Source of the DNA: Kineosporia mesophila
GTDB taxonomy: Bacteria; Actinomycetota; Actinomycetes; Actinomycetales; Kineosporiaceae
Assembly (NCBI RefSeq): GCF_021129235.1
Contig: NZ_JAJOMA010000008.1
Location: 62,001 to 126,000, forward strand
Length of the DNA: 64,000 bases
Reading direction: 5' to 3'
Shown here: positions 1-64,000 of the stretch, one piece after another
Numbering within the stretch: position 1 is the first letter of the stretch
Layout: each line of letters starts with the position of its first letter
Made by a program: the position numbers and the translations under genes
The notes under the pieces: model-generated
Databases searched by the model: none
What the model was told of the DNA's origin: nothing
The model's input: only the letters and a program-made list of their open reading frames with translations

Positions 1-1
1 A

Positions 2-1096
2 ACCGCGCCGGTCGTCCTGATCAGCGCCGATCTGCACTGCGCGTGGATGAACTCGGCAGCGGCCTCCCGGCTCGGGGTCCAGCCGGACGCATTCGGCCTG
101 GTGCGCGAGACGGCCTGGTTCGGGGCGAGCCAGAGGCTGCTGGAGATCTCGCCGCCGACCACGGCCCAGTTCCGGGCGGCCGCGCAGGCCGCGGCCCGGC
201 GGGGCATCGTCGGGGTGGTCGACTTCGAGAACAGCGACAACCTGAGCCAATGGACGCAGCGGGTCGCCGACGGGGTCGACAGCCTGCGGGTCGAGGCGGC
301 GGTCTGGCCCCAGAGGCTGGAGGCCGCGATCGCCGACGGCCGCCGTACGGGAGATCTTCTGGACGCCGGTGGTCTCCTCACGATGGGTCGCCTCAAGGTG
401 GTGGTCGACGGGTCGCTCAACACCCGCACCGCCCTGTGCTGGGATCCCTACCCGGGACTCGAGGGTGTCCACGGGTGTGGGGTCTCGACGGTCTCGCCGG
501 ACGAACTGCGGGACCTGCTGGTGCGGGCGCAGGCCCACGGGATCCGCGCTGCCGTGCACGCGATCGGCGACCGGGCGAACGCCGAGGTCATCGACATCTT
601 CGAGGAACTCGGCACCGGCGGGACCATCGAGCACGCGCAGCTCGTGGGCACGGACGACTTCGCCCGGTTCGCGCGTCTGGGGCTGGTGGCGAGTGTGCAG
701 CCCGAACACGCGATGGACGACCGGGACGTCGCCGATCGGCACTGGGCGGGGCGCACCGACCGGGCCTTCGCGTTCGGGTCCCTGCACGAGGCCGGGGTCA
801 CGCTCCGGTTCGGTTCGGACGCCCCGGTCTCGCCCCTCGACCCGTGGTTCGCCATCTCGGCGGCCACGGCGCGCAGTCGTGACGACCGCGCCCCGTGGCA
901 TCCGGAGCAACGGGTTCCGCTTGAGGTCGCCCTGGCGTCGAGCATGCGCGGCCGGCTCCGGCCCGCGACCGGTGACGTCGCGGATCTCGCTGTGCTGGAG
1001 GCCGATCCGCGCAGCGCGACGCCGGCCGCGCTGCGCTCGCTCCCCGTCGCGGCGACCCTGATCGCGGGCCGCTTCACCCACACCACACTCGGCTGA
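2..1096 (+). CDS. Amidohydrolase family protein (YtcJ-like), 5' end outside window
   Basis: This is the C-terminal part of a metal-dependent amidohydrolase of the Amidohydro_3/YtcJ type. The frame is open from base 2, before the first ATG at 47, and reads PVVLISADLHCAWMNSAA there, which is the usual mid-protein region of these enzymes. The gene therefore starts upstream of the window. Visible hallmarks are KVVVDGSLNTRTA, HAIGDRAN (metal or substrate histidine), IEHAQLV and the late FGSDAPVSPLDPW aspartate motif. The substrate is unknown; members hydrolyse C-N bonds in small amides and formamides. The last codons overlap the next start (TGATGA), so translation of the PaiB-like gene is probably coupled. 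Confidence 0.88.
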   Translation, partial: TAPVVLISADLHCAWMNSAAASRLGVQPDAFGLVRETAWFGASQRLLEISPPTTAQFRAAAQAAARRGIVGVVDFENSDNLSQWTQRVADGVDSLRVEAAVWPQRLEAAIADGRRTGDLLDAGGLLTMGRLKVVVDGSLNTRTALCWDPYPGLEGVHGCGVSTVSPDELRDLLVRAQAHGIRAAVHAIGDRANAEVIDIFEELGTGGTIEHAQLVGTDDFARFARLGLVASVQPEHAMDDRDVADRHWAGRTDRAFAFGSLHEAGVTLRFGSDAPVSPLDPWFAISAATARSRDDRAPWHPEQRVPLEVALASSMRGRLRPATGDVADLAVLEADPRSATPAALRSLPVAATLIAGRFTHTTLG

Positions 1097-1710
1097 TGAG
1101 ATTCACCGCCGACTACGCCATGACCGGCGAGAAGGACGTGAAGGACCTCATCCGCGCCTACCCCTGGGCCACGATGATCAGCCCGGGCCTGACCGTCTCC
1201 CACTACCCGTTGCTGCTGGACGAGGACGCCGACGGCATCGTGCTCCTGGGCCATGTGGGCCGCCCCGACGAACAGCTGCACGAACTGGGCCGGCACGAGC
1301 TGGTCGTGGTGTTCTACGGTCCCAGCGGTTACGTCTCGCCCGGCTGGTACGAGCTGCCCACGGGCGTGCCGACCTGGAACTTCGAGGTTGTCCACGCCTA
1401 CGGGGTGCCGGAGATCCTCGACGACGCCGAGAACCTGCGCGTACTGGAGAAACTCGTCGACCATTTCGAAGATCCGCTACCACATCCGTTCCGGATGCGC
1501 GCCACCCTGGCCAATGCCGCCTACGCCGACCGGATCGTCCGTGGGACCGTCGGTTTCCGCTTGCGGGTGAACCGGTTCGAGGCCAAGAACAAGATGAGCC
1601 AGGACAAGCCCCCACAGGTCGTGGACCGCATCACCGAAGCGCTCCGGAAGGAGGGACCGTACTTCAATCCGGAGCTCGCCCATCGGATCGAGTCCTCCCG
1701 GCAACGGTGA
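1096..1710 (+). CDS. PaiB-like FMN-binding negative transcriptional regulator family protein
   Basis: A 204-residue protein of the PaiB/FMN-binding split-barrel family. It carries the family signatures LLGHVGRPDEQ, VVFYGPSGYVSPGWY, VPTWNFEVVHAYG and a C-terminal KMSQDKPP, matching the usual length of about 200-210 residues. In Bacillus PaiB the family is linked to repression of sporulation and protease genes, but many members are simply flavin-binding proteins of unknown role. Its ATG overlaps the stop of the amidohydrolase by one base, which indicates an operon. It ends one base before the stop of the opposing deacetylase-like gene. Confidence 0.9.
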   Translation: MRFTADYAMTGEKDVKDLIRAYPWATMISPGLTVSHYPLLLDEDADGIVLLGHVGRPDEQLHELGRHELVVVFYGPSGYVSPGWYELPTGVPTWNFEVVHAYGVPEILDDAENLRVLEKLVDHFEDPLPHPFRMRATLANAAYADRIVRGTVGFRLRVNRFEAKNKMSQDKPPQVVDRITEALRKEGPYFNPELAHRIESSRQR

Positions 1711-2970
1711 TCACGCTCCGCGGAGGAAGGTTTTCCAGCCCTGGGCCGGGCGGGTGCCGGGCGGCAGCTCCCGGAGCCGGGCCAGGACGTGCGGGTCCTG
1801 CACGTCGAGCCAGTCCACGAACTGGCGGAACGACACCAGCTTCACACCGGGCTTCTTGGCCATCTCGACCAGGGCGTCCTCCGCGGCGTCCATGTAGATG
1901 CCGCCGTTCCACTGCTCGAAGTGGTTGCCGATGAACAAGGGTGCCCGGTTGCCCTGGTGCGCCCGCTCGAAACCGGCGAGATACGCGTCCCGGGCCTGGG
2001 CCCGCCACCGCGGCCGCAGGGCCGGGTCCCCGTGCATGTCCGCGCCGGACTGCTTGTACATCAGGTTGTAGTCCATCGAGAGCACATGCTTGCTCTTGCC
2101 CGGGGTGGCGTCGGGGAAGGGCAGCGCCTGGAGCGGAAGGTTCCACAGGCCGTGCTTCTTCGAGGGCCAGACCTGGGCCGCACCGGGCGATGAGGCGTCG
2201 TAGCGCCAGCCCAGGCGCTCGGCCGTGGGCAGGAGGTGGGTCTGGCCCTCCAGGCACGGGGTGCGGCCGCCGATCAGTTCCTTCTCGTAGTCGAACGGCA
2301 GCGGCGGCAGGTCGCGATCGCCGGTCGTGCCGGTGGTGGTCTTCCAGGTCTTGACGAAGTGCTTGGCCTGCTTGATCTCGCTGTCCCAGTCGGCGGCCGA
2401 CCATCGGGAGACTCCGTCGGCCCCGCAGAAGTGACCGTTGAAGTGCGTCCCGATCTCGTGCCCCTCCGTCCATGCCCGGCCGATCTGCCGCATGGTGGAG
2501 ATGACGTGCTTCGTGGTCAGGAACGAGATGTCCGAGGCCCCGACCGGGTGCCGGGGCGGGTGGTACAGCCGGCGGTGCCGCTCGGGCAGTGCGTAGATGC
2601 CCGACAGGAAGAAGGTCATGCTCGCGCCGTTCTCCTGGGCGAGCCGGCGGAAGCGCGGGAACAGTCCGCTGTCCAGGTTCGCCGAGCCGTCCCAGGAGAA
2701 CACCACGAACTGCGGCGGTACCTCACCCGGCTTCAGCCGTTTCCAGCGCGGCTGATGCGGCTGGGGGCCGGTGTCGGCCGTCGACCCGTCCCCGATGGGG
2801 CCCCCGGACGTCTTCGTCACCGTGGGCGTTCTGCGCGCCGACGTGGGCGGCGCACTGGTCCGCGGGGGATTCTCCTGGGCGGCCGGGGTACAGCCGGCGG
2901 TGACGGCAGCGGCGGAGGCGCCGATCAGGAAGGTGCGTCGCGACGGCGCACGACGGGGTGCGGGACTCAC
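1711..2970 (-). CDS. Tat-exported lipoprotein, polysaccharide deacetylase-like
   Basis: A 419-residue protein starting at GTG with GGAG just upstream. The N-terminus has a twin-arginine motif (PSRRTFLIG) followed by a lipobox-like AGC around residues 24-26, so it is probably folded in the cytoplasm, exported by Tat and lipid-anchored. A Ser/Thr/Pro-rich linker (about 30-70) leads to a NodB-like fold: FVVFSWDGSANLD sits where the TFDDG motif normally lies and GHEIGTHFNGHFC where the metal-binding H-x-x-x-H lies. The first aspartate pair is altered to WDGS, so deacetylase activity on chitin or peptidoglycan is doubtful. Related actinobacterial proteins are annotated only as deacetylase-like. 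Confidence 0.8.
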   Translation of the reverse strand: MSPAPRRAPSRRTFLIGASAAAVTAGCTPAAQENPPRTSAPPTSARRTPTVTKTSGGPIGDGSTADTGPQPHQPRWKRLKPGEVPPQFVVFSWDGSANLDSGLFPRFRRLAQENGASMTFFLSGIYALPERHRRLYHPPRHPVGASDISFLTTKHVISTMRQIGRAWTEGHEIGTHFNGHFCGADGVSRWSAADWDSEIKQAKHFVKTWKTTTGTTGDRDLPPLPFDYEKELIGGRTPCLEGQTHLLPTAERLGWRYDASSPGAAQVWPSKKHGLWNLPLQALPFPDATPGKSKHVLSMDYNLMYKQSGADMHGDPALRPRWRAQARDAYLAGFERAHQGNRAPLFIGNHFEQWNGGIYMDAAEDALVEMAKKPGVKLVSFRQFVDWLDVQDPHVLARLRELPPGTRPAQGWKTFLRGA

Positions 2971-3091
2971 AGGGACTCCAGGCGGGTTGCGGGCAGATCA
3001 CGTTCCGGGGTTCAGGGCCCGGGTTCTTGGATGCCGCAGTTGCGCCGGAAGTTCAGTTGATGCACAGAAAATTCATAGAGTTCCAGTCTCG

Positions 3092-3535
3092 TCACTTTCC
3101 GATTCCGGCTACGGTTCGCCGGCACACCTCGTCCCACGGGGTCGGCTCGATGCCGAACCGGGCCCGGGCGGCGGAGTCGTCGAGAACATACGGCCTGGTC
3201 CACTGGTAGCTCACCTCGGCGATCTCCCGCATGATCGGCGAGGCCAGGCCGAGGGTGCGCAGCAGCCGGGGTGACAGCCCGCGCGCCTTCACCGGAGGCC
3301 GGCCGGCGGTGGCGAGCATGTCGGTCAGGGCCTGGATCTGCGTCTTCGGCGGGTTCGAGGGCACGTGCCAGGCCCGGCCCTGGGCCTCCGGATCGGCCGC
3401 GGCCGCGATCAGCGTGCGGGCGACGTCGAGAACGTCGGTGAAGGTGTGCGGCAGATCGGTCCGGCCGATCATCGAGACGTTCTTGCCCTTGAGGGCATCG
3501 GGCAGCACCCGCGCGCTGACCCGGATCGGCACCGG
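3092..3535 (-). pseudogene. NAD-dependent epimerase/dehydratase, C-terminal fragment
   Basis: Reading leftward, about 145 residues resemble the C-terminal half of an extended SDR or NAD-dependent epimerase: SMIGRTDLPHTFTDVLDVAR, GRAWHVPSNPPKT and QWTRPYVLDDSAARARFG. The same architecture is seen complete in the gene at 8803-9735. The Rossmann half with GxxGxxG is missing. Upstream of about 3535 the frame turns into compositional noise where an unrelated fragment begins on the other strand. I read it as a gene that lost its 5' half by deletion; no start codon or Shine-Dalgarno is convincing. Confidence 0.72.
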
Positions 3536-3665
3536 CACCCCGGAGTCGGTGGTGTTCGTCGACGACGACCCCGGAAACGTCGCCGCCGCCACCTCGGCCG
3601 GCTGGACGGCCCATCTCTTCACCGGACTCGACGACCTGCGCCGCATTCTCGTCGCGACAGGTTGA
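3535..3665 (+). pseudogene. HAD-superfamily hydrolase, C-terminal fragment
   Basis: The last 43 codons of this frame read PESVVFVDDDPGNVAAATS followed by GWTAHLFTGLDDLRRIL and a stop. This is the classic third motif (DDxxxN) and C-terminal end of a HAD-IA hydrolase. Nothing upstream of about 3535 on this strand fits the rest of the enzyme; instead the frame runs antisense through the truncated epimerase. The two fragments are joined 5' side to 5' side, as expected if one deletion removed the heads of two divergent neighbours. Confidence 0.75.
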
Positions 3666-3681
3666 GGTGCCGGCTCCCCAC

Positions 3682-5085
3682 CTACTTCGGCGGCCGTGGA
3701 CCGAAGCGCCCGTCGGGCTTGCGCCGACCGGTCGTCCGGGGCGCAGAACGGTCGGTGACTGTCGTAGCGGATGTGGTCGGTAGGACACGGACCTCGGTAG
3801 CCTGGACCACACGGTCCCGGACCCTGGCCCACGCTTCATCAGTCACGCCTGGATAGAGCGCAGGGTTGATGCGGTCCAGGGCGATGGACAGGTCGTGCAC
3901 CGTCTGTTCGACTGTCTTCTGGGCCCGTGGAGTCGGGAGTCCCCAACTCGTCCCTTCGGCGATCAGATCGTTGAGGGCGACGTCTTCGACGAGATGCTTA
4001 CCATTCACATCCAGCGCGAAGCGCCGTGCCTCGCGTTCGTGGTGAAGGTGCATGGCCGTGTCGTACGCGGGGGCGAGGCTGACGCGGCTGCTGGGCGGCG
4101 AAGGAACGAGATGTTCTTGGCGTGCATGTCTGTGTTGCCGACCAGGTGGGAGAAAGTGGCCAGGCGCAACAGCTGGTCGCGGTCGCCCCCGTCGAGGCGG
4201 AGGACGTCGGCAGCGTGGCGGAGCGAGGGCATCCGCGAACCCCACTGGGATTTGCGATTCGGGTCGGCGGTGTTCAGGCCGATGGCCTGAGCCAGGTCTT
4301 CCTGGTGCAGACGCGGATCGGTGGTACCGGGCGCCTCGAACCGGCCGTCAGGCCGGGCATGCGGTCGTACCGGGAAACGGCTATGGCTCTGAGGTCTCCT
4401 TCCCCGAAGCAGATCACCTCTGCTTCCACGGTTGTCAATCCGAGATCGCGTGCGAGCGCCAGGCAGGCGACTTCGGTGTCGATGATGTCGCCGGCATCGG
4501 TGTCTTCAGGGGCGCTTCTCTTGACGATCCAGGTGGAGGCCGCGCCGTCCTTGCACGCGTACCAGGTGTCGCCGTTCTCAGTCGTTCCCCGGTGCAGTGC
4601 GACTTGGGAACCATGCCGGGCAAGGTGCTCGACTCGATGACATCGTCGAACCGGGCCGGCGAGAACTTGTCCGCAGAGCGGAGACGTTCGGCTACTTCGG
4701 CAAGGCTGAGTGGCTCGTAATGCCCCGCAGAAGTGGGATCACCGTGACCTCGTTCGACGAAGATCGCGGCGCCCGGCGTGTCGCGGCCATAGGCGGAGAT
4801 GAGACCGAGGGTGTCGTCGGGGGCGATACCCGCGGCCATCGCGTGGTTCGTTCTCGCATTGCCTTCGGGAAGGAGACCGTCCAGATAAGTTCTGACGAGC
4901 GCCGGCACGACTTTCGACCCGATCGGCAACTTCGCGGAGAGCACGCGGCTGCCAGGACCCCATCGCCGGATGCTCTCGACCGTCCAGGCCAAGGTCGGAT
5001 GAACCAGTCCGGAACGGGTCTCGCCGGTAAGGGTTGCGATGTGGGCGCCGTACAGCCATACGTCGAGTTGCGCGGGGCTAGTCAT
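3682..5085 (-). pseudogene. hipA: HipA-like serine/threonine kinase toxin, three frameshifts
   Basis: Read leftward from ATG 5085, the frame gives a HipA N-terminus (QLDVWLYGAHIATLTGE, LLPEGNAR, SSTLPGMVPK). The frame then has to be shifted three times to stay in the family. One base appears lost near 4602, after which come ENGDTWYACKDGAASTWIVK and VSRYDR. A second is lost near 4358, followed by LHQEDLAQAIG and FSHLVGNTDMHAKNIS. A third is lost near 4088, followed by APAYDTAM. The catalytic NTDMHAKN motif is intact in the sequence, but no full protein can be made. The start overlaps the hipB stop by eight bases. Three sequencing errors are the alternative explanation. Confidence 0.82.
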
Positions 5086-5401
5086 GGTCTGTCTCGTTGA
5101 TCTGCCGGTGGACCGAGGAGGGCGTCGGCCAGGAACCGTGGTTCGGGTCATGGGCCACGGTCATGGTTGCGTTCGGGAGGTTGAGGATCTCGAACAGGCG
5201 CAGTGCATAGAGATTTGGCTTTCCCGACTCGATCTCGTACACGTAGCGGCGGGAGATGCCCAGACGTTGCGCCAGCTCGTCCTGGGTCAGATTGTTGGCG
5301 TACCGCAAGCGGGCGACGAACGCTCCCAGGTCTTCGGGCGACCGGACCACGCCCCACGCGGCAGCTTGAAGGGCTTCGGGGGCGTCATCTCCGGTGGGCA
5401 T
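5078..5401 (-). CDS. hipB: HipB-like XRE-family antitoxin
   Basis: A 107-residue protein with a Cro/C1 helix-turn-helix over about residues 25-75 (FVARLRYANNLTQDELAQRL, GISRRYVYEIESGKPNLYA). This is the usual form of HipB antitoxins, which dimerise, bind operators in their own promoter and neutralise HipA. It is the first gene of the locus and its stop lies inside the hipA start, the standard hipBA arrangement. Because the hipA reading frame is broken, this antitoxin may now be orphaned. The upstream gap to the kinase-like gene is short and AT-richer than average. Confidence 0.82.
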   Translation of the reverse strand: MPTGDDAPEALQAAAWGVVRSPEDLGAFVARLRYANNLTQDELAQRLGISRRYVYEIESGKPNLYALRLFEILNLPNATMTVAHDPNHGSWPTPSSVHRQINETDHD

Positions 5402-5549
5402 CCAGCGTCCTTAGTGTGCGGATATTCTCCCATTGATGCAATGTGATGATTTCAGCCCATGGGTTGAGTGGGAGCATATTCGCGCATTGCCGGTCGGGAG
5501 CGGTGCGCCGTCGTTGCTGGTTTCCTGGTGGTGGACTGGAGTGAGAGGT

Positions 5550-6017
5550 ATGGCACGCGTCGTCTTCATGTGTGGGCCGGCCGGATCGGGGAAGTCGACG
5601 TTCGCCCGGCAGCTGGAGGGGCAGGGGATGGTGCGGCTCTCGTTCGATGTCGAACTGTGGCAGCGGGGGTTTCCGGGGGCGCTGCCGCCCGGGCCGGTCC
5701 GGGCCGAGGTCGAAAGCGATCTGAAAGACCGCCTGGTGAAGCTGGTCTCGGAGGGACGCGACGTCGTCCTGGATTTCTCGTTCTGGTCGCGGGCGATGCG
5801 TGACGACTACCGCAGCCTGCTCGAGCCGTTCGTCGTGGTACCCGAAACCATCTACCTGGCAACCGATCGCGAAACCGTTCTCCGGCGGGTGCGGGATCGG
5901 CGCGGGGTGCACGCGGACGATGCGGTGCTGAGCGAAGAGCTGGCGGCGCGGTACTTCGACGGGTTCGAGGTGCCGACCGAGACCGAGGGGCCCTTGCGTG
6001 TGATCCACCCTGTGTGA
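5550..6017 (+). CDS. P-loop ATPase / zeta-toxin-like small-molecule kinase (AAA_33)
   Basis: I chose ATG 5550 because GAGAGG stands just before it and the Walker A motif (FMCGPAGSGKST) then begins near residue 6, as in the family; an earlier in-frame ATG at 5433 would add 39 unrelated residues. The 155-residue product has Walker A, an LSFD segment, VVLDFSFWSR as Walker B-like strand and the lid arginines LRRVRDRRG. Such proteins phosphorylate small molecules or nucleotides and are often annotated as ATP-binding proteins. The substrate cannot be read from the sequence. It stands alone between hipB and the DUF1023 gene. Confidence 0.8.
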   Translation: MARVVFMCGPAGSGKSTFARQLEGQGMVRLSFDVELWQRGFPGALPPGPVRAEVESDLKDRLVKLVSEGRDVVLDFSFWSRAMRDDYRSLLEPFVVVPETIYLATDRETVLRRVRDRRGVHADDAVLSEELAARYFDGFEVPTETEGPLRVIHPV

Positions 6018-6088
6018 CCTGCTGATGGCCGGACGTGCCAATGGGGCGTTTGGTACTCTCTGAGCTGCGATTATGGGAGGGGCTCATG

Positions 6089-6115
6089 ATGAAATCGCAG
6101 GGTGGGAAGTGGTGA
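6089..6115 (+). other. Possible 8-residue leader peptide ahead of the DUF1023 gene
   Basis: A strong Shine-Dalgarno run (GGGAGGGG, 6075-6082) is placed six bases before ATG 6089, which opens the mini-frame MKSQGGKW and stops at TGA 6113-6115. That TGA overlaps the GTG at 6112 in the frame of the large gene (GTGA). The arrangement would couple translation of the large protein to the short peptide. It may also be chance. Confidence 0.3.
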
Positions 6116-8073
6116 GCGCGGCCTGGGCGCAGGTGCGCGACTGGCGGTCGAGCGATCTGGAGGGCGCGGCTCAGAACCTGCGTGACGTCGAGGATCGGCT
6201 GATCGACACGGGTGACGGCCTGAACAAGGTCGCGCCGCCGAGCTGGAGCGGTACGGCCTCCGACGGGGCCCGTGCGCAACTGGATCAGCTCAAGGAGCTG
6301 CTCGAGGACCGGATCGCCGAGGTGGCCGCGGTGCGGCGGGGGCTGCTGGACGCGTCGGACGGGGTGGTGGACGTCGAGCGGGCGGTGAAGCGGGCCGAGC
6401 AGTTCGCCGCGGACAACGGCCTGGAGATCACCGCGACGAACGTGCAGGACGTGCGCGGTCTGACCATGTGTTACGCCACCGAGCACGACGAGGAACTGGC
6501 CCGCGACGCGCGCTCACTCCTGGTGGACGAGTGCGCCGCGTACGTCGCGGAGGCGGTGCGCCGCGCCGGGGATGTCGATCAGGACCTGTCCCAGGTGCTG
6601 AACGGCCAGGTGATGAGCGGTGCGCTGGCCCAGTACGACTACCGGAGCCCGGACGACGCGGCGCTGCGCGGTGAGAACGCCGGCGTCGCCGACCTCTACG
6701 GCCAGCCGGCGAAAGACGCTACGCCGGCGCAGAACAAAGCCTGGTGGGACAGCCTCACGGAGGCCGAGAAGACGGAGATCCTCAAGGATCACCCGGACTG
6801 GATCAACAACCGCAACGGGCTGCCCGCCGACGTTCTCGATGCGGCCAGCACCGCCCTGCTGCCGGTCTACCAGGAACAGGTGAAGGATCAGCTCTGGTCG
6901 CTCAGGAACGAGCTCGCCGGGCTCGGTCCCGACGACAAGGACCGCAAGAAGGCCCTGGAGAAGGCCATCGGCGAACTCGAGGACAAGCGCGACTCGCTGG
7001 ACACCGTGGACCGTCTGGGCCGGCAGGACAGCACGATGATCCTCGGCCTGGACATCAGCAACCAGCGCGCTCAGGCCATCATCTCCAACGGGAACCCCGA
7101 CACCGCAGATCAGGTCGGCGTCTTCACGCCCGGCCTGACCTCGACCGTGCAGGACATGGACGGGTACGCCGAAGACATGCGCAAGATGCGGCTGGGCGCG
7201 GAACGTTCCCTGAACCGCGACCCGGCGACCGCCGGCGAGGACGTCGCCATGGTGACCTGGCTGGGGTATCAGGCCCCGCAGATCTCGGCCGAGAGCCTGA
7301 CCGACTTCGACGGTGACTCGGTGGCCATGGCCAACAGCGCCCGTACCGGCGGCGACCGCCTGGCCGAGTTCTACCAGGGCATCAACGTCAAGAACGACCA
7401 CGCGGACATCACCGCGCTCGGGCACTCCTACGGTTCCACCACCACCGGATACGCCCTGCAGCACGCGAACACCGGCGTGGACCGGGTGGCCTTCTTCGGC
7501 TCGCCGGGCCTCGGCGTCAACGACGTGAACGACCTGAAAGTGCCCTCGGGCAAGGTCTTCTACGAGGAAGCCAACTGGGACGGGGTCGGCGACCTGCAGC
7601 GCTTCGGCAAGGACCCGAGCGAGATGGACGGGGTCGTGCAGCTGGACACCAACGAGGTCCAGGACGCCCAGGAGGGCAAGCTCTCGGGCATCACGCTGCA
7701 CACCTCGTACCTCAACGAGGGCACGACCAGCCAGCACAACCTCCAGTCGCTCGTCGCGGGCCAGGAAGACCGGGTCGTGGAGGGTGACCACAACGTTCCG
7801 CTCGGGGAGATCCTCCGGGACAGCGCGACCAACCCCCTGGGGCCCGGCGGCGAGATCGGCGAGCGTCTGGGCGAGAAGATCGGCGAGGAACTGGTAGAGG
7901 TACGGGACTCGGCCGTTGACCTGGCCGAGACCGGGGCGGAGAAGGTGGCCGAGGGGTTCGCCGACGTCGCCGCCGGGGCGACGGAGAAGGGTTACGAGGT
8001 GCGCCAGGGCGTCGGCAGCATCTACGAGCAGCTCAAGCGGGCTGCGATGGGCGATCCGGGCGGGCTGCGGTGA
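6112..8073 (+). CDS. DUF1023-type alpha/beta hydrolase with WXG100-like N-terminal domain
   Basis: A protein of about 653 residues. The first 100 residues are helical and contain PSWSGTASDGARAQLDQLKE, the WxG-type turn found in ESX/type VII-associated proteins. The C-terminal half (about 330-560) is a DUF1023 alpha/beta hydrolase with the nucleophile elbow LGHSYGSTTTGYA and a late HTSY/DHNVPL region for the histidine. The tail (580-653) is Glu/Lys-rich and helical. Start choice: GTG 6112 is in frame, begins SAAWAQVR as in relatives and overlaps a mini-ORF stop; ATG 6073 is also open but has no ribosome site. The next gene overlaps by four bases (GTGA), so the two are co-translated. Secretion by a type VII system is inference. 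Confidence 0.83.
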   Translation: MSAAWAQVRDWRSSDLEGAAQNLRDVEDRLIDTGDGLNKVAPPSWSGTASDGARAQLDQLKELLEDRIAEVAAVRRGLLDASDGVVDVERAVKRAEQFAADNGLEITATNVQDVRGLTMCYATEHDEELARDARSLLVDECAAYVAEAVRRAGDVDQDLSQVLNGQVMSGALAQYDYRSPDDAALRGENAGVADLYGQPAKDATPAQNKAWWDSLTEAEKTEILKDHPDWINNRNGLPADVLDAASTALLPVYQEQVKDQLWSLRNELAGLGPDDKDRKKALEKAIGELEDKRDSLDTVDRLGRQDSTMILGLDISNQRAQAIISNGNPDTADQVGVFTPGLTSTVQDMDGYAEDMRKMRLGAERSLNRDPATAGEDVAMVTWLGYQAPQISAESLTDFDGDSVAMANSARTGGDRLAEFYQGINVKNDHADITALGHSYGSTTTGYALQHANTGVDRVAFFGSPGLGVNDVNDLKVPSGKVFYEEANWDGVGDLQRFGKDPSEMDGVVQLDTNEVQDAQEGKLSGITLHTSYLNEGTTSQHNLQSLVAGQEDRVVEGDHNVPLGEILRDSATNPLGPGGEIGERLGEKIGEELVEVRDSAVDLAETGAEKVAEGFADVAAGATEKGYEVRQGVGSIYEQLKRAAMGDPGGLR

Positions 8074-8672
8074 CAGTGATCAGGCGTGAACAACTGGCTC
8101 GACGAACCGGCAGCGTCATCGCTGCCCTGATAACCACCCTGACGGTCGCCCTGGCCGCGGCCGGGTGCGGTGGTGGAGGAGGAGAGACCGTGAGCGCGTC
8201 GATGTCGCAGGCGGACGCCGAGAAGGAACTGCAGTCGCGGCCCTCGTACGAACAGGGCTCGAAGGACTACCTGGCCATGCTCGCCGAGATGCGCGGGGTC
8301 TTCGACGAGCTGGCCCCCGACCTGAAATGGACGCAGAAAGAGCCGGCCGAGGTCAGTTCCGGCATCTGCGCCCCGCCCTTCCAGAAGATCGAGGCCGCCG
8401 AGTCGGGCACCTTCGAGGCCGGTTACGCGCAGGGGAGCACCCCGGACGCGGCCTGGCCCGAGGCGAAGCAGAAACTCATCGACATCGCCGCCCAGTACGG
8501 CTTCACCGTGGTCAACGAACTGAGGGACGCCCCCCAGGACCGGGCCATCACGATCAGCAACGGGCAGGACGGAACCGTGGAGTTCGGCGACTACGGCAAC
8601 ACCACGCTCGCCGTGAACGGCTCGTGCCTGCTCCACGAGAACGCAACGTCAGGAAACCCGAGTGGCGGCTGA
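8070..8672 (+). CDS. Secreted lipoprotein, LppA-like
   Basis: A 200-residue protein starting at GTG inside the stop of the DUF1023 gene. It has a basic start, a hydrophobic stretch (VIAALITTLTVALAAAGC) and a lipobox ending in AGC at about residues 31-33, so it should be anchored to the outer face of the membrane. The mature part is soluble, with two more cysteines (GICAPPF and GSCLL) that could pair. The pattern resembles actinobacterial LppA-like lipoproteins of unknown function. Tight coupling to the hydrolase gene suggests the two act together, for instance as enzyme and partner or immunity protein; that is inference only. Confidence 0.78.
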   Translation: MTVIRREQLARRTGSVIAALITTLTVALAAAGCGGGGGETVSASMSQADAEKELQSRPSYEQGSKDYLAMLAEMRGVFDELAPDLKWTQKEPAEVSSGICAPPFQKIEAAESGTFEAGYAQGSTPDAAWPEAKQKLIDIAAQYGFTVVNELRDAPQDRAITISNGQDGTVEFGDYGNTTLAVNGSCLLHENATSGNPSGG

Positions 8673-8802
8673 CGGCCCGATCCCGGATCCGCTGTACCCG
8701 TACGGCTCCCCACCACTGCCTCCACCCGCGTCCTGTGCGGGCGGGCGTCCATCATGGGAAGTGATCAGTCCTGGATCAGGCTTTTCCCTTGCCGCAGTAT
8801 CG

Positions 8803-9735
8803 TTATCGCTGGGTGCGGTACCAGTCGACGGTGTGCTTCAGGGCCTGAGTGTGAGGTGTCACCCGGAACGAGGCGAAGGTGCGCTCGAAGGCCGAGTGAT
8901 CGACGATCCACGGCCGGGTGCGCTGGTGGTCTAGCTCGGCGTACCCGCGCAGCCTCCGGTCGAACAGTGAGATCAGGCGCGGGGTCACACCCGGCAGGCG
9001 CAGGAGCCGGCGCGAGGTGCCGGCGACTTCTCCGGCCAGTGCGGCGAATTCGGAGACCGGCAGGGTCGGGGCGGCGGGGGTGTGCCAGATGCGCCCGTCG
9101 GCTCGATCGTCGTCGCCCAGCACGATCAGGGCCCTCGCGGTGTCGGCCGAGTAGGCGAACGTGTGGGGGACGTCTCGCGGTGCGAACCAGAACGGGTTCC
9201 GTCCTCTGGCCAGGGGCCCGATGATCAGTTCGTCGGGCAGGGACGTGCGGGAGCCGGGGCCGTAGTAGTCACTGCTGCGCCCGAGCGTCACCCGCGCCCG
9301 GCCCTGGGCGTGGGCGTCGAGCAGCATGTGCCCGAGGCGGGACCGCAGTTTCTCCTTGGGGCCCACCGGCCGCTCCGGGGTCTGCTCGTCGAACGGCCCG
9401 TCGACGGGGCCGTAGCAGTACAGGTTGTCGGCGAACACCAGCTTGGCCCCGCTCTCCTGCGCGGCCGCGATCGCGTTGTCGACCATGACCGGGAACAGGC
9501 CGACCCAGTCGGGATAGGGCACGTTGGTGGCCAGATGAATGACGGACGCACCCCGGCACGCGGCGATCGCGGCCGAACGGTCCAGAAGATCGGCCCGGTG
9601 GTTCTCCGCACCGTCCGGAATGCCGGCGCCGCTGCGAGTGACGCCTCGCACGTGTCGTTCCTGGTCGACGAGCTGACGGGCGATCTCGCCGCCCAGTCCG
9701 CTGCCCGCCCCCAGCACCACCGTCGTGTCGGACAT
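8803..9735 (-). CDS. NAD-dependent epimerase/dehydratase family protein
   Basis: A 310-residue extended SDR-like protein. The N-terminus shows the Rossmann beta-alpha-beta turn (VVLGAGSGLGGEIARQL), followed by HLATNVPYPDW, FADNLYCYG and a YYGPGS segment in place of the catalytic YxxxK. It ends with a helical region (LDHQRTRPWIVDHSAFERTF) that matches the fragment at 3092-3535. A good ribosome site (GAGGAG) precedes the ATG. It diverges from a TetR gene across a 90-bp gap holding a clean palindrome, so that regulator very likely controls it. The substrate, perhaps a sugar nucleotide or small carbonyl compound, is unknown. Confidence 0.88.
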   Translation of the reverse strand: MSDTTVVLGAGSGLGGEIARQLVDQERHVRGVTRSGAGIPDGAENHRADLLDRSAAIAACRGASVIHLATNVPYPDWVGLFPVMVDNAIAAAQESGAKLVFADNLYCYGPVDGPFDEQTPERPVGPKEKLRSRLGHMLLDAHAQGRARVTLGRSSDYYGPGSRTSLPDELIIGPLARGRNPFWFAPRDVPHTFAYSADTARALIVLGDDDRADGRIWHTPAAPTLPVSEFAALAGEVAGTSRRLLRLPGVTPRLISLFDRRLRGYAELDHQRTRPWIVDHSAFERTFASFRVTPHTQALKHTVDWYRTQR

Positions 9736-9759
9736 GACTTCTCCTCGGTCGTGACGACA

Positions 9760-9775
9760 TCTAACACAAGTTAGA
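9760..9775. promoter_or_regulatory. Candidate TetR operator between epimerase and TetR genes
   Basis: TCTAACACAAGTTAGA is a perfect 6-bp inverted repeat with a 4-bp spacer, centred between the divergent start codons at 9735 and 9826. A second, weaker palindrome (TAC-GAAA-GTA) lies at about 9782-9791. The position and size fit an operator for the adjacent TetR regulator. Confidence 0.6.
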
Positions 9776-9825
9776 CCCTGTTACGAAAGTACACTGTCAT
9801 CACGAGCAACGGGAAGGGTCGATCG

Positions 9826-10455
9826 ATGACGGGATCACCGGGCAACCGGCGCGAGCGCTACCGCCGTGAGGGAACGGACGAGATCAAGCGGCTGGCCATG
9901 CTGCAGCTCGCCGAGTCCGGGTCGGCGGGCATCTCGCTGAGCGCCATCGCCCGGCAGATGGGGATGACGGGGCCGGCGCTGTACCGCTACTTCGCCAACC
10001 GCGACGCTTTGCTCACCGCCCTGATCCGGGACGGGTACGCCGACCTGGCGCAGACCATCGAACAGGCGGCGACCAGCGGCGCCGCTCTGCCCCCGGACCG
10101 GCGACTACGGCAGATGGCCGAGGCCTTCCGGGGCTGGGCGCTCGCCGATCCGCATCGCTACCTGCTGCTGTTCGGCACGCCGGTGCCCGGTTACCAGGCA
10201 CCGATAGACACGTTCGACACGGCGTTCGGTGCCCTGACCGTGCTCGCCGCGGTCGCGGCCGAACTGCTGGGGTCGGCCGAGGGTGGGGCCCCGCTCCGCC
10301 TGGCGACCGTGTTCTGGACGCGGATGCACGGTGTCGTCAGCCTGGAGGTCGCCGGTCAGTTCGCGCACCTCGACCTGGATCCGGGGGTGTTCTTCTCGCA
10401 GGAGGTGGAAAGCGCTGTCGCGCAGGCCGGTCAGCGGTCGGCCGGACCGGCCTGA
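9826..10455 (+). CDS. TetR/AcrR-family transcriptional regulator
   Basis: A 209-residue regulator. The helix-turn-helix occupies about residues 15-60 (AESGSAGISLSAIARQMG, MTGPALYRYFANRDALL). The C-terminal ligand domain resembles the WHG/TetR_C_25 type (FRGWALADPHRYLLLFGTPV). It is divergent from the epimerase gene with a shared palindrome between them, the usual layout for a repressor of its neighbour. Its 3' end overlaps the 3' end of the opposing SDR gene by 25 bases. Confidence 0.92.
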   Translation: MTGSPGNRRERYRREGTDEIKRLAMLQLAESGSAGISLSAIARQMGMTGPALYRYFANRDALLTALIRDGYADLAQTIEQAATSGAALPPDRRLRQMAEAFRGWALADPHRYLLLFGTPVPGYQAPIDTFDTAFGALTVLAAVAAELLGSAEGGAPLRLATVFWTRMHGVVSLEVAGQFAHLDLDPGVFFSQEVESAVAQAGQRSAGPA

Positions 10456-11417
10456 CGATCGAGGAGCTCGGCCGATACCGCCCAGAGCCGTTCGGCAGCA
10501 GCCGGATCGAGCGCCCATTCCTTGACGCCGTGGGGATGCTGCGCGAGGTCGGCATCATTCGGCACGGTGTAGGCCTCCTGTGCGTCGTCGAGGTAATGGC
10601 CGCCGGTGCGCGCGAACTGCGGGGCGACGGCCGCGACGATGCTGGTGGCGGCTCCCTGCTCGACGCTCTTGTAGGTGAAGACGCCGGCCGCTTCCGCCGC
10701 GTCGAGTGATTTCCGTTGCTGCGGCGTGAAATGGCGCTGCAGCCCGGTCGCCACACCGCCGGGGTTCACCGCGTTGGCGTAGATGCCGTCGCCGGCCCAG
10801 CGGCGGGTGGCCTCGACGGCGAACAGCGAATCCGCCGTCTTGGACTGCGCGTAGGCGATCTGCGGGTCGTAGGCGCGCCGCTCGAAGTGAAGATCACCGA
10901 AATCGATGCCGGAGCGCATGTGGGCCGTCGAGCTGAGCGCGACGATGCGCGCACCGTCCCGTTCGGCCGCGCCCCGGGCCAGGGCACCGTGAAGGCCCAC
11001 GGCCAGGGCGACATGGCCGAGATGGTTGGTGGCGAACTGGAGTTCCCAGCCCTCGCGGGTGCGTTCGAGGCCCCCCGTGACCAGGCCGGCATTGTTGACG
11101 AGCAGATGCAGCGGGCCTTCCCAGGTCTCGGTGAACCGGGTGATGCCGGCCCGGTCGGTGAGGTCCAGGAGGGCGACGCGGGGACGGATCGCGCCGGTCG
11201 CCTTCTCGATCCGGTCGGCGACGGTGTCACCGGCGGTCGGGTTGCGAACGGCCAGCGTGACCTCGGCCCCGGCAGCGGCGAGCGCGCGGGCGGTTTCGGC
11301 GCCGAGGCCCGAGGAACCCCCGGTGACGACCGCTCGCAGACCGGCCAGATCGACGCCCGCGAGCACCTCGTCCGTCGTGCTGGAGGCGGTGAAGGGCGTG
11401 GTGATGAGAGGGGGCAT
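10431..11417 (-). CDS. Short-chain dehydrogenase/reductase (SDR)
   Basis: A 328-residue classical-type SDR from ATG 11417. It has the cofactor turn VVTGGSSGLGAETARALA, an NNAG motif (LLVNNAGLVTG), the catalytic serine region VALSSTAHM and the YAQSKTADSL motif (YxxxK) with PGGVATGL after it. The pattern is that of the retinol-dehydrogenase/WW-oxidoreductase-like SDRs; the substrate is unknown. I preferred ATG 11417 to the upstream start at 11462 because a minus-strand -10 hexamer sits seven bases before it and the extra residues are not conserved in type. It is divergent from a TetR gene that probably regulates it. Confidence 0.9.
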   Translation of the reverse strand: MPPLITTPFTASSTTDEVLAGVDLAGLRAVVTGGSSGLGAETARALAAAGAEVTLAVRNPTAGDTVADRIEKATGAIRPRVALLDLTDRAGITRFTETWEGPLHLLVNNAGLVTGGLERTREGWELQFATNHLGHVALAVGLHGALARGAAERDGARIVALSSTAHMRSGIDFGDLHFERRAYDPQIAYAQSKTADSLFAVEATRRWAGDGIYANAVNPGGVATGLQRHFTPQQRKSLDAAEAAGVFTYKSVEQGAATSIVAAVAPQFARTGGHYLDDAQEAYTVPNDADLAQHPHGVKEWALDPAAAERLWAVSAELLDRQAGPADR

Positions 11418-11424
11418 GACGGCG

Positions 11425-11475
11425 ACTATACGGAATGGTCCGAAGTTGTAAAGTGTGTTCATCTGGTCCTACGGT
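11425..11475. promoter_or_regulatory. Overlapping divergent promoters for SDR and TetR genes
   Basis: On the minus strand, TTTACA (11452-11447) and TATAGT (11430-11425) are 16 bp apart and the -10 ends seven bases before ATG 11417, which suggests a leaderless transcript. On the plus strand, TTGTAA (11446-11451) and TACGGT (11470-11475) are 18 bp apart, six bases before ATG 11482. The two -35 boxes share the same bases, so the two genes would compete or be repressed together. Confidence 0.45.
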
Positions 11476-11481
11476 GGTGTC

Positions 11482-12054
11482 ATGAGCAGGCAGCAGGACG
11501 AGCGCCCGGCGCCCGGCAGCGCACGGCGCGACGCGGTGCTCGAGTCGGCCCTGGGCACCTTCGCCCGCTTCGGTTACCGCAAGACCTCCATGGAAGAGGT
11601 CGCGCGGGCGGCCCGGATCTCGCGGCCCGGCCTGTACTTCCTGTTCGACTCCAAGGAAGCGCTGTTCCGGGCCGCGGCCACCCAGATGCTGGAGCGTGAC
11701 ATCGCCGCGGTCGAGCGGGTGCTGGCCGACCCGGACCGGCCTCTGGGTGAACGCCTGCTGGAGGCATTCGACCAGTGGGCCGGGCGTTACGTCGGCCCCC
11801 TGGCCCGGGACATCACCGAGGTCATCGAGGCCAACCCCGACCTGCTCGGCCCGATCGCGCAGACCCTGTCGCAGCGGTTCGGGCAGTTGCTCACCGACGC
11901 GATCGCGGCTGTGTGCGGCCCGGATTCCGCCGCCCGGGCCGCTCCGACGCTCATCAGCACGTCGATCGGGCTGAAGCGCCAGGTCGCGTCGCAGGAGCTC
12001 TACCGCGAGCGCCTGGCGACCGCCATCGACCTCTACCTCACAGGCTGTCGATGA
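11482..12054 (+). CDS. TetR/AcrR-family transcriptional regulator
   Basis: A 190-residue regulator counted from ATG 11482. The DNA-binding part is typical (FARFGYRKTSMEEVARAARI, SRPGLYFLFDSKEALF) and is followed by a helical C-terminal domain with a conserved-looking DQWAGRYVGPLARDITE segment. An in-frame GTG at 11455 would add nine residues and is less likely. It is divergent from the SDR gene with shared promoter elements, implying local repression. Its last 17 bases overlap the end of the opposing enoyl-CoA hydratase gene. Confidence 0.9.
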   Translation: MSRQQDERPAPGSARRDAVLESALGTFARFGYRKTSMEEVARAARISRPGLYFLFDSKEALFRAAATQMLERDIAAVERVLADPDRPLGERLLEAFDQWAGRYVGPLARDITEVIEANPDLLGPIAQTLSQRFGQLLTDAIAAVCGPDSAARAAPTLISTSIGLKRQVASQELYRERLATAIDLYLTGCR

Positions 12055-12898
12055 GTCCCTCCAGATCCCGCTCGCCCTCGCGGGTCTGAACGCCGGCGGC
12101 GAGCTGGCGGTGGGCCAGGTCGACGAGGTCGGGCGTGAACAGTGAGTACAGCGAGGTGTTCTCGACGGCGAAGGCCTCGTGCGGGATGCCCGGGGCCACA
12201 GCGTCGACGGTGGCCTTGATCGCGGCGACGACCTCGGGCCGTACCCGGGCCATCCGGCGCGCCAGGGTGTCGACGAAGGCGTCGATCTCGTCGGCGGGCA
12301 GGGCCCGGTTCACCAGGCCGTAGCGCTCGGCCACCTCGGCCCCGACCAACTGGCCGCCGACGAGCAGTTCGAGGGCCCGGGCCCGGCCGAGCAGACGGGT
12401 CATGTTCACCGTGCCGCCGCCCCCGGGAAGAATTTTCAGCAGCGACTCGGGCTGGGCCTGGCCCGACCGGCCGATCGCCGCGAACCGCAGGTCGAGGGCC
12501 ATCAGGAACTCGTTACCGGCGCCCCGGGCGTAACCGGCGATCTTGCCGATGGTCACCTGGGGCAGGGCGCGCACCTCCTCGGCCACGGCCTGGAGGATGT
12601 TCAGGCCCTCCGGGATCACGGCGCCCGGGGCGGCGGCGACCGCGGCCCGGGTGGCGGCGGGCAGGGCGTCCGGGTCGATGACGTAGGCCATGTCGCCGTG
12701 CGCGCTGAAGAACTCCGGGTCGGCGCTCTGGAACACGATGACGCGCACGTCGGCGTCGTCGCGCACCTGGTGGACGAATCCGCGCAGGGACGGCAGCAGG
12801 ACACCGTCCATGAGATTGAGAGGCGGGTGGTCGAGCGTCACGGTCGCGACGCCGTCGGCCACGGTGACCCTCAGGCCGGTCCAGGTGTGGTGGTCCAC
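12038..12898 (-). CDS. Enoyl-CoA hydratase/isomerase family protein
   Basis: A 286-residue crotonase-fold protein from a GTG start. It shows the family entry VTLDHPPLNLMDGVLL, an oxyanion-hole region (FFSAHGDMAYV) and the second conserved block IGKIAGYARGAGNEFLMALDLRFA. The first catalytic glutamate position reads AGNEF, so one acidic residue is present; the downstream block LPGGGGTVNMTRLLG is normal. It could hydrate or isomerise acyl-CoA thioesters, and the substrate is unknown. The divergent AraC-type gene across 130 bp is a likely regulator. Confidence 0.9.
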   Translation of the reverse strand: MDHHTWTGLRVTVADGVATVTLDHPPLNLMDGVLLPSLRGFVHQVRDDADVRVIVFQSADPEFFSAHGDMAYVIDPDALPAATRAAVAAAPGAVIPEGLNILQAVAEEVRALPQVTIGKIAGYARGAGNEFLMALDLRFAAIGRSGQAQPESLLKILPGGGGTVNMTRLLGRARALELLVGGQLVGAEVAERYGLVNRALPADEIDAFVDTLARRMARVRPEVVAAIKATVDAVAPGIPHEAFAVENTSLYSLFTPDLVDLAHRQLAAGVQTREGERDLEGLIDSL

Positions 12899-13030
12899 GG
12901 TGGTTCCCCTTTCGGACTATCTCTTGACTCCAGGAACCGTATGTTTCGCCGGGTGAGCCAATCAATCTCCGTCGGGCTCAGTTCATTGATCGTCTGCCTC
13001 ATCGGTGACGTGGCTTGCTACTATCGCCCG

Positions 13031-14035
13031 ATGGACCCCCTTGCCGACGCCCTGGCCATCTCCGGCGTCCGGGGTGCCCTGAGCACGCGCGTCGAGGCGG
13101 GCGGCCACTGGGCGATCGTCCTCGACGACTACCCGGGCACCGCTCTGCACGCCGTGACCGCCGGCCGGGCCTGGCTCACGGTGCCCGACCGCGACCCGGT
13201 GGAGCTGGCGGCCGGAGACGTCGTGCTCCTGCCCGCGGGCACCCTGCACGGGCTGGGCGACGAGCCGCGAGACGTCGCCGCCCGGGCGCGGTGCGAGCAT
13301 GCGACCGCTCGGGGGCGGGGTACGGGAGAGGTGATCCGGCTCGGGTCGCAGCCCGCCACCACGCGCATCGTGACCATCCACTACGACCGCGACCCCGCCA
13401 CCCTGACCCAGGTACTGACGACCCTGCCCGAGCTGGTGCACGTGCGGGGCGAGGCGGGGGCGGCGGGCCTGAACGACACCGTGCGCATGCTCGGCCGGGA
13501 ACTGGCCGACCCGCAGGTCGGGACGTCGGCGGTGCTCAAGAACCTGGTCGACATCGTGCTCATCCAGATGCTGCGGGCGTGGCTCGCGGACAGTCCGCCC
13601 GAGTGCTTCGGCACCTGGCTGGGCGCGCTCTACGACCCGGTCGTCGGGAAGGCCCTGCAGTGCCTGCACGAAGACCCGGCCACCCCGTGGACGACGTCGT
13701 CGCTGGCCGAGGCCATCTCGGTCTCCCGCGCCACCCTGGCCCGACGATTCCCGGCCGCGACCGGGCACACCCCGGCGGCCTACCTGGCGACCTGGCGGAT
13801 GGACCTGGCGGCCGTGCGGCTGCGCGACACCCACGACTCGCTCGAATCCATCGCCGCCCGCGTCGGTTACGGGTCGGTGCCGGCCTTCTCCCGGGCCTTC
13901 ACCCGGGCTCACGAGAAGACACCCGGGCGCTACCGGAGCGAGACCCGCAGCAGCAACGGGCCGGGTTTCCGGCTGGAGACCCCCTCGCCCCCGCACCTGA
14001 CCGTCGACGCCGACCTGGAGCGGAGTGCCCGATGA
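13031..14035 (+). CDS. AraC-family transcriptional regulator with cupin sensor
   Basis: A 334-residue protein. The N-terminal cupin (AraC_binding_2/cupin_6 type) covers about residues 1-190 with DVVLLPAGTLHGL. The C-terminal double helix-turn-helix covers about 215-310, with WTTSSLAEAISVSRATLARR and the hallmark IAARVGYGSVPAFSRAFTRA. A TACTAT -10-like hexamer at 13019-13024 ends only six bases before ATG 13031, so the mRNA may be leaderless. It is divergent from the enoyl-CoA hydratase gene and probably controls it. Its stop overlaps the ATG of a short downstream frame (ATGA). Confidence 0.9.
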   Translation: MDPLADALAISGVRGALSTRVEAGGHWAIVLDDYPGTALHAVTAGRAWLTVPDRDPVELAAGDVVLLPAGTLHGLGDEPRDVAARARCEHATARGRGTGEVIRLGSQPATTRIVTIHYDRDPATLTQVLTTLPELVHVRGEAGAAGLNDTVRMLGRELADPQVGTSAVLKNLVDIVLIQMLRAWLADSPPECFGTWLGALYDPVVGKALQCLHEDPATPWTTSSLAEAISVSRATLARRFPAATGHTPAAYLATWRMDLAAVRLRDTHDSLESIAARVGYGSVPAFSRAFTRAHEKTPGRYRSETRSSNGPGFRLETPSPPHLTVDADLERSAR

Positions 14036-14449
14036 CCGGTGACGACGAGGCCTTTCTCGTACCGGGGTCGATCGGGTCGCGGCTGCAGGCCGTTCGGACA
14101 CGGTCGCGCAGGACTGGGGCGTGCTGGCTGTTCTCGGTGACGACGGGCTGATCTCCCCGGACCGGGGACATCACGCCCCGGCTGGAGAAGGGCGACATCG
14201 CGCTGTGCCGCGACGAGGCCATGGATGCGATGGGGGACGAGCTCGGGTGACACGTGCGTGACGGCGCAGGACCTTTCGCGCTGTTCTTCCAGCCGCTCGC
14301 GGTGAATCCCCTGGTGATCAGAACGGCTGAGGATTCCTACGCCCACAACGGGCCGGGGAAGTTCGAACCCCACGACATCACCCTGGTGACGGGCGATGCG
14401 GAGACCACGTTCGCCGCCCGCCTCAGATCGCTCGTCGGCTCAGTCTTCG

Positions 14450-14487
14450 CCGGTGGCCGGCCGGTGGCCAGCCGGTGGCCAGCCGGT
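14450..14487. repeat. 11-bp tandem repeat, about 3.5 copies
   Basis: CCGGTGGCCAG (first copy ending GG instead of AG) is repeated at 14450, 14461 and 14472, followed by a partial unit. It lies at the end of the debris frame and probably arose by slippage. Confidence 0.8.
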
Positions 14488-14594
14488 CCGTCGGGTGCCA
14501 GGCTCAATCGGCCCTTCTGAGACCGACGGGAGCCACAAGCGCGGGAGGACAACGACGTCCACCATTTTGATTTTCAGCGCGGTGACCCCCCTCC

Positions 14595-14614
14595 TGTTCG
14601 CATGATCACGAACA
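14595..14614. repeat. Short hairpin carrying the end motif of the palindrome family
   Basis: TGTTCG and CGAACA flank CATGATCA, giving a 20-base hairpin. It contains GCATGATCACGAAC, the outer end of the larger palindromes at 23235, 27202, 47601, 48784 and 55554. It may be a minimal or decayed member. Confidence 0.45.
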
Positions 14615-14913
14615 GAGGAGTGGTGGGGGGCCTAATCCGGTCGGGGCGTCAGGACGGTGCGAGGCAGGCGGTCCTGCGCAGCAATCGGGTGGTGTCGGAT
14701 CGATCCCAGAGAGTGGAATTCCGGATACGTTGTCCTGGTTCGGTCGCCATCGGATGACACAGGCGTGACGACAGGGCTCCGGACGGGGCGCTGTCCCGCG
14801 GCGGGCCCTCGGTTAACGAGATTGTGCGCGGTCGGGCGTGCGCGTGTAACCGGGCCCCGGTTATCTGTCGGGTGATCGAAACTCGTCAGATCTGCCTGAC
14901 CGAGGAGCTGCCT

Positions 14914-16401
14914 GTGATCACCGCCGGTGTCGGACTGTCCGTGCTCGTCGTGCTGGTCGTCGGCATAGCCGTGGCCCGCAAGGTCGACGGCGACAGCACC
15001 AATTATCTCGTGGCCGGGCGCCAGCTCGGGGTGCCCCTGGTCGCGGTCGCGCTGACCACCGCCGCCGTCGACAGCAACGCGACCGTCGGGAACACGGATC
15101 TCAGCGCGACGTACGGGTTCTGGGCCGGGGCCTCGCTCGCGCTGGGTCTGGCGGTCTGCCTGCTGCTGGCCGGGTTGTTCCTGGCCCGGCCGATGAACCA
15201 GATGGGGCTCTTCACCCTCGGCGACTTCTTCGCGCGGCGCTACAACCGGCCCGTCGAGGTGGTCTCGTCGGTGCTCATGATCTTCGCCTTCACCATCCTG
15301 CTCGCGGGCAACCTGGTGGCGATGGGGTTCCTGATGGAGACCTTCACCAGCATGTCGTACGACGCCGGGGTGGTGCTGGCCGTGTGCCTGGTGCTGGCCT
15401 ACACGATCGGCGGCGGGCTGTTCTCCGACGCCTACACGGCCGTGATCCAGGCCGTCATCACCGGCGTCGCCACCGTCGTGCTCTTCGTCTGGGTGGCGAG
15501 TGAATACGGCATCGCGATTCCCGACGGCCTCGGGCCCTTCGACCTCGGCCAGCTCACCGACACCGGCCAGGGCGCGGCCGTGAACTGGGCCACCCTGATC
15601 TCCCTGGGCATCGGCGACCTCGTTGCCATCGACTTCATGCAGCGCATCTTCGCCGCGAAAAGCCCGGCCGCGGCCCAGAAGGCGTGCTTCATCGGTGCCG
15701 GGGCGACCGCCGTCGTCGGCGTGCTCTGGTCGCTCATCGCCCTGACCTCGGTCTCGGCACTCGGCCTGAGCAGCGAGAACGGCCCGATCATCTACCAGCT
15801 CCTCGACGACCACGCCCCCGTCATGCTGGCGATCCTGTCGCTGTCGGGCATCGTCGCGGCGTCGTTCTCCACCGCCTCGGGCGCCATCCTGGCCACGTCC
15901 GCCGTCGCCGTTCGGAACATTGCCGGGGTCCGCCGCCAGGTCGCTCCCGGCCACCGCGACCCGCTGCTGCGCTGGACCCGCGTCGCCATGCTCCCCGTGG
16001 TCGTCGTGGCCGTCGTGCTCGCGATCCGGGTGAGCCAGACCGGCATCCTGCTCACCCTGGCCTTCGACCTGATGCTCGCCTGTCTGGCCGGGCCCTTCCT
16101 GCTCGGCCTGTTCTGGAAGCGCTCCACCTCGACCGCGGCGCTGGTCGCGGCCGGTGTGGGCCTGGTCGTGCGGCTGGTACTGCTGGCTCTGGTGCCAACT
16201 CTCTACGGCGTCCCCAATGACCTCTTCTACATCGAGAACAGCATGGTGGACGCCGGTCTCGACGGCTGGGCGACCATGGTCGCCGCGGCGGTGAGCCTGC
16301 TGGCGTTCGTGGTGACCTCGCTGCTCACGCGCTCGCAGGCCGACGAGGAGATCGACCTGCGCACCCGGCCCGAAGGAGAGCTGTCCGTCACGGGCGGCTG
16401 A
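14914..16401 (+). CDS. Sodium:solute symporter (SSS) family transporter
   Basis: A protein of 495 residues from GTG 14914, which has GAGGAG six to nine bases upstream; an earlier ATG at 14824 lacks a ribosome site. About 12-13 hydrophobic segments are visible. The family features are a substrate-facing TNYLVAGRQLGVPLVAVALT region, FTLGDFFARRYNRPVEVVSS after the third segment, and IVAASFSTASGAILATSA in the sodium-site helix. Substrates in this family include proline, acetate, pantothenate and sugars; none can be chosen here. It converges with the AAA-type ATPase gene with a 16-base gap. Confidence 0.9.
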   Translation: MITAGVGLSVLVVLVVGIAVARKVDGDSTNYLVAGRQLGVPLVAVALTTAAVDSNATVGNTDLSATYGFWAGASLALGLAVCLLLAGLFLARPMNQMGLFTLGDFFARRYNRPVEVVSSVLMIFAFTILLAGNLVAMGFLMETFTSMSYDAGVVLAVCLVLAYTIGGGLFSDAYTAVIQAVITGVATVVLFVWVASEYGIAIPDGLGPFDLGQLTDTGQGAAVNWATLISLGIGDLVAIDFMQRIFAAKSPAAAQKACFIGAGATAVVGVLWSLIALTSVSALGLSSENGPIIYQLLDDHAPVMLAILSLSGIVAASFSTASGAILATSAVAVRNIAGVRRQVAPGHRDPLLRWTRVAMLPVVVVAVVLAIRVSQTGILLTLAFDLMLACLAGPFLLGLFWKRSTSTAALVAAGVGLVVRLVLLALVPTLYGVPNDLFYIENSMVDAGLDGWATMVAAAVSLLAFVVTSLLTRSQADEEIDLRTRPEGELSVTGG

Positions 16402-16417
16402 CCGCCGACCGCCGCTC

Positions 16418-17677
16418 TCAGGCCTCGGCCTCGCCGGCCTGCCAGAGGGCACTGACCGGAATGGCTCGCATCTTCTCCCCGAAGGGCAGTGTCGCGGTGC
16501 CGGTGTAGAGCACGACACCGGCGACGAAGTCGTCGCCGAGTCGCTCGGCCAGCCGGCGCAGACCGCGGAAGTCGTCGGTCCGTACGGTCGAGGCGGCTTT
16601 CACCTCGATGCCCACGACCTGACCGGAACGACTCTCCAGCACCGCATCGACCTCGTACTTGCTGTGATCGCGGTAGTGGAAAAGATTGACCGCCCGGGTG
16701 GACCAGGTGAGTTGTCGCGAGAGTTCCGACAGTACGAAGGATTCCAGGAGGGATCCGAACGGGGAGTCCGGGCGCAGCAATGATCTCGCATCGGCGGCGA
16801 TCTCGTTGGCGGCGATCCCGGAGTCGACGAAAAACAGCTTGGGCGTGCTCGTCGCGCGGGTGCCGAGGTCACGTGACCAGCCCGGGACCCGCTTGATCAG
16901 GAAGATCTCTTCGAGTGCCTGGAGGTAGCGGGAAATGGTCGGCCTGGTGATGCCCAGCTCTGACGCCAGGGAGCCGGGCACGATGAGGGTCGCCGATCGG
17001 GCAGCCAGGAGACGGACCATCTGCCGGAGAGCACCCTTGTGCTGGATCTCGGAGAGCTGACGGATGTCGCGGTCGATGAGTGACTGGACGTAGGCATCGA
17101 GGAAGCGTTCCCGTCGTCGGTCGTTCTCCCGGGTGATGGCCTCCGGGAGGCCACCGCGCACGATCCTCGCGGCGTAGTCGGCCCGGGTGATGCTCGACTC
17201 GTGGTGCAGATCCGGGCCCAGCTCGAAAATTGCGTCGACGAAGCCGTCCGGCTCACCGTCCAGTTCCCCCTGGGCGAGCGGCCACAGCTCGACCGTCTCC
17301 ATCCGGCCCGGAAGGGCGTCCGGGGCGTCGAGCATGCCGAACAGCTGCGAGGAGCCTGTGAGGAGGTACCGGCCAGGTCGAGGATCCTCGTCCACGGAGG
17401 CTTTGATGGCCAGCAACAGACTCGGAACGCGCTGGATCTCGTCGATGACCAGGAGCTCGGAGAAGTCGACGAACCCGACCGGATCGGCGATGGCTGCCGC
17501 TCGTTCCTGCTCCCGGTCCAGGTCGCGACGCACCGCATCATGGTCAGCGGCGACAACTCGTACCAGCGTGCTCTTGCCGGCCTGGCGGGCTCCACCGACC
17601 AGCACGACGCGCGTGTCGGCCAGAGCCGCAGCGACCCGCGCAGCGGCGTGACGGGGGATCCAATCGGGGTTGGGCAC
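16418..17677 (-). CDS. AAA-type ATPase with C-terminal DUF4143 nuclease-like domain
   Basis: A 419-residue protein of the AAA_14/DUF4143 family, from GTG 17677. Walker A is GGARQAGKSTLVR (about residues 28-40) and Walker B is ELLVIDEIQR; sensor TGSSQLFG follows. A helix-turn-helix (LASELGITRPTISRYLQAL) sits near residue 240. The C-terminal domain has the restriction-endonuclease-like residues EVDAVLE and GIEVKAAST. The family is common, often phase-variable or linked to mobile DNA, and its cellular role is not established. Four phased 22-bp repeats lie directly upstream, where an autoregulatory site would be expected. Confidence 0.88.
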   Translation of the reverse strand: MPNPDWIPRHAAARVAAALADTRVVLVGGARQAGKSTLVRVVAADHDAVRRDLDREQERAAAIADPVGFVDFSELLVIDEIQRVPSLLLAIKASVDEDPRPGRYLLTGSSQLFGMLDAPDALPGRMETVELWPLAQGELDGEPDGFVDAIFELGPDLHHESSITRADYAARIVRGGLPEAITRENDRRRERFLDAYVQSLIDRDIRQLSEIQHKGALRQMVRLLAARSATLIVPGSLASELGITRPTISRYLQALEEIFLIKRVPGWSRDLGTRATSTPKLFFVDSGIAANEIAADARSLLRPDSPFGSLLESFVLSELSRQLTWSTRAVNLFHYRDHSKYEVDAVLESRSGQVVGIEVKAASTVRTDDFRGLRRLAERLGDDFVAGVVLYTGTATLPFGEKMRAIPVSALWQAGEAEA

Positions 17678-17698
17678 GTGCGGATGCTACCGCCAGAT

Positions 17699-17786
17699 GT
17701 TCATTGTGCGACGCCGGCGCGTTCGTTCTGCGACGAGCGCTCGTTCGTCTGGCGACGCTCCGGTGTTCGTTTCGCGTCGTTCCCAC
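17699..17786. repeat. Four 22-bp direct repeats upstream of the AAA/DUF4143 gene
   Basis: GTTC starts at 17699, 17721, 17743 and 17765, exactly 22 bases apart. The shared core is GTTCRT followed by GCG at unit positions 10-12 and CG at 14-15; the best two units read GTTCGTTCTGCGACG and GTTCGTCTGGCGACG. Two helical turns separate the units, so a protein could bind all four on one face. The array begins 21 bases before the GTG start of the ATPase gene. Confidence 0.7.
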
Positions 17787-17815
17787 CGATCGCCGGGGGC
17801 GAGTATTGATCCAGG

Positions 17816-18985
17816 TCAGCGGCCTGTCAGTCGCTCCTCGCGGGGGTAGTCGACGAGGTCGATGTCGGTGGCGAAGTGATCCATCAGCTTCATCAGTGGG
17901 GCGAACAGGAACGACGCCGAGAACATCGTGTTGCGGGCCCGCAGGCCCAGGCGGGTGCGGGGGGCCAGCAGGCGGCCGGCGCTGACCTGCTGGGAGACCT
18001 TGGCGTAGCCGCGGAAGCGGGTTTCGTACTGCGCGTAGGCGACCCGGTGATCGCCCTGGGCCCGGAGCAGCTCACCGGCCAGCACGTACGCGCCGACGAT
18101 CGCCAGACCGGTCCCGAACCCACCCAGCGTGTTCCCGTAGGCCGAGTCACCCACCAGAGCGACTCGTCCACTGCTGTAGCGGTCGGTGGTGACCCGGCTG
18201 AGGGAGTCGAGGTAGAAGTTCCGGGCGGCCGGGACGCGGTCGATCAGCTCGGGGATACGCCAGTTCCCGCCCCGGAAGGCGTGGATCAGGGCCTGCTTCT
18301 GCTGGTCCACGTCGTCCTGGCCGAAATCGAGCCGGCCGGACGCGAAGACGAAGAAGGCCGGGGCCTTCGGCCCGTTGAGCATGACCCCGCGGCCCGGCTC
18401 GTTGTACATCACGTCGTCGTCACCGTCGAGGTCCAGGTCGGCCAGGGCGTAGTAGTAGCCGAGATGGCTCACGTAGTCGGACTCCGGGCCGAAGGCCAGC
18501 CTGCGGGTGTTCGAATGGATCCCGTCGGTGCCCATCACCAGGTCGAACGTGCGGGCGGGGCCGTGGACGAACGTCACCTCGACGCCGTCGTCGGTCTCGG
18601 TGAGTGAGGCGATCGAGTCACCGAAGACGTACTCGCAGGTGGACGACGTGCGGTCGTACAGCAGCCGGGCCAGGTCGCCGCGCACGATCTCGAGCTCACC
18701 GGCGCTGAACTCACCCGGGATGGTGCCGATCTTGCGGCCGTTCGCGTCGATCACGGTGCCGTCGCCGGTGCCGCCGGTCTGGGCCCGGCGGATGTCATCG
18801 AGGATGCCCATCCGGCTCAGCACGGTGAGGTGGGTGTCGCCCTTGAAGTCGACCGGCTGCCCGCCCGGCCGCAGCGTGGGGGCCTTCTCCACCACCGTGA
18901 CCTCGAAGCCGTAGCGGTTCAGCCAGTAGGCCAGTGCCGGACCGGCGATGCTGGCGCCGGAGATCAGGACTTTGGTGTTCTTCAC
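17816..18985 (-). CDS. FAD-dependent monooxygenase / aromatic hydroxylase-like oxidoreductase
   Basis: A flavoprotein of about 389 residues, counted from GTG 18985 (KNTKVLISGASIAGPALAYW); a GTG at 19024 would add 13 residues. It has the FAD-binding GxGxxG variant GASIAGPALA, an EKAPTLRPGGQ strand with the ribose-binding acid, the DG motif (VMGTDGIHSNTR) and the GD motif (GRVALVGDSAYG) close to the flavin ribityl chain. Homologues hydroxylate phenols, tetracyclines or rifamycin-like rings. The divergent TetR gene and a palindrome near 19031 point to local control. Confidence 0.9.
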   Translation of the reverse strand: MKNTKVLISGASIAGPALAYWLNRYGFEVTVVEKAPTLRPGGQPVDFKGDTHLTVLSRMGILDDIRRAQTGGTGDGTVIDANGRKIGTIPGEFSAGELEIVRGDLARLLYDRTSSTCEYVFGDSIASLTETDDGVEVTFVHGPARTFDLVMGTDGIHSNTRRLAFGPESDYVSHLGYYYALADLDLDGDDDVMYNEPGRGVMLNGPKAPAFFVFASGRLDFGQDDVDQQKQALIHAFRGGNWRIPELIDRVPAARNFYLDSLSRVTTDRYSSGRVALVGDSAYGNTLGGFGTGLAIVGAYVLAGELLRAQGDHRVAYAQYETRFRGYAKVSQQVSAGRLLAPRTRLGLRARNTMFSASFLFAPLMKLMDHFATDIDLVDYPREERLTGR

Positions 18986-19030
18986 AGCCGGAACGCTACG
19001 AACCGGCACTGACGGGCCGCGCACAGATCT

Positions 19031-19047
19031 CTGTCATCGGCTGACAG
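19031..19047. promoter_or_regulatory. Candidate operator upstream of the FAD monooxygenase
   Basis: CTGTCA and TGACAG form an inverted repeat with a 5-base spacer. A lone CTGTCA half-site recurs at 19205-19210. It lies between the divergent monooxygenase and TetR genes and is a plausible TetR target. Confidence 0.45.
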
Positions 19048-19315
19048 GGATCGCTGCGCAGAACCTGACTCCCGGCGAACGGGAGGGTCAAGCGCCGGTC
19101 AAACTTCGAGGTGTCCGCCGAGCGCTATTCGGGTGCGTGGTCACCCGGTGGTCGGTGGCGATGGAGGACGAGGTCATCGGGGCCTCAAGATCATCGAAAG
19201 TTTGCTGTCAGAAAATTCGCCCGTTGACCGAAAACCAATCCGGCGTCAATTTATTCGACCTGTGAATGTGGTGGGATACGGGCCTGCTCGGATGCTGGCC
19301 GGCGCTAGGAGGAAC

Positions 19316-19867
19316 ATGCCCACGAGCCGCAGCGTGATGGCGCCCGAGGTCATACTGCGCGGCGCCGCAGTGCACTTCCAGCGCCATTCCACCCTGGACA
19401 TGGATCTGCTGGCCCGCGAGCTGGCGATCAGCCGGGCCACGCTCTACCGCGCCGTGGGCAGCCGGGACCGGCTGCTGGGACTGGTGTTCGGGACGATCAG
19501 CCGGTGGATCTTCCAGCTGGCCCGCGACGAGGTCCGGCCGGTGTGCGGGCCGGACGGCGTGCTGGCCGTCACCCGGGCCTACGTGAAACTGCTCGACCAG
19601 GCGGTCCAGCTGCACACGTTCATGCAGGAAGATCCGCAGATCGCCGCGAGGGTGCTGTTCACCCCGGCGGGGGGCGTGATGCACCGATCGGTGCAGGAAC
19701 AGGCGGCGACCTTCCGCGAGGCCGGTATCGGTGGTGATCACCTGGAGGACCGGGCTTTTCTCTACGTGCGTCTCGTGGAATCGGTGCTGTTCTCGGAACT
19801 GCTCGGCACCGGCCGGGTTTCCCTGACCGGTGCCGAGGGTGCCCTGCGGGCGCTGCTCAGGGAGTGA
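19316..19867 (+). CDS. TetR-family transcriptional regulator (QsdR-like)
   Basis: A 183-residue regulator from ATG 19316, which has a full AGGAGG at 19307-19312. The DNA-binding part is STLDMDLLARELAISRATLY, RAVGSRDRLLG, with the tryptophan-free turn typical of QsdR-like TetR proteins, and the rest is a helical ligand domain. The 290-bp region upstream is AT-richer than the surroundings and holds the palindrome described at 19031. It is divergent from the monooxygenase gene and its end overlaps the cutinase gene end by 11 bases. Confidence 0.85.
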   Translation: MPTSRSVMAPEVILRGAAVHFQRHSTLDMDLLARELAISRATLYRAVGSRDRLLGLVFGTISRWIFQLARDEVRPVCGPDGVLAVTRAYVKLLDQAVQLHTFMQEDPQIAARVLFTPAGGVMHRSVQEQAATFREAGIGGDHLEDRAFLYVRLVESVLFSELLGTGRVSLTGAEGALRALLRE

Positions 19868-20759
19868 AGCTGGCGCAGGTGCTCGAGTACCCGGACACGG
19901 CCGGGTCGGACGTCGGCCCCGGGCAGAGGAACTGGCGGTACCGTTCGTCGTTGTCGAGGAACAGTTTCAGCCACGAGAGGCTGTACTTGGCGATCGTGGT
20001 GTTGGACGAGTTCGGCGCGAAGTGCGAGGCGCTCCGCAGCTCCAGGTAGGCCTTACCCGGTGAGCTCGGCAGGCTGCGGTAGAACGGCTGCGCGTGGGAG
20101 GCCGCCGGAGCCACCGTGTCGGCCTGGGCACCGACCACCAGTGTCGGAACCTGGTTGCCGGAGAACGACTTCGTCGTGTCCCAGGGCGTCAGCGGGATGG
20201 CCGCCTGCAGGCCCGGCCGGCTCTTGGACGCCTCCAGGGTGCCACCGCCGCCCATCGAGTGCCCGATGACCGCCTGGCGCGAGGCGTCGATGCGGGAGGT
20301 CACCCGGCTGTCCCTGGTGACCTGGTCGAGCGCGGCCAGCAGTTGCCGGCCCCGGCTGTCGGGCTGGTCGGACGTGGTCAGCGTGTCGATGTTGAACACG
20401 ACGAAACCCTGGGTGGCCAGGCGCTGGGCCAGCCACGCCATGCTCGACCGGTACGCGGTGAAGCCGGGCGCGATGGCCACGACACCGAACGTGCCCTGAC
20501 TGGTGTCGGTCGGGTAGTAGATGTCACCACCGCCGAAACCCGTTGCGGCGAGTCGGGAGACCGAGACCTGGCTGGTGGCGAACGGCCCGCGGGCGGCCTC
20601 GATGCTCGAGTTCGTGGGCGCCGGGCCCCGCTGGTACGACTCCTGCGCGCTGGCGTTCTGGGCGAACAGCAGGCCGGCGGCCACGAGTGCGGCAGAAACC
20701 ATCGCTACCAAAGGCTTACGACGCCTGGACCCACGCGTTCCGATTGCTGGGAGGGACAC
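19857..20759 (-). CDS. Secreted cutinase / PET-hydrolase-like polyesterase
   Basis: A 300-residue alpha/beta hydrolase that matches the Thermobifida-type cutinase family along its whole length. GTG 20759 is chosen because AAGGAG stands six bases before it. A basic start and hydrophobic stretch (LVAMVSAALVAAGLLFA) end at ASAQ, giving a mature start near SYQRGPAPTNSSIEA. The triad is Ser168 (GHSMGGGG), Asp214 (GAQADTVAP) and His246 (SASHFAPN). The aromatic and methionine positions that contact polyester are present as Tyr103, Met169 and Trp193, and Cys279/Cys295 can form the C-terminal disulfide. It should hydrolyse cutin-like or synthetic polyesters outside the cell. The TAA of the preceding gene overlaps its ribosome site. 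Confidence 0.93.
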   Translation of the reverse strand: MSLPAIGTRGSRRRKPLVAMVSAALVAAGLLFAQNASAQESYQRGPAPTNSSIEAARGPFATSQVSVSRLAATGFGGGDIYYPTDTSQGTFGVVAIAPGFTAYRSSMAWLAQRLATQGFVVFNIDTLTTSDQPDSRGRQLLAALDQVTRDSRVTSRIDASRQAVIGHSMGGGGTLEASKSRPGLQAAIPLTPWDTTKSFSGNQVPTLVVGAQADTVAPAASHAQPFYRSLPSSPGKAYLELRSASHFAPNSSNTTIAKYSLSWLKLFLDNDERYRQFLCPGPTSDPAVSGYSSTCASFTP

Positions 20760-20769
20760 TTCGAACTCC

Positions 20770-21528
20770 TTACCGAGACGGTCGGGGTGCGAATCGATCC
20801 TGACCGTCTTCCGGCGGTGCACACAATGATTCCGGCCCAACGTGAGACGGCGGTCCGGACATATCGATGGGCCGGGCCCGCTCTCCGGCCGGGCTCAGGC
20901 CGTCCAGGTCGAGTACGGTGAGAGTGCTTCGTGGCGGCGGGGTTCCGTCGACGCGCGGGAAGCCGAACCGGCCCGCGATGCCGTCGCCGTAGGTGGCCGC
21001 GAACTCGTGCGGCAACACCACCCCCGCCAGGACTGTGGGCCGCAAATAGTTGCGCCGGTCGTCCGCAATCTGGTCGAGAACCCGCTCGGCATCGCCGCGC
21101 GGGGGCAGGCGCAGCAGCGTGAGATCGGCGCGTTCCAGGGGCTGGGCGTACTCGTCGAGGTACTGCCGGCGGGTGTCGAGCGACGTCCAGCCCTCGCGGC
21201 GCGGATTGGCCCGGGCGGCGGTGGTGGCCGCCGGGTCGGGGTCTTCGGGCAGACAGAGCTCGTCGAGCACCCCGACCGCGAACAGGTGAGGGCTGTGACC
21301 CCGCTCGTCGGCGATGGCCTCCGCTGCCCGCTGGGCCGTTGCGAGCGCCACCCCGTAGGCCTGGCGCAGGGACGCCGATCGCACGTAGAGCGTGTGGGCC
21401 GGTTCCTGCGCCCAGGCCAGCGCCCGGCCGACCAGCTCTTCGGGGCCGGTCGCGCTGAAGGCCGCCCAGGTGTGGGAGCGCCACTCGGGGCCGACGGCGC
21501 CGCGCCACCAGGAATCCGGTTCGGTCAT
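20770..21528 (-). CDS. Hypothetical protein upstream of the cutinase
   Basis: A 252-residue protein I do not recognise. It has no signal peptide or membrane segment. Tryptophan-rich N-terminal turns (MTEPDSWWRG, WRSHTWAAFS) are followed by a helical region and an Arg/Pro-rich, probably disordered C-terminus. Its stop TAA is the first part of the TAAGGAG that serves as ribosome site for the cutinase gene, so the two are almost certainly co-transcribed and translationally coupled. That link makes a role in polyester use possible, but no domain supports it. Confidence 0.6.
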   Translation of the reverse strand: MTEPDSWWRGAVGPEWRSHTWAAFSATGPEELVGRALAWAQEPAHTLYVRSASLRQAYGVALATAQRAAEAIADERGHSPHLFAVGVLDELCLPEDPDPAATTAARANPRREGWTSLDTRRQYLDEYAQPLERADLTLLRLPPRGDAERVLDQIADDRRNYLRPTVLAGVVLPHEFAATYGDGIAGRFGFPRVDGTPPPRSTLTVLDLDGLSPAGERARPIDMSGPPSHVGPESLCAPPEDGQDRFAPRPSR

Positions 21529-21542
21529 GGGGAACTTTCTAT

Positions 21543-21593
21543 CCGGTTCGATTCCCGGGGTCGAACCGGTTCCGGGAGGTGAGAATCTCCCGG
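21543..21593. promoter_or_regulatory. Two adjacent hairpins between divergent genes
   Basis: CCGGTTCGA and TCGAACCGG (21543-21551, 21561-21569) pair across a 9-base loop, and CCGGGAG/CTCCCGG (21572-21578, 21587-21593) pair across eight bases. They fill the space upstream of the small membrane peptide and of the hypothetical gene, so they may be operators or a structured 5' leader. Confidence 0.4.
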
Positions 21594-21610
21594 GCGGGCA
21601 TCATGAGGAG

Positions 21611-21712
21611 ATGTTCCTCTTCTTCTCGAACCGCCTCGGATGTTTCGGCTCACTCATGGTCAGCCTGGTGGTGTCGGTGATTCTCATCGCCATACTCACG
21701 CGGGGCTTCTGA
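21611..21712 (+). CDS. 33-residue single-pass membrane peptide
   Basis: The frame begins MFLFFSNRLGCFGSL after a strong GAGGAG directly upstream of ATG 21611, and continues as one hydrophobic helix (VSLVVSVILIAILT) ending in RGF. I recall similar short LFFSNRLGCLGSL peptides in many actinobacteria, of unknown function; that is from memory. Its 3' half is antisense to the last 63 bases of the opposing membrane-protein gene. Small size and a perfect ribosome site make it worth annotating. Confidence 0.65.
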   Translation: MFLFFSNRLGCFGSLMVSLVVSVILIAILTRGF

Positions 21713-22237
21713 AAGCTCTTCGGCCGGGCCCAGATCGATCACCCGCCGGGCCAGCCGGTCGGACTGGCGCAGGGTGCGCACGAACATGACGGCGAAGACG
21801 GCGGCGGCCAGGAGCCACCAGAACGAGTGCAGAAAAGCCACCACCAGGTAGACCGGTGTGCCGATACCGAAGCAGGCCAGGGAACTCTTTCGCTGGCTCT
21901 CGGACATCACCAGGAATTGCATCGCCATCTTGTGGGCGGCCTGGCGGATGTGGGGATCGGCCGGCACCGGGCCCCGCCGGCTCGCACGGGCTGCCTGCTG
22001 GATCTCGTCGCGGTCGGTGAGGCCGGAGGCGGCGATGATCTGCTGGTTGTTCCGCGCGGAGATCCGGCCCATGATCACCCCGAAGACGATGCCGGCGATC
22101 ACCCACAGAGTGATCGAGATGGCGATCGGGGTCTCACGGTCGTAGAGGCGCCAGCACACAGCCATGGAGACACCGAAGAAAGTGCCCTGGATCAGGGCGA
22201 GTTTCCACCACGGGGCAGTGAGCATCCATGACCTCAT
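21650..22237 (-). CDS. Membrane protein of unknown function
   Basis: A protein of about 195 residues, starting at ATG 22237 (GGTGAGG lies upstream; ATG 22243 is also possible). Two hydrophobic segments near the N-terminus (LALIQGTFFGVSMAVCW and SITLWVIAGIVFGVIMG) and two in the middle (GIGTPVYLVVAFLHSF, WLLAAAVFAVMFV) give four predicted helices. A cytoplasmic loop of about 70 residues between the pairs holds NNQQIIAASGLTDRDEIQQA. The C-terminus is charged. I do not recognise a family. The final 63 bases lie antisense to the small peptide gene. Confidence 0.7.
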   Translation of the reverse strand: MRSWMLTAPWWKLALIQGTFFGVSMAVCWRLYDRETPIAISITLWVIAGIVFGVIMGRISARNNQQIIAASGLTDRDEIQQAARASRRGPVPADPHIRQAAHKMAMQFLVMSESQRKSSLACFGIGTPVYLVVAFLHSFWWLLAAAVFAVMFVRTLRQSDRLARRVIDLGPAEELSEAPREYGDENHRHHQADHE

Positions 22238-22391
22238 GCCCATGATCCTCACCGGTGATGCTCCTGGTCGCATGTCCAGGTTCGGGAGGTTTCACCGTGC
22301 TGCCCGGCCCGGCCGGGCGATAGCCTGAACCGGCACAGAAACGACAAAGGCGCCGGGCAGTGCCGCCTGGGCGTGAATCGGGAGGGGAACC

Positions 22392-23225
22392 GTGGCCGAG
22401 TCGGAGTCAACCGTGGAGTCGCAGGGCGAGAGCGAGAGTCTGACCACGCCTCATCCAGATCATCTGGTGCCGAACTCGGCCCGGATGTACGACTACTGGC
22501 TCGGCGGCAAGGACAACTACGCCGCTGATCGTCAGCTGGCCGAGCTGTTCCTCCAGAAGATTCCCTCGATGCGCGAGATGGCCCGGGCCAACCGCGACTT
22601 CGTCACCCGGGCCACGCATTACCTGGCCGGCCACGGGGTGCGGCAGTTCATCGACATCGGCACCGGCATCCCGACCAGCCCCAACCTGCACGAGACCGCG
22701 CAGGGCGTGGCGCCCGACGCGCACGTGGTCTACGCCGACAACGACCCGGTGGTGCTCGCCCACGCCCGGGCCCTGATGATCAGCAACGAGGTCGGGCAGG
22801 TCGCCTACATCGACGCCGATGTGCGGAAGCCGGAGCAGATCCTGGGCAGCACCGAGCTGCGCGAGCAGCTCGACCTCGACCGCCCGGTCGCGCTCATGCT
22901 GGTCGCGGTGCTCATGCTCATCGACGACGCCGAAGACATCCACGCCACCGTGGCCCAGCTGCGCGACGCCCTGCCCTCGGGCAGCTACCTCGCGATCACC
23001 CACCCCACGGCCGACTTCGATCCGCCGGTGGTGGAAGAGGTGGCCGGCTCCGCCCGCGCCACCGGCATGACTTTCGTGCCGCGCTCGCGCGACGAGGTGG
23101 CCAGCTTCTTCGGTGACTGGGACGTGGTCGAGCCGGGCATCGTGCCGGTGCGGGCCTGGCCCGACGAGAACGTGGACGACCCGAAATCGGCCTGGTACTG
23201 GGCGGCCATCGCCCGCAAGCCCTGA
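22392..23225 (+). CDS. SAM-dependent methyltransferase, DUF574/Methyltransf_19 family
   Basis: A 277-residue protein starting at GTG with GGAGGGG six bases upstream. It has the actinobacterial family signature NSARMYDYWLGGKDNYAADR followed by a Rossmann SAM-binding site (FIDIGTGIPTSPNLHE, VVYADNDPVVLAHARAL) and a late GLxPV-like stretch (VEPGIVPVRAWP). These proteins are very numerous in Streptomyces and relatives, and their substrates are mostly unknown. It stands alone; a perfect 50-bp palindrome after the stop may serve as terminator for it and the opposing acyltransferase. Confidence 0.92.
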   Translation: MAESESTVESQGESESLTTPHPDHLVPNSARMYDYWLGGKDNYAADRQLAELFLQKIPSMREMARANRDFVTRATHYLAGHGVRQFIDIGTGIPTSPNLHETAQGVAPDAHVVYADNDPVVLAHARALMISNEVGQVAYIDADVRKPEQILGSTELREQLDLDRPVALMLVAVLMLIDDAEDIHATVAQLRDALPSGSYLAITHPTADFDPPVVEEVAGSARATGMTFVPRSRDEVASFFGDWDVVEPGIVPVRAWPDENVDDPKSAWYWAAIARKP

Positions 23226-23234
23226 CGACCCGGT

Positions 23235-23284
23235 GTTCGTGATCATGCGCATCTTCCCCGGGGAAGATGCGCATGATCACGAAC
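23235..23284. repeat. Perfect 50-bp palindrome, variant of the intergenic family
   Basis: Two 25-base arms with no loop meet at CCCC/GGGG between 23259 and 23260. The arms begin GTTCGTGATCATGC, the same outer end as the 83-bp family, but continue GCATCTTCCCC instead of AAAACCTCCCCGG. It sits between two convergent genes, so it could act as a bidirectional terminator, although no T tract follows. Confidence 0.8.
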
Positions 23285-23300
23285 GGTGGATGAGGTCAGG

Positions 23301-25418
23301 TCAGCCCTGGGTGGCACTCGGCGGCGCGACGGTGGCGGGTGCCGTACCCAGCAGGGTCTGACGCAGTTTGTACCTCACCAGGGCCGGGCCCAGCTGCTCC
23401 TCGAAGTACGGGGTGAGGGTGCGGGCGTAGGTGGCGGTGAGGTGGTGGTCGTCGCGGTACATGAGCATGTCGCCCATCACCGCAGGGCATCGTTCGGCCG
23501 CGCAGATCTTGTCGTTGAGGTCGATCACCGGGGTGTCGGTCGCGGTGGACGCGGCCTTCACCATGCCGGAGTTGCGCAGGGCGAACGGTCTCGACCGGGA
23601 ACAGGCCATCAGGTCTTTCAGGTGCGTGCTGACGCACTCCGGCATGTCGCGCAGCATGCGGGGGGTCTCGGCGATCGTGACCGTCGGGATGCCGGCGTCC
23701 TGCATCTCGTGCAGGCGCACGTTCAGCCCCCGGATCATCTCCTGCCGGTTCTCCTCACCCTGGAGCCCGACGCCGTTCCGGACGGTGGCGTAGTACTCGA
23801 GCTGGGTGGTGATCAGGAGGTCGGGGTGCTCTTTCAGCGCCTCCTGCTTCACCGAGTCGTTCCAGGTGACGCAGTTGGAGTACTCCACGTTCGGCGCCTG
23901 GTAGCGACGGGTGTCGGAGAATGCGCAGCCGGCCTTCGTGATCGAGGTGAGCTGCCAGTGGTGCCGGCGCGCGAGCTGGATCAGCGTCGGCATCCACTGG
24001 CCCATCTTCGAGTCGCCCACCGCGAGCACCCGGGGGCCCACGCCGGCGGTGCGGTAGTCGAAGACGCACGGTTGCATGGCCGCGTTGGCGTAGTTCGAGG
24101 GGCAGTCGCGCTGATAGATCTCGCCGTTGTCCTTCGCCGCCTCTTCCGGGCGGGGAGCCAGGGCCGTCGCGCTCTGCTGCAGTTGCGTCGGGGCCGCGGC
24201 ACCCAGCGCATTGACCGGATCATCCACGGACTTGGCCTGGGTCAGGGCCTGCCCGGTGCCGGCCCCGATCACCACGAGCGCCAGCCCGGTGGCGATGCCG
24301 ACACGGGTGCGCGAGAGCAGTTTCGCCTTTCGGGTGGGCTGCTCGACGAGGTAGTAGGTGGCGGTGGCCAGGACCACGCTGATGCCGACGATCGACCAGC
24401 CCTCCTGCGGGGTCAGCGTCCCGTCGCGCTCGGCGAACACGACCAGCGGCCAGTGCCAGAGGTAGAGCGAGTAGGAGATGTCGCCGATCCAGGTCAGCGG
24501 CCTCAGCGCCAGCACGGTCTTCACACTGTTCGGGGCGTCGCCGAAACCCAGCACGAGAACGGTGCCGGCGATGACCATCGCGGTGAGCGGGCCCGGCCAC
24601 ATGGTGGTCGGCTTCACCACGAACAGGCAGACGAAGATCAGGACGAGCCCGGCCCAGCTGAGCAGACCGGTCCACCGCGGGCGCTCCGGCCCGTTCTGCC
24701 ACGCCGGCCGGCTCGCCATGGCCACCGCACACAGGGCGCCGGCCGCGAGTTCCCAGACCCGGGTCTGCGTGGTGAAGTACGTCTGGGCGCTGTAGGTGGC
24801 CAGTGCCAGGGCGAACGAGCCGGCGGTGATCAGGCCGATCACCGCGATCGCGACCTTGCGGGTGCGAGCCAGCAGCACGAGGCTCATGAGCAGTGGCCAG
24901 ACGACGTAGAACTGCTCCTCGATGGACAGCGACCAGTAGTGCTGCAACGGGCTCGCCGCCGCGCCCTCGGCCAGGTAGTCCACCGAACTGGCGGCCAGCC
25001 GCCAGTTCACGATGTAGGTGCTGGCCGCGACGGCGTCCGAGCCGATGCTCTCCCAGCGGGCGGGCGGTAGGTACCAGCGGGACACCACACAGGTGACGAT
25101 CAGTACCAGGGCGCTGGCCGGCAGCAGGCGGCGCAGGCGCCGGGCCCAGAACGTCGGCAGCGAGATCCGGCCTGTGCGGTCGTGTTCACGCACGAGGAGG
25201 CCGGTGATGAGGAAACCGGAGAGGACGAAGAACACGTCCACGCCGATGAAACCACCGCTCGGCCCGAGACCCGTGTGGTAAAGCAGCACGGTGAGGACAG
25301 CCACGGCCCGGAGACCCTGGATGTCGTTGCGGTGGGACGACGTAGGAGCCGTCCGGACACGACCTGCGGCAGGCGGCGCGTCGACGGGAGCTTGCTTCAC
25401 AACCTCATGAAAGCTCAA
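23301..25418 (-). CDS. OafA/YrhL-type acyltransferase with C-terminal SGNH domain
   Basis: A 705-residue membrane protein. The N-terminal half is an acyltransferase_3 domain with about 10-11 helices and the signature motifs DIQGLRAVAVLTVLLYH, GGFIGVDVFFVLSGFLIT and HYWSLSIEEQFY. The C-terminal third is an extracytoplasmic SGNH esterase-like domain with the block I serine in VLAVGDSKMGQW and the final catalytic pair in YRDDHHLT. Such fusions acetylate cell-wall or surface glycans outside the membrane. The start is uncertain: TTG 25418 gives this length and GTG 25400 is an alternative. The Ser neighbourhood (GDSKM rather than GDSH) is slightly unusual. Confidence 0.9.
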   Translation of the reverse strand: MSFHEVVKQAPVDAPPAAGRVRTAPTSSHRNDIQGLRAVAVLTVLLYHTGLGPSGGFIGVDVFFVLSGFLITGLLVREHDRTGRISLPTFWARRLRRLLPASALVLIVTCVVSRWYLPPARWESIGSDAVAASTYIVNWRLAASSVDYLAEGAAASPLQHYWSLSIEEQFYVVWPLLMSLVLLARTRKVAIAVIGLITAGSFALALATYSAQTYFTTQTRVWELAAGALCAVAMASRPAWQNGPERPRWTGLLSWAGLVLIFVCLFVVKPTTMWPGPLTAMVIAGTVLVLGFGDAPNSVKTVLALRPLTWIGDISYSLYLWHWPLVVFAERDGTLTPQEGWSIVGISVVLATATYYLVEQPTRKAKLLSRTRVGIATGLALVVIGAGTGQALTQAKSVDDPVNALGAAAPTQLQQSATALAPRPEEAAKDNGEIYQRDCPSNYANAAMQPCVFDYRTAGVGPRVLAVGDSKMGQWMPTLIQLARRHHWQLTSITKAGCAFSDTRRYQAPNVEYSNCVTWNDSVKQEALKEHPDLLITTQLEYYATVRNGVGLQGEENRQEMIRGLNVRLHEMQDAGIPTVTIAETPRMLRDMPECVSTHLKDLMACSRSRPFALRNSGMVKAASTATDTPVIDLNDKICAAERCPAVMGDMLMYRDDHHLTATYARTLTPYFEEQLGPALVRYKLRQTLLGTAPATVAPPSATQG

Positions 25419-25701
25419 GAGACGAAAACAGTTGTCCGGTTTTGGAATTTTTGCACCAGGTTTTTAGATCACACAGGTTCATGCTGGTTCTGCTCCGGTT
25501 CTAGGAATGGCCCCGTGCATACTCGCACGCGCCCGGACACTCCCGGCGTATTTTCGGTCGTGCGAGCACGGGCGGTCCAACGAGAAAACTACCCGTGCAT
25601 CGGGTTGCCGCGCAGCGTTAACCGGTTGTTCATGGGCATGTAGGACCCGAACCGGGCAGGACCCACAGGGGCCCCACCCGGTTCACCGGTGTGCACAGGA
25701 A
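25419..25701. other. Intergenic region, partly AT-rich
   Basis: No gene is seen. The right part (25430-25490) is AT-rich for this genome and is the likely promoter zone of the acyltransferase gene. The left part carries a hairpin that may terminate the protease pseudogene. Confidence 0.4.
25649..25684 (-). terminator. Possible terminator after the protease pseudogene
   Basis: GAACCGGG (25649-25656) and CCCGGTTC (25677-25684) pair around a 20-base loop that itself contains GGGGCCCC. It lies 18 bases past the protease stop. No T run is present, as is common in high-GC actinomycetes. Confidence 0.4.
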
Positions 25702-27132
25702 TCACTGGTTGATCGTGGTGATCCCGAAATCATTACTGGCCGTGCGGAAGTCCTGGTAAAGCACCCGGGTCTGCGGGTCCCAGCCCTGCTGCCCCGTGTT
25801 GTTGCAGTCCCACAGCTGTACCTTCGCGCCATTCGTGGTGATGGCGCCCAGATTCGCATCCAGGCAACGGTTGTTGTACATCGACCGGATCGGTCCGGCT
25901 ACCGAGCCGTTGCACTGCCACAGCTGGACGGTGGTGCCGTTGGCGTTGATCGTGCCCAGGTCGGCGTCCAGGCAGTACGCCTCATTCGTAGCGCTGCGGA
26001 TGGAGCCGTCATTGGTGAACACGAAATTCTGCTGCATGGTGTTATTGCAGTCCCAGAGCTGAATCCTGGTGCCATTGCGGTTCAGGTTGTTCGCGTCGGC
26101 ATCCAGGCACTTGCCGTTGTAAGAGATCTTGATCGGATAGTAGGAGCCGCTGCCCGAGATCGTTCCCTTGGCCGTCACCTTGTCATCGTTCAGGGTGAAC
26201 ACCGGTCCACCGCTGTCACCCGGGCGGGCACCGATTCCGCCGTTCGAATTGGCCAGCACCAGATCGGTGTAGGTCTCGCCGGCGAAGGAATAGCTGTAAG
26301 AGAAGTTGGACGAGTTCCGGATGTTGCACTGCGCGCCGCTCGTCATACCCGACTGACAGACCCATTCGCTGGGAAAGGTGTCGCCCCAGCCGCTGACGGC
26401 CTTCGTGAACTGGGCGCGGTCCTCATAGCGTTTGGTGCCGCCACCGTCCCAGATCCGCCCCGAGGCACCGGCGGTGATCAGCATGACATCGTGAGCCAGG
26501 TTCTTGCGCTCGCCGGTGCCGACCGTGCGGGTGGCGTCGCCGTTCTTGAAGACACCGCCGGTCCACCCGCAGTGCCCGGCCGTCAGGATGTACTGGGTGC
26601 TGCCCTGCTGCACCGCGAAACCACTCGAGCAGCAGCCGCCCCCGGGCGTGGTGATCCGGCCGCCGCCGTAGTAGGGGGCTTAGTCGTCCTGGCGCCAGCT
26701 GGGTTTCGGGGCGGGAGCCACCTCCATGCGGATCTTGACGGACGAGGTGTCGAGTGCCCGGGTCCGGAACCGGTTCACCGTGGCGGTGGAGATCGGGGAG
26801 GACGTCTGCGCGATGAGTCCGCTGCCGTCGGCGGGCACCCGGACGCCGTAGACCGGGCCGTCCGCCGCGGAGATGTAGGCCATGGCCTCCTTCTCGGCCT
26901 TCCTCAGCTCGGTGCGGGAATACCGGGCGCTGTGCAGGGAGGCTGTCTTCTCGCCGCGGACAAGGGCTTTGATGCCGGACGGGGCGGAGCCCTTCCAATA
27001 CACGCTGACGCCCTTCGATGTCAGCGAGATGCCGGTGTAGCCGGCGTGCGGTCCGGCCTCGATCCGGTCGCGCAGGCGCTGGGCCGCGGCCATGAGCGCG
27101 GGAACGCCCAGAATCTGCCGGCGACGGAACAT
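25702..27132 (-). pseudogene. S1 (chymotrypsin-like) secreted protease with ricin-type lectin domain, broken
   Basis: Reading leftward, a propeptide-like part (GVPALMAAAQRLRDRIEAG) runs to an ochre TAA at 26682-26680. The same frame then continues as APYYGGGRITTPGGGCCSSG and a full protease: His in YILTAGHCG, Asp in AHDVMLI and Ser in GARPGDSGGPV. Three ricin-B repeats follow (KCLDADANNLNRNG, YCLDADLGTINANG, RCLDANLGAITTNG, each with QLW). No signal peptide is present. In-frame codons upstream of the ATG (TEAVLGAE) look like propeptide as far as the TGA at 27160, so the 5' end is lost too. The palindrome at 27202 begins only 40 bases beyond. Confidence 0.85.
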
Positions 27133-27201
27133 TTCGGCCCCCAGAACGGCTTCGGTGGCTCACCGGGAGGGTGAGATGCCCAGGAGACAAACCCCTTTGT
27201 T

Positions 27202-27284
27202 CGTGATCATGCAAAACCTCCCCGGAGTTCTAGAACTCTCCGCCGAACAGTTCTAGAACTCCGGGGAGGTTTTGCATGATCACG
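27202..27284. repeat. 83-bp intergenic palindrome, intact copy
   Basis: Two perfect 36-base arms (27202-27237 and 27249-27284) flank an 11-base loop. Each arm reads from outside CGTGATCATGCAAAACC, then TCCCCGGAGTTCTAGAACT; the inner AGTTCTAGAACT is itself self-complementary. The copy lies between the end of the lipase-like gene and the truncated 5' end of the protease gene. Relatives are at 47601, 48784 and 55554. Confidence 0.9.
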
Positions 27285-27302
27285 GAGGTATTTTTTGGGG
27301 GG

Positions 27303-28280
27303 TCATGCGGGGGCGGGGTGGGCCTTCAGCCAGGCCTCGATGACCTCGTAAGCCCTTTCCCGCACCGGTGGCAGGGACAGGAGAACGTCGTGACGCGCGT
27401 CCTCAATTGGCACCACGGTCGTCTCGCCACCGAGGCAGCCGGCCCAGCGGGCGATCTGGCGCACGTCGAGCACCCCGTCGCCGCGGTCGCTGGCCGGGGT
27501 GTACTCGGGCTCGAAGTGGGACTTGTCGGAGCGCAGCACCAGTGAGGGCACGCCGATGTCGAGACCGCGGTGCAGCTGGGCGTGGCCGCGCCGGACCGCG
27601 TTGAGCCAGCCCGCGGTGACCGGGAAGCCCTCCAGTGGTTTGAGGGCGATGTCGAAGTCCCATTCGCCGGTGACGCTGGTGTGCAACGTGCTGCCGTAGA
27701 TGCTGGGTGGCAGGCTGAAAACCCGGAAAGGGCTGGTGTGAGCCAGGACCCGGAGCATCCAGGTGCCCGGTCCGCGCAGGAGGGCCCGGCCCTGCAGGTC
27801 GAACCACGGGCTGTTCAGGATCACGCCGACCACGGGGGTGGTCACGCCGGTGCGGCGCTTGCGGTCGAGGTACAAGGGGACGATGAGCCCTCCCGTCGAG
27901 TGGGCGAGGAGGGTGACGGGGGTGCCCGGGTGGTCCTCCTCGATCAGGGCCAGGGTCCGGTCGAGCTCCGCGTCGTACTGCTGGAGGTCCGCGGCGTAGT
28001 GCGCGGTCTGGCCGGGTGTGCGGGCCCGTCCGCACTTGCGCAGGTCCAGCGCGTAGAAGGCGAGGCCGCGAGCCGCGAACCAGTCGGCCATCGAGGTCTG
28101 GAAGAAGTAGTCCGAGAACCCGTGCACGTAGAGCACCGCCCCGCGCACCTCCTCGTCCGCCCGCGGGGTGCGGCGCACCACGACGGCCCGGACCTGACCC
28201 TCACCGTCCGGATCGGTGCCCAGCGGCAGCGTGTGCTGCTCGTAGCCGTCGCCGAGGAGATCTCCGGTCCAGGAACTCAT
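27303..28280 (-). CDS. Alpha/beta hydrolase, monoacylglycerol lipase/lysophospholipase-like
   Basis: A protein of 325 residues from ATG 28280; a longer frame to 28343 would overlap the divergent kinase gene. It has GAVLYVHGFSDYFFQ for the oxyanion hole, ALDLRKCGRA, the nucleophile elbow LLAHSTGGLI and a C-terminal EDARHDVLLS with the catalytic histidine. There is no signal peptide, so it is probably cytoplasmic. The family hydrolyses lysolipids, monoglycerides or small esters. It is divergent from the histidine kinase gene, and the 83-bp palindrome sits 18 bases after its stop. Confidence 0.87.
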   Translation of the reverse strand: MSSWTGDLLGDGYEQHTLPLGTDPDGEGQVRAVVVRRTPRADEEVRGAVLYVHGFSDYFFQTSMADWFAARGLAFYALDLRKCGRARTPGQTAHYAADLQQYDAELDRTLALIEEDHPGTPVTLLAHSTGGLIVPLYLDRKRRTGVTTPVVGVILNSPWFDLQGRALLRGPGTWMLRVLAHTSPFRVFSLPPSIYGSTLHTSVTGEWDFDIALKPLEGFPVTAGWLNAVRRGHAQLHRGLDIGVPSLVLRSDKSHFEPEYTPASDRGDGVLDVRQIARWAGCLGGETTVVPIEDARHDVLLSLPPVRERAYEVIEAWLKAHPAPA

Positions 28281-28314
28281 CTGCTGATCATCTCTATCCG
28301 TACGCTGGGCCCTG

Positions 28315-29946
28315 ATGGAACTGCTGAGGGGAAAAGTAGACACTGCGCTCCGGGTCGCACGCCGGGCGGGCTGGCCGCGGGTGGCCTACGAGGCCGCTCT
28401 CGCCCTGTTCTGCGGCTTCACCGAGCTGGTGCTGGGCGCCGCGTACGCGCCGGGCCAGGAGAGCCTGCTCGTGATCGGCCTCTTCGGCCTGGCCGGGACG
28501 GTCGCGGCGCTGGTGATCGTGCCGCTGCGTCGGCTGTGCCCGATGACCGCGCTGGCTCTCGGTGCGGCCCTCTCACTGGTGCACTTCGGCACCGGTTTCA
28601 CGCTGATCGTGCTGGCGGCGGGGGCCGGGTACCGCGCGAGGCGCCCGCCGGCGATCCTGCTGGGATTCGGGTTCGTCCTGGTCATGGGCATGGTCGGGGC
28701 GGTCGCCCAGACCGACAGCGGGCTGGTGTTCGGTCTGCTGACCGGGCTCATGCTCTTCTGCCTGACCGCCGTCGCGCCCGCCGCCGTCGCCGCGATGATC
28801 GCCCAGCGCCGCCTGCTCGTCATGACCATGCATCAGCGCAACCTCGAGCTGCACCAGGAACGGCTGCTGGTCGCCGGCCAGGCCCAGGCCCGTGAGCGCA
28901 ACCGGATCGCGGCCGAGCTGCACGACTCCCTGGGCCATCGCCTGACGCTGATGTCGCTGTACACGGGTGGGCTGTCACAGTCCCTCGGGCCCGCCGGGGC
29001 GAGTTCAGCCACTGGGGGCACCTCCCGGCCCCCTGGGGGCCGGGGGACCACCATGACCGCTACCCCACAGGTGACCGAGGCACTGACCCTGTTGCGCGAC
29101 ACCTCCGCGCAGGCGATGGGGGAGCTGCGGCAGATTCTGCGGATCCTGCACCAGGACGGTTCGGTCGAGGCGGGGCGCTCGCTGGACGAGGTGGAGGCCA
29201 CGGTCGCCTCGGCGCGGGCGACCGGTACCCCGATCGAGCTGGTGCGCAGCGGTGAACCCCGGCCCCTGAACCTGCTGGCCGAGCACGCCGCGTTCAGGGT
29301 GGTGCAGGAGGGGCTGACCAATGCGCTGAAGTACGCCGGGGGAGCCCCGGTGCGGGTCGAGGTGCGGTTCGAGGACGACGCGTTGTTCGTCGAGGTGCGC
29401 AACCGCCCCGGGCGCTTCTCGGACGGTCCGAGTACCGGCCAGGGGCTGTTGGGGCTCGCCGAACGCGTGCGGCTGGCGGGTGGTGTGTTGTCCCACGGGC
29501 TGGTGGACGTCGGTGGCTTCCGTCTGGGGGCGATGCTTCCCTACGAGTCGGAGGTCCCGGAGCCGGTTCCCGGCCCGGGTGACTTCCCGCAGGAGATCCG
29601 GCGCAGCGGCCGCCGTCAGCGCAACGGGCTGATCGCGGTGGTGGGCGCGCTGGGGGTGGCCCTCGTCGCCGCGGTCGGCGCCTTCTTCGCCGCCGGTTCG
29701 CCGGAACCCTTGCCGGAGAACGTGTTCACCTCGTTCCGGGTGGGTGATGACGAGGCCCGCACCCGCGAACTGCTCCCCACCACCCCGCTCAGCTCGCGCA
29801 CCACCGACCAGGGCGCGGCCTGCGGTACCTACCTGGCCGACCTCTACGTGCAGCCGGAGAACGGCGGCGAGGTGCGCTACGAGGTCTGCTTCCGGGACGG
29901 GATGGTGGACAGCAAGCGTGTGCTCCAGCCGCGAGGGAGCGGGTGA
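28315..29946 (+). CDS. Histidine kinase (HisKA_3/NarL type) with C-terminal extracytoplasmic domain, orphan
   Basis: A 543-residue kinase. Five to six membrane helices fill residues 20-165. The dimerisation block RNRIAAELHDSLGHRLTLMS places the phospho-accepting histidine at 203, and an HATPase_c domain follows (FRVVQEGLTNALKYAGG, GLLGLAERVRLAGGVLSHG). After the catalytic domain comes another helix (LIAVVGALGVALVAAVGAFF) and a small outside domain with two cysteines (FRVGDDEARTRELLP, AACGTY, YEVCFRDGM). A 24-residue insert at about 226-249 coincides with a GC-rich hairpin. No response regulator is adjacent. A close paralogue lies at 45858-47468, nearly identical around the H box. Confidence 0.9.
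   Translation: MELLRGKVDTALRVARRAGWPRVAYEAALALFCGFTELVLGAAYAPGQESLLVIGLFGLAGTVAALVIVPLRRLCPMTALALGAALSLVHFGTGFTLIVLAAGAGYRARRPPAILLGFGFVLVMGMVGAVAQTDSGLVFGLLTGLMLFCLTAVAPAAVAAMIAQRRLLVMTMHQRNLELHQERLLVAGQAQARERNRIAAELHDSLGHRLTLMSLYTGGLSQSLGPAGASSATGGTSRPPGGRGTTMTATPQVTEALTLLRDTSAQAMGELRQILRILHQDGSVEAGRSLDEVEATVASARATGTPIELVRSGEPRPLNLLAEHAAFRVVQEGLTNALKYAGGAPVRVEVRFEDDALFVEVRNRPGRFSDGPSTGQGLLGLAERVRLAGGVLSHGLVDVGGFRLGAMLPYESEVPEPVPGPGDFPQEIRRSGRRQRNGLIAVVGALGVALVAAVGAFFAAGSPEPLPENVFTSFRVGDDEARTRELLPTTPLSSRTTDQGAACGTYLADLYVQPENGGEVRYEVCFRDGMVDSKRVLQPRGSG
29024..29044. repeat. GC-rich perfect hairpin inside the kinase gene
   Basis: CCCGGCCCCC and GGGGGCCGGG pair around a single T. It encodes part of an extra loop just after the H box that the paralogue fills with an unrelated, shorter sequence. 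It looks like an in-frame insertion of a short palindromic element. Confidence 0.55.
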
Positions 29947-29948
29947 GC

Positions 29949-29981
29949 AACCTTTAATAAGAGCGGCGCTTATTAAAGGTT
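29949..29981. promoter_or_regulatory. AT-rich palindromic operator upstream of the Fic gene
   Basis: AACCTTTAATAAG and CTTATTAAAGGTT are perfect 13-base arms around a 7-base loop (AGCGGCG). A related half-site, CCTTAATAAGG, follows at 29993-30003. Such AT-rich DNA is rare here. It starts five bases after the kinase stop and ends 57 bases before the Fic start, so it could be both a terminator-like hairpin and an operator bound by the Fic protein's winged-helix domain. Confidence 0.6.
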
Positions 29982-30038
29982 ATGGCGATATCCCTTAATA
30001 AGGAGAGATGCTGGCCAAGGATCTGGGGGGTTGTTCGG

Positions 30039-31241
30039 ATGGTGCAGGGGTTCGAGATCCACTACGAAGAGTATCGCTGGGAGTCCGATCCGGACGCTCC
30101 ACCGACGTCGCGTCGCGCACGGATGGCGGCTCGCGGGCCTTACCGGGCAGCGATACCGGCGACGGTGGCCGAGCGGGCTTTTTCCGTGTCCGGGCCGGTC
30201 GAGGCGGGGGCGTCCGATGCCCTGTCCGAAATCGTACGCTTCGACGGCGAGCTCTCCGCAGGCATCCTGGGCCAGGACGACGAGTTCACGCCTCTGGCGG
30301 CGGTGCTGTTACGCACCGAGTCGGCGTCGTCGTCGCAGATCGAGAACGTGACGGCGGGGGCGAAGGCGCTGGCCATGGCCACGTTGCAGGAGAAGAGCGA
30401 CCCGAATGCCCAGCTGGTGGCGGCCAATGTCGAGGCCATGCAGCGGTCGGTGGCGATGGCCGACGAGCTGACCGAGCAGACGGTCCTGGACGCGCACGAG
30501 GCTCTGCTGCGAGGGCAAGACCATGCGCACCCCGGAAGGTTCCGCCCGGCGCAGGTCTGGATCGGTGGCTCGTCGTCCAGCCCGCACACAGCCACTTTCG
30601 TTCCGCCGCATCATGAACGGGTTCGGGCAGCGATGGCCGACCTGATGGATTTCTGCCGTCGTACCGACGTGCCGGTACTGACCCAGGCGGCGATCGCCCA
30701 CGCCCAGTTCGAGACCATCCACCCGTTCGCCGACGGCAACGGCCGAACCGGCCGGGTGCTGGTGCACGTCCTGCTGAAGCGCGCCGGGGCCACGCGCCGG
30801 CTGACCGTGCCGGTGTCGGCCGGTCTGCTGGTCGACACCGAGTCCTACTTCGCAGCCCTGACCGCTTACCGCGCAGGCGATCCAGAGCCGATCGTGGAAC
30901 GGTTCAGCGAGGCGGCGTTCGCGGCCGTGGGCAACGGACGGGTTCTGCACCGGGCCTTGCTCGACCGGTTCGCCGAGTGGGAGGGGCGGCTCACGGCGCG
31001 GCGGGGCGCGGCGGTCTGGAGGGTGCTGGCCCTGCTGGTGCGGCAGCCGGCGATCACCGTGAAATTCGTGCAGGAGCAGGTTGGGGTGTCGGCGCCGGCC
31101 GCGCAGAACGCCGTGGACCAGCTGGTGGGGGCGGGGGTGATCTCGCCGGTGAGTGCGAACCGGCGTAACCGGGTGTGGCTGGCCGACGAGGTGATCACCG
31201 CACTCGACGAGTTCGCGGACCGGGCCGGGCGTCGCGGGTGA
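30039..31241 (+). CDS. Fic-family protein, class II (N-terminal inhibitory motif), with winged-helix C-terminus
   Basis: A 400-residue protein from ATG 30039 (VQGFEIHYEEYRWESD). The Fic active motif HPFADGNGRTGR is complete at residues 228-239, so AMP or another nucleotide moiety could be transferred to a target protein hydroxyl. The inhibitory motif S/TxxxE(G/N) is present upstream as SSQIEN with Glu102, which defines a self-inhibited class II enzyme. A beta-flap region lies near VWIGGSSSSPHTATF. The last 100 residues form a winged-helix domain (VKFVQEQVGVSAPAAQNAVD), probably for DNA binding and autoregulation at the AT-rich palindrome upstream. The following gene starts inside its stop codon. 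Confidence 0.9.
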   Translation: MVQGFEIHYEEYRWESDPDAPPTSRRARMAARGPYRAAIPATVAERAFSVSGPVEAGASDALSEIVRFDGELSAGILGQDDEFTPLAAVLLRTESASSSQIENVTAGAKALAMATLQEKSDPNAQLVAANVEAMQRSVAMADELTEQTVLDAHEALLRGQDHAHPGRFRPAQVWIGGSSSSPHTATFVPPHHERVRAAMADLMDFCRRTDVPVLTQAAIAHAQFETIHPFADGNGRTGRVLVHVLLKRAGATRRLTVPVSAGLLVDTESYFAALTAYRAGDPEPIVERFSEAAFAAVGNGRVLHRALLDRFAEWEGRLTARRGAAVWRVLALLVRQPAITVKFVQEQVGVSAPAAQNAVDQLVGAGVISPVSANRRNRVWLADEVITALDEFADRAGRRG

Positions 31242-31591
31242 GCGTCGAGCTGGTGCCCGAGATGGTCGCGGCGGTGGAGGCGGCCGGGGATCCGGCGGAT
31301 GCGGAGGTGCGGGACACCCTGGGGGCATGGCTGCTGGTGCATCCCTCCCGCCGCGGCATCCTGGACGAGCTGATCGGGTCGGATTCGGTCTGGGAGCGGC
31401 GCACGGCCCTGGACGGGTTCCTCGACACCTACGCCCCGGTGATGCCGCGCACCATGCTGCGGTACGCGATCGAGAGGCACGCGGCCCCGGAGCGCCGCGA
31501 CCTGCTGAGCCGGGGTACGTACGGATCTGGCGACGGATCGGACTTGCGCGATCGTCCGGAATTCTTGTCTGACCGTTCCGGCGGCAGGTGA
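31238..31591 (+). CDS. Short AlkD/DNA-alkylation-repair-like protein, probable deletion derivative
   Basis: A 117-residue frame starting at GTG 31238 inside the Fic stop (GTGA). Two pieces resemble actinobacterial AlkD-type HEAT-repeat proteins: WLLVHPSRRGILDELIGSDS with WERRTALDGF from the middle of the family, and MPRTMLRYAIERHAAPERRD from the C-terminal end. The usual 220-240 residues and the DNA-contacting helices between and after these blocks are missing. It is therefore either a shrunken protein or a remnant with a central deletion. Function in repair is doubtful. Confidence 0.5.
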   Translation: MSVELVPEMVAAVEAAGDPADAEVRDTLGAWLLVHPSRRGILDELIGSDSVWERRTALDGFLDTYAPVMPRTMLRYAIERHAAPERRDLLSRGTYGSGDGSDLRDRPEFLSDRSGGR

Positions 31592-31595
31592 TCTG

Positions 31596-32552
31596 TCACA
31601 CAGCGTGCCCGGCCAGGTCGGGTGCCTCCAGGTTGCGGCGCCGGCCGCGGTACCGGCCGGGGGAGATGCCGTGGATGCGCTTGAACGCGTGGCTGAACGA
31701 CGACTCGGTGGAGTAGCCCAGCGAGTGCGACAGGGCGGCGATGGTGACGTCGTCCTCCGTGAGCGCGCGTTCGGCCAGGCGCATGCGCCAGTGCGTGAGG
31801 TAGGTCAGCGGGGGCATGCCGGCGGCCTCGCGGAAGCGCTCGGCGAACGTGGTGCGGGACATCGCCACGGTGTGGGCGAGGTCTTCGAGGGTCCAGTTGC
31901 GCTGCGGGTCGGCCTGCATCCGGTGCACGGCCGGGGCCAGGCTGGGTGTGGCCAGCACGCGCAGCCAGCTGGGCGGGCAGGCGGCGGGGTCGGCCAGGTA
32001 GCCGCGCAGCACCTCGACGAACAGCAGGCTCGCGTACTGCCGGGCGGCGAACTCGGAACCGCCCTGATCTCGCTCCATCTCGTCGAGCAGGCGGTCGAGC
32101 AGCCAGCGCAGCACCGGGGCCTGGCCGTCGCTCGCCCGGATGTGGGTGACCGGTTCCAGCGCGGCCAGCAGCAGTTCCTCACCGCTGCGGTCGAGCGCGA
32201 TGTGACCGCCGACCAGGGCCACGTCGGGGCTCTCGCCCAACTGCACGGTCTGGCTGTTGCGGTCGTGGAGCCGGAACAGCGCCTCACCGTCGGTGGGGTT
32301 CAGGCCGGGGTCGCTGGACATGATCTGCCGCAGGTCGCCGTGCACCACGGCGATGTCGCCCTCGGCCAGCCGGATCTGCCGGTCGGCGCCGGGGACGGTC
32401 AGCCAGAACTCTCCCCGGGCCGGGGCGACGAGCATCAGCGGGGCGTGCGCGCGCAGGGTCAGCGACCAGGGGCCCTGGGCCTTGATGGCCCGGGCGAGCA
32501 CGCACCGGGCATCGATCATGGACAGGGCCGCTGACAGAGGGTCACTGGACAC
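31596..32552 (-). CDS. AraC-family transcriptional regulator with cupin sensor
   Basis: A protein of 318 residues from GTG 32552, which has GCAGGT upstream; the frame is open to 32687 but that would overlap the divergent gene. A cupin_6-type sensor (IRLAEGDIAVVHGDLRQIM) covers the first 180 residues. The AraC domain lies at about 215-305 with WTLEDLAHTVAMSRTTFAER and IAALSHSLGYSTESSFSHAF. It is divergent from the haloperoxidase-type hydrolase, the usual partner of this regulator group, and likely controls it. Confidence 0.9.
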   Translation of the reverse strand: MSSDPLSAALSMIDARCVLARAIKAQGPWSLTLRAHAPLMLVAPARGEFWLTVPGADRQIRLAEGDIAVVHGDLRQIMSSDPGLNPTDGEALFRLHDRNSQTVQLGESPDVALVGGHIALDRSGEELLLAALEPVTHIRASDGQAPVLRWLLDRLLDEMERDQGGSEFAARQYASLLFVEVLRGYLADPAACPPSWLRVLATPSLAPAVHRMQADPQRNWTLEDLAHTVAMSRTTFAERFREAAGMPPLTYLTHWRMRLAERALTEDDVTIAALSHSLGYSTESSFSHAFKRIHGISPGRYRGRRRNLEAPDLAGHAV

Positions 32553-32667
32553 CTGCGTACTCTCGCGCAAGTTCCCCGAACTCTCAAGCACAGCCGGGAA
32601 CGGTCCGCGTTGGCAGCATGGGAACGTCCCCCTGGCACGCTCGACACTGTGAGAAAGAACGAGGCAC

Positions 32668-33483
32668 ATGCCCACCATCACCACCACTGACGGCGTCGAG
32701 ATCTACTACGCCGAGCACGGCACCGGGCAGCCCATCATCTTCAGCCACGGCTGGCCGCTGAACTCCGACGCCTGGGCGCAGGAGCTCAAGGTCTTCGCCG
32801 ACGCCGGTTACCGCGCGATCGCCCACGACCGCCGGGGTCACGGCCGCTCCAGCGCGACCACCACCGGCAACGACATCGACACCTACGCGCGTGACCTGGC
32901 GGCCCTGGTCGAGGCCCTCGACCTGCGTGACGTGGTCGTCGTCGGCCACTCCACCGGGGGTGGCGAGGTCGTGCGGTACGCCGCGCAGTACGCCGCCGGC
33001 CGGGTCGCCAAGGTCGTCACCATCGGCGCCGTTCCGCCGCAGATGGTCGCGAACGACGCCAACCCCGACGGTGTGCCGATCGAGGTCTTCGACGGCATCC
33101 GCGAGAACGTGCTGAAGGACCGCTCGCAGTTCTGGAAGGACCTGTCGGAGTCGTTCTTCGGTGCCAACCACGGCCGCGATGTCTCCCAGGGCGCGAAGGA
33201 CGACTTCTGGCGGATGGGCATGACGGCCGACCTGGTCTCTGCCTACGACTGCGTGAAGGCCTTCTCCGAGACCAACTTCGTCGAGGACCTGAAGGCCCTC
33301 GAGGTGCCGATCTTCATCGGGCACGGCGACGACGACCAGATCGTGCCGCTGGCCAACGCGGCCGAGAAGTCGATCAAGCTGGTCAAGGACGGCACGCTGA
33401 AGATCTACGCGGGCGCCCCGCACGGTGTGCACGGCGACTTCCAGCAGCAGTGGCAGAAGGACGTCCTGGCCTGGCTGGCCTGA
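32668..33483 (+). CDS. Non-heme (cofactor-free) chloroperoxidase-type alpha/beta hydrolase
   Basis: A 271-residue hydrolase with full similarity to bacterial cofactor-free haloperoxidases/perhydrolases. It shows FSHGWPLNSDAWAQEL, AHDRRGHGRS, the nucleophile elbow VVVGHSTGGGEV (Ser near 95), the aspartate in FIGHGDDDQIVP and the histidine in YAGAPHGVHG. It is cytoplasmic, with no signal peptide. It can act as an esterase and form peracids in acid buffers; the natural substrate is unknown. A strong hairpin terminator follows 10 bases after the stop. Confidence 0.95.
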   Translation: MPTITTTDGVEIYYAEHGTGQPIIFSHGWPLNSDAWAQELKVFADAGYRAIAHDRRGHGRSSATTTGNDIDTYARDLAALVEALDLRDVVVVGHSTGGGEVVRYAAQYAAGRVAKVVTIGAVPPQMVANDANPDGVPIEVFDGIRENVLKDRSQFWKDLSESFFGANHGRDVSQGAKDDFWRMGMTADLVSAYDCVKAFSETNFVEDLKALEVPIFIGHGDDDQIVPLANAAEKSIKLVKDGTLKIYAGAPHGVHGDFQQQWQKDVLAWLA

Positions 33484-33493
33484 GTTCCTTCCT

Positions 33494-33526
33494 GATGTGG
33501 CCGGTGCGGTTCGCACCGGCCACATC
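33494..33526 (+). terminator. Rho-independent-type hairpin after haloperoxidase gene
   Basis: GATGTGGCCGGTGCG and CGCACCGGCCACATC are perfect 15-base arms around GTT. It lies 11 bases after the stop and is followed by no strong T run. Placement and stability fit a terminator. Confidence 0.8.
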
Positions 33527-33630
33527 GTCATGAACGCAGGTGAAAGGGCATGGCGAGGAGCTGCCGGCCGGAGCGATCGTGAACGTGCGTCGGCCCGGTG
33601 CTCCCGCGGCTCCCGCCAGGACAGTGGATG

Positions 33631-33682
33631 CGTTGTGTACATCTGGTACATCCGGTACCGGATGTACCAGATGTACACAACG
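33631..33682. repeat. 52-bp perfect palindrome without loop
   Basis: Arms 33631-33656 and 33657-33682 are exact reverse complements meeting at GGT/ACC. Each arm contains TGTACATC and GGTACATC, a near repeat ten bases apart, so the whole element offers several nested palindromes. The base composition is AT-richer than the flanks. It lies in a stretch without intact genes between the haloperoxidase terminator and a TetR fragment. It is not similar to the 83-bp family. Confidence 0.9.
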
Positions 33683-33837
33683 CAGACCGGCCGGCTCGCG
33701 CTCGGGTGCCGTCGACCGGACTCGGAGCTCCAGGAACGGTGACAGCCCGGCGCCCTGCCCCCCGCACACGATGTGCACCAAGGCCCTGGCCGCTTCCGTC
33801 GGATTGTCGGGTTCGGGCGTTCGGTTCCTTCGGGGGA

Positions 33838-34164
33838 CCGCACGCCGTCCAGGGCCCTGGTCAGGACGCGCTCGCGTTGCCCGTCGTCGGTGAAAGTGGA
33901 GCCGCTGACGGCGTTGAACAGGCGCCGGACGTCTTCGAAACTGACGTCCGGGCAGGCTTTCCCGGCCTTCTGGGCGTGCTCGGGCAGGGGGCGGCCGGCG
34001 CCGTGCACGATGTCGCGGCACGAGGTGAACATGGCCGATTCGCGGTCGAGGGCCTCGTAGACGGCGCGCTTGATGGTCGCGTGGCCGACGAAACGGCGCA
34101 GCCAGATCGTCAGGGCCTCCCAGGGTTCCAGGCCGGACAGCTCTTCGGCGGTCGCGGCCCACAC
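33838..34164 (-). pseudogene. TetR-family regulator, C-terminal fragment
   Basis: Reading leftward, the frame contains LSGLEPWEALTIWLRRFVGH, AVYEALDRESAMFTSCRD and FEDVRRLFNAVSGSTF, the ligand-domain pattern of an SbtR-like TetR protein. The helix-turn-helix is absent because sequence upstream of about 34164 belongs to a transporter fragment on the other strand. No stop follows in frame, so the 3' end is also damaged. It is clearly a remnant. Confidence 0.7.
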
Positions 34165-34345
34165 CGCCCCCGGCGGGGTGGCCACCGAGTCCGGCTTCAC
34201 CACCGCGTTCGTCCTGATGGCCGCGCTCGCCGCGGTGTCGGTCGGCGCGGCGGTGCTGGTGCCGGCCGCGACCCGGATCGATCGGCGGACCCTGGTGCGC
34301 GCCCCGGCCGGACAGGCCGAGGAGGCGCCGGTGACGGCCAACTGA
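34165..34345 (+). pseudogene. MFS transporter, C-terminal fragment
   Basis: The frame reads ESGFTTAFVLMAALAAVSVG, AAVLVPAATRIDRRTLV and ends in APVTAN. This is the last helix and tail of a drug-efflux MFS (DHA2-like) transporter. All earlier helices are missing. It abuts the TetR fragment head to head, as expected if a deletion removed the 5' ends of a divergent tetR/efflux pair together with their shared promoter. Confidence 0.65.
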
Positions 34346-34397
34346 ACCACAGCGGGACCGGAGCGGACGCGCGTCCCTCATCGGCCGCCGTGCGAGA

Positions 34398-37256
34398 TCA
34401 GGCGTACGCGCCGAAGGACTCGTAACCCCCGGGCTCCTCGGCCGGCAGCTCGGGTTCGGGTTCGGGCTCTTCCGGCGCCGGCCCGGCGACCTCTTCCAGA
34501 TCGTCGATCAGCCGGATGACGTCGGCCACCAGGACCTGCTGGCTGCGTACCAGTTCAGCTGCGATGTCGACGTTCTCGCGCACCTTGCCGACCGTTCCAC
34601 CGACCTTCCCGAAGGTGGACTCGCCGCGCCGGGAGGCCTCGTAGCCGTGGGTGATCTCCAGCCGGACGTCGTCCACCAGGCGGGTGACCTCCATGGCGGC
34701 CTGGCTGGAACGATCGGCCAGGCGCCGGACCTCCTCCACGATCACCGCCAGGCTCTCCTTGGACACCTGGTCGCGGCCCAGCTCGATCGACATGGTGAAG
34801 GCGGCCGCGTTGGACTGCCGCGCGAGATCGGCGAGGAATGTCGAGACCTCGCTGACGTGGTTGGACGTGCGCTGGATCTGGGAGAGCGAGGTCAGGGTGG
34901 CGGGGGCCGAGCTGGCGCCGGACAGGGCCTCGTCGTGGGCCTGGCTGAGCATCACGTCGGAGCGCGTGCAGCGGGCCGCCACCAGGGTGGTGATCTCGGA
35001 GAGCTTCTGCGCGGTCTCGGACATCGCCCGGCTCTTCACCTGGAGGCGGTACTGGAGGCTGACGAAACTGCTGACGTCATAGGAATAATGGACGACGCGC
35101 ACGGGTTTTCCGTCGAGGTCGAGGATCGGGTTGTAGCTGGCCTGGATCCAGACGTCGCGCCCGTAATTGCCCTTGCGATGGAAACGCCCGGAGATCAGCT
35201 CACCCTTGCGCAGGCGCATCCAGAAGTCGCGGTACTCCTCCGAGGTGACGTACTCGCGGGAGCAGAACATGCTGTGCGGCTGCCCCAGCACCTCCTCCGT
35301 CGAGTACCCCATGGTGCGCAGGTAGTTCTCGTTGGCGGCCAGAACCTTGCCGGCGAGGTCGAACTCGGCCACGGCCTGGGCCCGGTCGATCGCCTCGAGC
35401 TTCCCGCCCAGGTCGACGCTGCGGGTCTTCTCCTGGGTGACGTCGACGGCGAACTTGACGATCTTGGTGGGGATCCCGTCGGCGTCCAGCACCGGGCTGT
35501 AGGTGGCGCGGATCCACACCTCGGCCCCGGACTTGGTGACGCGGCGGTACTCGCCCCCGTCGTGCTGGCCCCGCCCGAGACGCTCCCAGAACTGCTGGTA
35601 CTCGGGGCTGCGGGCTTCGTCCGCGCGCACCAGCAGGCTGTGGTGGCGGCCGACGATCTCCTGAGCCTGGTACCCGAGCAGGTCGAGGAAGTTCTGGTTC
35701 GCGCCGAGGACCTTCCCGGACGTGTCGAACTCGATCATCATCTGGGACCGGTTGATCGCCGCCATCTTCCCGGCGAAATCGGCGTTGCGGCTCTTCTCCT
35801 CGGTGACGTCGAGCGCGTACTTGATCACCTTCCAGGGCCGCCCGTCCGGGTCGAGCACCGGGTTGTAGGTGGCCCGCAGCCACACGTCCTCGCCGTAGCG
35901 CGAGCGGCGCCGGAACTCACCGGTGACGAACTCGCCCCGCCGCAGCCGGCGCCAGAACTCCTCGTACTGCACCGGATCCTCGTCCTGGGCCAGGAACATC
36001 CGGTGCTGCCGGCCGACCACGTCGTCCAGCTCGTAACCCATGATCATCAGGAAGTTGTCGTTGGCCGCGAGGACCGTGCCGTCCAGGCCGAACTCGATCA
36101 CGGCCTGGGACAGGTCGATCGCCGCGACCTTGCCCTCGAACTCGGCCGTGCGGTTCTTCTCCGCGGTGATGTCGAGCGCGTACTTGATCACCTTCCAGGG
36201 CCGGCCGTCCGGGTCGAGCACCGGGTTGTAGGTGGCCTGGAGCCAGATGTCGCGCCCGTCGCGCCCGACCCGGTGGAACTCGCCGGAGACGAACTCACCG
36301 GCCCGCAGCCCGGCCCAGAACTCCTGGTAGGCGGCTGACTGGGCGTACTCGGGGTCGACGAAGATGTGGTGGTTGAACCCGACCACCTCGGCGCGGTCGT
36401 AGTCCATGATCGCCAGGAAATTGTCGTTCACGGCCGTGATCGTGCCGTCCAGGGCGAACTCGATCACCGCCTGAGAGCGGTTGATCGCGGCGACCCGGCC
36501 CTCCAGGTCGGTCTGCCGGCGCATCTCCCCGTCGATGACCCGGGCGATCAGCACGACCCGGACGATGCGGCCGTCGGCGCCCGGGATCGGCACGTAGTGC
36601 CCGCGCAGCCAGACCGGTTCACCCTGCCGGTCGCGGCGCCGGAACACCCCGCCCGCGGCCTGGCCGGCGCAGACCCGGTCCCACAGGTCGTGCAGGGCCC
36701 CGCTGTCCGCCTCCTCCGGCGAGCACAGCTGGGTGTGCGGCAGTCCGGTGAGCTCGCCCGCCGCGTACCCGAAGCGTTCCCGGGCCCAGCGGTCGGCGTC
36801 GATGATCTCGCCCGAGGTGGTGAACTCGATCTGCAGGGTGCCCTCGGTGAGCGCCTGGAGCTCGGCCTGCCACTCCGCCATCGCGGCGACCGTCTCGCTG
36901 AGGTCGCGCAGCAGGAGCAGGGTGCGCGGGCCGGTCTCGGCGCGGTGCGACAGCCGCACTGCGCGCACGTCGTCCTCGGTCAGGGTCAGCGCGAGCGGAC
37001 GGTCCTCGGAGGCCCAGCCGGGACGGGGCTGGGCCGCGGGCAGGTTCTCCAGGGAGTGGCCCAGCAGTTCCTCGACGGTCGATCCGGTCAGCGTCTGCGG
37101 TTCGATGCCCAGGGCCTGTGCCGTCTGCCCCGTCATCGAGACGATGCGCTGGGTGTCGGTGTCCACCACGAGCACCAGGAAACCGGACAGCACGGTCTCG
37201 ACACACGCAGCTGACAGCGCGGCCTCGTCCACCTCGAGAACCTCGGATTCGCCCAC
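34398..37256 (-). CDS. Soluble multi-PAS receptor with methyl-accepting-like C-terminus
   Basis: A 952-residue protein with no membrane helix. A degenerate PAS-like head (1-115) and a PAS domain (about 130-245) are followed by four tandem PAS-PAC units of about 121 residues (roughly 250-735), each with a pattern like SQAVIEFALDGTITAVNDNF, FHRVGRDGRDIWLQATYNPV and DGRPWKVIKYA. The last 200 residues are helical with EEVRRLADRSSQAAMEVTR and GYEASRRGESTFGKV, the hairpin style of chemoreceptors, then an acidic Glu/Pro tail. PAS units of this kind often hold flavin or heme, but no single ligand residue is decisive. It starts at GTG and is divergent from the flavin reductase gene. Confidence 0.88.
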   Translation of the reverse strand: MGESEVLEVDEAALSAACVETVLSGFLVLVVDTDTQRIVSMTGQTAQALGIEPQTLTGSTVEELLGHSLENLPAAQPRPGWASEDRPLALTLTEDDVRAVRLSHRAETGPRTLLLLRDLSETVAAMAEWQAELQALTEGTLQIEFTTSGEIIDADRWARERFGYAAGELTGLPHTQLCSPEEADSGALHDLWDRVCAGQAAGGVFRRRDRQGEPVWLRGHYVPIPGADGRIVRVVLIARVIDGEMRRQTDLEGRVAAINRSQAVIEFALDGTITAVNDNFLAIMDYDRAEVVGFNHHIFVDPEYAQSAAYQEFWAGLRAGEFVSGEFHRVGRDGRDIWLQATYNPVLDPDGRPWKVIKYALDITAEKNRTAEFEGKVAAIDLSQAVIEFGLDGTVLAANDNFLMIMGYELDDVVGRQHRMFLAQDEDPVQYEEFWRRLRRGEFVTGEFRRRSRYGEDVWLRATYNPVLDPDGRPWKVIKYALDVTEEKSRNADFAGKMAAINRSQMMIEFDTSGKVLGANQNFLDLLGYQAQEIVGRHHSLLVRADEARSPEYQQFWERLGRGQHDGGEYRRVTKSGAEVWIRATYSPVLDADGIPTKIVKFAVDVTQEKTRSVDLGGKLEAIDRAQAVAEFDLAGKVLAANENYLRTMGYSTEEVLGQPHSMFCSREYVTSEEYRDFWMRLRKGELISGRFHRKGNYGRDVWIQASYNPILDLDGKPVRVVHYSYDVSSFVSLQYRLQVKSRAMSETAQKLSEITTLVAARCTRSDVMLSQAHDEALSGASSAPATLTSLSQIQRTSNHVSEVSTFLADLARQSNAAAFTMSIELGRDQVSKESLAVIVEEVRRLADRSSQAAMEVTRLVDDVRLEITHGYEASRRGESTFGKVGGTVGKVRENVDIAAELVRSQQVLVADVIRLIDDLEEVAGPAPEEPEPEPELPAEEPGGYESFGAYA

Positions 37257-37326
37257 GGAGGGTTCTCTCGACCCCTGAGGTCGTCCGGTTGAGCCGAGGC
37301 GAGCGGTCAGATGATCGCCAGGGCCC

Positions 37327-37357
37327 TTGACCTCAAGCCGAGTTCAGGTCTTAGCGT
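37327..37357 (+). promoter_or_regulatory. MerR/SoxR-type promoter with 19-bp spacer
   Basis: TTGACC (37327-37332) and TAGCGT (37352-37357) are 19 bp apart. The imperfect palindrome GACCTCAA...TTCAGGTC (37329-37350) lies mostly in the spacer. An over-long spacer with a central dyad is the hallmark of promoters activated by MerR-family proteins. It is 30 bp before the flavin reductase ATG. No MerR gene is in the window. Confidence 0.55.
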
Positions 37358-37386
37358 GGGTCGGACGAGTACCTGGAGGCCCGTAA

Positions 37387-37935
37387 ATGACGTTCGTACC
37401 CCCCGATCCGACCGTTCCGCCCGCCGAGTCGCTCAACGAGCGCTTCCGGGCCGGGTTCCGGCTGCACGCCGCCGGTGTGAGTCTCGTGACCTGCGCCACG
37501 CCGGAGGGTCCGGTCGGCCTCACCGCGTCGAGCCTGGCCTCGGTCAGCGCCGTACCGCCCATGCTGTCGTTCTCGGTGGCCCACAAGAGTTCCGCGGGGG
37601 CCGACCTGGTGGCCAGCGAGCGGATCGGGGTGACGATCCTGGGGGAGGACGATGCGCTGGTGGCCGCGGCCTTCGCCCGGCACGGGGCCGAGCGGTTCAC
37701 CCCGGAGCAGGGCTGGGAGGACGGCGACGACGGCCTGCCGGTGCTGAAGACCGCCCCGGCGACCATGTGGGGCCACCCGGTGCACGTGCTGGCGGCGGGA
37801 GAGTCGTGGCTGGTCCTGGTCGAGGTGACGCGGGTGGAGTTCGGGCCGGCGAGCGGGCCGCTGATCTATCACGACCGGGCCTTCCGGTCGCTGCACGAGC
37901 TGCCGATCGTGCTCGAGCGCCCCACCTCTGCTTGA
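37387..37935 (+). CDS. Flavin reductase-like (split-barrel FMN-binding) protein
   Basis: A 182-residue flavin reductase domain protein. It has the family start FRAGFRLHAAGVSLVTCATP, the flavin-contacting GLTASSLASVSAVPPMLSF and VAHKSS, and a C-terminal LIYHDRAFRSL. Such proteins pass electrons from NAD(P)H to FMN/FAD for a partner monooxygenase, or bind flavin as stand-alone reductases. No monooxygenase is adjacent. A MerR-type promoter precedes it, and a closely similar perfect palindrome overlaps its stop codon. Confidence 0.9.
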   Translation: MTFVPPDPTVPPAESLNERFRAGFRLHAAGVSLVTCATPEGPVGLTASSLASVSAVPPMLSFSVAHKSSAGADLVASERIGVTILGEDDALVAAAFARHGAERFTPEQGWEDGDDGLPVLKTAPATMWGHPVHVLAAGESWLVLVEVTRVEFGPASGPLIYHDRAFRSLHELPIVLERPTSA

Positions 37936-37955
37936 CCTCAACCCGGGTTGAGGTC
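37934..37955. promoter_or_regulatory. Perfect 22-bp palindrome at the 3' end of the flavin reductase gene
   Basis: GACCTCAACCC and GGGTTGAGGTC pair without a loop, and the element starts within the stop codon TGA. It is a perfected version of the dyad in the promoter at 37327. TTGACC again precedes it. It may be a second binding site or a short bidirectional terminator between convergent genes. Confidence 0.6.
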
Positions 37956-37965
37956 CTGTCGCCGC

Positions 37966-38958
37966 TCAAGACGCCGGGGACGCCCGGAGCCGGCCCGGGT
38001 CGACACCCAGCGCCTCCACCAGCCGCACGCTGCGGTTACCGGGCTCGCTGATCAGCCGTTCCAGCAGCTCGGCGGTATCGCCCGGCCAGTCCCGGCCCAG
38101 CAGCCTGCGCGGCGGCACCACGTCGTCGCCCAGGCTGCTGTTCGCCATGGCCGTCCGTACCCGGTCGTGGTCCAGGCCGGCGGCCACCAGGGCCCGGGCC
38201 CCCTCGAACGTCTCCGTCGAGTTCCGCATCAGCTGCGGGTAGGCCTGCGCCACGGTGTAGGTCGTCAGGAGCGCCAGCAGCACGTCGTCGGTGCGCGCCC
38301 TGCCGCCGTCGCGGCGCTCGGCGATGTCACCGGCCTCCAGCCGCACCCACAGCACCGCCTGCCCGGAGAAGTTCTGCGGCAGCACCTTCACCAGCTGTGA
38401 CAGCCAGAACTTGCCCAGATCCCGCGGCACGTAACGACGGTGACCGGCCAGGGCGTCGCGGGTGGGACGCAGCGGCGGCGGCATCGGGTCGTCCCGCTCG
38501 GGCACCTCGCCCCGGCGCAGTCCGGCCTCCAGCTCCTCGACGTCGACGGCCAGCTCGGTGAGCACCTGGACCGCACGGCACTCGCGGTCGGCGAGCAGGG
38601 TCAGCAGCAGGTCGACCGGGGTGACCTTGCCGTTCACGGATGCCTGCTCGCGGCAGCGCTCCAGCGCGGCCCGCGCCGCGTCGCTGACGTACACCGCCCG
38701 CCCGGCCAGACTCTCCAGCTCGGGCATCCGGTGGCGGCCGGCCTCGGGTTCGGCGTCGTCCGACCAGGCGGCTCTGCGTACGTGCCACAGCGTGAGGTCG
38801 TACGCCGCCAGGAACTCCTTGATCCGTTTCCGCGAAGCCAGGCCGGCCAGCAGATGCTGGGTGCCGACCCCGTTCATGCCCCCACCCAGGGCGTAGCCCT
38901 GGGAGAGGGCCCGCCGCAGTTCCTGGTCGGCCGGGTAGTCCGTCGCCGGTGTCGTCAT
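37966..38958 (-). CDS. Clp_N-like repeat protein without ATPase domain (paralogue A)
   Basis: A 330-residue, soluble, helical protein built from units that look like the N-terminal domain of ClpA/ClpB/ClpC. The first unit has LRRALSQGYALGGGMNGVGT followed by QHLLAGLA; a second has VYVSDAARAALERC, TPVDLLLTLLADRECRAVQV; a third has RTDDVLLALLTTYTVAQAYP. No Walker motifs are present. Stand-alone Clp_N proteins bind substrates or adaptors for the Clp machinery, but no partner gene is nearby. The same architecture recurs at 44206-45192, so the two are paralogues about 6 kb apart. Confidence 0.7.
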   Translation of the reverse strand: MTTPATDYPADQELRRALSQGYALGGGMNGVGTQHLLAGLASRKRIKEFLAAYDLTLWHVRRAAWSDDAEPEAGRHRMPELESLAGRAVYVSDAARAALERCREQASVNGKVTPVDLLLTLLADRECRAVQVLTELAVDVEELEAGLRRGEVPERDDPMPPPLRPTRDALAGHRRYVPRDLGKFWLSQLVKVLPQNFSGQAVLWVRLEAGDIAERRDGGRARTDDVLLALLTTYTVAQAYPQLMRNSTETFEGARALVAAGLDHDRVRTAMANSSLGDDVVPPRRLLGRDWPGDTAELLERLISEPGNRSVRLVEALGVDPGRLRASPAS

Positions 38959-39123
38959 ACGGACAATCCTGGACGAGGAGGGTGGCCCGGGACGTCGGCC
39001 ACCAGTCGCATCCTGCCGCTTCCCACCGGGTACGACGAAAGTGTTACGGCCAGAGATTCACCCGGCGCACTGGCCCGGGGAAGGGCCGGCCTGTTCCGGG
39101 GAGTGCGTGCCCCGGACGGACGA

Positions 39124-39164
39124 GCGCACCCCCCGTTCGGGTCAGGGCCGACCGGGGGGTGCGC
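39124..39164 (-). terminator. Hairpin terminator after the beta-helix gene
   Basis: GCGCACCCCCCG and CGGGGGGTGCGC are perfect 12-base arms around a 17-base loop. It lies 14 bases past the stop of the minus-strand gene ending at 39178. Confidence 0.7.
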
Positions 39165-39177
39165 GTTCGGGGGAGAG

Positions 39178-41004
39178 CTAGGACATGCTCCCGCAGGAGG
39201 AGGACCGGGTCGACCAGCCCGAGTTGCCGCCCTCGTCGGTGACCGTGAAACCGCTTCCGCAGTCGTAGACCGGCTGGGTGGCGCCGATGTTCGTGGCGGT
39301 CACGTCCTGGAACGAGGCCGAGCCGGAGGCCTGGAGCTGGAGGACGAAGGAGCCGGTGCCGTCGACGGTCACGCCGGAGAAGTTCAGCCCGGTCACGCTG
39401 CTCCCGACCACCTGGATCGCGGCGTAGGAGCTGTCGAGGACCGTGGTGTCCCGGACGTTGATCCGCACGCCGCCGATGCCCTCGTTCAGGCCGTCGAACC
39501 AGAGCGCGCCGATCCCGAACTTCCAGTTGCTGTCCAGGTTCCCGGCCCGGATCAGGGTGTTGCCGCTGAGCTCGAACGTGCCCTGCACCGCGGTCGCGCC
39601 CTGCACGCCGGGGTACCGGTTGCCGACGTGGATACCGCCGCCGTTCACCACCGTGTCGGCCACCACGTTCTTCGTGACGGTGATGTCCTCACCGCCGTAG
39701 ATCGCGATGTTGTTCGCCAGAATCGGTGCCACCACGGTGTTCTGGGTGAAGGTATTGCCGGTGTTGTCGTCGTCCTGGGCCCACATCGCCAGGCCGTCGT
39801 CACCGGTGTTGCGCACGAACGTGTTCTGCACCGTCGAGTTGGTCACGCCCTGGTGGAAGTTCACGCCGTCGGCCGTGGTGTCGAGAATGCGGCTGTTCCT
39901 CAGCGTGAAGTTGTCCATCGGGCCGTCCATCCAGGCGCCGACCTTGGTGTGCTGCATCCAGACGTTGTCCACGACGGAGTCGCTCATCGCGCCGCCGATC
40001 GCCTGCCGGGGCGCGCTGTCGTCGCGGTCGGTGGTCTCGCCGATGATCGCGAGATTCTTCACCGTGACGTTCCGGCTGGGGCCGCCGTCGGCCACGTACT
40101 TGCCGTAGAAGCCGACGTTGTCGCCCGTCAGCACGCTGCGCCAGGGGCCGGCCCCGGTCACGGTGACGTCGTCCACGATCAGGTGGTCGGTGACCTTGAA
40201 CGTGCCCTCGGGGATCCACACCGACCTCCCCTGGGAAGCCCCGTCGTACAGCGCCTTCTGGATCGCGCCGGTGGCGTCGCTGCGACCGGTCGCGTCGGCG
40301 CCGTAGTCCTTGACCACGTCGAGGGCGCCCGCTGGGGACCCAGCCGCCTCGTCCACCATCTCGAAGTCGGCGAGATCGACCGTTAAGGTGGGTGATTCGC
40401 TGATCGAGGTGACGCTCACGCGCACCTTCGAGCCGGCTGGGAGGGTCTTGCCGAAGAGGGTGCGGGCCTCGTCGTAGAAGTGATGAGGGTTCTCGCCCGG
40501 GGTGTCGGTGAACGGGTAGGTGCCGTAGAACCAGCCGTACTTCGAGGTCAGGCCGAGATCGGTGAGTTTCCCGCCGTCGCTCTCCACCGCCACGCGCGCG
40601 TCGCGGCCGGTGCCGGTCGCGTTGTCGGGCAGGCTGTACCGCAGCACCATCGAGTTGGCGGCAGCGGGCAGCGTGAACTCGACGTACTCGCCCACCGCGT
40701 CGAGCGTCACCGCGCGGCGGCCGGAGGCCTCGGAGGGCAGCGTGCCGTAGGTGCGGTCGGGGCCGATGACCGTGCCGTCGGTGGTGGCGTCCTCCGCCTC
40801 GACCTCCTGGAACGGCACCTGCGCGCCGCGTCCGTCGACCCCTACGGGGGAGACGGCGGAAATGGTGGACGTCGTGGTCGCCGCGGTCTCGTCGGTGCTG
40901 TTCCCGGTCTCCTCGGCGGCGGTGGCACTCATCGCGGCGACGCCGGCCGTGAGCAGGCCCGCGGCCGCGACGGCTGTCGCGATCCGGCGATTGATGCTCT
41001 TCAT
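39178..41004 (-). CDS. Secreted right-handed beta-helix glycan-active protein (mycodextranase-like)
   Basis: A 608-residue exported protein. A signal peptide (RRIATAVAAAGLLTAGVAAM) ends at ATAAEE, followed by a Thr/Ser linker. Residues about 60-215 look like a carbohydrate-binding module (QEVEAEDATTDGTVIGPD, GEYVEFTLPAAANSMVLRYS). A pectate-lyase-3 type beta-helix follows, opening DVVKDYGADATGRSDATGAI and continuing through many short repeated strands (NFTLRNSRILDTTADGVNFH, NTFVRNTGDDGLAMWAQDDD). This order matches GH87-type alpha-1,3-glucanases, so fungal or plant wall glucan is a likely substrate; the precise activity is inferred. The 220-bp upstream region is AT-rich. Confidence 0.83.
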   Translation of the reverse strand: MKSINRRIATAVAAAGLLTAGVAAMSATAAEETGNSTDETAATTTSTISAVSPVGVDGRGAQVPFQEVEAEDATTDGTVIGPDRTYGTLPSEASGRRAVTLDAVGEYVEFTLPAAANSMVLRYSLPDNATGTGRDARVAVESDGGKLTDLGLTSKYGWFYGTYPFTDTPGENPHHFYDEARTLFGKTLPAGSKVRVSVTSISESPTLTVDLADFEMVDEAAGSPAGALDVVKDYGADATGRSDATGAIQKALYDGASQGRSVWIPEGTFKVTDHLIVDDVTVTGAGPWRSVLTGDNVGFYGKYVADGGPSRNVTVKNLAIIGETTDRDDSAPRQAIGGAMSDSVVDNVWMQHTKVGAWMDGPMDNFTLRNSRILDTTADGVNFHQGVTNSTVQNTFVRNTGDDGLAMWAQDDDNTGNTFTQNTVVAPILANNIAIYGGEDITVTKNVVADTVVNGGGIHVGNRYPGVQGATAVQGTFELSGNTLIRAGNLDSNWKFGIGALWFDGLNEGIGGVRINVRDTTVLDSSYAAIQVVGSSVTGLNFSGVTVDGTGSFVLQLQASGSASFQDVTATNIGATQPVYDCGSGFTVTDEGGNSGWSTRSSSCGSMS

Positions 41005-41227
41005 GAAGGTAATTCCTTGCGTCAGGATGCTCGGAACTGTACAGATGAATGAAAGTTATTGGCAAGAAAGCATTTTTATGTGCACGAGATTCGCACTGTC
41101 TTGATTTTCGGTTAGCGCGGCGGTTTTTTCTTGAGGGTTATTTAGCTACTGGGTGAAAGTTGCTTTATGGCTGGGTGGGGGTGACGCACCCACTGTGCCC
41201 GGACCGCGATGTGTCTAGGGTCGCGGC
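41005..41227. other. AT-rich intergenic promoter region
   Basis: This stretch between two divergent genes has much lower GC than the rest of the window (for example GAATGAAAGTTATTGGC and TTTTTTCTTGAGGGTT). It must carry promoters for the beta-helix gene and the short amidohydrolase-like gene. I could not pick convincing -35/-10 pairs. Confidence 0.4.
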
Positions 41228-41878
41228 ATGACCGACCTGCTCCTCACCGAGGTGACCGTTCTGACCGTGAGCTCAACCTCGTCCTCCATTCCCGCAGACG
41301 TGAGGGTGACCGACGGGCGCATCGCCGCCGTGGGAGGCGTGCAGCGGCAGCCGACGGCCCGGCCGACCAGAACGACCAGAACGATCGACGGACGGGGTGC
41401 GACCGTGGTGCCCCTGGTGCAGGGGACGCTGGAGCAGTTGGTCCCGGCCGCAGAACGCTTCCGTGACAAGGAGATCGCCGTCGGCAACGAGGCGTGCTTC
41501 GTGGTCGTGGACCGCCCGGTGACGCAGCGGGAAGCTCTGGGTGCCCTCATCGTGCGCCCCGCCGATCTGCGGGCGGTGGTGCTGGACGGTGAGGTGGTGG
41601 TGACCCGTGGGGGAGCCGAGGTGTTCCTGGAGCCGCTGCCGGAGGGGGACGCGCGGCTGGGGATCTGGATCGACCGCACCGGATACCTGCATCAGGAACT
41701 CGACGGGCGGGGCCGGTACGACGAGACCCGGGCCGGGCGGCGGCACGCCTGGGAAGGGCAGTACTGGGTCCGGGGGAACCGGGTCGTCTATCTCGACGAC
41801 ACCGGATTCTGGGCCTTCGGGGAGTTCAGCGACGCGGAACTGCATCACGCCGGTTACGTCATGAGTCTTGGGGAGTAA
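41228..41878 (+). CDS. Amidohydrolase head-and-tail joined to Atu4866-like domain (internal deletion)
   Basis: A 216-residue frame from ATG 41228. Residues 1-65 look like the beta-sandwich entry of a metal-dependent hydrolase (LLLTEVTVLTVSSTSSSIPA, VTDGRIAAVGG, TIDGRGATVVPL). Without the TIM barrel and its metal histidines it passes directly to the usual C-terminal strand set (KEIAVGNEACFVVVDRPVT, LIVRPADLRAVVLDGEVVVT). The last 80 residues match the small Atu4866-type domain (LGIWIDRTGYLHQELDGRGR, RYDETRAGRRHAWEGQYW, VVYLDDTGFWAFGEFSD). About 300 catalytic residues seem to have been removed in frame. The Atu4866 part could still fold and bind its ligand. Confidence 0.65.
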   Translation: MTDLLLTEVTVLTVSSTSSSIPADVRVTDGRIAAVGGVQRQPTARPTRTTRTIDGRGATVVPLVQGTLEQLVPAAERFRDKEIAVGNEACFVVVDRPVTQREALGALIVRPADLRAVVLDGEVVVTRGGAEVFLEPLPEGDARLGIWIDRTGYLHQELDGRGRYDETRAGRRHAWEGQYWVRGNRVVYLDDTGFWAFGEFSDAELHHAGYVMSLGE

Positions 41879-41964
41879 CGACCGGTGAAATAATCGCCCG
41901 GGTGTTCGGCGCACACCATGGTGTTTTCGTGAACCGGCACACCTGTGCTTATCGTGATCCGGAC

Positions 41965-43101
41965 ATGATGAATTCTCTGACGGCCGAGCGCCACGACCAG
42001 GTGCTGGGCACCGGTCTGAACGTCCTGGTATTCAGGATGGCCGAAAGTCCCGCCTGCCGGCAGTTCCAGCCCGAACTCGACGACCTCGTCCGGCGCCGGC
42101 CGGAGATCGCGGTGTGGACGGTCGAGGCGATGAAGGAACGCGAGCTCTCCACGCGTCACCATCTGAAGGCCCTGCCGAGCATCGTCATCTACCGCGACGG
42201 GCTGCCCTGCCGGCGGTTCGCCGGGGGGATGGGGGCCGACGCGCTGTCCGAGGCGGTGGACGAGGTCTCCGTCGCCGACATGGCCGAGGAGCACCAGGAC
42301 TGGATGCTCTGGATGGCCGAGACCGGTGAGGCCGGTTCGCCGTACATCGAGGGCCCGCCCGCCGGGCCATCTGCCGAGCCGGATTTCGAGCCGTCTACCG
42401 AGCCGGATTTCGAGCCGAGCCGGCCCGCCGACATCGGTCGGCCTTTCGGGCGGATGATGCCCACGGTGCCCGGCCGGACGACCACGCCGATGACGCCGGG
42501 CGTCCCGACGAGTGCCGGCACCCCCCTGATCCAGCGCCGGAGCGCCGCGTTCAGCCCGATGCTCCCGTCCCTGTCCTCCCGTACGACACCGGCCGTACCC
42601 GGGCGAACGGATGACCCGGTTTCGGGTGGAAATCTGGAATCCCTCATGAATTCGGCCACGATCGCCTGGTACGCCGGGGATGCGGCTACCGCCATTCGTG
42701 ACTTCACTACTCTTCTCGAGATGGATCCGACATCGGAGCACGTCCTGAGTTCGCGAGGGCAGGTGCTGGCCGACAACGGAGGAGGCGTCACTGCTGTGAA
42801 AGACCTCGACCGGGCGATTGCCGGATCGATCGATGAATTCTCCGCGGCCTACGCGCGATCGGCCCGGGCCCTGGCCCTGGCGCAGAGCGGGCGGCACGAG
42901 GAGGCCGACATCGACATGGCCGAGGCGCTCTCAGTCACCCCGAACAGCGCGTGGGCGCACTTCCGTAAGGCCCGCATCCTGTTACTGCGCGGTGATCTCG
43001 CCGGCATGGACTCCTCGCTGCGCCGGGCCATGGAGACGGCCGAGCCGCCCCTGACCGAGCACCAGCGGGCGATGGCGCAGGCGCTGTTGCAGCTGAGCTA
43101 G
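41965..43101 (+). CDS. Thioredoxin-fold/TPR hybrid protein
   Basis: A 378-residue protein starting at ATG 41965 (or the next ATG). The first 110 residues resemble a thioredoxin fold (LNVLVFRMAESPACRQFQPE, HHLKALPSIVIYRDGLPCRR) but the CxxC is reduced to a lone Cys in SPACRQ, so redox exchange is unlikely. A Pro/Ser/Thr linker holds the duplicated phrase EPDFEPS. The last 150 residues are tetratricopeptide repeats (NSATIAWYAGDAATAIRDFT, ARALALAQSGRHEEADIDMA, AWAHFRKARILLLRGDLAGM). Similar thioredoxin-TPR proteins of the CnoX/YbbN type hold unfolded clients. Its stop lies in an 18-bp duplication shared with the TerC gene end. Confidence 0.72.
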   Translation: MMNSLTAERHDQVLGTGLNVLVFRMAESPACRQFQPELDDLVRRRPEIAVWTVEAMKERELSTRHHLKALPSIVIYRDGLPCRRFAGGMGADALSEAVDEVSVADMAEEHQDWMLWMAETGEAGSPYIEGPPAGPSAEPDFEPSTEPDFEPSRPADIGRPFGRMMPTVPGRTTTPMTPGVPTSAGTPLIQRRSAAFSPMLPSLSSRTTPAVPGRTDDPVSGGNLESLMNSATIAWYAGDAATAIRDFTTLLEMDPTSEHVLSSRGQVLADNGGGVTAVKDLDRAIAGSIDEFSAAYARSARALALAQSGRHEEADIDMAEALSVTPNSAWAHFRKARILLLRGDLAGMDSSLRRAMETAEPPLTEHQRAMAQALLQLS

Positions 43102-43127
43102 GGCTTGCGGCTGAGCTAGGGCTTGCG
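43092..43127. repeat. 18-bp perfect tandem duplication across two convergent stop codons
   Basis: GCTGAGCTAGGGCTTGCG occurs at 43092-43109 and again at 43110-43127. The first copy holds the TAG of the plus-strand gene and the second the TAG (CTA) of the TerC gene. Before the duplication, both genes could have ended on the same CTAG. Confidence 0.9.
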
Positions 43128-44081
43128 GGCGGACGCGGCCAGGCTGGCCACCGTGGTCACGACCAGCGTCCCGATGATGACCGTCAGGGACAGCCAGATC
43201 GGGATCTCGCCGCCGAAGGGTGCCCAGTCCGCCCAGTGGTACTCGTGCATGGCGTGCAGCACGAGCTTCACGCCGATGAAGGCCAGGATGAACGACAGGC
43301 CCAGCGACAGGTAGATGAGCTTCTGCAGCAGGCCTCCGATGAGGAAGTAGAGCTGGCGCAGACCCATCAGTGCGAAGACGTTGGCGGTGAAGACCAGGTA
43401 CGGCTCCTGGGTGAGGCCGTAGATGGCGGGGATCGAGTCGAGGGCGAAGAGCAGGTCGGTGCTGCCCAGGGCGATGATGACGAAGAGCATGGGCGTGATC
43501 AGCCGTCGTCCGTCCCGCACCACGGTCAGGGCCCGGCCCTCGAAGTCGTCGGTGGAGGGGAAACGCCGGTTGACGAAGCGCATGAGCGCGTTCTCGGTGA
43601 CCTCGTCCTCCTCGTCACCGTGGTCGCGGTAGTCGGCCACCAGCCGGGCCGCGGTGTAGACGAGGAACGCGCCGAAGATGAAGAAGACCCAGGAGAACCG
43701 GCTGATCGCGGCCGCGCCCACGGCGATGAAGACGGCCCGGAACACCAGGGCCAGGATGATGCCGATGGTCAGGGCGTACTGCTGGAGATGGCGGGGCACG
43801 CCCAGCTTCCCCATGATGATGAGGAAGATGAACAGGTTGTCGACCGACAGGCTGTACTCGGTCAGCCAGCCCGCGAAGAACTCGCCCGCGTAACCGCTTC
43901 CGCTGGTGGCCCAGACCCCCAGGCCGAAGACCACCGCCAGCGCCACGAACACCGTGACGGCGATACCGGCCTCGCGCATCGTCGGCTCGTGCACATTGCG
44001 CCCGATGACGAACACGTCGAGGCCCAGCACGGCGACCAGCACGACCGCCGTGATGACCCAGGTGTACAGGTGAACGTCCAC
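43116..44081 (-). CDS. TerC-family integral membrane protein
   Basis: A 321-residue membrane protein from GTG 44081 with about nine helices. The family signatures GWLTEYSLSVDNLFIFLIIM and IALGSTDLLFALDSIPAIYG hold the conserved acidic residues in membrane helices that TerC/Alx proteins use for metal handling. Members are linked to tellurite resistance and manganese export; recent work on the family favours loading of secreted metalloproteins with manganese. The upstream gap contains a GTACGAC palindrome but no yybP-ykoY-like element that I can see. Confidence 0.92.
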   Translation of the reverse strand: MDVHLYTWVITAVVLVAVLGLDVFVIGRNVHEPTMREAGIAVTVFVALAVVFGLGVWATSGSGYAGEFFAGWLTEYSLSVDNLFIFLIIMGKLGVPRHLQQYALTIGIILALVFRAVFIAVGAAAISRFSWVFFIFGAFLVYTAARLVADYRDHGDEEDEVTENALMRFVNRRFPSTDDFEGRALTVVRDGRRLITPMLFVIIALGSTDLLFALDSIPAIYGLTQEPYLVFTANVFALMGLRQLYFLIGGLLQKLIYLSLGLSFILAFIGVKLVLHAMHEYHWADWAPFGGEIPIWLSLTVIIGTLVVTTVASLAASARKP

Positions 44082-44130
44082 GAACGGGTCAATCGGCAGC
44101 CGGGGAGGCGGTCTTCACCCCGACGCGCCG

Positions 44131-44148
44131 GTACGACTTCCGTCGTAC
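44131..44148. promoter_or_regulatory. Candidate operator, GTACGAC palindrome (site 2)
   Basis: GTACGACTTCCGTCGTAC is a perfect 7-bp inverted repeat with a 4-bp spacer, placed between the divergent terC and Clp_N-like genes. The same core with longer arms occurs at 61207-61230 in front of a two-component/ABC operon. Confidence 0.55.
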
Positions 44149-44205
44149 GGCGGTGTAGACGGATGGGCGACGCGTCCGCGGGGCCTGCCGCAGCAGGATC
44201 AGGAC

Positions 44206-45192
44206 ATGACGACGACAGCCCGCGCACCCTTCCCCGGCAGCGACGAGTTCAACCAGATCTGGACCCGCGCCTTCATCCACGCCGACGAGACGGTCGGCAC
44301 CCACCACCTGCTGCGCGGCATGATGCACACGCCGCCGGTGCGCGATGCGCTGGACGCCTACGACGTCACCGTTCCGATTCTGCGCGGCCGGGTGCAGCTG
44401 GAGTCGGACGAGACCGGTGACAGGGGGCGGATGCTGGCCGTCACGGTGAAACCGACGCAGTTCTCCAGCGCGGCGGCGGCCGCCCTCGACCGGGCCCAGG
44501 ACAGCCCCTCGGTGACGGGCCGGGCCGATCGAGGCCCGGTGGACGTGCTGCTGGCGATCCTCGGGGACTCGCAGTGCCGGGCCACGGGCATCCTCGCCGA
44601 GTGCGGCGTCGATATCGCCGAACTGCGCGAGGTCCTGCGCGAAGGACGGGTGCCGGCCCGCCACGAGCGACTGCCCGCCTCGCTGCACCGGACCCGCGAC
44701 GCCCTGATCGGCCGGGTCCGCTACCAGCCGCAGGGCCGGGGCGTGACGGGCTGGCTGCGGAAGGTCGCACTGCACCTGACCGACCGGAACCTGGCTGCCG
44801 AGCCGGTGTTCTGGGTCCGGCTGGAGGCCGACGAGCTGGCCCGCGAGAACGGTCGCCGGATGAGCTCCGACGACGTGCTGCTGGCCCTGCTCACCACTCA
44901 CCAGGTGGCCCTGGCCTACCCGCACCTGGTGGGTGGTGAGCAGCACCGGTACGGCGGCGGTCAGGCGCTGCTCGCCGCCGGGCTCGACCACGAACGTGTG
45001 CGCGACACGATGGCCGTCACCGACCTGGGTCGCGACGCCGTGCCGCCGCCGTCCACCTTCGGCGACTGGCCGCAGGACACCCGTCAGGTGCTGGAGCGCC
45101 TGGTTCGGGTGGAGGGCAACCGCAGTGCCCGGCTGCTGAAGGTCCTCGGCAGCCCTCTAGTTCCGGACGACACCGAGCCGGTGTGCGATTAG
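44206..45192 (+). CDS. Clp_N-like repeat protein without ATPase domain (paralogue B)
   Basis: A 328-residue soluble protein with the same plan as the gene at 37966-38958. Matching blocks are FIHADETVGTHHLLRGMMH, SSAAAAALDRAQ with PVDVLLAILGDSQCRATGIL, then VFWVRLEADELARENGRR and SSDDVLLALLTTHQVALAYP, and a C-terminal GNRSARLLKVLG. No AAA+ motifs or membrane helices are present. The conserved VWVRLEA/VFWVRLEA and LLALLTT blocks shared with paralogue A define a family I cannot name. Its last 36 bases overlap the opposing response-regulator gene. Confidence 0.7.
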   Translation: MTTTARAPFPGSDEFNQIWTRAFIHADETVGTHHLLRGMMHTPPVRDALDAYDVTVPILRGRVQLESDETGDRGRMLAVTVKPTQFSSAAAAALDRAQDSPSVTGRADRGPVDVLLAILGDSQCRATGILAECGVDIAELREVLREGRVPARHERLPASLHRTRDALIGRVRYQPQGRGVTGWLRKVALHLTDRNLAAEPVFWVRLEADELARENGRRMSSDDVLLALLTTHQVALAYPHLVGGEQHRYGGGQALLAAGLDHERVRDTMAVTDLGRDAVPPPSTFGDWPQDTRQVLERLVRVEGNRSARLLKVLGSPLVPDDTEPVCD

Positions 45193-45858
45193 GGCCGCCT
45201 GCACCCGGTTCTCACACCCCAGCTTGGTCAGCACCCGGCTCACATGGGTCTTCACCGTGGCCTCGCTGATCCACAGCTGTGTGCTGATCGCGGCGTTCGA
45301 GAGGCCCTGCGCCACGAGCACCAGCACTTCGCGCTCGCGGGCGCTGAGCTCCTTCAGGCCCTTCTCGGCGAACTCGGGCAGCTCGATGCCGGGAGCCGGT
45401 GAGGCTGCCGGGGATGCCGCCGGCGCCGGGGCGTTCAGGCCGTCGAGCAGCTGACGGGTGACCGCGGGGGAGAGGAACGCGTCCCCGTTCGCCGCCGCCC
45501 GCACGGCCCGGGCCAGGTCTTCCGCCGCCGCGTCCTTCAGCAGGAACCCGGCCGCCCCACCGGCCAGCGCCCGGGTCACGTAGTCGCTCTCGCCGAACGT
45601 GGTGAGGATGATGACCACCGCCTCCGGCCAGCTCTCCCGCAGCCGGATCAGGGCGGTCAGGCCGTCGGTGCCGGGCATCTGCACGTCCATGAGCACCACG
45701 TCGGGCCGGTGCTCGAGCGCCTTCTCGACCGCCTCGGCGCCGTCACCGGCCTCCCAGGCGACGTCGATGCCCTCCACCATCGACAGCACGAACCGGATCC
45801 CGCCGCGCACCAGGGCGTCGTCGTCCGCGATCAAGACCCGTACCGGTGCGTCCGTCAT
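45157..45858 (-). CDS. NarL/LuxR-family response regulator
   Basis: A 233-residue regulator. The receiver domain has the acidic pair in LIADDDALVRG, phospho-acceptor Asp58 (VVLMDVQMPGTDG) and the switch Lys in GFLLKDAAAEDL. An Ala/Pro linker leads to a LuxR helix-turn-helix (KELSAREREVLVLVAQGLSN and TVKTHVSRVLTKLG). It starts one base inside the stop of the cognate kinase gene, so the two form an operon. Targets are unknown. Confidence 0.94.
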   Translation of the reverse strand: MTDAPVRVLIADDDALVRGGIRFVLSMVEGIDVAWEAGDGAEAVEKALEHRPDVVLMDVQMPGTDGLTALIRLRESWPEAVVIILTTFGESDYVTRALAGGAAGFLLKDAAAEDLARAVRAAANGDAFLSPAVTRQLLDGLNAPAPAASPAASPAPGIELPEFAEKGLKELSAREREVLVLVAQGLSNAAISTQLWISEATVKTHVSRVLTKLGCENRVQAALIAHRLGVVRN

Positions 45859-47468
45859 CAGGTTCCCTCCGTGCGTACCCGCTGCTTGCTCACGAGAATG
45901 TCATCCTTGAAACAGAATTCGTAGTTGATCTGATAGTTCTCGTAATCCGGCTGCTCGGAGAGGTCGCCCGCGTAGGTCTCGCAGCGCTCCCCGTTCTCGT
46001 TGACCCGCGCCGACACCTTCTGGTCGTCGGTCAGCAGATGCCGCAACCGATCCTGGTCGTCACCCACCCGGATCGACCGGTACACCCCGACGTCCACCGG
46101 CATCGCCGCCGGAATCGTCGCCACCGCCCCGATGCACGAGCCCAGCGACAGCACCAGGGCCGCGATCACCGCGACCAGGCCGATCCGCTGCCGCCGGCTG
46201 CTGCGCTTGATGTCCTGCGGGAAGTCACCGGCCTCGGCCGCCCTCACCGGCGTCGGCACATCGGCCCCGTAGGGGAGCATCGCGCCCAGCCGGAAGCCAC
46301 CGGCGTCCATAGGCCCATGGGACAACACGCCACCCGCCAGCCGGACGCGTTCGGCGAGCCCCAGCAGCCCCTGCCCGCTGCTCGGCCCGAAGTGCGGCCG
46401 CCCGTCGAGATTGCGGACCTCGACGAACAGCGCGTCGTCCTCGTACCGCACCTCGACCCGAACTGCCGCCCCACCGGCGTGTTTCAGGGCATTCGTGAGC
46501 CCTTCCTGCACCACCCGGAACGCGGCGTGCTCGGCCAGCAGCGTCAGCGGGCGGGGCTCACCCACGCGCACCAGCTCGATCGGGGTACCGGTCTGCCGCG
46601 CGGCCGTGACCGTCTGCTCGACCTCACCCAGTGTGCGGGCGCCGCCGGTGACCGTCTCGTCCTGGTGCAGCACCTTGAGAATCTGCCGCAGTTCGCCCAT
46701 CGCCTGGGCCGAGGTGTCGCGCAGGAGCCCAACGGCTTTCGTGCTTGAGGACGTCTGCCCGCTCGCTTGCGGGGGTGGCTCGCTCTGGGCCAGGCCCCCT
46801 GCGTACAGGGAGATCAGGGTGAGGCGGTGGCCGAGGGAGTCGTGCAGCTCGGCGGCGATCCGGTTGCGCTCGCGGGCCTGGGCCTGGCCGGCCACGAGAA
46901 GTCTTTCCTGGTGCAGTTCGAGGTTGCGCTGGTGCATGGTCATGACGAGCAGGCGGCGCTGGGCGATCATCGCGGCGATCGCCCCCGGCAGCACGGCGAA
47001 CGAGGCGAAGGCGGTGACCGCGATGAGCACCGCGCCGACCCGGCCGAGCCCCTGACCCCCGGGCTGGACCAGGATCCCGGCCAGGCAGCAGGCCAGCGTG
47101 ACCAGGTAGCCCCCGACGACGGCCAGGGGTTTCTTGGCCCGGTAGCCGGTGGAGGCGCTCAGCACGGTGATGAGCAACGTGGTGCCGCCGGCCGGGATGC
47201 TCGCGAGGGAGCCCAGGACCAGCGCGGTGACAGGACGGATGAGGCGCAGCGGAACCAGGACCAGGCAGGCCAGCCCGGCACCGATCGCGGCCAGCCACTG
47301 GGCCCCGGTCGGCGTCCCGCCGGGGCTCCAGATGATGACGGCGCTGAAGTTGGCGGCGCTGCAGAACAGCATCAGGACGCACTCGTACACGACCCGGCCG
47401 GCGCTCGCCCCGCGAACCGCCTTCCACCAGGTCGCCAGGGTCCGGGTCGCGGCTCTCAGGGCTGTCAT
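45858..47468 (-). CDS. Histidine kinase (HisKA_3/NarL type) with C-terminal extracytoplasmic domain
   Basis: A 536-residue kinase, paralogue of the orphan at 28315-29946. Five to six helices occupy residues 30-165. The H box RNRIAAELHDSLGHRLTLIS puts the phospho-histidine at 209, and HATPase_c follows (RVVQEGLTNALKHAGG, GLLGLAERVRLAGGVLSHG). After that come a further helix (GLVAVIAALVLSLGSCIGA) and an outside domain of about 80 residues with a Cys pair (SIRVGDDQDRLRHLLT, GERCETYAGD, INYEFCFKDD). The sensor is thus likely at the C-terminus, unlike most kinases. It is co-transcribed with the response regulator. Confidence 0.92.
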   Translation of the reverse strand: MTALRAATRTLATWWKAVRGASAGRVVYECVLMLFCSAANFSAVIIWSPGGTPTGAQWLAAIGAGLACLVLVPLRLIRPVTALVLGSLASIPAGGTTLLITVLSASTGYRAKKPLAVVGGYLVTLACCLAGILVQPGGQGLGRVGAVLIAVTAFASFAVLPGAIAAMIAQRRLLVMTMHQRNLELHQERLLVAGQAQARERNRIAAELHDSLGHRLTLISLYAGGLAQSEPPPQASGQTSSSTKAVGLLRDTSAQAMGELRQILKVLHQDETVTGGARTLGEVEQTVTAARQTGTPIELVRVGEPRPLTLLAEHAAFRVVQEGLTNALKHAGGAAVRVEVRYEDDALFVEVRNLDGRPHFGPSSGQGLLGLAERVRLAGGVLSHGPMDAGGFRLGAMLPYGADVPTPVRAAEAGDFPQDIKRSSRRQRIGLVAVIAALVLSLGSCIGAVATIPAAMPVDVGVYRSIRVGDDQDRLRHLLTDDQKVSARVNENGERCETYAGDLSEQPDYENYQINYEFCFKDDILVSKQRVRTEGT

Positions 47469-47805
47469 CGCAGCACGAGCCTAGGGCATGGGGGCAGCTC
47501 GCCGGGTGCCCCAAAGTGCTTTCCCAGAATCACCTTCCGTGATGAAGGCGGTGGATTGCGTAACGGTCGACCGGGGGCACGGCGCCCTAACACCCCCTCC
47601 TTCGTGATCATGCAAAACCTCCCCGGAGTTCTAGAACTCTTGCGCTCACAGTTCTAGAACTCCGGGGAGGTTCTGCATGATCACGGCAGGGGTGTCGGGG
47701 TTGTTGCGGCCGGGTGGAGGAGGCGTGCCCGGTGGTTCACACCAGCCCGGCGGAACAGTCCTCGACCGGCGCCGGGTGCCGGTTCTCGGGGGCAGTGGGG
47801 CCGGC
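47469..47805. other. Intergenic region holding one 83-bp palindrome
   Basis: No gene is seen between the kinase start and the end of the BrkB-like gene. Apart from the palindrome at 47601-47683 and the likely kinase promoter near 47480-47560, I find nothing distinct. Confidence 0.4.
47601..47683. repeat. 83-bp intergenic palindrome, near-perfect copy
   Basis: Arms 47601-47636 and 47648-47683 (36 bases each) flank an 11-base loop. One mismatch exists: the right arm has TTCTGC where the others have TTTTGC. The left arm is identical to that at 27202, while the loop sequence (CTTGCGCTCAC) is unrelated, showing that the arms but not the loop are conserved. Confidence 0.9.
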
Positions 47806-48651
47806 TCAGGAAGATTCGGTCAGCATCGCGTGAATCGACCAGGTCAGGGCGTAGCCCACGCAGACCACGGCGTGCAGCACCCAGAGCCAGAGCAGCAGCC
47901 CGGTCGTGACGCCGACGATGGTCAGGCCGCCGAAGGGCCGGCCGAGATCGACGGGCAGGGCCAGGAACAGGGTGAAGCCCTGGAGGAAGCCGGAGATGAA
48001 GGCCGCGGTCACCACGGCCGAGATCCAGGCGGCCCTCCAGCTCGGCCGTCCCGGGGCCACCACCCGGAACATCCAGGCCAGCGGTGCCCAGAGGATCACC
48101 CAGACCAGGTTCAGCCCGAGGTAGGAGGCCACGGCGACCCCGGCCAGGCCGTTCTCGGTCTCCAGGTTCTCCACGGTCGGGGTGACCACCAGCAGGGCCA
48201 GCAGCATGAGCGGGGCCAGGCCGAGCAGCGGCAGCGTGAGGATGCGGGCCCGGATCGAGGGTGGGGGAGCGGAGCGGTGCTCGGCCGGCATCAGCCGGGC
48301 CAGCGCCTTTCCCAGCCCCCGCCCGTACGCCGAGGCCATGAACACGGCGAGCAGCACGGACGGCACCGACAACGACAGCCCGGCGTCGAACAGCGCCACC
48401 ACCCAGCGGTCGGCGCCCTGCTGGGCAGGGATCGCCGAGGCCAGGTCGGCAGCGTGCTCGGCGATCAGGTCGCGGCCGAACAGCAGCCCGGCCGAGGCGA
48501 TGGCGACGAGCAGGGTGGGCACCGCGGCCAGCGCCCCGTACAGCGCGGCCCCCGACGACAGCAGGGCGGTGTCGGTGCCGGTCAGGAGCACGCGCGTCCC
48601 CGCCACCGCCCGGGTCACCGCGGATCGAACTCGTGACCACCGGGTAAGCAC
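47806..48651 (-). CDS. YihY/BrkB-family inner membrane protein
   Basis: A protein of about 281 residues from GTG 48651; the frame stays open further upstream into the palindromes but those codons are not protein-like. Six hydrophobic segments are visible (ALYGALAAVPTLLVAIASAG, LSVPSVLLAVFMASAYGRG, LLGLAPLMLLALLVV, YLGLNLVWVILWAPLAW, GLTIVGVTTGLLLWLWVLH). This is the YihY/BrkB pattern of about 280-300 residues, including the pair of small-residue-rich first helices. The molecular role of the family is not settled. The gene is divergent from the NYN-like gene. Confidence 0.8.
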   Translation of the reverse strand: MLTRWSRVRSAVTRAVAGTRVLLTGTDTALLSSGAALYGALAAVPTLLVAIASAGLLFGRDLIAEHAADLASAIPAQQGADRWVVALFDAGLSLSVPSVLLAVFMASAYGRGLGKALARLMPAEHRSAPPPSIRARILTLPLLGLAPLMLLALLVVTPTVENLETENGLAGVAVASYLGLNLVWVILWAPLAWMFRVVAPGRPSWRAAWISAVVTAAFISGFLQGFTLFLALPVDLGRPFGGLTIVGVTTGLLLWLWVLHAVVCVGYALTWSIHAMLTESS

Positions 48652-48708
48652 CGGCTCAGCATCACGTAAGCAGCAAACATCGGCACGCCAAGACCCCCAC
48701 CCCTCGTC

Positions 48709-48771
48709 CGTGATCATGCAAACCTTCCCCGGCGCTCCAGGGGATGAGAGCTCCGGAACACCGGGGGAAGG
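48709..48771. repeat. Decayed copy of the intergenic palindrome
   Basis: The left half starts CGTGATCATGCAAACC and TTCCCCGG like the intact copies. The right half keeps only CCGGGGGAAGG and has lost the TTTGCATGATCACG end. It lies 13 bases from an intact copy at 48784. Confidence 0.65.
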
Positions 48772-48783
48772 CCCCCCTTTGTT

Positions 48784-48866
48784 CGTGATCATGCAAAACC
48801 TCCCCGGAGTTCTAGAACTGTGGCCGCGAGAGTTCTAGAACTCCGGGGAGGTTTTGCATGATCACG
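48784..48866. repeat. 83-bp intergenic palindrome, intact copy between divergent genes
   Basis: Perfect 36-base arms (48784-48819 and 48831-48866) flank an 11-base loop, GTGGCCGCGAG. GTT precedes the left arm as in the variant at 23235. This copy lies upstream of two divergent genes, so it cannot be serving as a terminator for either. Confidence 0.9.
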
Positions 48867-48982
48867 GAAGGTTTGTGGGGGTCTTTGGGGCCGGTGGGGG
48901 AGGTGGGGGCTGGACTTTCTGCTGGAGGGGTTTGGTCTGGCATCGTCAGTTCGTGGGGAAATCAACGGGGTACGACGGGGCT

Positions 48983-49648
48983 GTGTTGTTGCTCGACCTG
49001 GAGAGCTGTCTGGGGGTCCAGCCGAAACTGCAGACCGTGCGCACGAAGGTGCCGGCCCTGATGGCGGCCGCGCAGCCGGTGGAGAGAGTGGTGGCGGCCT
49101 GTGCGGGGTCGCGCATCGAGCTGGACCGGCGGGCCGAGCTGATCAGACTCGGCGTCGATCTGCATCTGGTGGGTGACGAGCGCGACGCCGCCGACATCGC
49201 GCTGCTCCAGGTCGCCGAGGCCTGGGCGGGGAAGGGGTGCAGACGGTTCGTGGTCGCGTCGTCCGACGGGCGCTTCGCCCGGCTCGCTCAGTTCGGGAGG
49301 CTGGAGGTGCTGGTCTGGGAGAGCAAGAGTCCTCCGCTGAGCACGGTGCTGAAGGCGGCCGGGCAGGTGCGCCGGGTGCCGGTGCCCGGCGCGCGGATCC
49401 CGGCGCAGTCCTCGCCCGGGACGTCGGCGCGCCAGCCTCTGCTCACGGTCGTGCCCGACCGCCCACATACTCCGCACGCCCCGCACACCGCGGCGGCCGA
49501 GGCGCGGTCGCGACCGGGCGTCACCCCGCGGGTACTGGCCGGCTGGAGCTCGAAGGCCGCCGTCACCTTTGCGGCCGGGGTGCTCTTCGGCGCCGGTTGG
49601 GCTTTCGGCTCGGCCGTCATGAACAGGGCTGTCAACAGGGGGATTTAG
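48983..49648 (+). CDS. NYN/PIN-like domain protein with C-terminal membrane helix
   Basis: A 221-residue protein from GTG 48983. The first 130 residues look like a NYN-type nuclease fold: an early acidic strand LLLDLESCLG, the pair DERDAADIALLQVAEAWAG and a final VVASSDGRFARLA, which would supply the metal-binding aspartates. A Pro/Ala-rich linker (about 135-185) leads to one hydrophobic segment (AAVTFAAGVLFGAGWAFGSA) and a basic tail, so the protein is probably membrane-tethered with the nuclease-like domain inside. Family assignment is by pattern. A large hairpin terminator follows. Confidence 0.6.
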   Translation: MLLLDLESCLGVQPKLQTVRTKVPALMAAAQPVERVVAACAGSRIELDRRAELIRLGVDLHLVGDERDAADIALLQVAEAWAGKGCRRFVVASSDGRFARLAQFGRLEVLVWESKSPPLSTVLKAAGQVRRVPVPGARIPAQSSPGTSARQPLLTVVPDRPHTPHAPHTAAAEARSRPGVTPRVLAGWSSKAAVTFAAGVLFGAGWAFGSAVMNRAVNRGI

Positions 49649-49667
49649 GCAGGATTTGAGGCGAGGT

Positions 49668-49726
49668 GGTGCGCGCCCGGTCCCCGAGGGGGCCACCCCC
49701 ACGGGGGCCCGAACCGGGCGCGCACC
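49668..49726 (+). terminator. Long hairpin terminator after the NYN-like gene
   Basis: GGTGCGCGCCCGGT (49668-49681) and ACCGGGCGCGCACC (49713-49726) are perfect 14-base arms, and the interior folds further (GGGGGCC with GGGGGCCC partners). It begins 20 bases after the stop. Confidence 0.75.
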
Positions 49727-50028
49727 TGCACCGCGACCGCGACAGAGGGATGTCTGCCGGCCCCGATGCCTTCCAGCCGCGGCGAACTCCATAGGTGGGG
49801 AGTCGCACCACGGCGATTCTGGCCGCACTCTCAGTGGACCGCGCCCCGGGCCCGTAGCCAATCGCCCCGAAGCGGACACCCCGTTTGTCTCCATGATCCA
49901 CGTGCCGTGCCACCTCGTCCTCAATTCTCGTTGTTGCAGGTCAGGGGCGTGTTCGGGGCCGGGCCGAAAAAAATTCCGGGGGAGGGGCAACCTTTCGGCC
50001 CCGCCGACTGACTAAGGGGACGTCAGAA

Positions 50029-50138
50029 GCGCGGGGCGCCGGTGAGTACGGCGGTTCCCAGGACCTGTTCAGGGCAGGTTCTCAGGAACACGATTCAGGC
50101 CTGTTCAGGGCAGACCTGATGACTCACCGGCCCCGCGC
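50029..50138 (+). ncRNA. Candidate structured leader (three-way junction) upstream of pectate lyase
   Basis: A closing stem pairs GCGCGGGG-CG-CCGGTGAGT (50029-50047) with ACTCACCGG and CCCCGCGC (50122-50138): 17 pairs and a 2-base bulge. Inside are two hairpins with the same 7-base loop TTCAGGG: one from GTTCC...ACCTG to CAGGT...GGAAC (50054-50089), the other CAGGCCTG to CAGACCTG (50096-50118). The repeated loop and enclosing stem suggest an RNA sensor or protein-binding leader. I cannot match it to a known riboswitch class. It ends 54 bases before the ATG. Confidence 0.5.
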
Positions 50139-50192
50139 GGACACTCCTTTGGTGCCTCGGATGCATCACCCCTCTGCCCAGGAAAGGGAGCT

Positions 50193-51095
50193 ATGCAGTC
50201 GCATCGCACGAATCACGGGAAGACCGGTAACGGTCTCACCCGTGGCCGCATGTCGCGCATGTTCAGCGGCAAGCGCCGTCTCTGGACCGGTCTGGTTGCC
50301 GGTATCGCCCTGGCCGCGGCCGCGGGCACCGTCGCGTCGGCTGCCAACAGCAGCTCGTCCTCGACGAGTTCCGTTAGCGCCGCTGCGGTTTCGACGCCGA
50401 CCGGCCCGAGCACGCTGAGCAAGACCTGGCCGACGCCGACGGGTACCACCAACCTCACCGCGACCAAGGCGATCTCCGGCACCTACGACGGTGGCATGAA
50501 GCGCTTCCAGGGCTGGGGCGGTACGCAGGACGAGGACCAGGACCCGCTGTTCACGGTGGCCAACGGTGGCACCATCAAGAACGTGATCATCGGCGCGAAG
50601 GCGGGCGACGGCATCCACTGCCTGGGCACCTGCACCATCCAGAACGTCTGGTGGGAGGACGTGGGCGAGGACGCCGCCACCCAGAAGGGCAAGATCGCCG
50701 GCCAGGTCATGACGATCGACGGTGGTGGCGCGAAGAAGGCCAGTGACAAGGTCTTCCAGCACAACGGCCCGGGCAAGATGATCATCCAGAACTTCGTGGC
50801 CCAGGACTTCGGCAAGCTGTACCGCTCGTGCGGTAACTGCTCGACGCAGTACCAGCGCTCGGTGGCGTTCTACAACGTCATGATCGTGGAGCCGGGCAAG
50901 TCGCTCGCCGGCATCAACACGAACTACAAGGACACGGCGACCTTCAAGTGGGTGCGTCTGTACGACGCCAACAAGAAGATCTCGATCTGTGACCGCTACA
51001 CGGGTAACAGCAGTGGCAAGGAGCCGACCAAGACCGGTTCCGGCGCCGACGGCACCTACTGCAAGTACACCTCCTCGGACATCACCTACAAGTAG
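50193..51095 (+). CDS. Secreted pectate lyase, PL3 family
   Basis: A 300-residue exported enzyme. The N-terminus is long and basic before a signal helix (WTGLVAGIALAAAAGTVASA), then a Ser/Thr linker. The catalytic domain is the short right-handed beta-helix of family PL3: ISGTYDGGMKRFQGWG, EDQDPLFTVANGGTIKNVII, GDGIHCLGTCTIQNVWWEDV and GEDAATQKG are strong family signatures with the calcium-binding acids. It cleaves polygalacturonate by beta-elimination outside the cell. A good ribosome site (AAAGGGAG) precedes ATG 50193, and a structured leader lies further upstream. A terminator hairpin follows. Confidence 0.93.
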   Translation: MQSHRTNHGKTGNGLTRGRMSRMFSGKRRLWTGLVAGIALAAAAGTVASAANSSSSSTSSVSAAAVSTPTGPSTLSKTWPTPTGTTNLTATKAISGTYDGGMKRFQGWGGTQDEDQDPLFTVANGGTIKNVIIGAKAGDGIHCLGTCTIQNVWWEDVGEDAATQKGKIAGQVMTIDGGGAKKASDKVFQHNGPGKMIIQNFVAQDFGKLYRSCGNCSTQYQRSVAFYNVMIVEPGKSLAGINTNYKDTATFKWVRLYDANKKISICDRYTGNSSGKEPTKTGSGADGTYCKYTSSDITYK

Positions 51096-51129
51096 GCGGT
51101 CTTCGCTGCCTGTCGGCAGCTTTCGAGAG

Positions 51130-51167
51130 AATCCGGTCCGGTCCCGTCGCGGGGGCCGGGCCGGATT
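51130..51167 (+). terminator. Hairpin terminator after the pectate lyase gene
   Basis: AATCCGG...CCGG...CCC pairs with GGG...CCGG...CCGGATT around a short GTCGCG loop, with two single-base bulges. It lies 35 bases after the stop and is followed by TTTCG. Confidence 0.75.
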
Positions 51168-51278
51168 TCGTGTGTCGATGGTGGACGCGGGCCCCTCGCC
51201 CTTCGGGTTCGCCGACGTCATCCCGCTCTGCGGTGAAAGCGGAAGCAGGGCTTCCGGTATCGGTGCCACGCTGGCCGC

Positions 51279-51848
51279 ATGGACACAGAGAACCCGGACT
51301 GGAACCACCTTCTGCGCGAGCAGTGGGAGTTTCACTGGAATCAGCAGCTACGGCCCCGGCTGGAGGGCCTGACCGACGACGAGTACTTCTGGTCGCCGGT
51401 GCCGGACGCCTGGAACATTCGGCCCCGCGGCACCTCGCCCGCCCCGATCCAGGGGGGCTCTGGTGACTTCACGATCGATTTCGCTTACCCCGAGCCGGAT
51501 CCGGCTCCCTTCACCACCATTGCCTGGCGACTGTGTCACGTCATCGTCGGCGTGCTGGCGACCCGTAACGCCGCGCACTTCGGGGCGCCCGCCGCCGACT
51601 ACTTCACCTGGGACTACGCCGGTGATGCGGTGACCGCCCGGACCCAGCTCCAGGAACAGCTCGACGTCTGGTCGGAAGGCCTGCGAGGACTCGGCACGAA
51701 GGGTCTGCTGATGCCGGTGGGGGAGGCCGAGCCGTACCCGGCTGACTCGATGGCCGAGCTGGTGCTGAACATCCAGCGGGAGCTGATCCATCACCTGTCC
51801 GAGGTCGCGTTGCTGCGTGACCTGTACCGGTACACCGTCAAGGGCTGA
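51279..51848 (+). CDS. DinB-family protein
   Basis: A 189-residue four-helix-bundle protein of the DinB/YfiT type. It starts with NPDWNHLLREQWEFHWNQQL, followed by GLTDDEYFWSPVPDAWNIR, FTTIAWRLCHVIVGVLATRN and QRELIHHLSEVALLRDLY. The histidines at CHV and at IHH are in the positions of the metal triad. Members act as thiol-dependent (mycothiol or bacillithiol) transferases or have unknown roles. It is a single gene between the pectate lyase terminator and the antiporter gene. Confidence 0.9.
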   Translation: MDTENPDWNHLLREQWEFHWNQQLRPRLEGLTDDEYFWSPVPDAWNIRPRGTSPAPIQGGSGDFTIDFAYPEPDPAPFTTIAWRLCHVIVGVLATRNAAHFGAPAADYFTWDYAGDAVTARTQLQEQLDVWSEGLRGLGTKGLLMPVGEAEPYPADSMAELVLNIQRELIHHLSEVALLRDLYRYTVKG

Positions 51849-51937
51849 GGCGGGCCGTCCGGACGGGCGCGGAACCGGACCAGGTATGAGGATGGGCGCT
51901 GAACGGACGCGCGCCAGCTGTACGCGTCGAGCAGCCC

Positions 51938-53242
51938 GTGACCCGTCCGGACACCGACCCAGGGAGCCGTGCCGTCGTGACGACCACGTCCGCCGTCGAA
52001 CTCTCGCCCCGCGACCGCACCCGCGTCCTGATCCGCTCGATCGGCCTGTGCGTGCTGCTGGCCGCCCCGGCCGTGGTGATGCGCCTGTCCGGACTCGAGG
52101 CCGAGCCGGTGGTCGCGATGATCGTCTACGGCGGAGCGGTCTTCGCGGCCTCGTTCGTGCTGGCCTGGGCGGCGGAGGCGGCCCAGGTCGACATCTCCGG
52201 CGGCCTGGCGATCGCGATCCTGGCGCTGATCGCGGTGCTGCCCGAGTACGCCGTCGACCTGTACTACGCGTACACGGCCGGCAGCGATCCGGGATACGTG
52301 CAGTACGCCGCCGCGAACATGACCGGCTCCAACCGGCTGCTGCTCGGCCTGGGCTGGCCGGTGGTGGTGCTGGTCGGGCTCTGGGGGCTCAAGCGCGTGC
52401 ACCAGCGACGTGGGCACGTGCTGCCGCTGGACGCGGGTAACCGGCTGGAGATCGGATTCCTGCTACTGGCCGGGATCTTCGCCTTCGTCATGCCGATCAC
52501 CGGGCAGATCCACGTCTGGATGGGCGGCGTGCTGTTCTTCTGGTTCGGCTACTACGCCTACCGGCTCAGCCGCGGCGCCGTCGAGGAACCGAAGCTGCGC
52601 GGGGCGTCCGCCGCGATCGGCACGCTGCCGCAGACCGCGCGTCGGCGCACCCTGATCGGGCTCTTCGTGTTCGCTGCCGCCGTGGTGCTGATCGCCGCCG
52701 AGCCGTTCGCCCACAGCCTGGTCGAGGGCGGGAAAGACCTCGGGGTGGACGAGTTTCTGCTGGTGCAGTGGGTGGCCCCGCTCGCCTCGGAGGCCCCCGA
52801 GTTCATCATCGCCATCATGTTCGCGGCCCGTGGCAACGCCACCGCCGCGATCGGCACCCTGATCTCGGCGAAGGTCAATCAGTGGACGCTGCTGGTGGGC
52901 TCGCTGCCGATGGCCTACTGGGCGGGCGGCGGCTCCCCGGCGCTGCCGCTGGACGGCCGGCAGGTGGAAGAGGTGCTGCTGACCGCCACGCAGACCATGC
53001 TCGGCATCGCGCTGATTCTCGGACTGCACTTCCACCGATGGTCGGCCTGGATCCTGCTCGGGCTCTTCCTGGTGCAGTTCCCGGTGACCGGTACCCACGG
53101 GCGGATCGTGCTCAGCATCGTCTACGCGGTGGTCGCGCTCGCGGCCCTGGCGTGGAACTACCGGCACCTGGTGCCCACCCTGCGCGCACCCTTTGCCCGG
53201 GAGCTGATCCCCGAGTCGGAGTACGCCGGGCACCAGCCCTGA
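51938..53242 (+). CDS. Sodium/calcium exchanger (CaCA) family antiporter
   Basis: A 434-residue membrane protein with about 11 helices. The two ion-binding alpha repeats are recognisable: ALIAVLPEYAVDLYYAYTAG with NMTGSNRLLLG in the first half, and LASEAPEFIIAIMFAARGNA with IGTLISAKVNQWTLLVG in the second. Both carry the conserved acidic residue (LPEYA and SEAPEF). The loop between helices 5 and 6 is short. The ion is probably calcium exchanged for sodium or protons. It ends directly against the stop of the opposing ABC transporter gene. Confidence 0.9.
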   Translation: MTRPDTDPGSRAVVTTTSAVELSPRDRTRVLIRSIGLCVLLAAPAVVMRLSGLEAEPVVAMIVYGGAVFAASFVLAWAAEAAQVDISGGLAIAILALIAVLPEYAVDLYYAYTAGSDPGYVQYAAANMTGSNRLLLGLGWPVVVLVGLWGLKRVHQRRGHVLPLDAGNRLEIGFLLLAGIFAFVMPITGQIHVWMGGVLFFWFGYYAYRLSRGAVEEPKLRGASAAIGTLPQTARRRTLIGLFVFAAAVVLIAAEPFAHSLVEGGKDLGVDEFLLVQWVAPLASEAPEFIIAIMFAARGNATAAIGTLISAKVNQWTLLVGSLPMAYWAGGGSPALPLDGRQVEEVLLTATQTMLGIALILGLHFHRWSAWILLGLFLVQFPVTGTHGRIVLSIVYAVVALAALAWNYRHLVPTLRAPFARELIPESEYAGHQP

Positions 53243-55162
53243 TCATTTCCCGTAACCGGCGGCCTGGAGCCGGAACAGCTCCGCGTAGCGCCCGCCGAGC
53301 TCGATCAGCTGGGTGTGCGTGCCGGTCTCGGTCACCACGCCCTCGTGCATCACGTAGATCACGTCCGCGTGCATCACGTTGGCCAGGCGATGGGTGATGA
53401 GGATCGTCGTGCGCACCCCCTGCCGCGCGCGCAGGTCCTGGAACAGCGCGTCTTCCGCCCGCGGGTCGAGCGCGGACGACGGCTCGTCCATGATCAGCAG
53501 GTCCGCGTCGCGGTAGAAGCCCCGGGCGGCCGTGATGCGCTGCCACTGCCCGCCCGAAAGGTCCTGCCCCTCCTTGAAGGTACGGTCGAGCAGGGTGCGG
53601 TAGCCGTGCGGCAGGTCGAGGATCATCTCGTGGGCCAGCGCGCGCCCGGCCGCCAGCTCGATCCGTGCCTGGTCGGTGTCGGCGGAGAGGTTGCCCATCG
53701 CGATGTTGGCCGCGGCGGAGTACGGCCACTTGTGATGATCCTGCAGCACCACGCCGACCCGCCCGCGTAGCGAGGCCGGATCCCAGGCGTCGTAAGGTTT
53801 TCCGTTCCAGAGGAAGGTGCCCGAGGTGGGGCGGCGCAACCCCGCGACCATGGCCGCCAGGGTGGACTTGCCCGAGCCGTTCTCGCCGACCAGGGCGATC
53901 GTCTGCCCGGCCGTGATGGTGAAGGAGACATTGTCCACGGCCGGGGCGGGGCGCTCGGGGTACTGGAGGTGCACGGCCCGGATCTCCAGGTGCTGCAACG
54001 GGCCGGCCGGCGGACGCTCGGGCCCGGTCTGCTCCGGCAGGTAGGCGTCGGCGCGTTCCAGGAAGGTGAGGTACTCCTGCACGTACTGCCCGCTGGTGTA
54101 GACGTAGTCCAGCTGAAAAGTGAGGTGGGCCAGGCCGAGCTGGGCCGCCTGCACGGCCAGCACACAGGTCACGGCGGCCGACAGCGGAATCCGGTCGGTG
54201 GCCAGCAGCCAGCCGAGCAGCACCCAGACCAGGGCCAGACCGACGCCCCCGACGACGGCCCCGACCGCGCTGGTGACGGCGATGCGGCGGGCCAGCCCCA
54301 GCTCCACCGCGGACTGGGCCCGCATCACCATGTCGTACTGGTGCAGCAGGAAGCCGCGCAGGTCATAGGTGCGCAGTTCGGGGGCGGACTCCCGGTCGGC
54401 CATCTGCCGCTCCAGCACGTACATCCGGCGGCGCCGCACGGAACTGGCCACGTAGGTGGCGTACCGCAGGTGCCCCGCCCGCATGGCGGCGTAGGTCTTG
54501 GGGGCCGAGGCCACCAGCAGGGCCACGAGCAGCAGCGGGTTGATGAAGAGCAGGGCCACCGCGACGGCGATCACGTTGACCAGGCTGGCCAGCCCGTCGG
54601 CCGTGCCCTCGACCAGCTCGGACATGGACTCACCGGCCTGTTTGGCGCGCTCCATGTCGTCGGCGAAGGTGTCGGCGTCGAAGGCCTCCAGCCGCACCCC
54701 GGTGGTCGCCTCGAAGAAGCGGCGCTCCGAGGCCTGTTTCACCAGGGGCTCCAGACCGGTCATCGCATAGCCGACCGTGATGGCCAGGGTGCCCCGGACC
54801 ACCGCGATACCGCCGAGCACGATCAGGGCGGGCACCGCGGCGCGCACCCGGTCGGGGGTCGGCCCGGCGCCGAACAGCTCCACCAGCACGCGCTGGGTGG
54901 AGAGCAGCCCGAACGTCGACATCGTGCCGGCCCCGAGCGTGGCCAGGGCGACCAGCAGGGTGCGGACGCGGTCGGCACGCCAGGCCACCACCACGGCGTG
55001 CGCGGCGAGACGGGGCAGCTCGGCGAAGATGCCGGAGACCGCCACCTCGGCCCGGCGCCGGGTACCGGTCTCCCACCAGGCTTCCCGAAGCTCGGGAAGC
55101 ACTGAGAGATCGGTATTTTCATACATTGCTGGGTCTGCCGGCGTTGCCGTGGTCGTGTCCAC
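53243..55162 (-). CDS. ABC transporter, fused permease and ATPase (exporter type)
   Basis: A 639-residue half-transporter from GTG 55162, with AGGAG eight bases upstream. The permease part (about 60-345) has five to six helices. The ATPase part holds Walker A (GENGSGKSTLAAMVAGL), the signature LSGGQWQRI, Walker B (LLIMDEPSSALDP) and the H-loop (ILITHRL). The Q-loop reads VVLQDHHKWPYSAAANI, typical of peptide or lipid exporters near lantibiotic loci, but no precursor peptide or modification gene is nearby. The cargo is unknown. It converges with the CaCA gene with no gap. Confidence 0.9.
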   Translation of the reverse strand: MDTTTATPADPAMYENTDLSVLPELREAWWETGTRRRAEVAVSGIFAELPRLAAHAVVVAWRADRVRTLLVALATLGAGTMSTFGLLSTQRVLVELFGAGPTPDRVRAAVPALIVLGGIAVVRGTLAITVGYAMTGLEPLVKQASERRFFEATTGVRLEAFDADTFADDMERAKQAGESMSELVEGTADGLASLVNVIAVAVALLFINPLLLVALLVASAPKTYAAMRAGHLRYATYVASSVRRRRMYVLERQMADRESAPELRTYDLRGFLLHQYDMVMRAQSAVELGLARRIAVTSAVGAVVGGVGLALVWVLLGWLLATDRIPLSAAVTCVLAVQAAQLGLAHLTFQLDYVYTSGQYVQEYLTFLERADAYLPEQTGPERPPAGPLQHLEIRAVHLQYPERPAPAVDNVSFTITAGQTIALVGENGSGKSTLAAMVAGLRRPTSGTFLWNGKPYDAWDPASLRGRVGVVLQDHHKWPYSAAANIAMGNLSADTDQARIELAAGRALAHEMILDLPHGYRTLLDRTFKEGQDLSGGQWQRITAARGFYRDADLLIMDEPSSALDPRAEDALFQDLRARQGVRTTILITHRLANVMHADVIYVMHEGVVTETGTHTQLIELGGRYAELFRLQAAGYGK

Positions 55163-55271
55163 CGATCCACTCTCCTGGGGTACCCGGAGGTAGTCGATGG
55201 AGGATGCAGCGAGAGGTCCCCGAACCCGGTGTCGGGGTGCGGGAGTCCCCGGCCGGTGTCAGGGTCGGACC

Positions 55272-55544
55272 ATGACCGACCCAGTGAACCAGGCCGCCGG
55301 AACTCCCTCGAACCTCGTCGAGGGGCAGGGCGTGAACGCGGGCGAGCAGGACCAGACCGCGTCGGCCCACGGCGACGTCCGGCGCGGCGGCGACCCGCAG
55401 AACGCCCCGGACCCGCGTGAGGGTTTCGCCGGATACCCGTCGCAGAAGTCCGACGAGCAACTGACGGGCGGCTCGATCTCGAACGACCCGGAGGCGGAGC
55501 GGAAAGACGGAAACTCCGGCCAGGATGAGGGCCTGATGAACTGA
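55272..55544 (+). CDS. Small hydrophilic hypothetical protein
   Basis: A 90-residue frame from ATG 55272. It is rich in Gly, Asp, Glu, Asn and Gln with no hydrophobic core (NLVEGQGVNAGEQDQTASAH, GFAGYPSQKSDEQLTGG), so it is probably disordered. No family is recognised. Third-position GC is high, consistent with coding, but there is no clear ribosome site. An imperfect palindrome of the 83-bp family follows ten bases after the stop. Confidence 0.5.
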   Translation: MTDPVNQAAGTPSNLVEGQGVNAGEQDQTASAHGDVRRGGDPQNAPDPREGFAGYPSQKSDEQLTGGSISNDPEAERKDGNSGQDEGLMN

Positions 55545-55553
55545 CAACCCCTC

Positions 55554-55635
55554 CGTGATCAGGCAGAACCTCCCCGGCTGTCCAGAGCTCTCAATACACA
55601 GTTCTAGAACTCCGGGGAGGTTTTGCATGATCACG
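55554..55635. repeat. Intergenic palindrome, copy with one decayed arm
   Basis: The right arm (55600-55635) is identical to the intact family arm. The left arm (55554-55589) has several changes (CAGGCAGAACC for CATGCAAAACC, GTCCAGAGCT for GTTCTAGAACT), and the loop is ten bases. It lies between two convergent genes. Confidence 0.85.
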
Positions 55636-55693
55636 AACGGTTGGGCGGGGCCAGGCACGGGCCAGGGCGGGGGCCAGGGCAGGGCTGCGGGGC

Positions 55694-56371
55694 TCAGGGG
55701 GTTCGCTCGCCGGGTTTGACCAGGCCGATCTCGTAGGTCAGTACCACCGCGTGCACCCGGTCGCGCAGTTCAAGCTTCATCAGGATGCGGCCGAAGTGGG
55801 TCTTCACCGTCGCCTCGGCCACGTGGAGTTCCCGGGCGATCTCGGTGTTCGACAGGCCCAGCCCGACCAGGCGCAGCACCTCGCGCTCGCGGTCGGTGAG
55901 CACGTCGAGGCGGCCCTGGGGGTCCACGGCGTCGTGGGTGGGGTCGAGGCGGCCGGCGAAGCGGTCGAGCAGCACCCGGGTCACCCGCGGGGCCACCACC
56001 GACTCACCCGCCGAGACCACCCGGATGGCGCTGAGGAGCTCTTCCGGGGGAACGGTTTTGATCAGGAATCCGCTGGCCCCGGCCTGGAGGGCGGCGAACG
56101 CGTCCTCATCGGTGTCGAAGGTGGTCAGCACCAGGACCTTCGGCCCGTCGGGGTCGGCGCAGAGCGCGTGGGTGGCCTCGACGCCGTCCATCACGGGCAT
56201 CCGGATGTCCATGACCACCACGTCGGCCCGCACGCTCTTCAGCAGGCGCAGCGCGGCCGCGCCGTCGGACGCCTCACCGACCACCTCGAGATCGGGCTGC
56301 GCCTCCAGCAGCATCACGAAACCCGCGCGGATCAGCGGCTGGTCGTCCACCACCGCCACCCTGATCGTCAT
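55694..56371 (-). CDS. NarL/LuxR-family response regulator
   Basis: A 225-residue regulator, last gene of a five-gene operon. The receiver has VAVVDDQPLIRAG, phospho-acceptor Asp55 (VVVMDIRMPVMDG) and the lysine in GFLIKTVPPEEL. The LuxR domain has DVLTDREREVLRLVGLGLSN and TVKTHFGRILMKLE. The ATG overlaps the kinase stop (ATGA). The palindrome at 61207 in front of the operon is a good candidate for its binding site. Confidence 0.94.
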   Translation of the reverse strand: MTIRVAVVDDQPLIRAGFVMLLEAQPDLEVVGEASDGAAALRLLKSVRADVVVMDIRMPVMDGVEATHALCADPDGPKVLVLTTFDTDEDAFAALQAGASGFLIKTVPPEELLSAIRVVSAGESVVAPRVTRVLLDRFAGRLDPTHDAVDPQGRLDVLTDREREVLRLVGLGLSNTEIARELHVAEATVKTHFGRILMKLELRDRVHAVVLTYEIGLVKPGERTP

Positions 56372-57579
56372 GGTCGCGCACCCTTCAACGGAATCCGGGC
56401 CTTCACCCTCCAGCCCACCCCGAGATGGGGCCCGGCCTCGAAACTACCGCCGTGCGAGGTGACCCGCTCGCGCATGCCCGCCAGCCCCGCCCCCACCCGG
56501 TCCGTACCCACCCGGGGTGCGGGAGTGCGTCCCCCGTTGTCGATCATCTCGACCACCGCGCCGTCGTCGCCGAAGGTCACCGACACCCGCACCCGCGTCC
56601 CCGGCCCGGCGTGCCGCAGCACGTTGGTGAGTCCCTCCTGCACGATCCGCACGATCGTGAGCTGCTCGGCGCCGGTCAGTTCGGTCAGGGGGGACGTGGT
56701 GGTCAGGTCGACCTCCAGGCCCGCCTGACGGGCCTGGTCGGCGAGCGGTTCGAGCCGTTCCAGGCTCACCCGCCGTCGGTCCTCGGCGTCCTGCTCCGTC
56801 CCGGTACCCCGCAGCACGTCGACGATGCGGTGCATGTCCTCGAGCGCCTCCCGGCCGACGGCGGCGATGGTGCGCAGCGAGGCCTGGGCCTTGTCCGGGC
56901 TCTTGTGCACCGCGTACCCGGCCCCGTCGGCCTGCACGATCATCACGGCCAGGCTGTGCGCCACCACGTCGTGCAGTTCCCGGGCGATGGCGGCCCGCTC
57001 GTCGGCCAGGGCGAGCTGGTTCAGGTGCTCGCTCTCGCGCTCGGCGGTCAGGGCCCGCTCGCGCAGCGACTCCAGCAGCAGGCGGCGGGTACGCAGGACG
57101 TAGGCGGTCAGCCAGAGCGCCGCGAACAGGCCGAACACCGCACAGCCGGCCACGAGCGAGGCCGCGTCGGGCCAGGTGGGCGCCCCGGGTCCGGCCGACT
57201 TCACCGCCAGGGCCGCCAGACCCAGGAGCCCGACGAGCCCGGCGGCGTAGGCGTGCCACAGACGGGGCGCGTGATAGACCACAGCCACCATGGCCACGGG
57301 CACCGCCACGTCGTGGGTCCGCGGCATCTCGGGGGCGAACAGCAGCTCGACGGCCCCGAGCCCGCTGACCACCGCGAACACCTCGACCGGCCGGTACCGT
57401 CGCCCGGTCAGGGCCACGGCCAGAGCCAGCCCGATCGGCACGTCGAGCGGCCAGTCGTTGCGATCGTTGACCGCCACCGTCACCACGACCATCGCGATGA
57501 TCAGGTCGGCCACCGTGCCGGGCCAGTGCCCGAGCTCGGTCCGGTGGCGCCGGATGTTCTCCCTCACGGTGCCGGGCAC
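56368..57579 (-). CDS. DesK-type sensor histidine kinase
   Basis: A 403-residue membrane kinase from GTG 57579, with GGGAGG upstream inside the end of the permease gene. Four to five helices fill residues 25-165 with little outside sequence. A short coiled segment (LRERALTAERESEHLNQ) leads to the H box ERAAIARELHDVVAHSLAVM with His203, then an HATPase_c domain (IVRIVQEGLTNVLRHAG and GAGLAGMRERV). Kinases with almost no outside domain beside ABC permease genes usually sense membrane stress or the transported compound through the permease. That link is inference from context. Confidence 0.93.
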   Translation of the reverse strand: MPGTVRENIRRHRTELGHWPGTVADLIIAMVVVTVAVNDRNDWPLDVPIGLALAVALTGRRYRPVEVFAVVSGLGAVELLFAPEMPRTHDVAVPVAMVAVVYHAPRLWHAYAAGLVGLLGLAALAVKSAGPGAPTWPDAASLVAGCAVFGLFAALWLTAYVLRTRRLLLESLRERALTAERESEHLNQLALADERAAIARELHDVVAHSLAVMIVQADGAGYAVHKSPDKAQASLRTIAAVGREALEDMHRIVDVLRGTGTEQDAEDRRRVSLERLEPLADQARQAGLEVDLTTTSPLTELTGAEQLTIVRIVQEGLTNVLRHAGPGTRVRVSVTFGDDGAVVEMIDNGGRTPAPRVGTDRVGAGLAGMRERVTSHGGSFEAGPHLGVGWRVKARIPLKGARP

Positions 57580-57582
57580 GCC

Positions 57583-60020
57583 TCAGCCTCCCGTGCCCAG
57601 GGCGGCGACGGGGCTCACCCGGGCCGCCCGGCGCGTCGGCAGCAGACCGGCCAGCGGCGTCACCAGAGCCAGGAGCAGGGCCACGGCGAGCAGCTGCGCC
57701 ACCGGCAGTTCCAGAGGGGCGTTCAGGTTGAGGGCCAGCACCGACAGCCACGCGTAGGGGATGCCGAGCGCCAGCCCCAGCACGGTGCCGAGTACGCCGT
57801 ACAGGCACGACTCGGTGCCGATCAGGGCGCGCAGTCCGGGCCGGGTCAGGCCCAGCGCCCGCAGCATCCCGAACTCGCGGGTGCGTTCCATGACGGTCAG
57901 CGACATCGTGGTGCCGACCCCGACCAGCGCGATCAGCACGGTCAGCCCGACCAGCCCCAGCGCCGCCGCGAACAGCTTGGCCATCGCCGAGCGGATCGGG
58001 TCGCCGACGGTGCCCAGCGACGACAGGCCGGTACTCAGGCCGGGGCCGAGCACGGCCCGGATCCGGGGCTCGGCCGTGTCCGGGGCGTCCAGCAGCACAC
58101 CGCTCGGCGCGTCCGGGGCTCCCAGGGCCGTCAGCTCCGACGCGGACACCACCAGGTCCGCCTCCAGGGGGCCGTTCCCGCTCAGCACGGCCTGGACGAT
58201 GAGGGAAGTGCCCTTCCCGAGCCGGATCCGGTCGCCGACCGAGACGCCGAGCTCGTAGGAGACCCGGTCGGAGATCACGGCCCGGCCCCCGAGATCACGC
58301 TCGAGGGTGCCGTGCGCGGGGGTCACGGCCCTCATCGACGGGAGGGTGGCCAGGTCGAGATCGGTGGCGGTGTAGTCGTCGACGGGGAACATGCGGTAAC
58401 GGCTGACCAGGCTCACGGCGGGTTCGGCCGCCAGCTGCCGCAACGTCGCGGCGGGGACCCGGCCGTCGACCACGAAGTCCGCCGGGGAACCCATCGCCAG
58501 GCCACTGTTCACCACGGCCCGGGCCGAGGCCGCGGCCACCACCGTGCCGGTGACCAGCGTGACGCCCAGCGCCACCACCATCGTCACCACCGCCGCGCGC
58601 CGCGAGGCACTGCGCAGACCCTCGATCGCGAGTTCCCCGGTGGTTCCCAGCAGCCTCAGCGCGGGGGCGAGAGCTCCCAGCAGGGCGCGCACCAGCAGGG
58701 GGCCGAGCGCGATCATGGCGAGGAACGCCAGGGTGCCCGAGGCCACGATCTGCAGCAGATTGTCGTCCAGCGCGGTGTACTCCTGCCCGGCCACGGGCAG
58801 GGCCGAGACGACCAGACAGATCAGGCCGGCCGCGCCGGCCGCGAACACCAGGCCCAGCACCAGCCGCACGGTCCCGATCCCGGGCCGGGCGGGGGTGGTG
58901 TCGGCGCTGCGCAGCGCCTGCAGGGGAGAGACGTCCGAGGCCGAGAGGGCGGGGGCGACCACGGCCGCCACGGTGAGCAGGCCCGCGCCCACCACGGTGA
59001 CGACAGCGGCCGTCAGCGGGAACCCCGAAGGAGCCAGTGCTCGTCCCGAAGCACCCGCCACCGCCACCGCGATCCGGACCCCGCCGACAGCGGCCGCCAC
59101 CCCGAGAACCCCGGCCACCAGGCCGGTCAGCGCACCCTCCACGGTCAGCGCCAGGCCGATCTGGCCCTGCTGCCCGCCGATCGTGCGCAGCAGGGCGAGC
59201 TGCTTCAGGCGCTGCGCGAACACGATCCGGAACGTCGAGGTGGCCACGAGCATCGCCGCGATCACGGCGATCAGCACGAACGCCGAGATCACCGCGAACA
59301 CCACGTCGAACTGGCGCACCGCGTCCTGGGCCTCGGCCTTGCGCACCTCGTCACCGGTGCGGATCCGGGCCGGCCCCAGCACGGCCGAGAGGCTGGGCGG
59401 GCTGCCCGCGGCCGCTGCTATGTCGATCCGGGTGAACGCCTGCCCGCTGAGCTCCGCCACCACCAGATCCGGCGCGTAGGCCAGACCGGTGACAGCCGAA
59501 TCGACCAGACCCGTCACCGTGACCCGCACGACCGACTTCTCCGTACCCGTCTCACCACCGAGACGGATCAGTCGCAGGTGCGCGCCCGGCGCGATCGACC
59601 AGGCCCGCGCCGTGGCCTCGCTCAGCGCGATCTGCCGCGGTCCCTGCGGATACGCACCCTGCGTGAGCCGGTAGAGGGCCAGCGGGCCGGACCCGGGATC
59701 GGCGTCCACCTCCAGGCTTCGCCCGGCCGCCCCGGCCACGTCGAACGAGGCCGACAGCTGGGCGCTCGCGGCGACCACGTCGTCCGTGGCCCGCACCTTC
59801 CGCAGGTCCCGGACACTGAAGCCGGTTTCGTTCTCGGCGACCAGGGAGGTGCCGGACGAGGTGGGGCTGAACGAGTCGAGGAAGGTCTGCGTGGTCACCC
59901 GGTAGGCCAGCACGGTCGAGAACACGACGAAAGTGGCCAGCAGCACGGACAGTCCGGTCATCAGGCCGCGACCGGGACGGCGTCGCACACCCTCCAGCTG
60001 GGTGCCCAGCACGGTGAGGT

Positions 60021-60024
<4 letters not shown>
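57583..60024 (-). CDS. ABC transporter permease, FtsX/MacB type with two FtsX domains
   Basis: An 813-residue permease with about ten helices. A first helix (LMTGLSVLLATFVVFSTVLA) and a large outside domain (about 45-240) are followed by an FtsX core (VFAVISAFVLIAVIAAMLVA, RLKQLALLRTIGGQQGQIGL), a second outside domain and a second FtsX core (TVLIALVGVGTTMSLTVMER, TREFGMLRALGLTRPGLRAL). This is the long actinobacterial type paired with a LolD-like ATPase, often active in export of, or resistance to, membrane-active peptides. The start overlaps the ATPase gene stop by four bases. Confidence 0.92.
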
Positions 60025-60685
<661 letters not shown>

Positions 60686-60689
<4 letters not shown>

Positions 60690-61150
60690 GACGCGGCCGA
60701 GAAGTCGATCTGCGGGATGGTCAGTTCACGGTCGTGGCAGTGCGAATTGGCGGTATCGATGAGATCGTCCCAGTCGTCCTGGCCCCACGGGTCGGCCGGA
60801 TCGTTGTAGATCGCGAGCTGTTCGGTGTCGTTCCCGGCCACCGCGTAGGCGGCGCTCATGTAGCCGGAGATCGGGGCCTGGAGATAGCCGTCGCTGATGG
60901 TGTTCCAGGTCTTGCGTTCCTGGGTGTAGCTGGCCTTCAGTGCGGCCTTGCCCTTCGGCAGGTGCTGCATGGTGTCGACCAGTTGCTGCGCGGTGCGGCA
61001 GTCGGCCGCGGTGGCCTGGCTCGGCCCGCGGTACTTCTGCCAGACCGCGGTGCCACCGAAGTAGATGCCGGCCAGCAGGGCGAGGGTCAGGACCCCCAGG
61101 ACGATGTCACGGGGGCGGATGCCGCGGGTCTCGGTGTTCATGGGATCCAT
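60686..61150 (-). CDS. Single-pass membrane protein, first gene of the ABC/two-component operon
   Basis: A protein of about 154 residues from ATG 61150 (ATG 61141 is also possible). One hydrophobic helix lies near the N-terminus (DIVLGVLTLALLAGIYFGG), with an outside domain that has two cysteines (AADCRTAQQL and NSHCHDREL) and many aromatic residues (YTQERKTWNTISDGYL). No family is recognised. Its position as leader of the operon, with a four-base overlap to the ATPase, suggests an accessory or sensing subunit for the permease or kinase. Confidence 0.7.
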
Positions 61151-61206
61151 CGTGCTGAAGGGGCCGGGGCCGGGGCGTCGGACCTGGATCTGAATCGGGG
61201 AGGACG

Positions 61207-61230
61207 CGTGTACGACCCCAGTCGTACACG
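61207..61230. promoter_or_regulatory. Candidate operator, long GTACGAC palindrome (site 1)
   Basis: CGTGTACGAC and GTCGTACACG are perfect 10-base arms around CCCA. It lies 57 bases before the operon start at 61150 and 30 bases before the divergent kinase gene. The core GTACGAC-N4-GTCGTAC is identical to the site at 44131. Symmetric sites of this size suit NarL-type dimers such as the regulator encoded by the operon. Confidence 0.65.
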
Positions 61231-61259
61231 GTGCGGCCGGGCTCCTGCATGATCGCGGC

Positions 61260-62288
61260 ATGGAGATGTTCGATGTGGTGGCCGTCGGGGCACTGAACCT
61301 GGACTACATCGCGCCGGCGCCGCCGCTGTCCGGCGTGGCCTGGGGCGCCGAGACGGCGGTGGACGCCCGTACCGTCCGCGACGTGCTCGACCTGCTCGAT
61401 CCCACGACCGTCACCGTCTCCGCGGGTGGGTCGTCGTTCAACGTGGCGTACACCCTGGCCCATCTTCGCGCGGGCCTGTCGATCGGATACCTGGGCGTGG
61501 CGGGAACTCCGGTGGGACAAGCGGTTTCCGGTCTCGAGGAGCTGCGGGCCGTGGGGGTGGACGTGAGCGCGGTCGGTCGGTCGTCCCGTTTGCCGGGTGT
61601 GTGCCTGGCCCTCACCCACGAAGGTGACCGCACGCTGCTGACGCACATCGGCGCGAATGTCGAGACCGCCGCGTACCTCGACGAGCGGTTCGACGAGCTG
61701 GTGGCCTACCTGGCCCGGGCCCGGGTGGTGCACGTGACGTCGTTCCTCGACCGGGTGACGCCCGGGGTGCTGCTGCGTCTGCTGGCGGCCCTGAGGCGGA
61801 TGCGGCCGGAGGTGGTGATAGCCCTCGATCCGGGCCACGTGTGGTGTGCCGAACCCACGCCCGACATTCTGGGCATCATCGGGCTGACCGATCTACTGTT
61901 CGTGAACGAGGCTGAGTTGTGCCTGCTGGCGGGGCATCTCGGAATTGAGGACGAGCCGCTCGCGGCGGGCGTGCGGGGTCACCTTCGCGCGGGGCGGGCG
62001 GTCGTGGTGGTGAAGTCGCCGGCCGGGATCGCCCTGCACGGGGCCGACGGCGAGCGGAGGGTGCCGCAAAAGACCTTGGCACCGGGCGAAATCGTCGATT
62101 CGACCGGTGCCGGCGATGTCCTCGCGGCGGGACTGCTGGCCATGCTGGTAGCCGGCAGTCCCGCCGCGCGAGACCTGGAATCCGGTGCCGCTCTCGGCCT
62201 GATGCTGGTCAGGCACAAGCTGCGGCACCTCGGTGCTGCGGGTCACGGGGAGTTCGCCGCGCTGGCGCGGCCCTTCGTGACCCGGTGA
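61260..62288 (+). CDS. PfkB/ribokinase-family carbohydrate kinase
   Basis: A 342-residue sugar-kinase fold. It begins MFDVVAVGALNLDYIAP, followed by the glycine-rich VSAGGSSFNVAYTLAHL (PfkB motif 1 region), a DPGHVW strand and NEAELCLL, and ends with the family motif 2 VDSTGAGDVLAAGLLAML that carries the catalytic aspartate and anion hole. The substrate could be a sugar, nucleoside or fructose phosphate. It is divergent from the ABC operon and shares the intergenic palindrome, so it may belong to the same regulon. Confidence 0.9.
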   Translation: MEMFDVVAVGALNLDYIAPAPPLSGVAWGAETAVDARTVRDVLDLLDPTTVTVSAGGSSFNVAYTLAHLRAGLSIGYLGVAGTPVGQAVSGLEELRAVGVDVSAVGRSSRLPGVCLALTHEGDRTLLTHIGANVETAAYLDERFDELVAYLARARVVHVTSFLDRVTPGVLLRLLAALRRMRPEVVIALDPGHVWCAEPTPDILGIIGLTDLLFVNEAELCLLAGHLGIEDEPLAAGVRGHLRAGRAVVVVKSPAGIALHGADGERRVPQKTLAPGEIVDSTGAGDVLAAGLLAMLVAGSPAARDLESGAALGLMLVRHKLRHLGAAGHGEFAALARPFVTR

Positions 62289-62348
62289 GAACCCCAGGGG
62301 AGCCGGCCGCCGGAAGGCGGGGAGACGTCCACCAGGGGGCTTGTGAGA

Positions 62349-62846
62349 TCAGCCCTTACGCGGCGCGCGGTTCTCCGAGGAGATCATCCAGGCCTGCTTC
62401 TCCAGGTCGTGGATGATGCTGTGCAGCAGGTCGGCGGTGGTCGGGTCCTCGCGGTCGACGTCGTCGTGCACGGCGCGCACGGTGGCGGCGGCCTCGCGCA
62501 GCATCACGGTGATCTTGTCGACGGCCTCGGCGGTGTCGACCTCGTCGGAGCCGAAGTCGGTGAGGCTGGTCTGGGTGCCGACGGCCCTGGGACCGGCGTC
62601 CGGGATCACGTCGAGGGCGCGCATGCGCTCGGCGATCGTGTCGCTGTGCTCACGGCCCAGGTCGACGATCTCGTCGAGCTGCAGGTGCAGGTCGCGGAAG
62701 TTCTTGCCCACGATGTTCCAGTGGGCCTGCTTGCCGTAGAGGTGCAGGGCCACCAGGTCGACCAGGACTCGCTGCAGGTTCGCGCCGAGGATCGCGGAGG
62801 CGTGGAAGCCGTTCGTGCCGGTGTTCTGCGACGTGATGGTCGTCAT
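62349..62846 (-). CDS. dps: Dps-family ferritin-like DNA-protection protein
   Basis: A 165-residue ferritin-like four-helix protein. The Dps ferroxidase signature is present: LVALHLYGKQAHWNIVGKNF (His and Trp at the dimer interface) and DEIVDLGREHSDTIAERM (Asp and Glu ligands). A strong AGAAGGAG ribosome site precedes the ATG. Dps forms a 12-subunit shell that oxidises ferrous iron with peroxide and protects DNA. The promoter carries TTGACA inside a palindrome and an adjoining iron-box-like element, so iron or peroxide control is likely. Confidence 0.95.
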   Translation of the reverse strand: MTTITSQNTGTNGFHASAILGANLQRVLVDLVALHLYGKQAHWNIVGKNFRDLHLQLDEIVDLGREHSDTIAERMRALDVIPDAGPRAVGTQTSLTDFGSDEVDTAEAVDKITVMLREAAATVRAVHDDVDREDPTTADLLHSIIHDLEKQAWMISSENRAPRKG

Positions 62847-62888
62847 GGTGGGGCTCCTTCTCTCGGGGTGCGAGTACCACCCTGAACC

Positions 62889-62931
62889 CTTCTTTTGATT
62901 CTGTCAAAAGAAGTAGGTGAGCCTAACCTAT
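62889..62931 (-). promoter_or_regulatory. dps control region: palindrome over -35 and iron-box-like site
   Basis: CTTCTTTTGA and TCAAAAGAAG (62889-62898, 62904-62913) form a perfect 10-bp dyad with a 5-bp spacer. On the minus strand it contains TTGACA (62907-62902), a consensus -35. Directly upstream lies GTAGGTGAGCCTAACCTAT (62913-62931), close to the DtxR/IdeR consensus TTAGGTTAGSCTAACCTAA. Confidence 0.65.
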
Positions 62932-62998
62932 GTTCATCGCTGCAGGTCAGAGGCGTTTTTCTGGAATCTTCGGCTTAGGTACTACTAACAGTGCCAGG

Positions 62999-63334
62999 TC
63001 AGGACGGGTCTTCCTCCTCTGGTGCGAGGTGCTCGATCGAGGGCGGCTCCTCCATCTGCGGATCCCACCCGGACAGGCCGTGGCGCCGCGCCGCGCGGTA
63101 GACGTCGGGCAGCACCTCATCCATCCAGCCGAACGGGAGGGTCAGGGCGAGGTACTTCGAAGTGTCGGGGGAGCCCTCTTCCGGTTCGCTGACGTCGGCC
63201 AGGTCCGGGTGCAGCCCGATGATCTCCTGGCGGAAGGCCGGCACGGCCGGGTGCGGGGCGATGATCCCCGGGTCGTCGGCCACCTCTTCGGGGTCGCCCG
63301 GTGCGGTGTGCCAGAAGTAGAGGTCGTAGCTCAT
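62999..63334 (-). CDS. Conserved-looking hypothetical protein
   Basis: A 111-residue acidic, soluble protein starting MSYDLYFWHTAPGDPEEVAD. The opening SYDLYFW is a phrase I associate with small bacterial proteins of unknown function, and the middle block KYLALTLPFGWMDEVLPDVY is compact and well formed. There is no signal peptide or membrane helix. It lies upstream of dps on the same strand with a 150-bp gap that holds the dps promoter, so it is not in the same unit. No function can be proposed. Confidence 0.6.
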   Translation of the reverse strand: MSYDLYFWHTAPGDPEEVADDPGIIAPHPAVPAFRQEIIGLHPDLADVSEPEEGSPDTSKYLALTLPFGWMDEVLPDVYRAARRHGLSGWDPQMEEPPSIEHLAPEEEDPS

Positions 63335-63506
63335 GGCAGCAGGTTCCCCGCCGGGGGCGAGTGGTGTCCAGGAGGCCTCTGATCAGGCCTGATGCCACTG
63401 CGCCGTCCGGGTGGCGAGCGGGTGTCACGTGCACTGGCGGAACGGGATTTTCCATGGTCGAGTTCTGTTCCGGTGCAATGCCGCGCCTGCGTCGTGATCC
63501 GGCCTT

Positions 63507-64000
63507 GTGAAAGCCGCAGAAAAGAGACTTCCGTTGCCTGAAGCCACACCCGCCTCCCTTCAGATCTGGCCGGGTAAGCCTTACCCGCTGGGCGCGTCGT
63601 ACGACGGGTACGGCACGAACTTCGCCCTCTTCAGCGAGGTCGCGGAGCGGGTCGAGCTGTGCCTGTTCACCGAGGACGGCACCGAGACCCGTATCGACCT
63701 GCCGGAGATCGACGCCTTCGTCTGGCACGCCTTCATCCCGGGGATCGAGCCGGGGCAGCGGTACGGCTACCGCGTGCACGGTCCGTACGACCCGGCGGCC
63801 GGGCACCGCTGCAACCCGAACAAGCTGCTGCTCGACCCCTACTCGAAGGCCATCGACGGCCAGTTCGAATGGGGTCAGAGCCTTTTCAGCTACAACTTCG
63901 GCGACCCGGACAGCTTCAACGACGAGGACTCGGCCGCGGCCATGCCGCGCTCGGTGGTCATCAACCCGTTCTTCGACTGGGGCACCGACCGGCCGCCGCA
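63507..64000 (+). CDS. glgX: Glycogen debranching enzyme GlgX, 3' end outside window
   Basis: The start of a GlgX/isoamylase-type protein that runs off the right edge. After a short leader the frame reads LQIWPGKPYPLGASYDGYGT and NFALFSEVAERVELCLF, the usual N-terminal CBM48 module, followed by RYGYRVHGPYDPAAGHRCNP, KLLLDPYSKAIDGQF and MPRSVVINPFFDWG, all typical of GlgX. The catalytic GH13 barrel is beyond the window. GTG 63507 is the likely start, with TTG 63534 as alternative. It would remove alpha-1,6 branches from glycogen or limit dextrins. Confidence 0.9.
   Translation, partial: MKAAEKRLPLPEATPASLQIWPGKPYPLGASYDGYGTNFALFSEVAERVELCLFTEDGTETRIDLPEIDAFVWHAFIPGIEPGQRYGYRVHGPYDPAAGHRCNPNKLLLDPYSKAIDGQFEWGQSLFSYNFGDPDSFNDEDSAAAMPRSVVINPFFDWGTDRPP

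Follow-up and report, generated by a model that had tools for sequence, protein, structure and literature searches.

REPs are high-copy extragenic palindromic units, most of them arranged as inverted doublets whose ends are conserved, whose spacer is poorly conserved and which show compensatory changes (PMC3116915). In a REPtron, a family-specific RAYT gene carries REPs in its flanking DNA (PMC8266576 and PMC3116915), and a GTAG or CGTC tag is found at the end of the REP unit (PMC3733652). In the literature covered, the HUH RAYTs are the single class of enzyme with which populations of REPs and REPINs are associated. AbiEi binds 23-bp inverted repeats (PMC7319586). Here we describe palindromes in a 64,000-nt window (the whole stretch of DNA analysed) and across the genome that contains it (G000). 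We interpret them, with a probability of about 0.7, as a population of REPIN-like repeats whose partner is a non-RAYT AbiEi/PD-(D/E)XK nuclease gene; spread of the repeats by this nuclease is an inference.

The palindrome at 27202..27284 has 83 bp, with 36-nt arms and an 11-nt loop as the earlier note had described, and lies 18 bp beyond the stop of a minus-strand alpha/beta-hydrolase gene (27303-28343). A second 83-bp palindrome, carrying one arm mismatch, is located at 47603..47685, 120 bp beyond the stop (47806) of a minus-strand BrkB-like gene; the earlier note had recognised it as a palindrome and misplaced it at 47601-47683. The aligned stretch of G005 is without this copy, in a region showing a large indel difference. 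At 48709..48771 a decayed copy retains a recognisable left arm, with most of the right arm gone and no counterpart at the aligned G005 site. Next to it, an 83-bp palindrome with perfect arms (48784..48866) occupies a gap that is divergent by our own gene calls, beside a plus-strand gene without Pfam match, and has an orthologous copy in G005. The copy at 55554..55635, of the 83-bp type, in which one arm is perfect and the other decayed, lies between two convergent genes, 9 bp beyond the stop of a called plus-strand gene (again without Pfam match), and its G005 orthologue has kept both arms. Apart from the shift just mentioned, the positions given earlier for these copies agree with the sequence. 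None of the palindromes is assigned a strand.

Absent from the earlier list was a loopless, perfect 50-bp palindrome at 23235..23284, likewise unstranded, in a convergent gap 9 and 16 bp from two gene ends. Its outer end, CGTGATCATGC, is that of the 83-bp family and its interior differs (GCATCTTCCCC). A window search with the initial 17 nt of the arm gave 9 matches at up to 3 mismatches, versus 0.10 expected, and none of 100 shuffles reached 9.

A search of the whole 7.8-Mb genome with the 24-nt arm end returned 164 + 179 = 343 sites at up to 3 mismatches, with 0 in the control, which refutes confinement of the arms to the window. The 83-bp form is present in 102 copies and the loopless form in 51, the two arms of the latter covarying. 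Arms are far better conserved than loops (1.87 versus 0.55 bits, 36 copies; mean pairwise difference 5% versus 59%, 31 copies from G000), and all 36 sampled loops are distinct. The earlier note was right to see dispersed REP-like elements that are non-autonomous, have conserved arms and differ entirely in their loops, and only its wording that arms are conserved ‘to the base’ was slightly too strong for sequences that are near-identical.

Copies are found between genes and mostly just beyond stop codons: no called coding sequence contains any of the 41 family hairpins, so that the many in-gene copies of an uptake sequence are missing. DNA uptake sequences (DUS/USS) lie largely inside genes. 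Such positions suit bidirectional intrinsic terminators, kept alike by RNA-hairpin selection and ordinary gene conversion, in which case the nuclease gene described below would be another gene with ends of this kind. The hairpins of the three near-intact copies are very stable (-64.6 to -71.5 kcal/mol), copies occupy 20/164 convergent gaps versus 4/164 divergent ones, and the median distance from the stop is 17.5 nt in the 22 tandem cases; these gap classes carry some error, since our gene caller missed the nuclease gene and called a plus-strand gene at 34073-34345 of the window where Pfam places TetR_C on the minus strand. The T content behind the hairpins, however, equals the intergenic background on average: T counts in the following 25 nt are 4.7 (tandem) and 4.7 and 5.1 (convergent) against an intergenic mean of 4.7. 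Sense-strand arm mismatches comprise 8 G-U, 5 A-C and 10 others, with no clear G-U bias, and Rfam gave no match at gathering score within 22900-56000 of the window. The canonical intrinsic terminator is thereby weakened and unsupported so far; the simple terminator that the earlier note had set against its own reading lacks the expected U-tract enrichment. In addition, stem pairing explains neither the sequence identity of the arms, nor an outer end shared across families, nor the bracketing of a single gene family in nine genomes, and we consider terminators an unlikely origin of the population.

Outside G000, palindromes were found in only one of the five other genus members examined; neither the 24-mer nor a close homologue of the nuclease is present in G001-G004. 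Two closely related species carry hundreds of sites. In several actinomycete families the outer end CGTGATCATGC also terminates palindromes whose interiors are different, and 98 of 100 sites in other genomes were intergenic, in stretches chosen for known palindromes. In both G034 and G016, neighbouring sites most often form inverted pairs, inverted and same-direction neighbours are equal in G139 (13 and 13), and doublets are not the rule everywhere, since the G013 sample is mainly same-direction (13, with 5 inverted) and G081 has no pairs with a 10-40-nt interior.

The patchy distribution, the conserved inverted ends and the two close species with hundreds of sites could also be expected of a MITE-type element whose ends share CGTGATCATGC and whose movement depends on a conventional transposase of the DDE, tyrosine or serine class. 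In one small syntenic comparison (G000:C60 versus G005:C5), however, sites were common to both genomes, had swapped interiors or differed by messy replacements, and neither a target duplication nor a clean empty site was seen, so that the MITE with target duplications offered by the earlier note is unsupported so far. Loops here differ between copies with near-identical arms, which recent MITE copies are not known to show, and the gene found between the arms is a predicted nuclease. We regard this origin as improbable.

The earlier note had suggested looking for a gene between arms of this family; there is one, but it lies outside the window and is not of RAYT type. Both palindrome arms bracket, as inverted copies, a single gene (G000:C1:145011-145970, minus strand) encoding a 319-aa protein, P0001, which is probably an AbiEi-type winged-helix DNA-binding protein fused to a predicted PD-(D/E)XK nuclease domain, as judged from its sequence. 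The AbiEi domain is matched by PADLOC (8.8e-18). REase_MTES_1575 is matched in 9/9 members (best 2.5e-11), the match of P0001 itself falling below the Pfam cut-off, and DUF559 in 4/9. Residues E210, E254, G257 and H261 are conserved in 27/27 homologues and D243 in 26, consistent with the conserved E / D / E-x-(D/E) core. A PDB profile search with P0001 gave no significant match (all at E 0.24 or worse), a weak one to the mobile-intron protein 3r3p (E 0.65) being among those returned. A RAYT partner was rejected, PF01797 having no match in G000 and G005; it is present in one of six genus genomes, G004, itself without the 24-mer. A TTRTCCACAG box precedes the nuclease gene.

The association of repeats and nuclease is strong and recurs elsewhere. 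In all nine motif-bearing genomes the best homologue is bracketed, in six by the exact motif in simple form and in three with variants. Inverted flanking repeats (score at least 40) accompany 23/27 homologues, against a 95th percentile of 32 in the cross-locus control, where about 2-3% of pairs score as high as positives; they are absent in L322, L325, L326 and L327. Among called genes, 3/1228 are also bracketed. There is some circularity in the class-wide profile ranking, since the profile was built from motif-bearing genomes. Several homologues are flanked by unrelated motifs, one of which is dispersed as inverted pairs (G358), and the CTGATCATGCA pairs of G061 differ from the repeats of its cassette. 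The TGATCNTGCA motif was absent in the 8.7 kb examined at the Nonomuraea gerenzanensis locus. Weaker homologues are not bracketed by the G000 motif, with single isolated matches in L300 and L307. The expectation that they lack flanking repeats failed: 8 of 20 (L309 left out) carry other inverted repeats, six clear (scores 60-126) and two marginal (37 and 38). Carriage by phages or plasmids found no support either: five plasmid records and one phage record matched, none covering 80% of the query.

Repeat arrays close to the nuclease gene could instead belong to a regulon of the AbiEi-like protein, serving in autoregulation of its gene, with the dispersed copies as further binding sites for regulation and without mobility. 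The 23-bp inverted repeats bound by AbiEi proteins do lie near the promoter of these proteins (PMC7319586). Yet the arrays also lie on the 3′ side of the gene, dispersed copies stand behind stop codons and not at promoters, and the nuclease residues are conserved. Moreover, interiors swap, and the nuclease gene is inverted between G000 and its sister species with breakpoints within the arms. We thus hold a purely regulatory role to be quite improbable.

A repeat population spread by its nuclease could work as follows. The palindromes are mostly inverted pairs of a unit of ~23-36 nt kept in many intergenic copies. By analogy with AbiEi on 23-bp inverted repeats, the AbiEi half may bind one unit per monomer, and two monomers on an inverted pair could position the nuclease halves to cut there. 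Repair of the cuts would copy arms between sites, so that arms would stay alike as loops drift apart, interiors could be exchanged and new copies would spread. Copies would persist where they are least harmful, just behind stop codons, where the hairpin may also halt RNA polymerase or shield the 3′ ends of transcripts.

Going further, we lean slightly towards a second, independently evolved REPtron of Actinomycetes, in which an AbiEi-derived nuclease would recognise, spread and homogenise its own repeats by cut-and-repair and not by HUH transposition. It would comprise many subfamilies, each with its own repeat and several possibly per genome, and the arms would let the gene flip. Within this second REPtron, the repeat motif appears to track the lineage of the nuclease, from CGTGATCATGCA to YTGATCATGCA and on to unrelated 21-22-bp units, and the TTRTCCACAG box may tie expression or action of the nuclease gene to DnaA. 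If true, repeats of like form that go with an unrelated nuclease would suggest that the REP-like life-style arose more than once; a PD-(D/E)XK enzyme would gain a genome-shaping role; and the presence of hundreds of palindromes downstream of actinomycete genes would be explained. The association of repeat and nuclease was not found in the literature searched on REP/RAYT, AbiEi, DUF559 and actinobacteria, a coverage that leaves out most subscription journals.

Among known systems, the PD-(D/E)XK domain of the partner presumably belongs to the same broad fold class as the Vsr-like / DUF559 homing endonucleases, which the DUF559 matches and the non-significant 3r3p match recall. Unlike these, the present units are dispersed without the nuclease gene, and no interrupted host gene or intron was noticed. 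With AbiE type IV toxin-antitoxin systems the partner shares the AbiEi DNA-binding half and inverted repeats near the gene (~23 bp in AbiE), but it carries a nuclease domain, and its repeats flank the gene at either end, besides being dispersed genome-wide. There is also no room for AbiEii between the arms in six cassettes (G000, G005, G013, G034, G016 and G139), since the gene nearly fills that space. Compared with REP/REPIN-RAYT systems, the partner is AbiEi-like with a PD-(D/E)XK domain and not a Y1 HUH transposase, the arms read without GTAG or CGTC and end in CGTGATCATGC, and the host group is here the Actinomycetes. The likeness is nevertheless twofold: short, high-copy, extragenic palindromes that are mainly inverted doublets in G000, and a family-specific gene that has copies of the unit to either side, with a nuclease in the place of the RAYT.

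All copies of the 83-bp palindrome (two 36-nt arms and an 11-nt loop) named in the earlier note are present in the window, one of them with a start that had to be corrected to 47603, and a related perfect palindrome at 23235-23284 had been overlooked. With up to 3 mismatches allowed, the initial 17 nt of the arm gave nine matches in the window, where 0.10 were expected. The whole-genome search that the note had called for found arm sites far beyond the window: in the 7.78-Mb draft of Kineosporia mesophila (G000, 61 contigs), matching the 24-nt end of the arm at up to 3 mismatches gave 164 forward and 179 reverse sites, and its reversed control none. The window is G000:C60:62001-126000 of this draft. 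At the same tolerance, G000 has 102 copies of the 83-bp form, recognised by paired TTCTAGAA cores separated by 11 nt, and 51 of a loopless 44-bp form; the count of the latter in a close sister species (G005) is 41. In the loopless form, a 7-nt arm stretch varies among copies (AAAACCT, GAACCTT, AAAGTGT, CAACGTT and others) and its complement usually lies on the opposite arm. With up to 2 mismatches, the 24-mer was found in two of 58 genomes (own, genus, family and order), G000 and G005, and was absent from the same-genus genomes G001-G004.

Other repeats were seen alongside. Everted unit pairs (CCCCGG ends outside, CGTGATCA inside) lie at G005:C5:222984-223042, where the equivalent G000 place has a different hairpin, and at G000:C1:315151 and 316647. 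Among the 44 other hairpins sampled (L086-L160 of G000, L066-L085 of G005), 9 belong to a recurrent family with GAGGACG/CGTCCTC arms, and a second recurrent family has GTGTGCATTC-TTGCG-like arms. An unrelated perfect 56-bp palindrome, GTTGTGTACATCTGGTACATCCGGT, at window 33629-33684, is flanked by an alpha/beta-hydrolase gene whose stop is at 33483 and by a minus-strand TetR_C_43 match, within the open frame of the latter and about 50 residues behind the match; its relatives at G000:C1:11208, G000:C1:349369 and G005:C5:298639 point to another dispersed palindrome family. A minus-strand trypsin and ricin-B lectin gene (window 25702-27132) is apparently split: its Pfam domains fall in 25702-26613, where the trypsin match lacks its beginning, and 26680-27132 was called as an ORF of its own.

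For the 83-bp form, 36 copies were compared, 31 from about 1.1 Mb of G000 and 5 from 0.4 Mb of G005. Information per position was 1.87 bits in the arms and 0.55 in the loops, and all 36 loops were distinct. Any two of the 31 G000 copies differed on average by 59% in the loops and 5.0% in the arms, the latter figure somewhat lowered by choosing copies on arm similarity (up to 9 mismatches per arm). The earlier description of conserved arms and distinct loops thus holds in outline, but the arms are not identical to the base and the loops are not wholly free, as they keep a bias at the outer two positions of each end. Recognisable loops are common to orthologous G000 and G005 copies (G000:C60:150816 and 258803), so loops are inherited and not randomly remade. 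At other orthologous sites (G000:C60:85235, 127684 and near 137395), the outer end is retained and the interior is replaced on both arms.

Genes were called with a codon-model caller made for this analysis; 14 of 18 window frames gave a Pfam family at E <= 0.001. None of 41 family hairpins (stem score >=16) in 1.096 Mb of G000 lies in called coding sequence. They occupy 20 of 164 convergent, 17 of 600 tandem and 4 of 164 divergent gaps, classes that carry some error, since a minus-strand TetR_C Pfam match within 32584-34350 conflicts with a called plus-strand gene and the caller overlooked the nuclease gene considered below. In 22 tandem cases from G000 and G005, the hairpin starts at a median of 17.5 nt past the upstream stop and 130 nt ahead of the next start. 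T content behind the hairpins is that of the background, leaving the U-tract of a canonical intrinsic terminator unsupported. Across 400 kb of four other genomes, in stretches chosen for known palindromes, 98 of the 100 GTGATCATGC sites fall between genes.

Scanning named genomes for CGTGATCATGC-N22-52-GCATGATCACG yielded at least 83 stretches. Among the listed matches, the majority came from Actinomadura, Planotetraspora and Bailinhaonella, and others from Microbispora, a Kineosporiaceae MAG, other actinomycete genomes and MAGs and one myxococcal MAG. In 80 of the listed loci read, interiors were genus-specific, such as AGTTGTTCGCG in Actinomadura and AGTTTTGAGCACA in Bailinhaonella, and mostly non-palindromic in Planotetraspora. 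The Planotetraspora loci (L163-L241) show CGTGATCATGCA / TGCATGATCACG pairs, often flanked by CTG...CAG some 16 bp outside them. The density of the 11-mer, the shared outer end of these palindromes, was highest among 393 class genomes in G013 (294 sites in 3.1 Mb), G139 (301 in 4.3), G000 (426 in 7.8) and G034 (109 in 3.8), followed by G081 (66 in 4.0), G016 (34 in 4.2), G123 (24 in 3.6) and G183 (39 in 7.9); the rest had at most about 4 per Mb. Inverted 11-mer pairs with a 10-40 nt interior numbered 34 in G139, 11 in G034, 4 each in G013 and G123, 2 in G016, 1 in G183 and 0 in G081.

The arm-flanked gene that the earlier note had proposed to look for does exist, but it is not of the RAYT type. 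At G000:C1:144962-146086, both full arms, 1.1 kb apart, enclose one gene (145011-145970, minus strand) for a 319-aa protein, P0001. It scored over the Pfam cut-off for AbiEi_4 and under those for REase_MTES_1575 (E 6e-6) and AbiEi_1 (E 0.00077), and matched the PADLOC AbiEi model at 8.8e-18. NCBIfam gave nothing for P0001 and weak single-member matches only for the other eight members of a nine-member alignment, in which MTES_1575 was found in 9/9 (best 2.5e-11), AbiEi_1 in 6, and AbiEi_4 and DUF559 in 4 each. When 13 selected genomes were searched with the protein, strong homologues were found in all nine motif bearers (E 6.9e-217 to 6.9e-21), with identities to P0001 of 100% (G000), 92% (G005), 51% (G013), 46% (G139), 45% (G034 and G016), 39% (G183), 38% (G081) and 31% (G123); G001-G004 had no more than weak ones (best 3.5e-9). 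E210, R214, E254, G257 and H261 are identical in 27/27 nuclease proteins, and D243 in 26. A TGTGGAY/RTCCACA box lies 5′ of the gene in 25 of 27 loci, within 220 nt and mostly at 48-120, and on the 3′ side in one; at several nuclease loci (L280-L327), a TTRTCCACAG-type box adjoins the innermost repeat. TTRTCCACA resembles the DnaA box, which we take as a lead only.

The homologue lies between inverted TGATCATGC-bearing units in G000, G005, G013, G034, G016 and G139, in four of them as tandem units on both sides (4+2, 3+2, 4+3 and 4+3 copies). The ends deviate in G081 (left array of GCGATCATGCA), G183 (CGTGATCTTGCA and its complement) and G123 (a whole palindrome on one side, a unit on the other), so that bracketing is simple and exact in 6/9 and reaches 9/9 with variants. 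For comparison, TGATCAKGC-type sites in this inverted arrangement flank 3 of 1228 called genes on both sides within 160 bp. A nine-protein profile ranked G000, G013, G016, G034, G139, G081 and G183 highest among the 393 class genomes, with G061 eighth and G123 ninth, a partly circular order, as those top genomes supplied eight of the nine proteins in the profile. We then took 18 further homologues, one per genome, hand-picked from the upper part of the ranking rather than taken strictly in order. The left flank aligned to the reverse complement of the right with a score of at least 40 in 14 of these 18 and in 9/9 of the first; 630 cross-locus control pairs, excluding those within the first nine, had a 95th percentile of 32 and a 2-3% higher-scoring tail. 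Flanks carry [CT]TGATCATGCA in G127, G102 and G151, and unrelated units spaced by 21-22 bp or multiples in G396, G351, G335 and G274. The G358 flank unit, CTCGCGAGAGAC, is dispersed in inverted pairs with spacings of 60, 82, 103 or 125 bp, and this 12-mer made up none of 19 pattern matches in the congener G283. YTGATCATGCA sites number 35 in G102, 38 in G151, 22 in G127 and 15 in G061, against 1-7 in G283, G126, G114 and G098. Other inverted flanks were found in 8 of 20 weaker homologues from the 13-genome search.

On the two outer sides of the nuclease locus, the G000 and G005 sequences run in the same orientation, aligning at 94% and 91%; the stretch enclosed by the arms aligns at 92% but is reversed. 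Both inversion breakpoints fall in the arms, and the same 29-bp insert is present in both G005 arms, 1.1 kb apart. The sequences thus show that the arms have recombined and have changed in concert, though, G000 and G005 both being drafts, an assembly error may lie behind the apparent inversion.

Inverted repeats of 23 bp in their promoters are the binding sites of Rv2827c and of the Streptococcus agalactiae AbiEi (PMC7319586). By analogy, the AbiEi half of P0001 may bind one unit and an inverted pair would recruit two protomers, whose nuclease half would then cut close by; repair from another copy could homogenise arms, swap interiors and seed new copies. Unlike REP/RAYT systems, the palindrome element has no RAYT match (PF01797) in G000 or G005 and lacks a GTAG tag, and for these two reasons we do not class it as a member, though it would work like one. 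In form it matches the REPINs, RAYT-linked inverted REP doublets whose ends are conserved, whose spacers are less so, and which show compensatory changes (PMC3116915).
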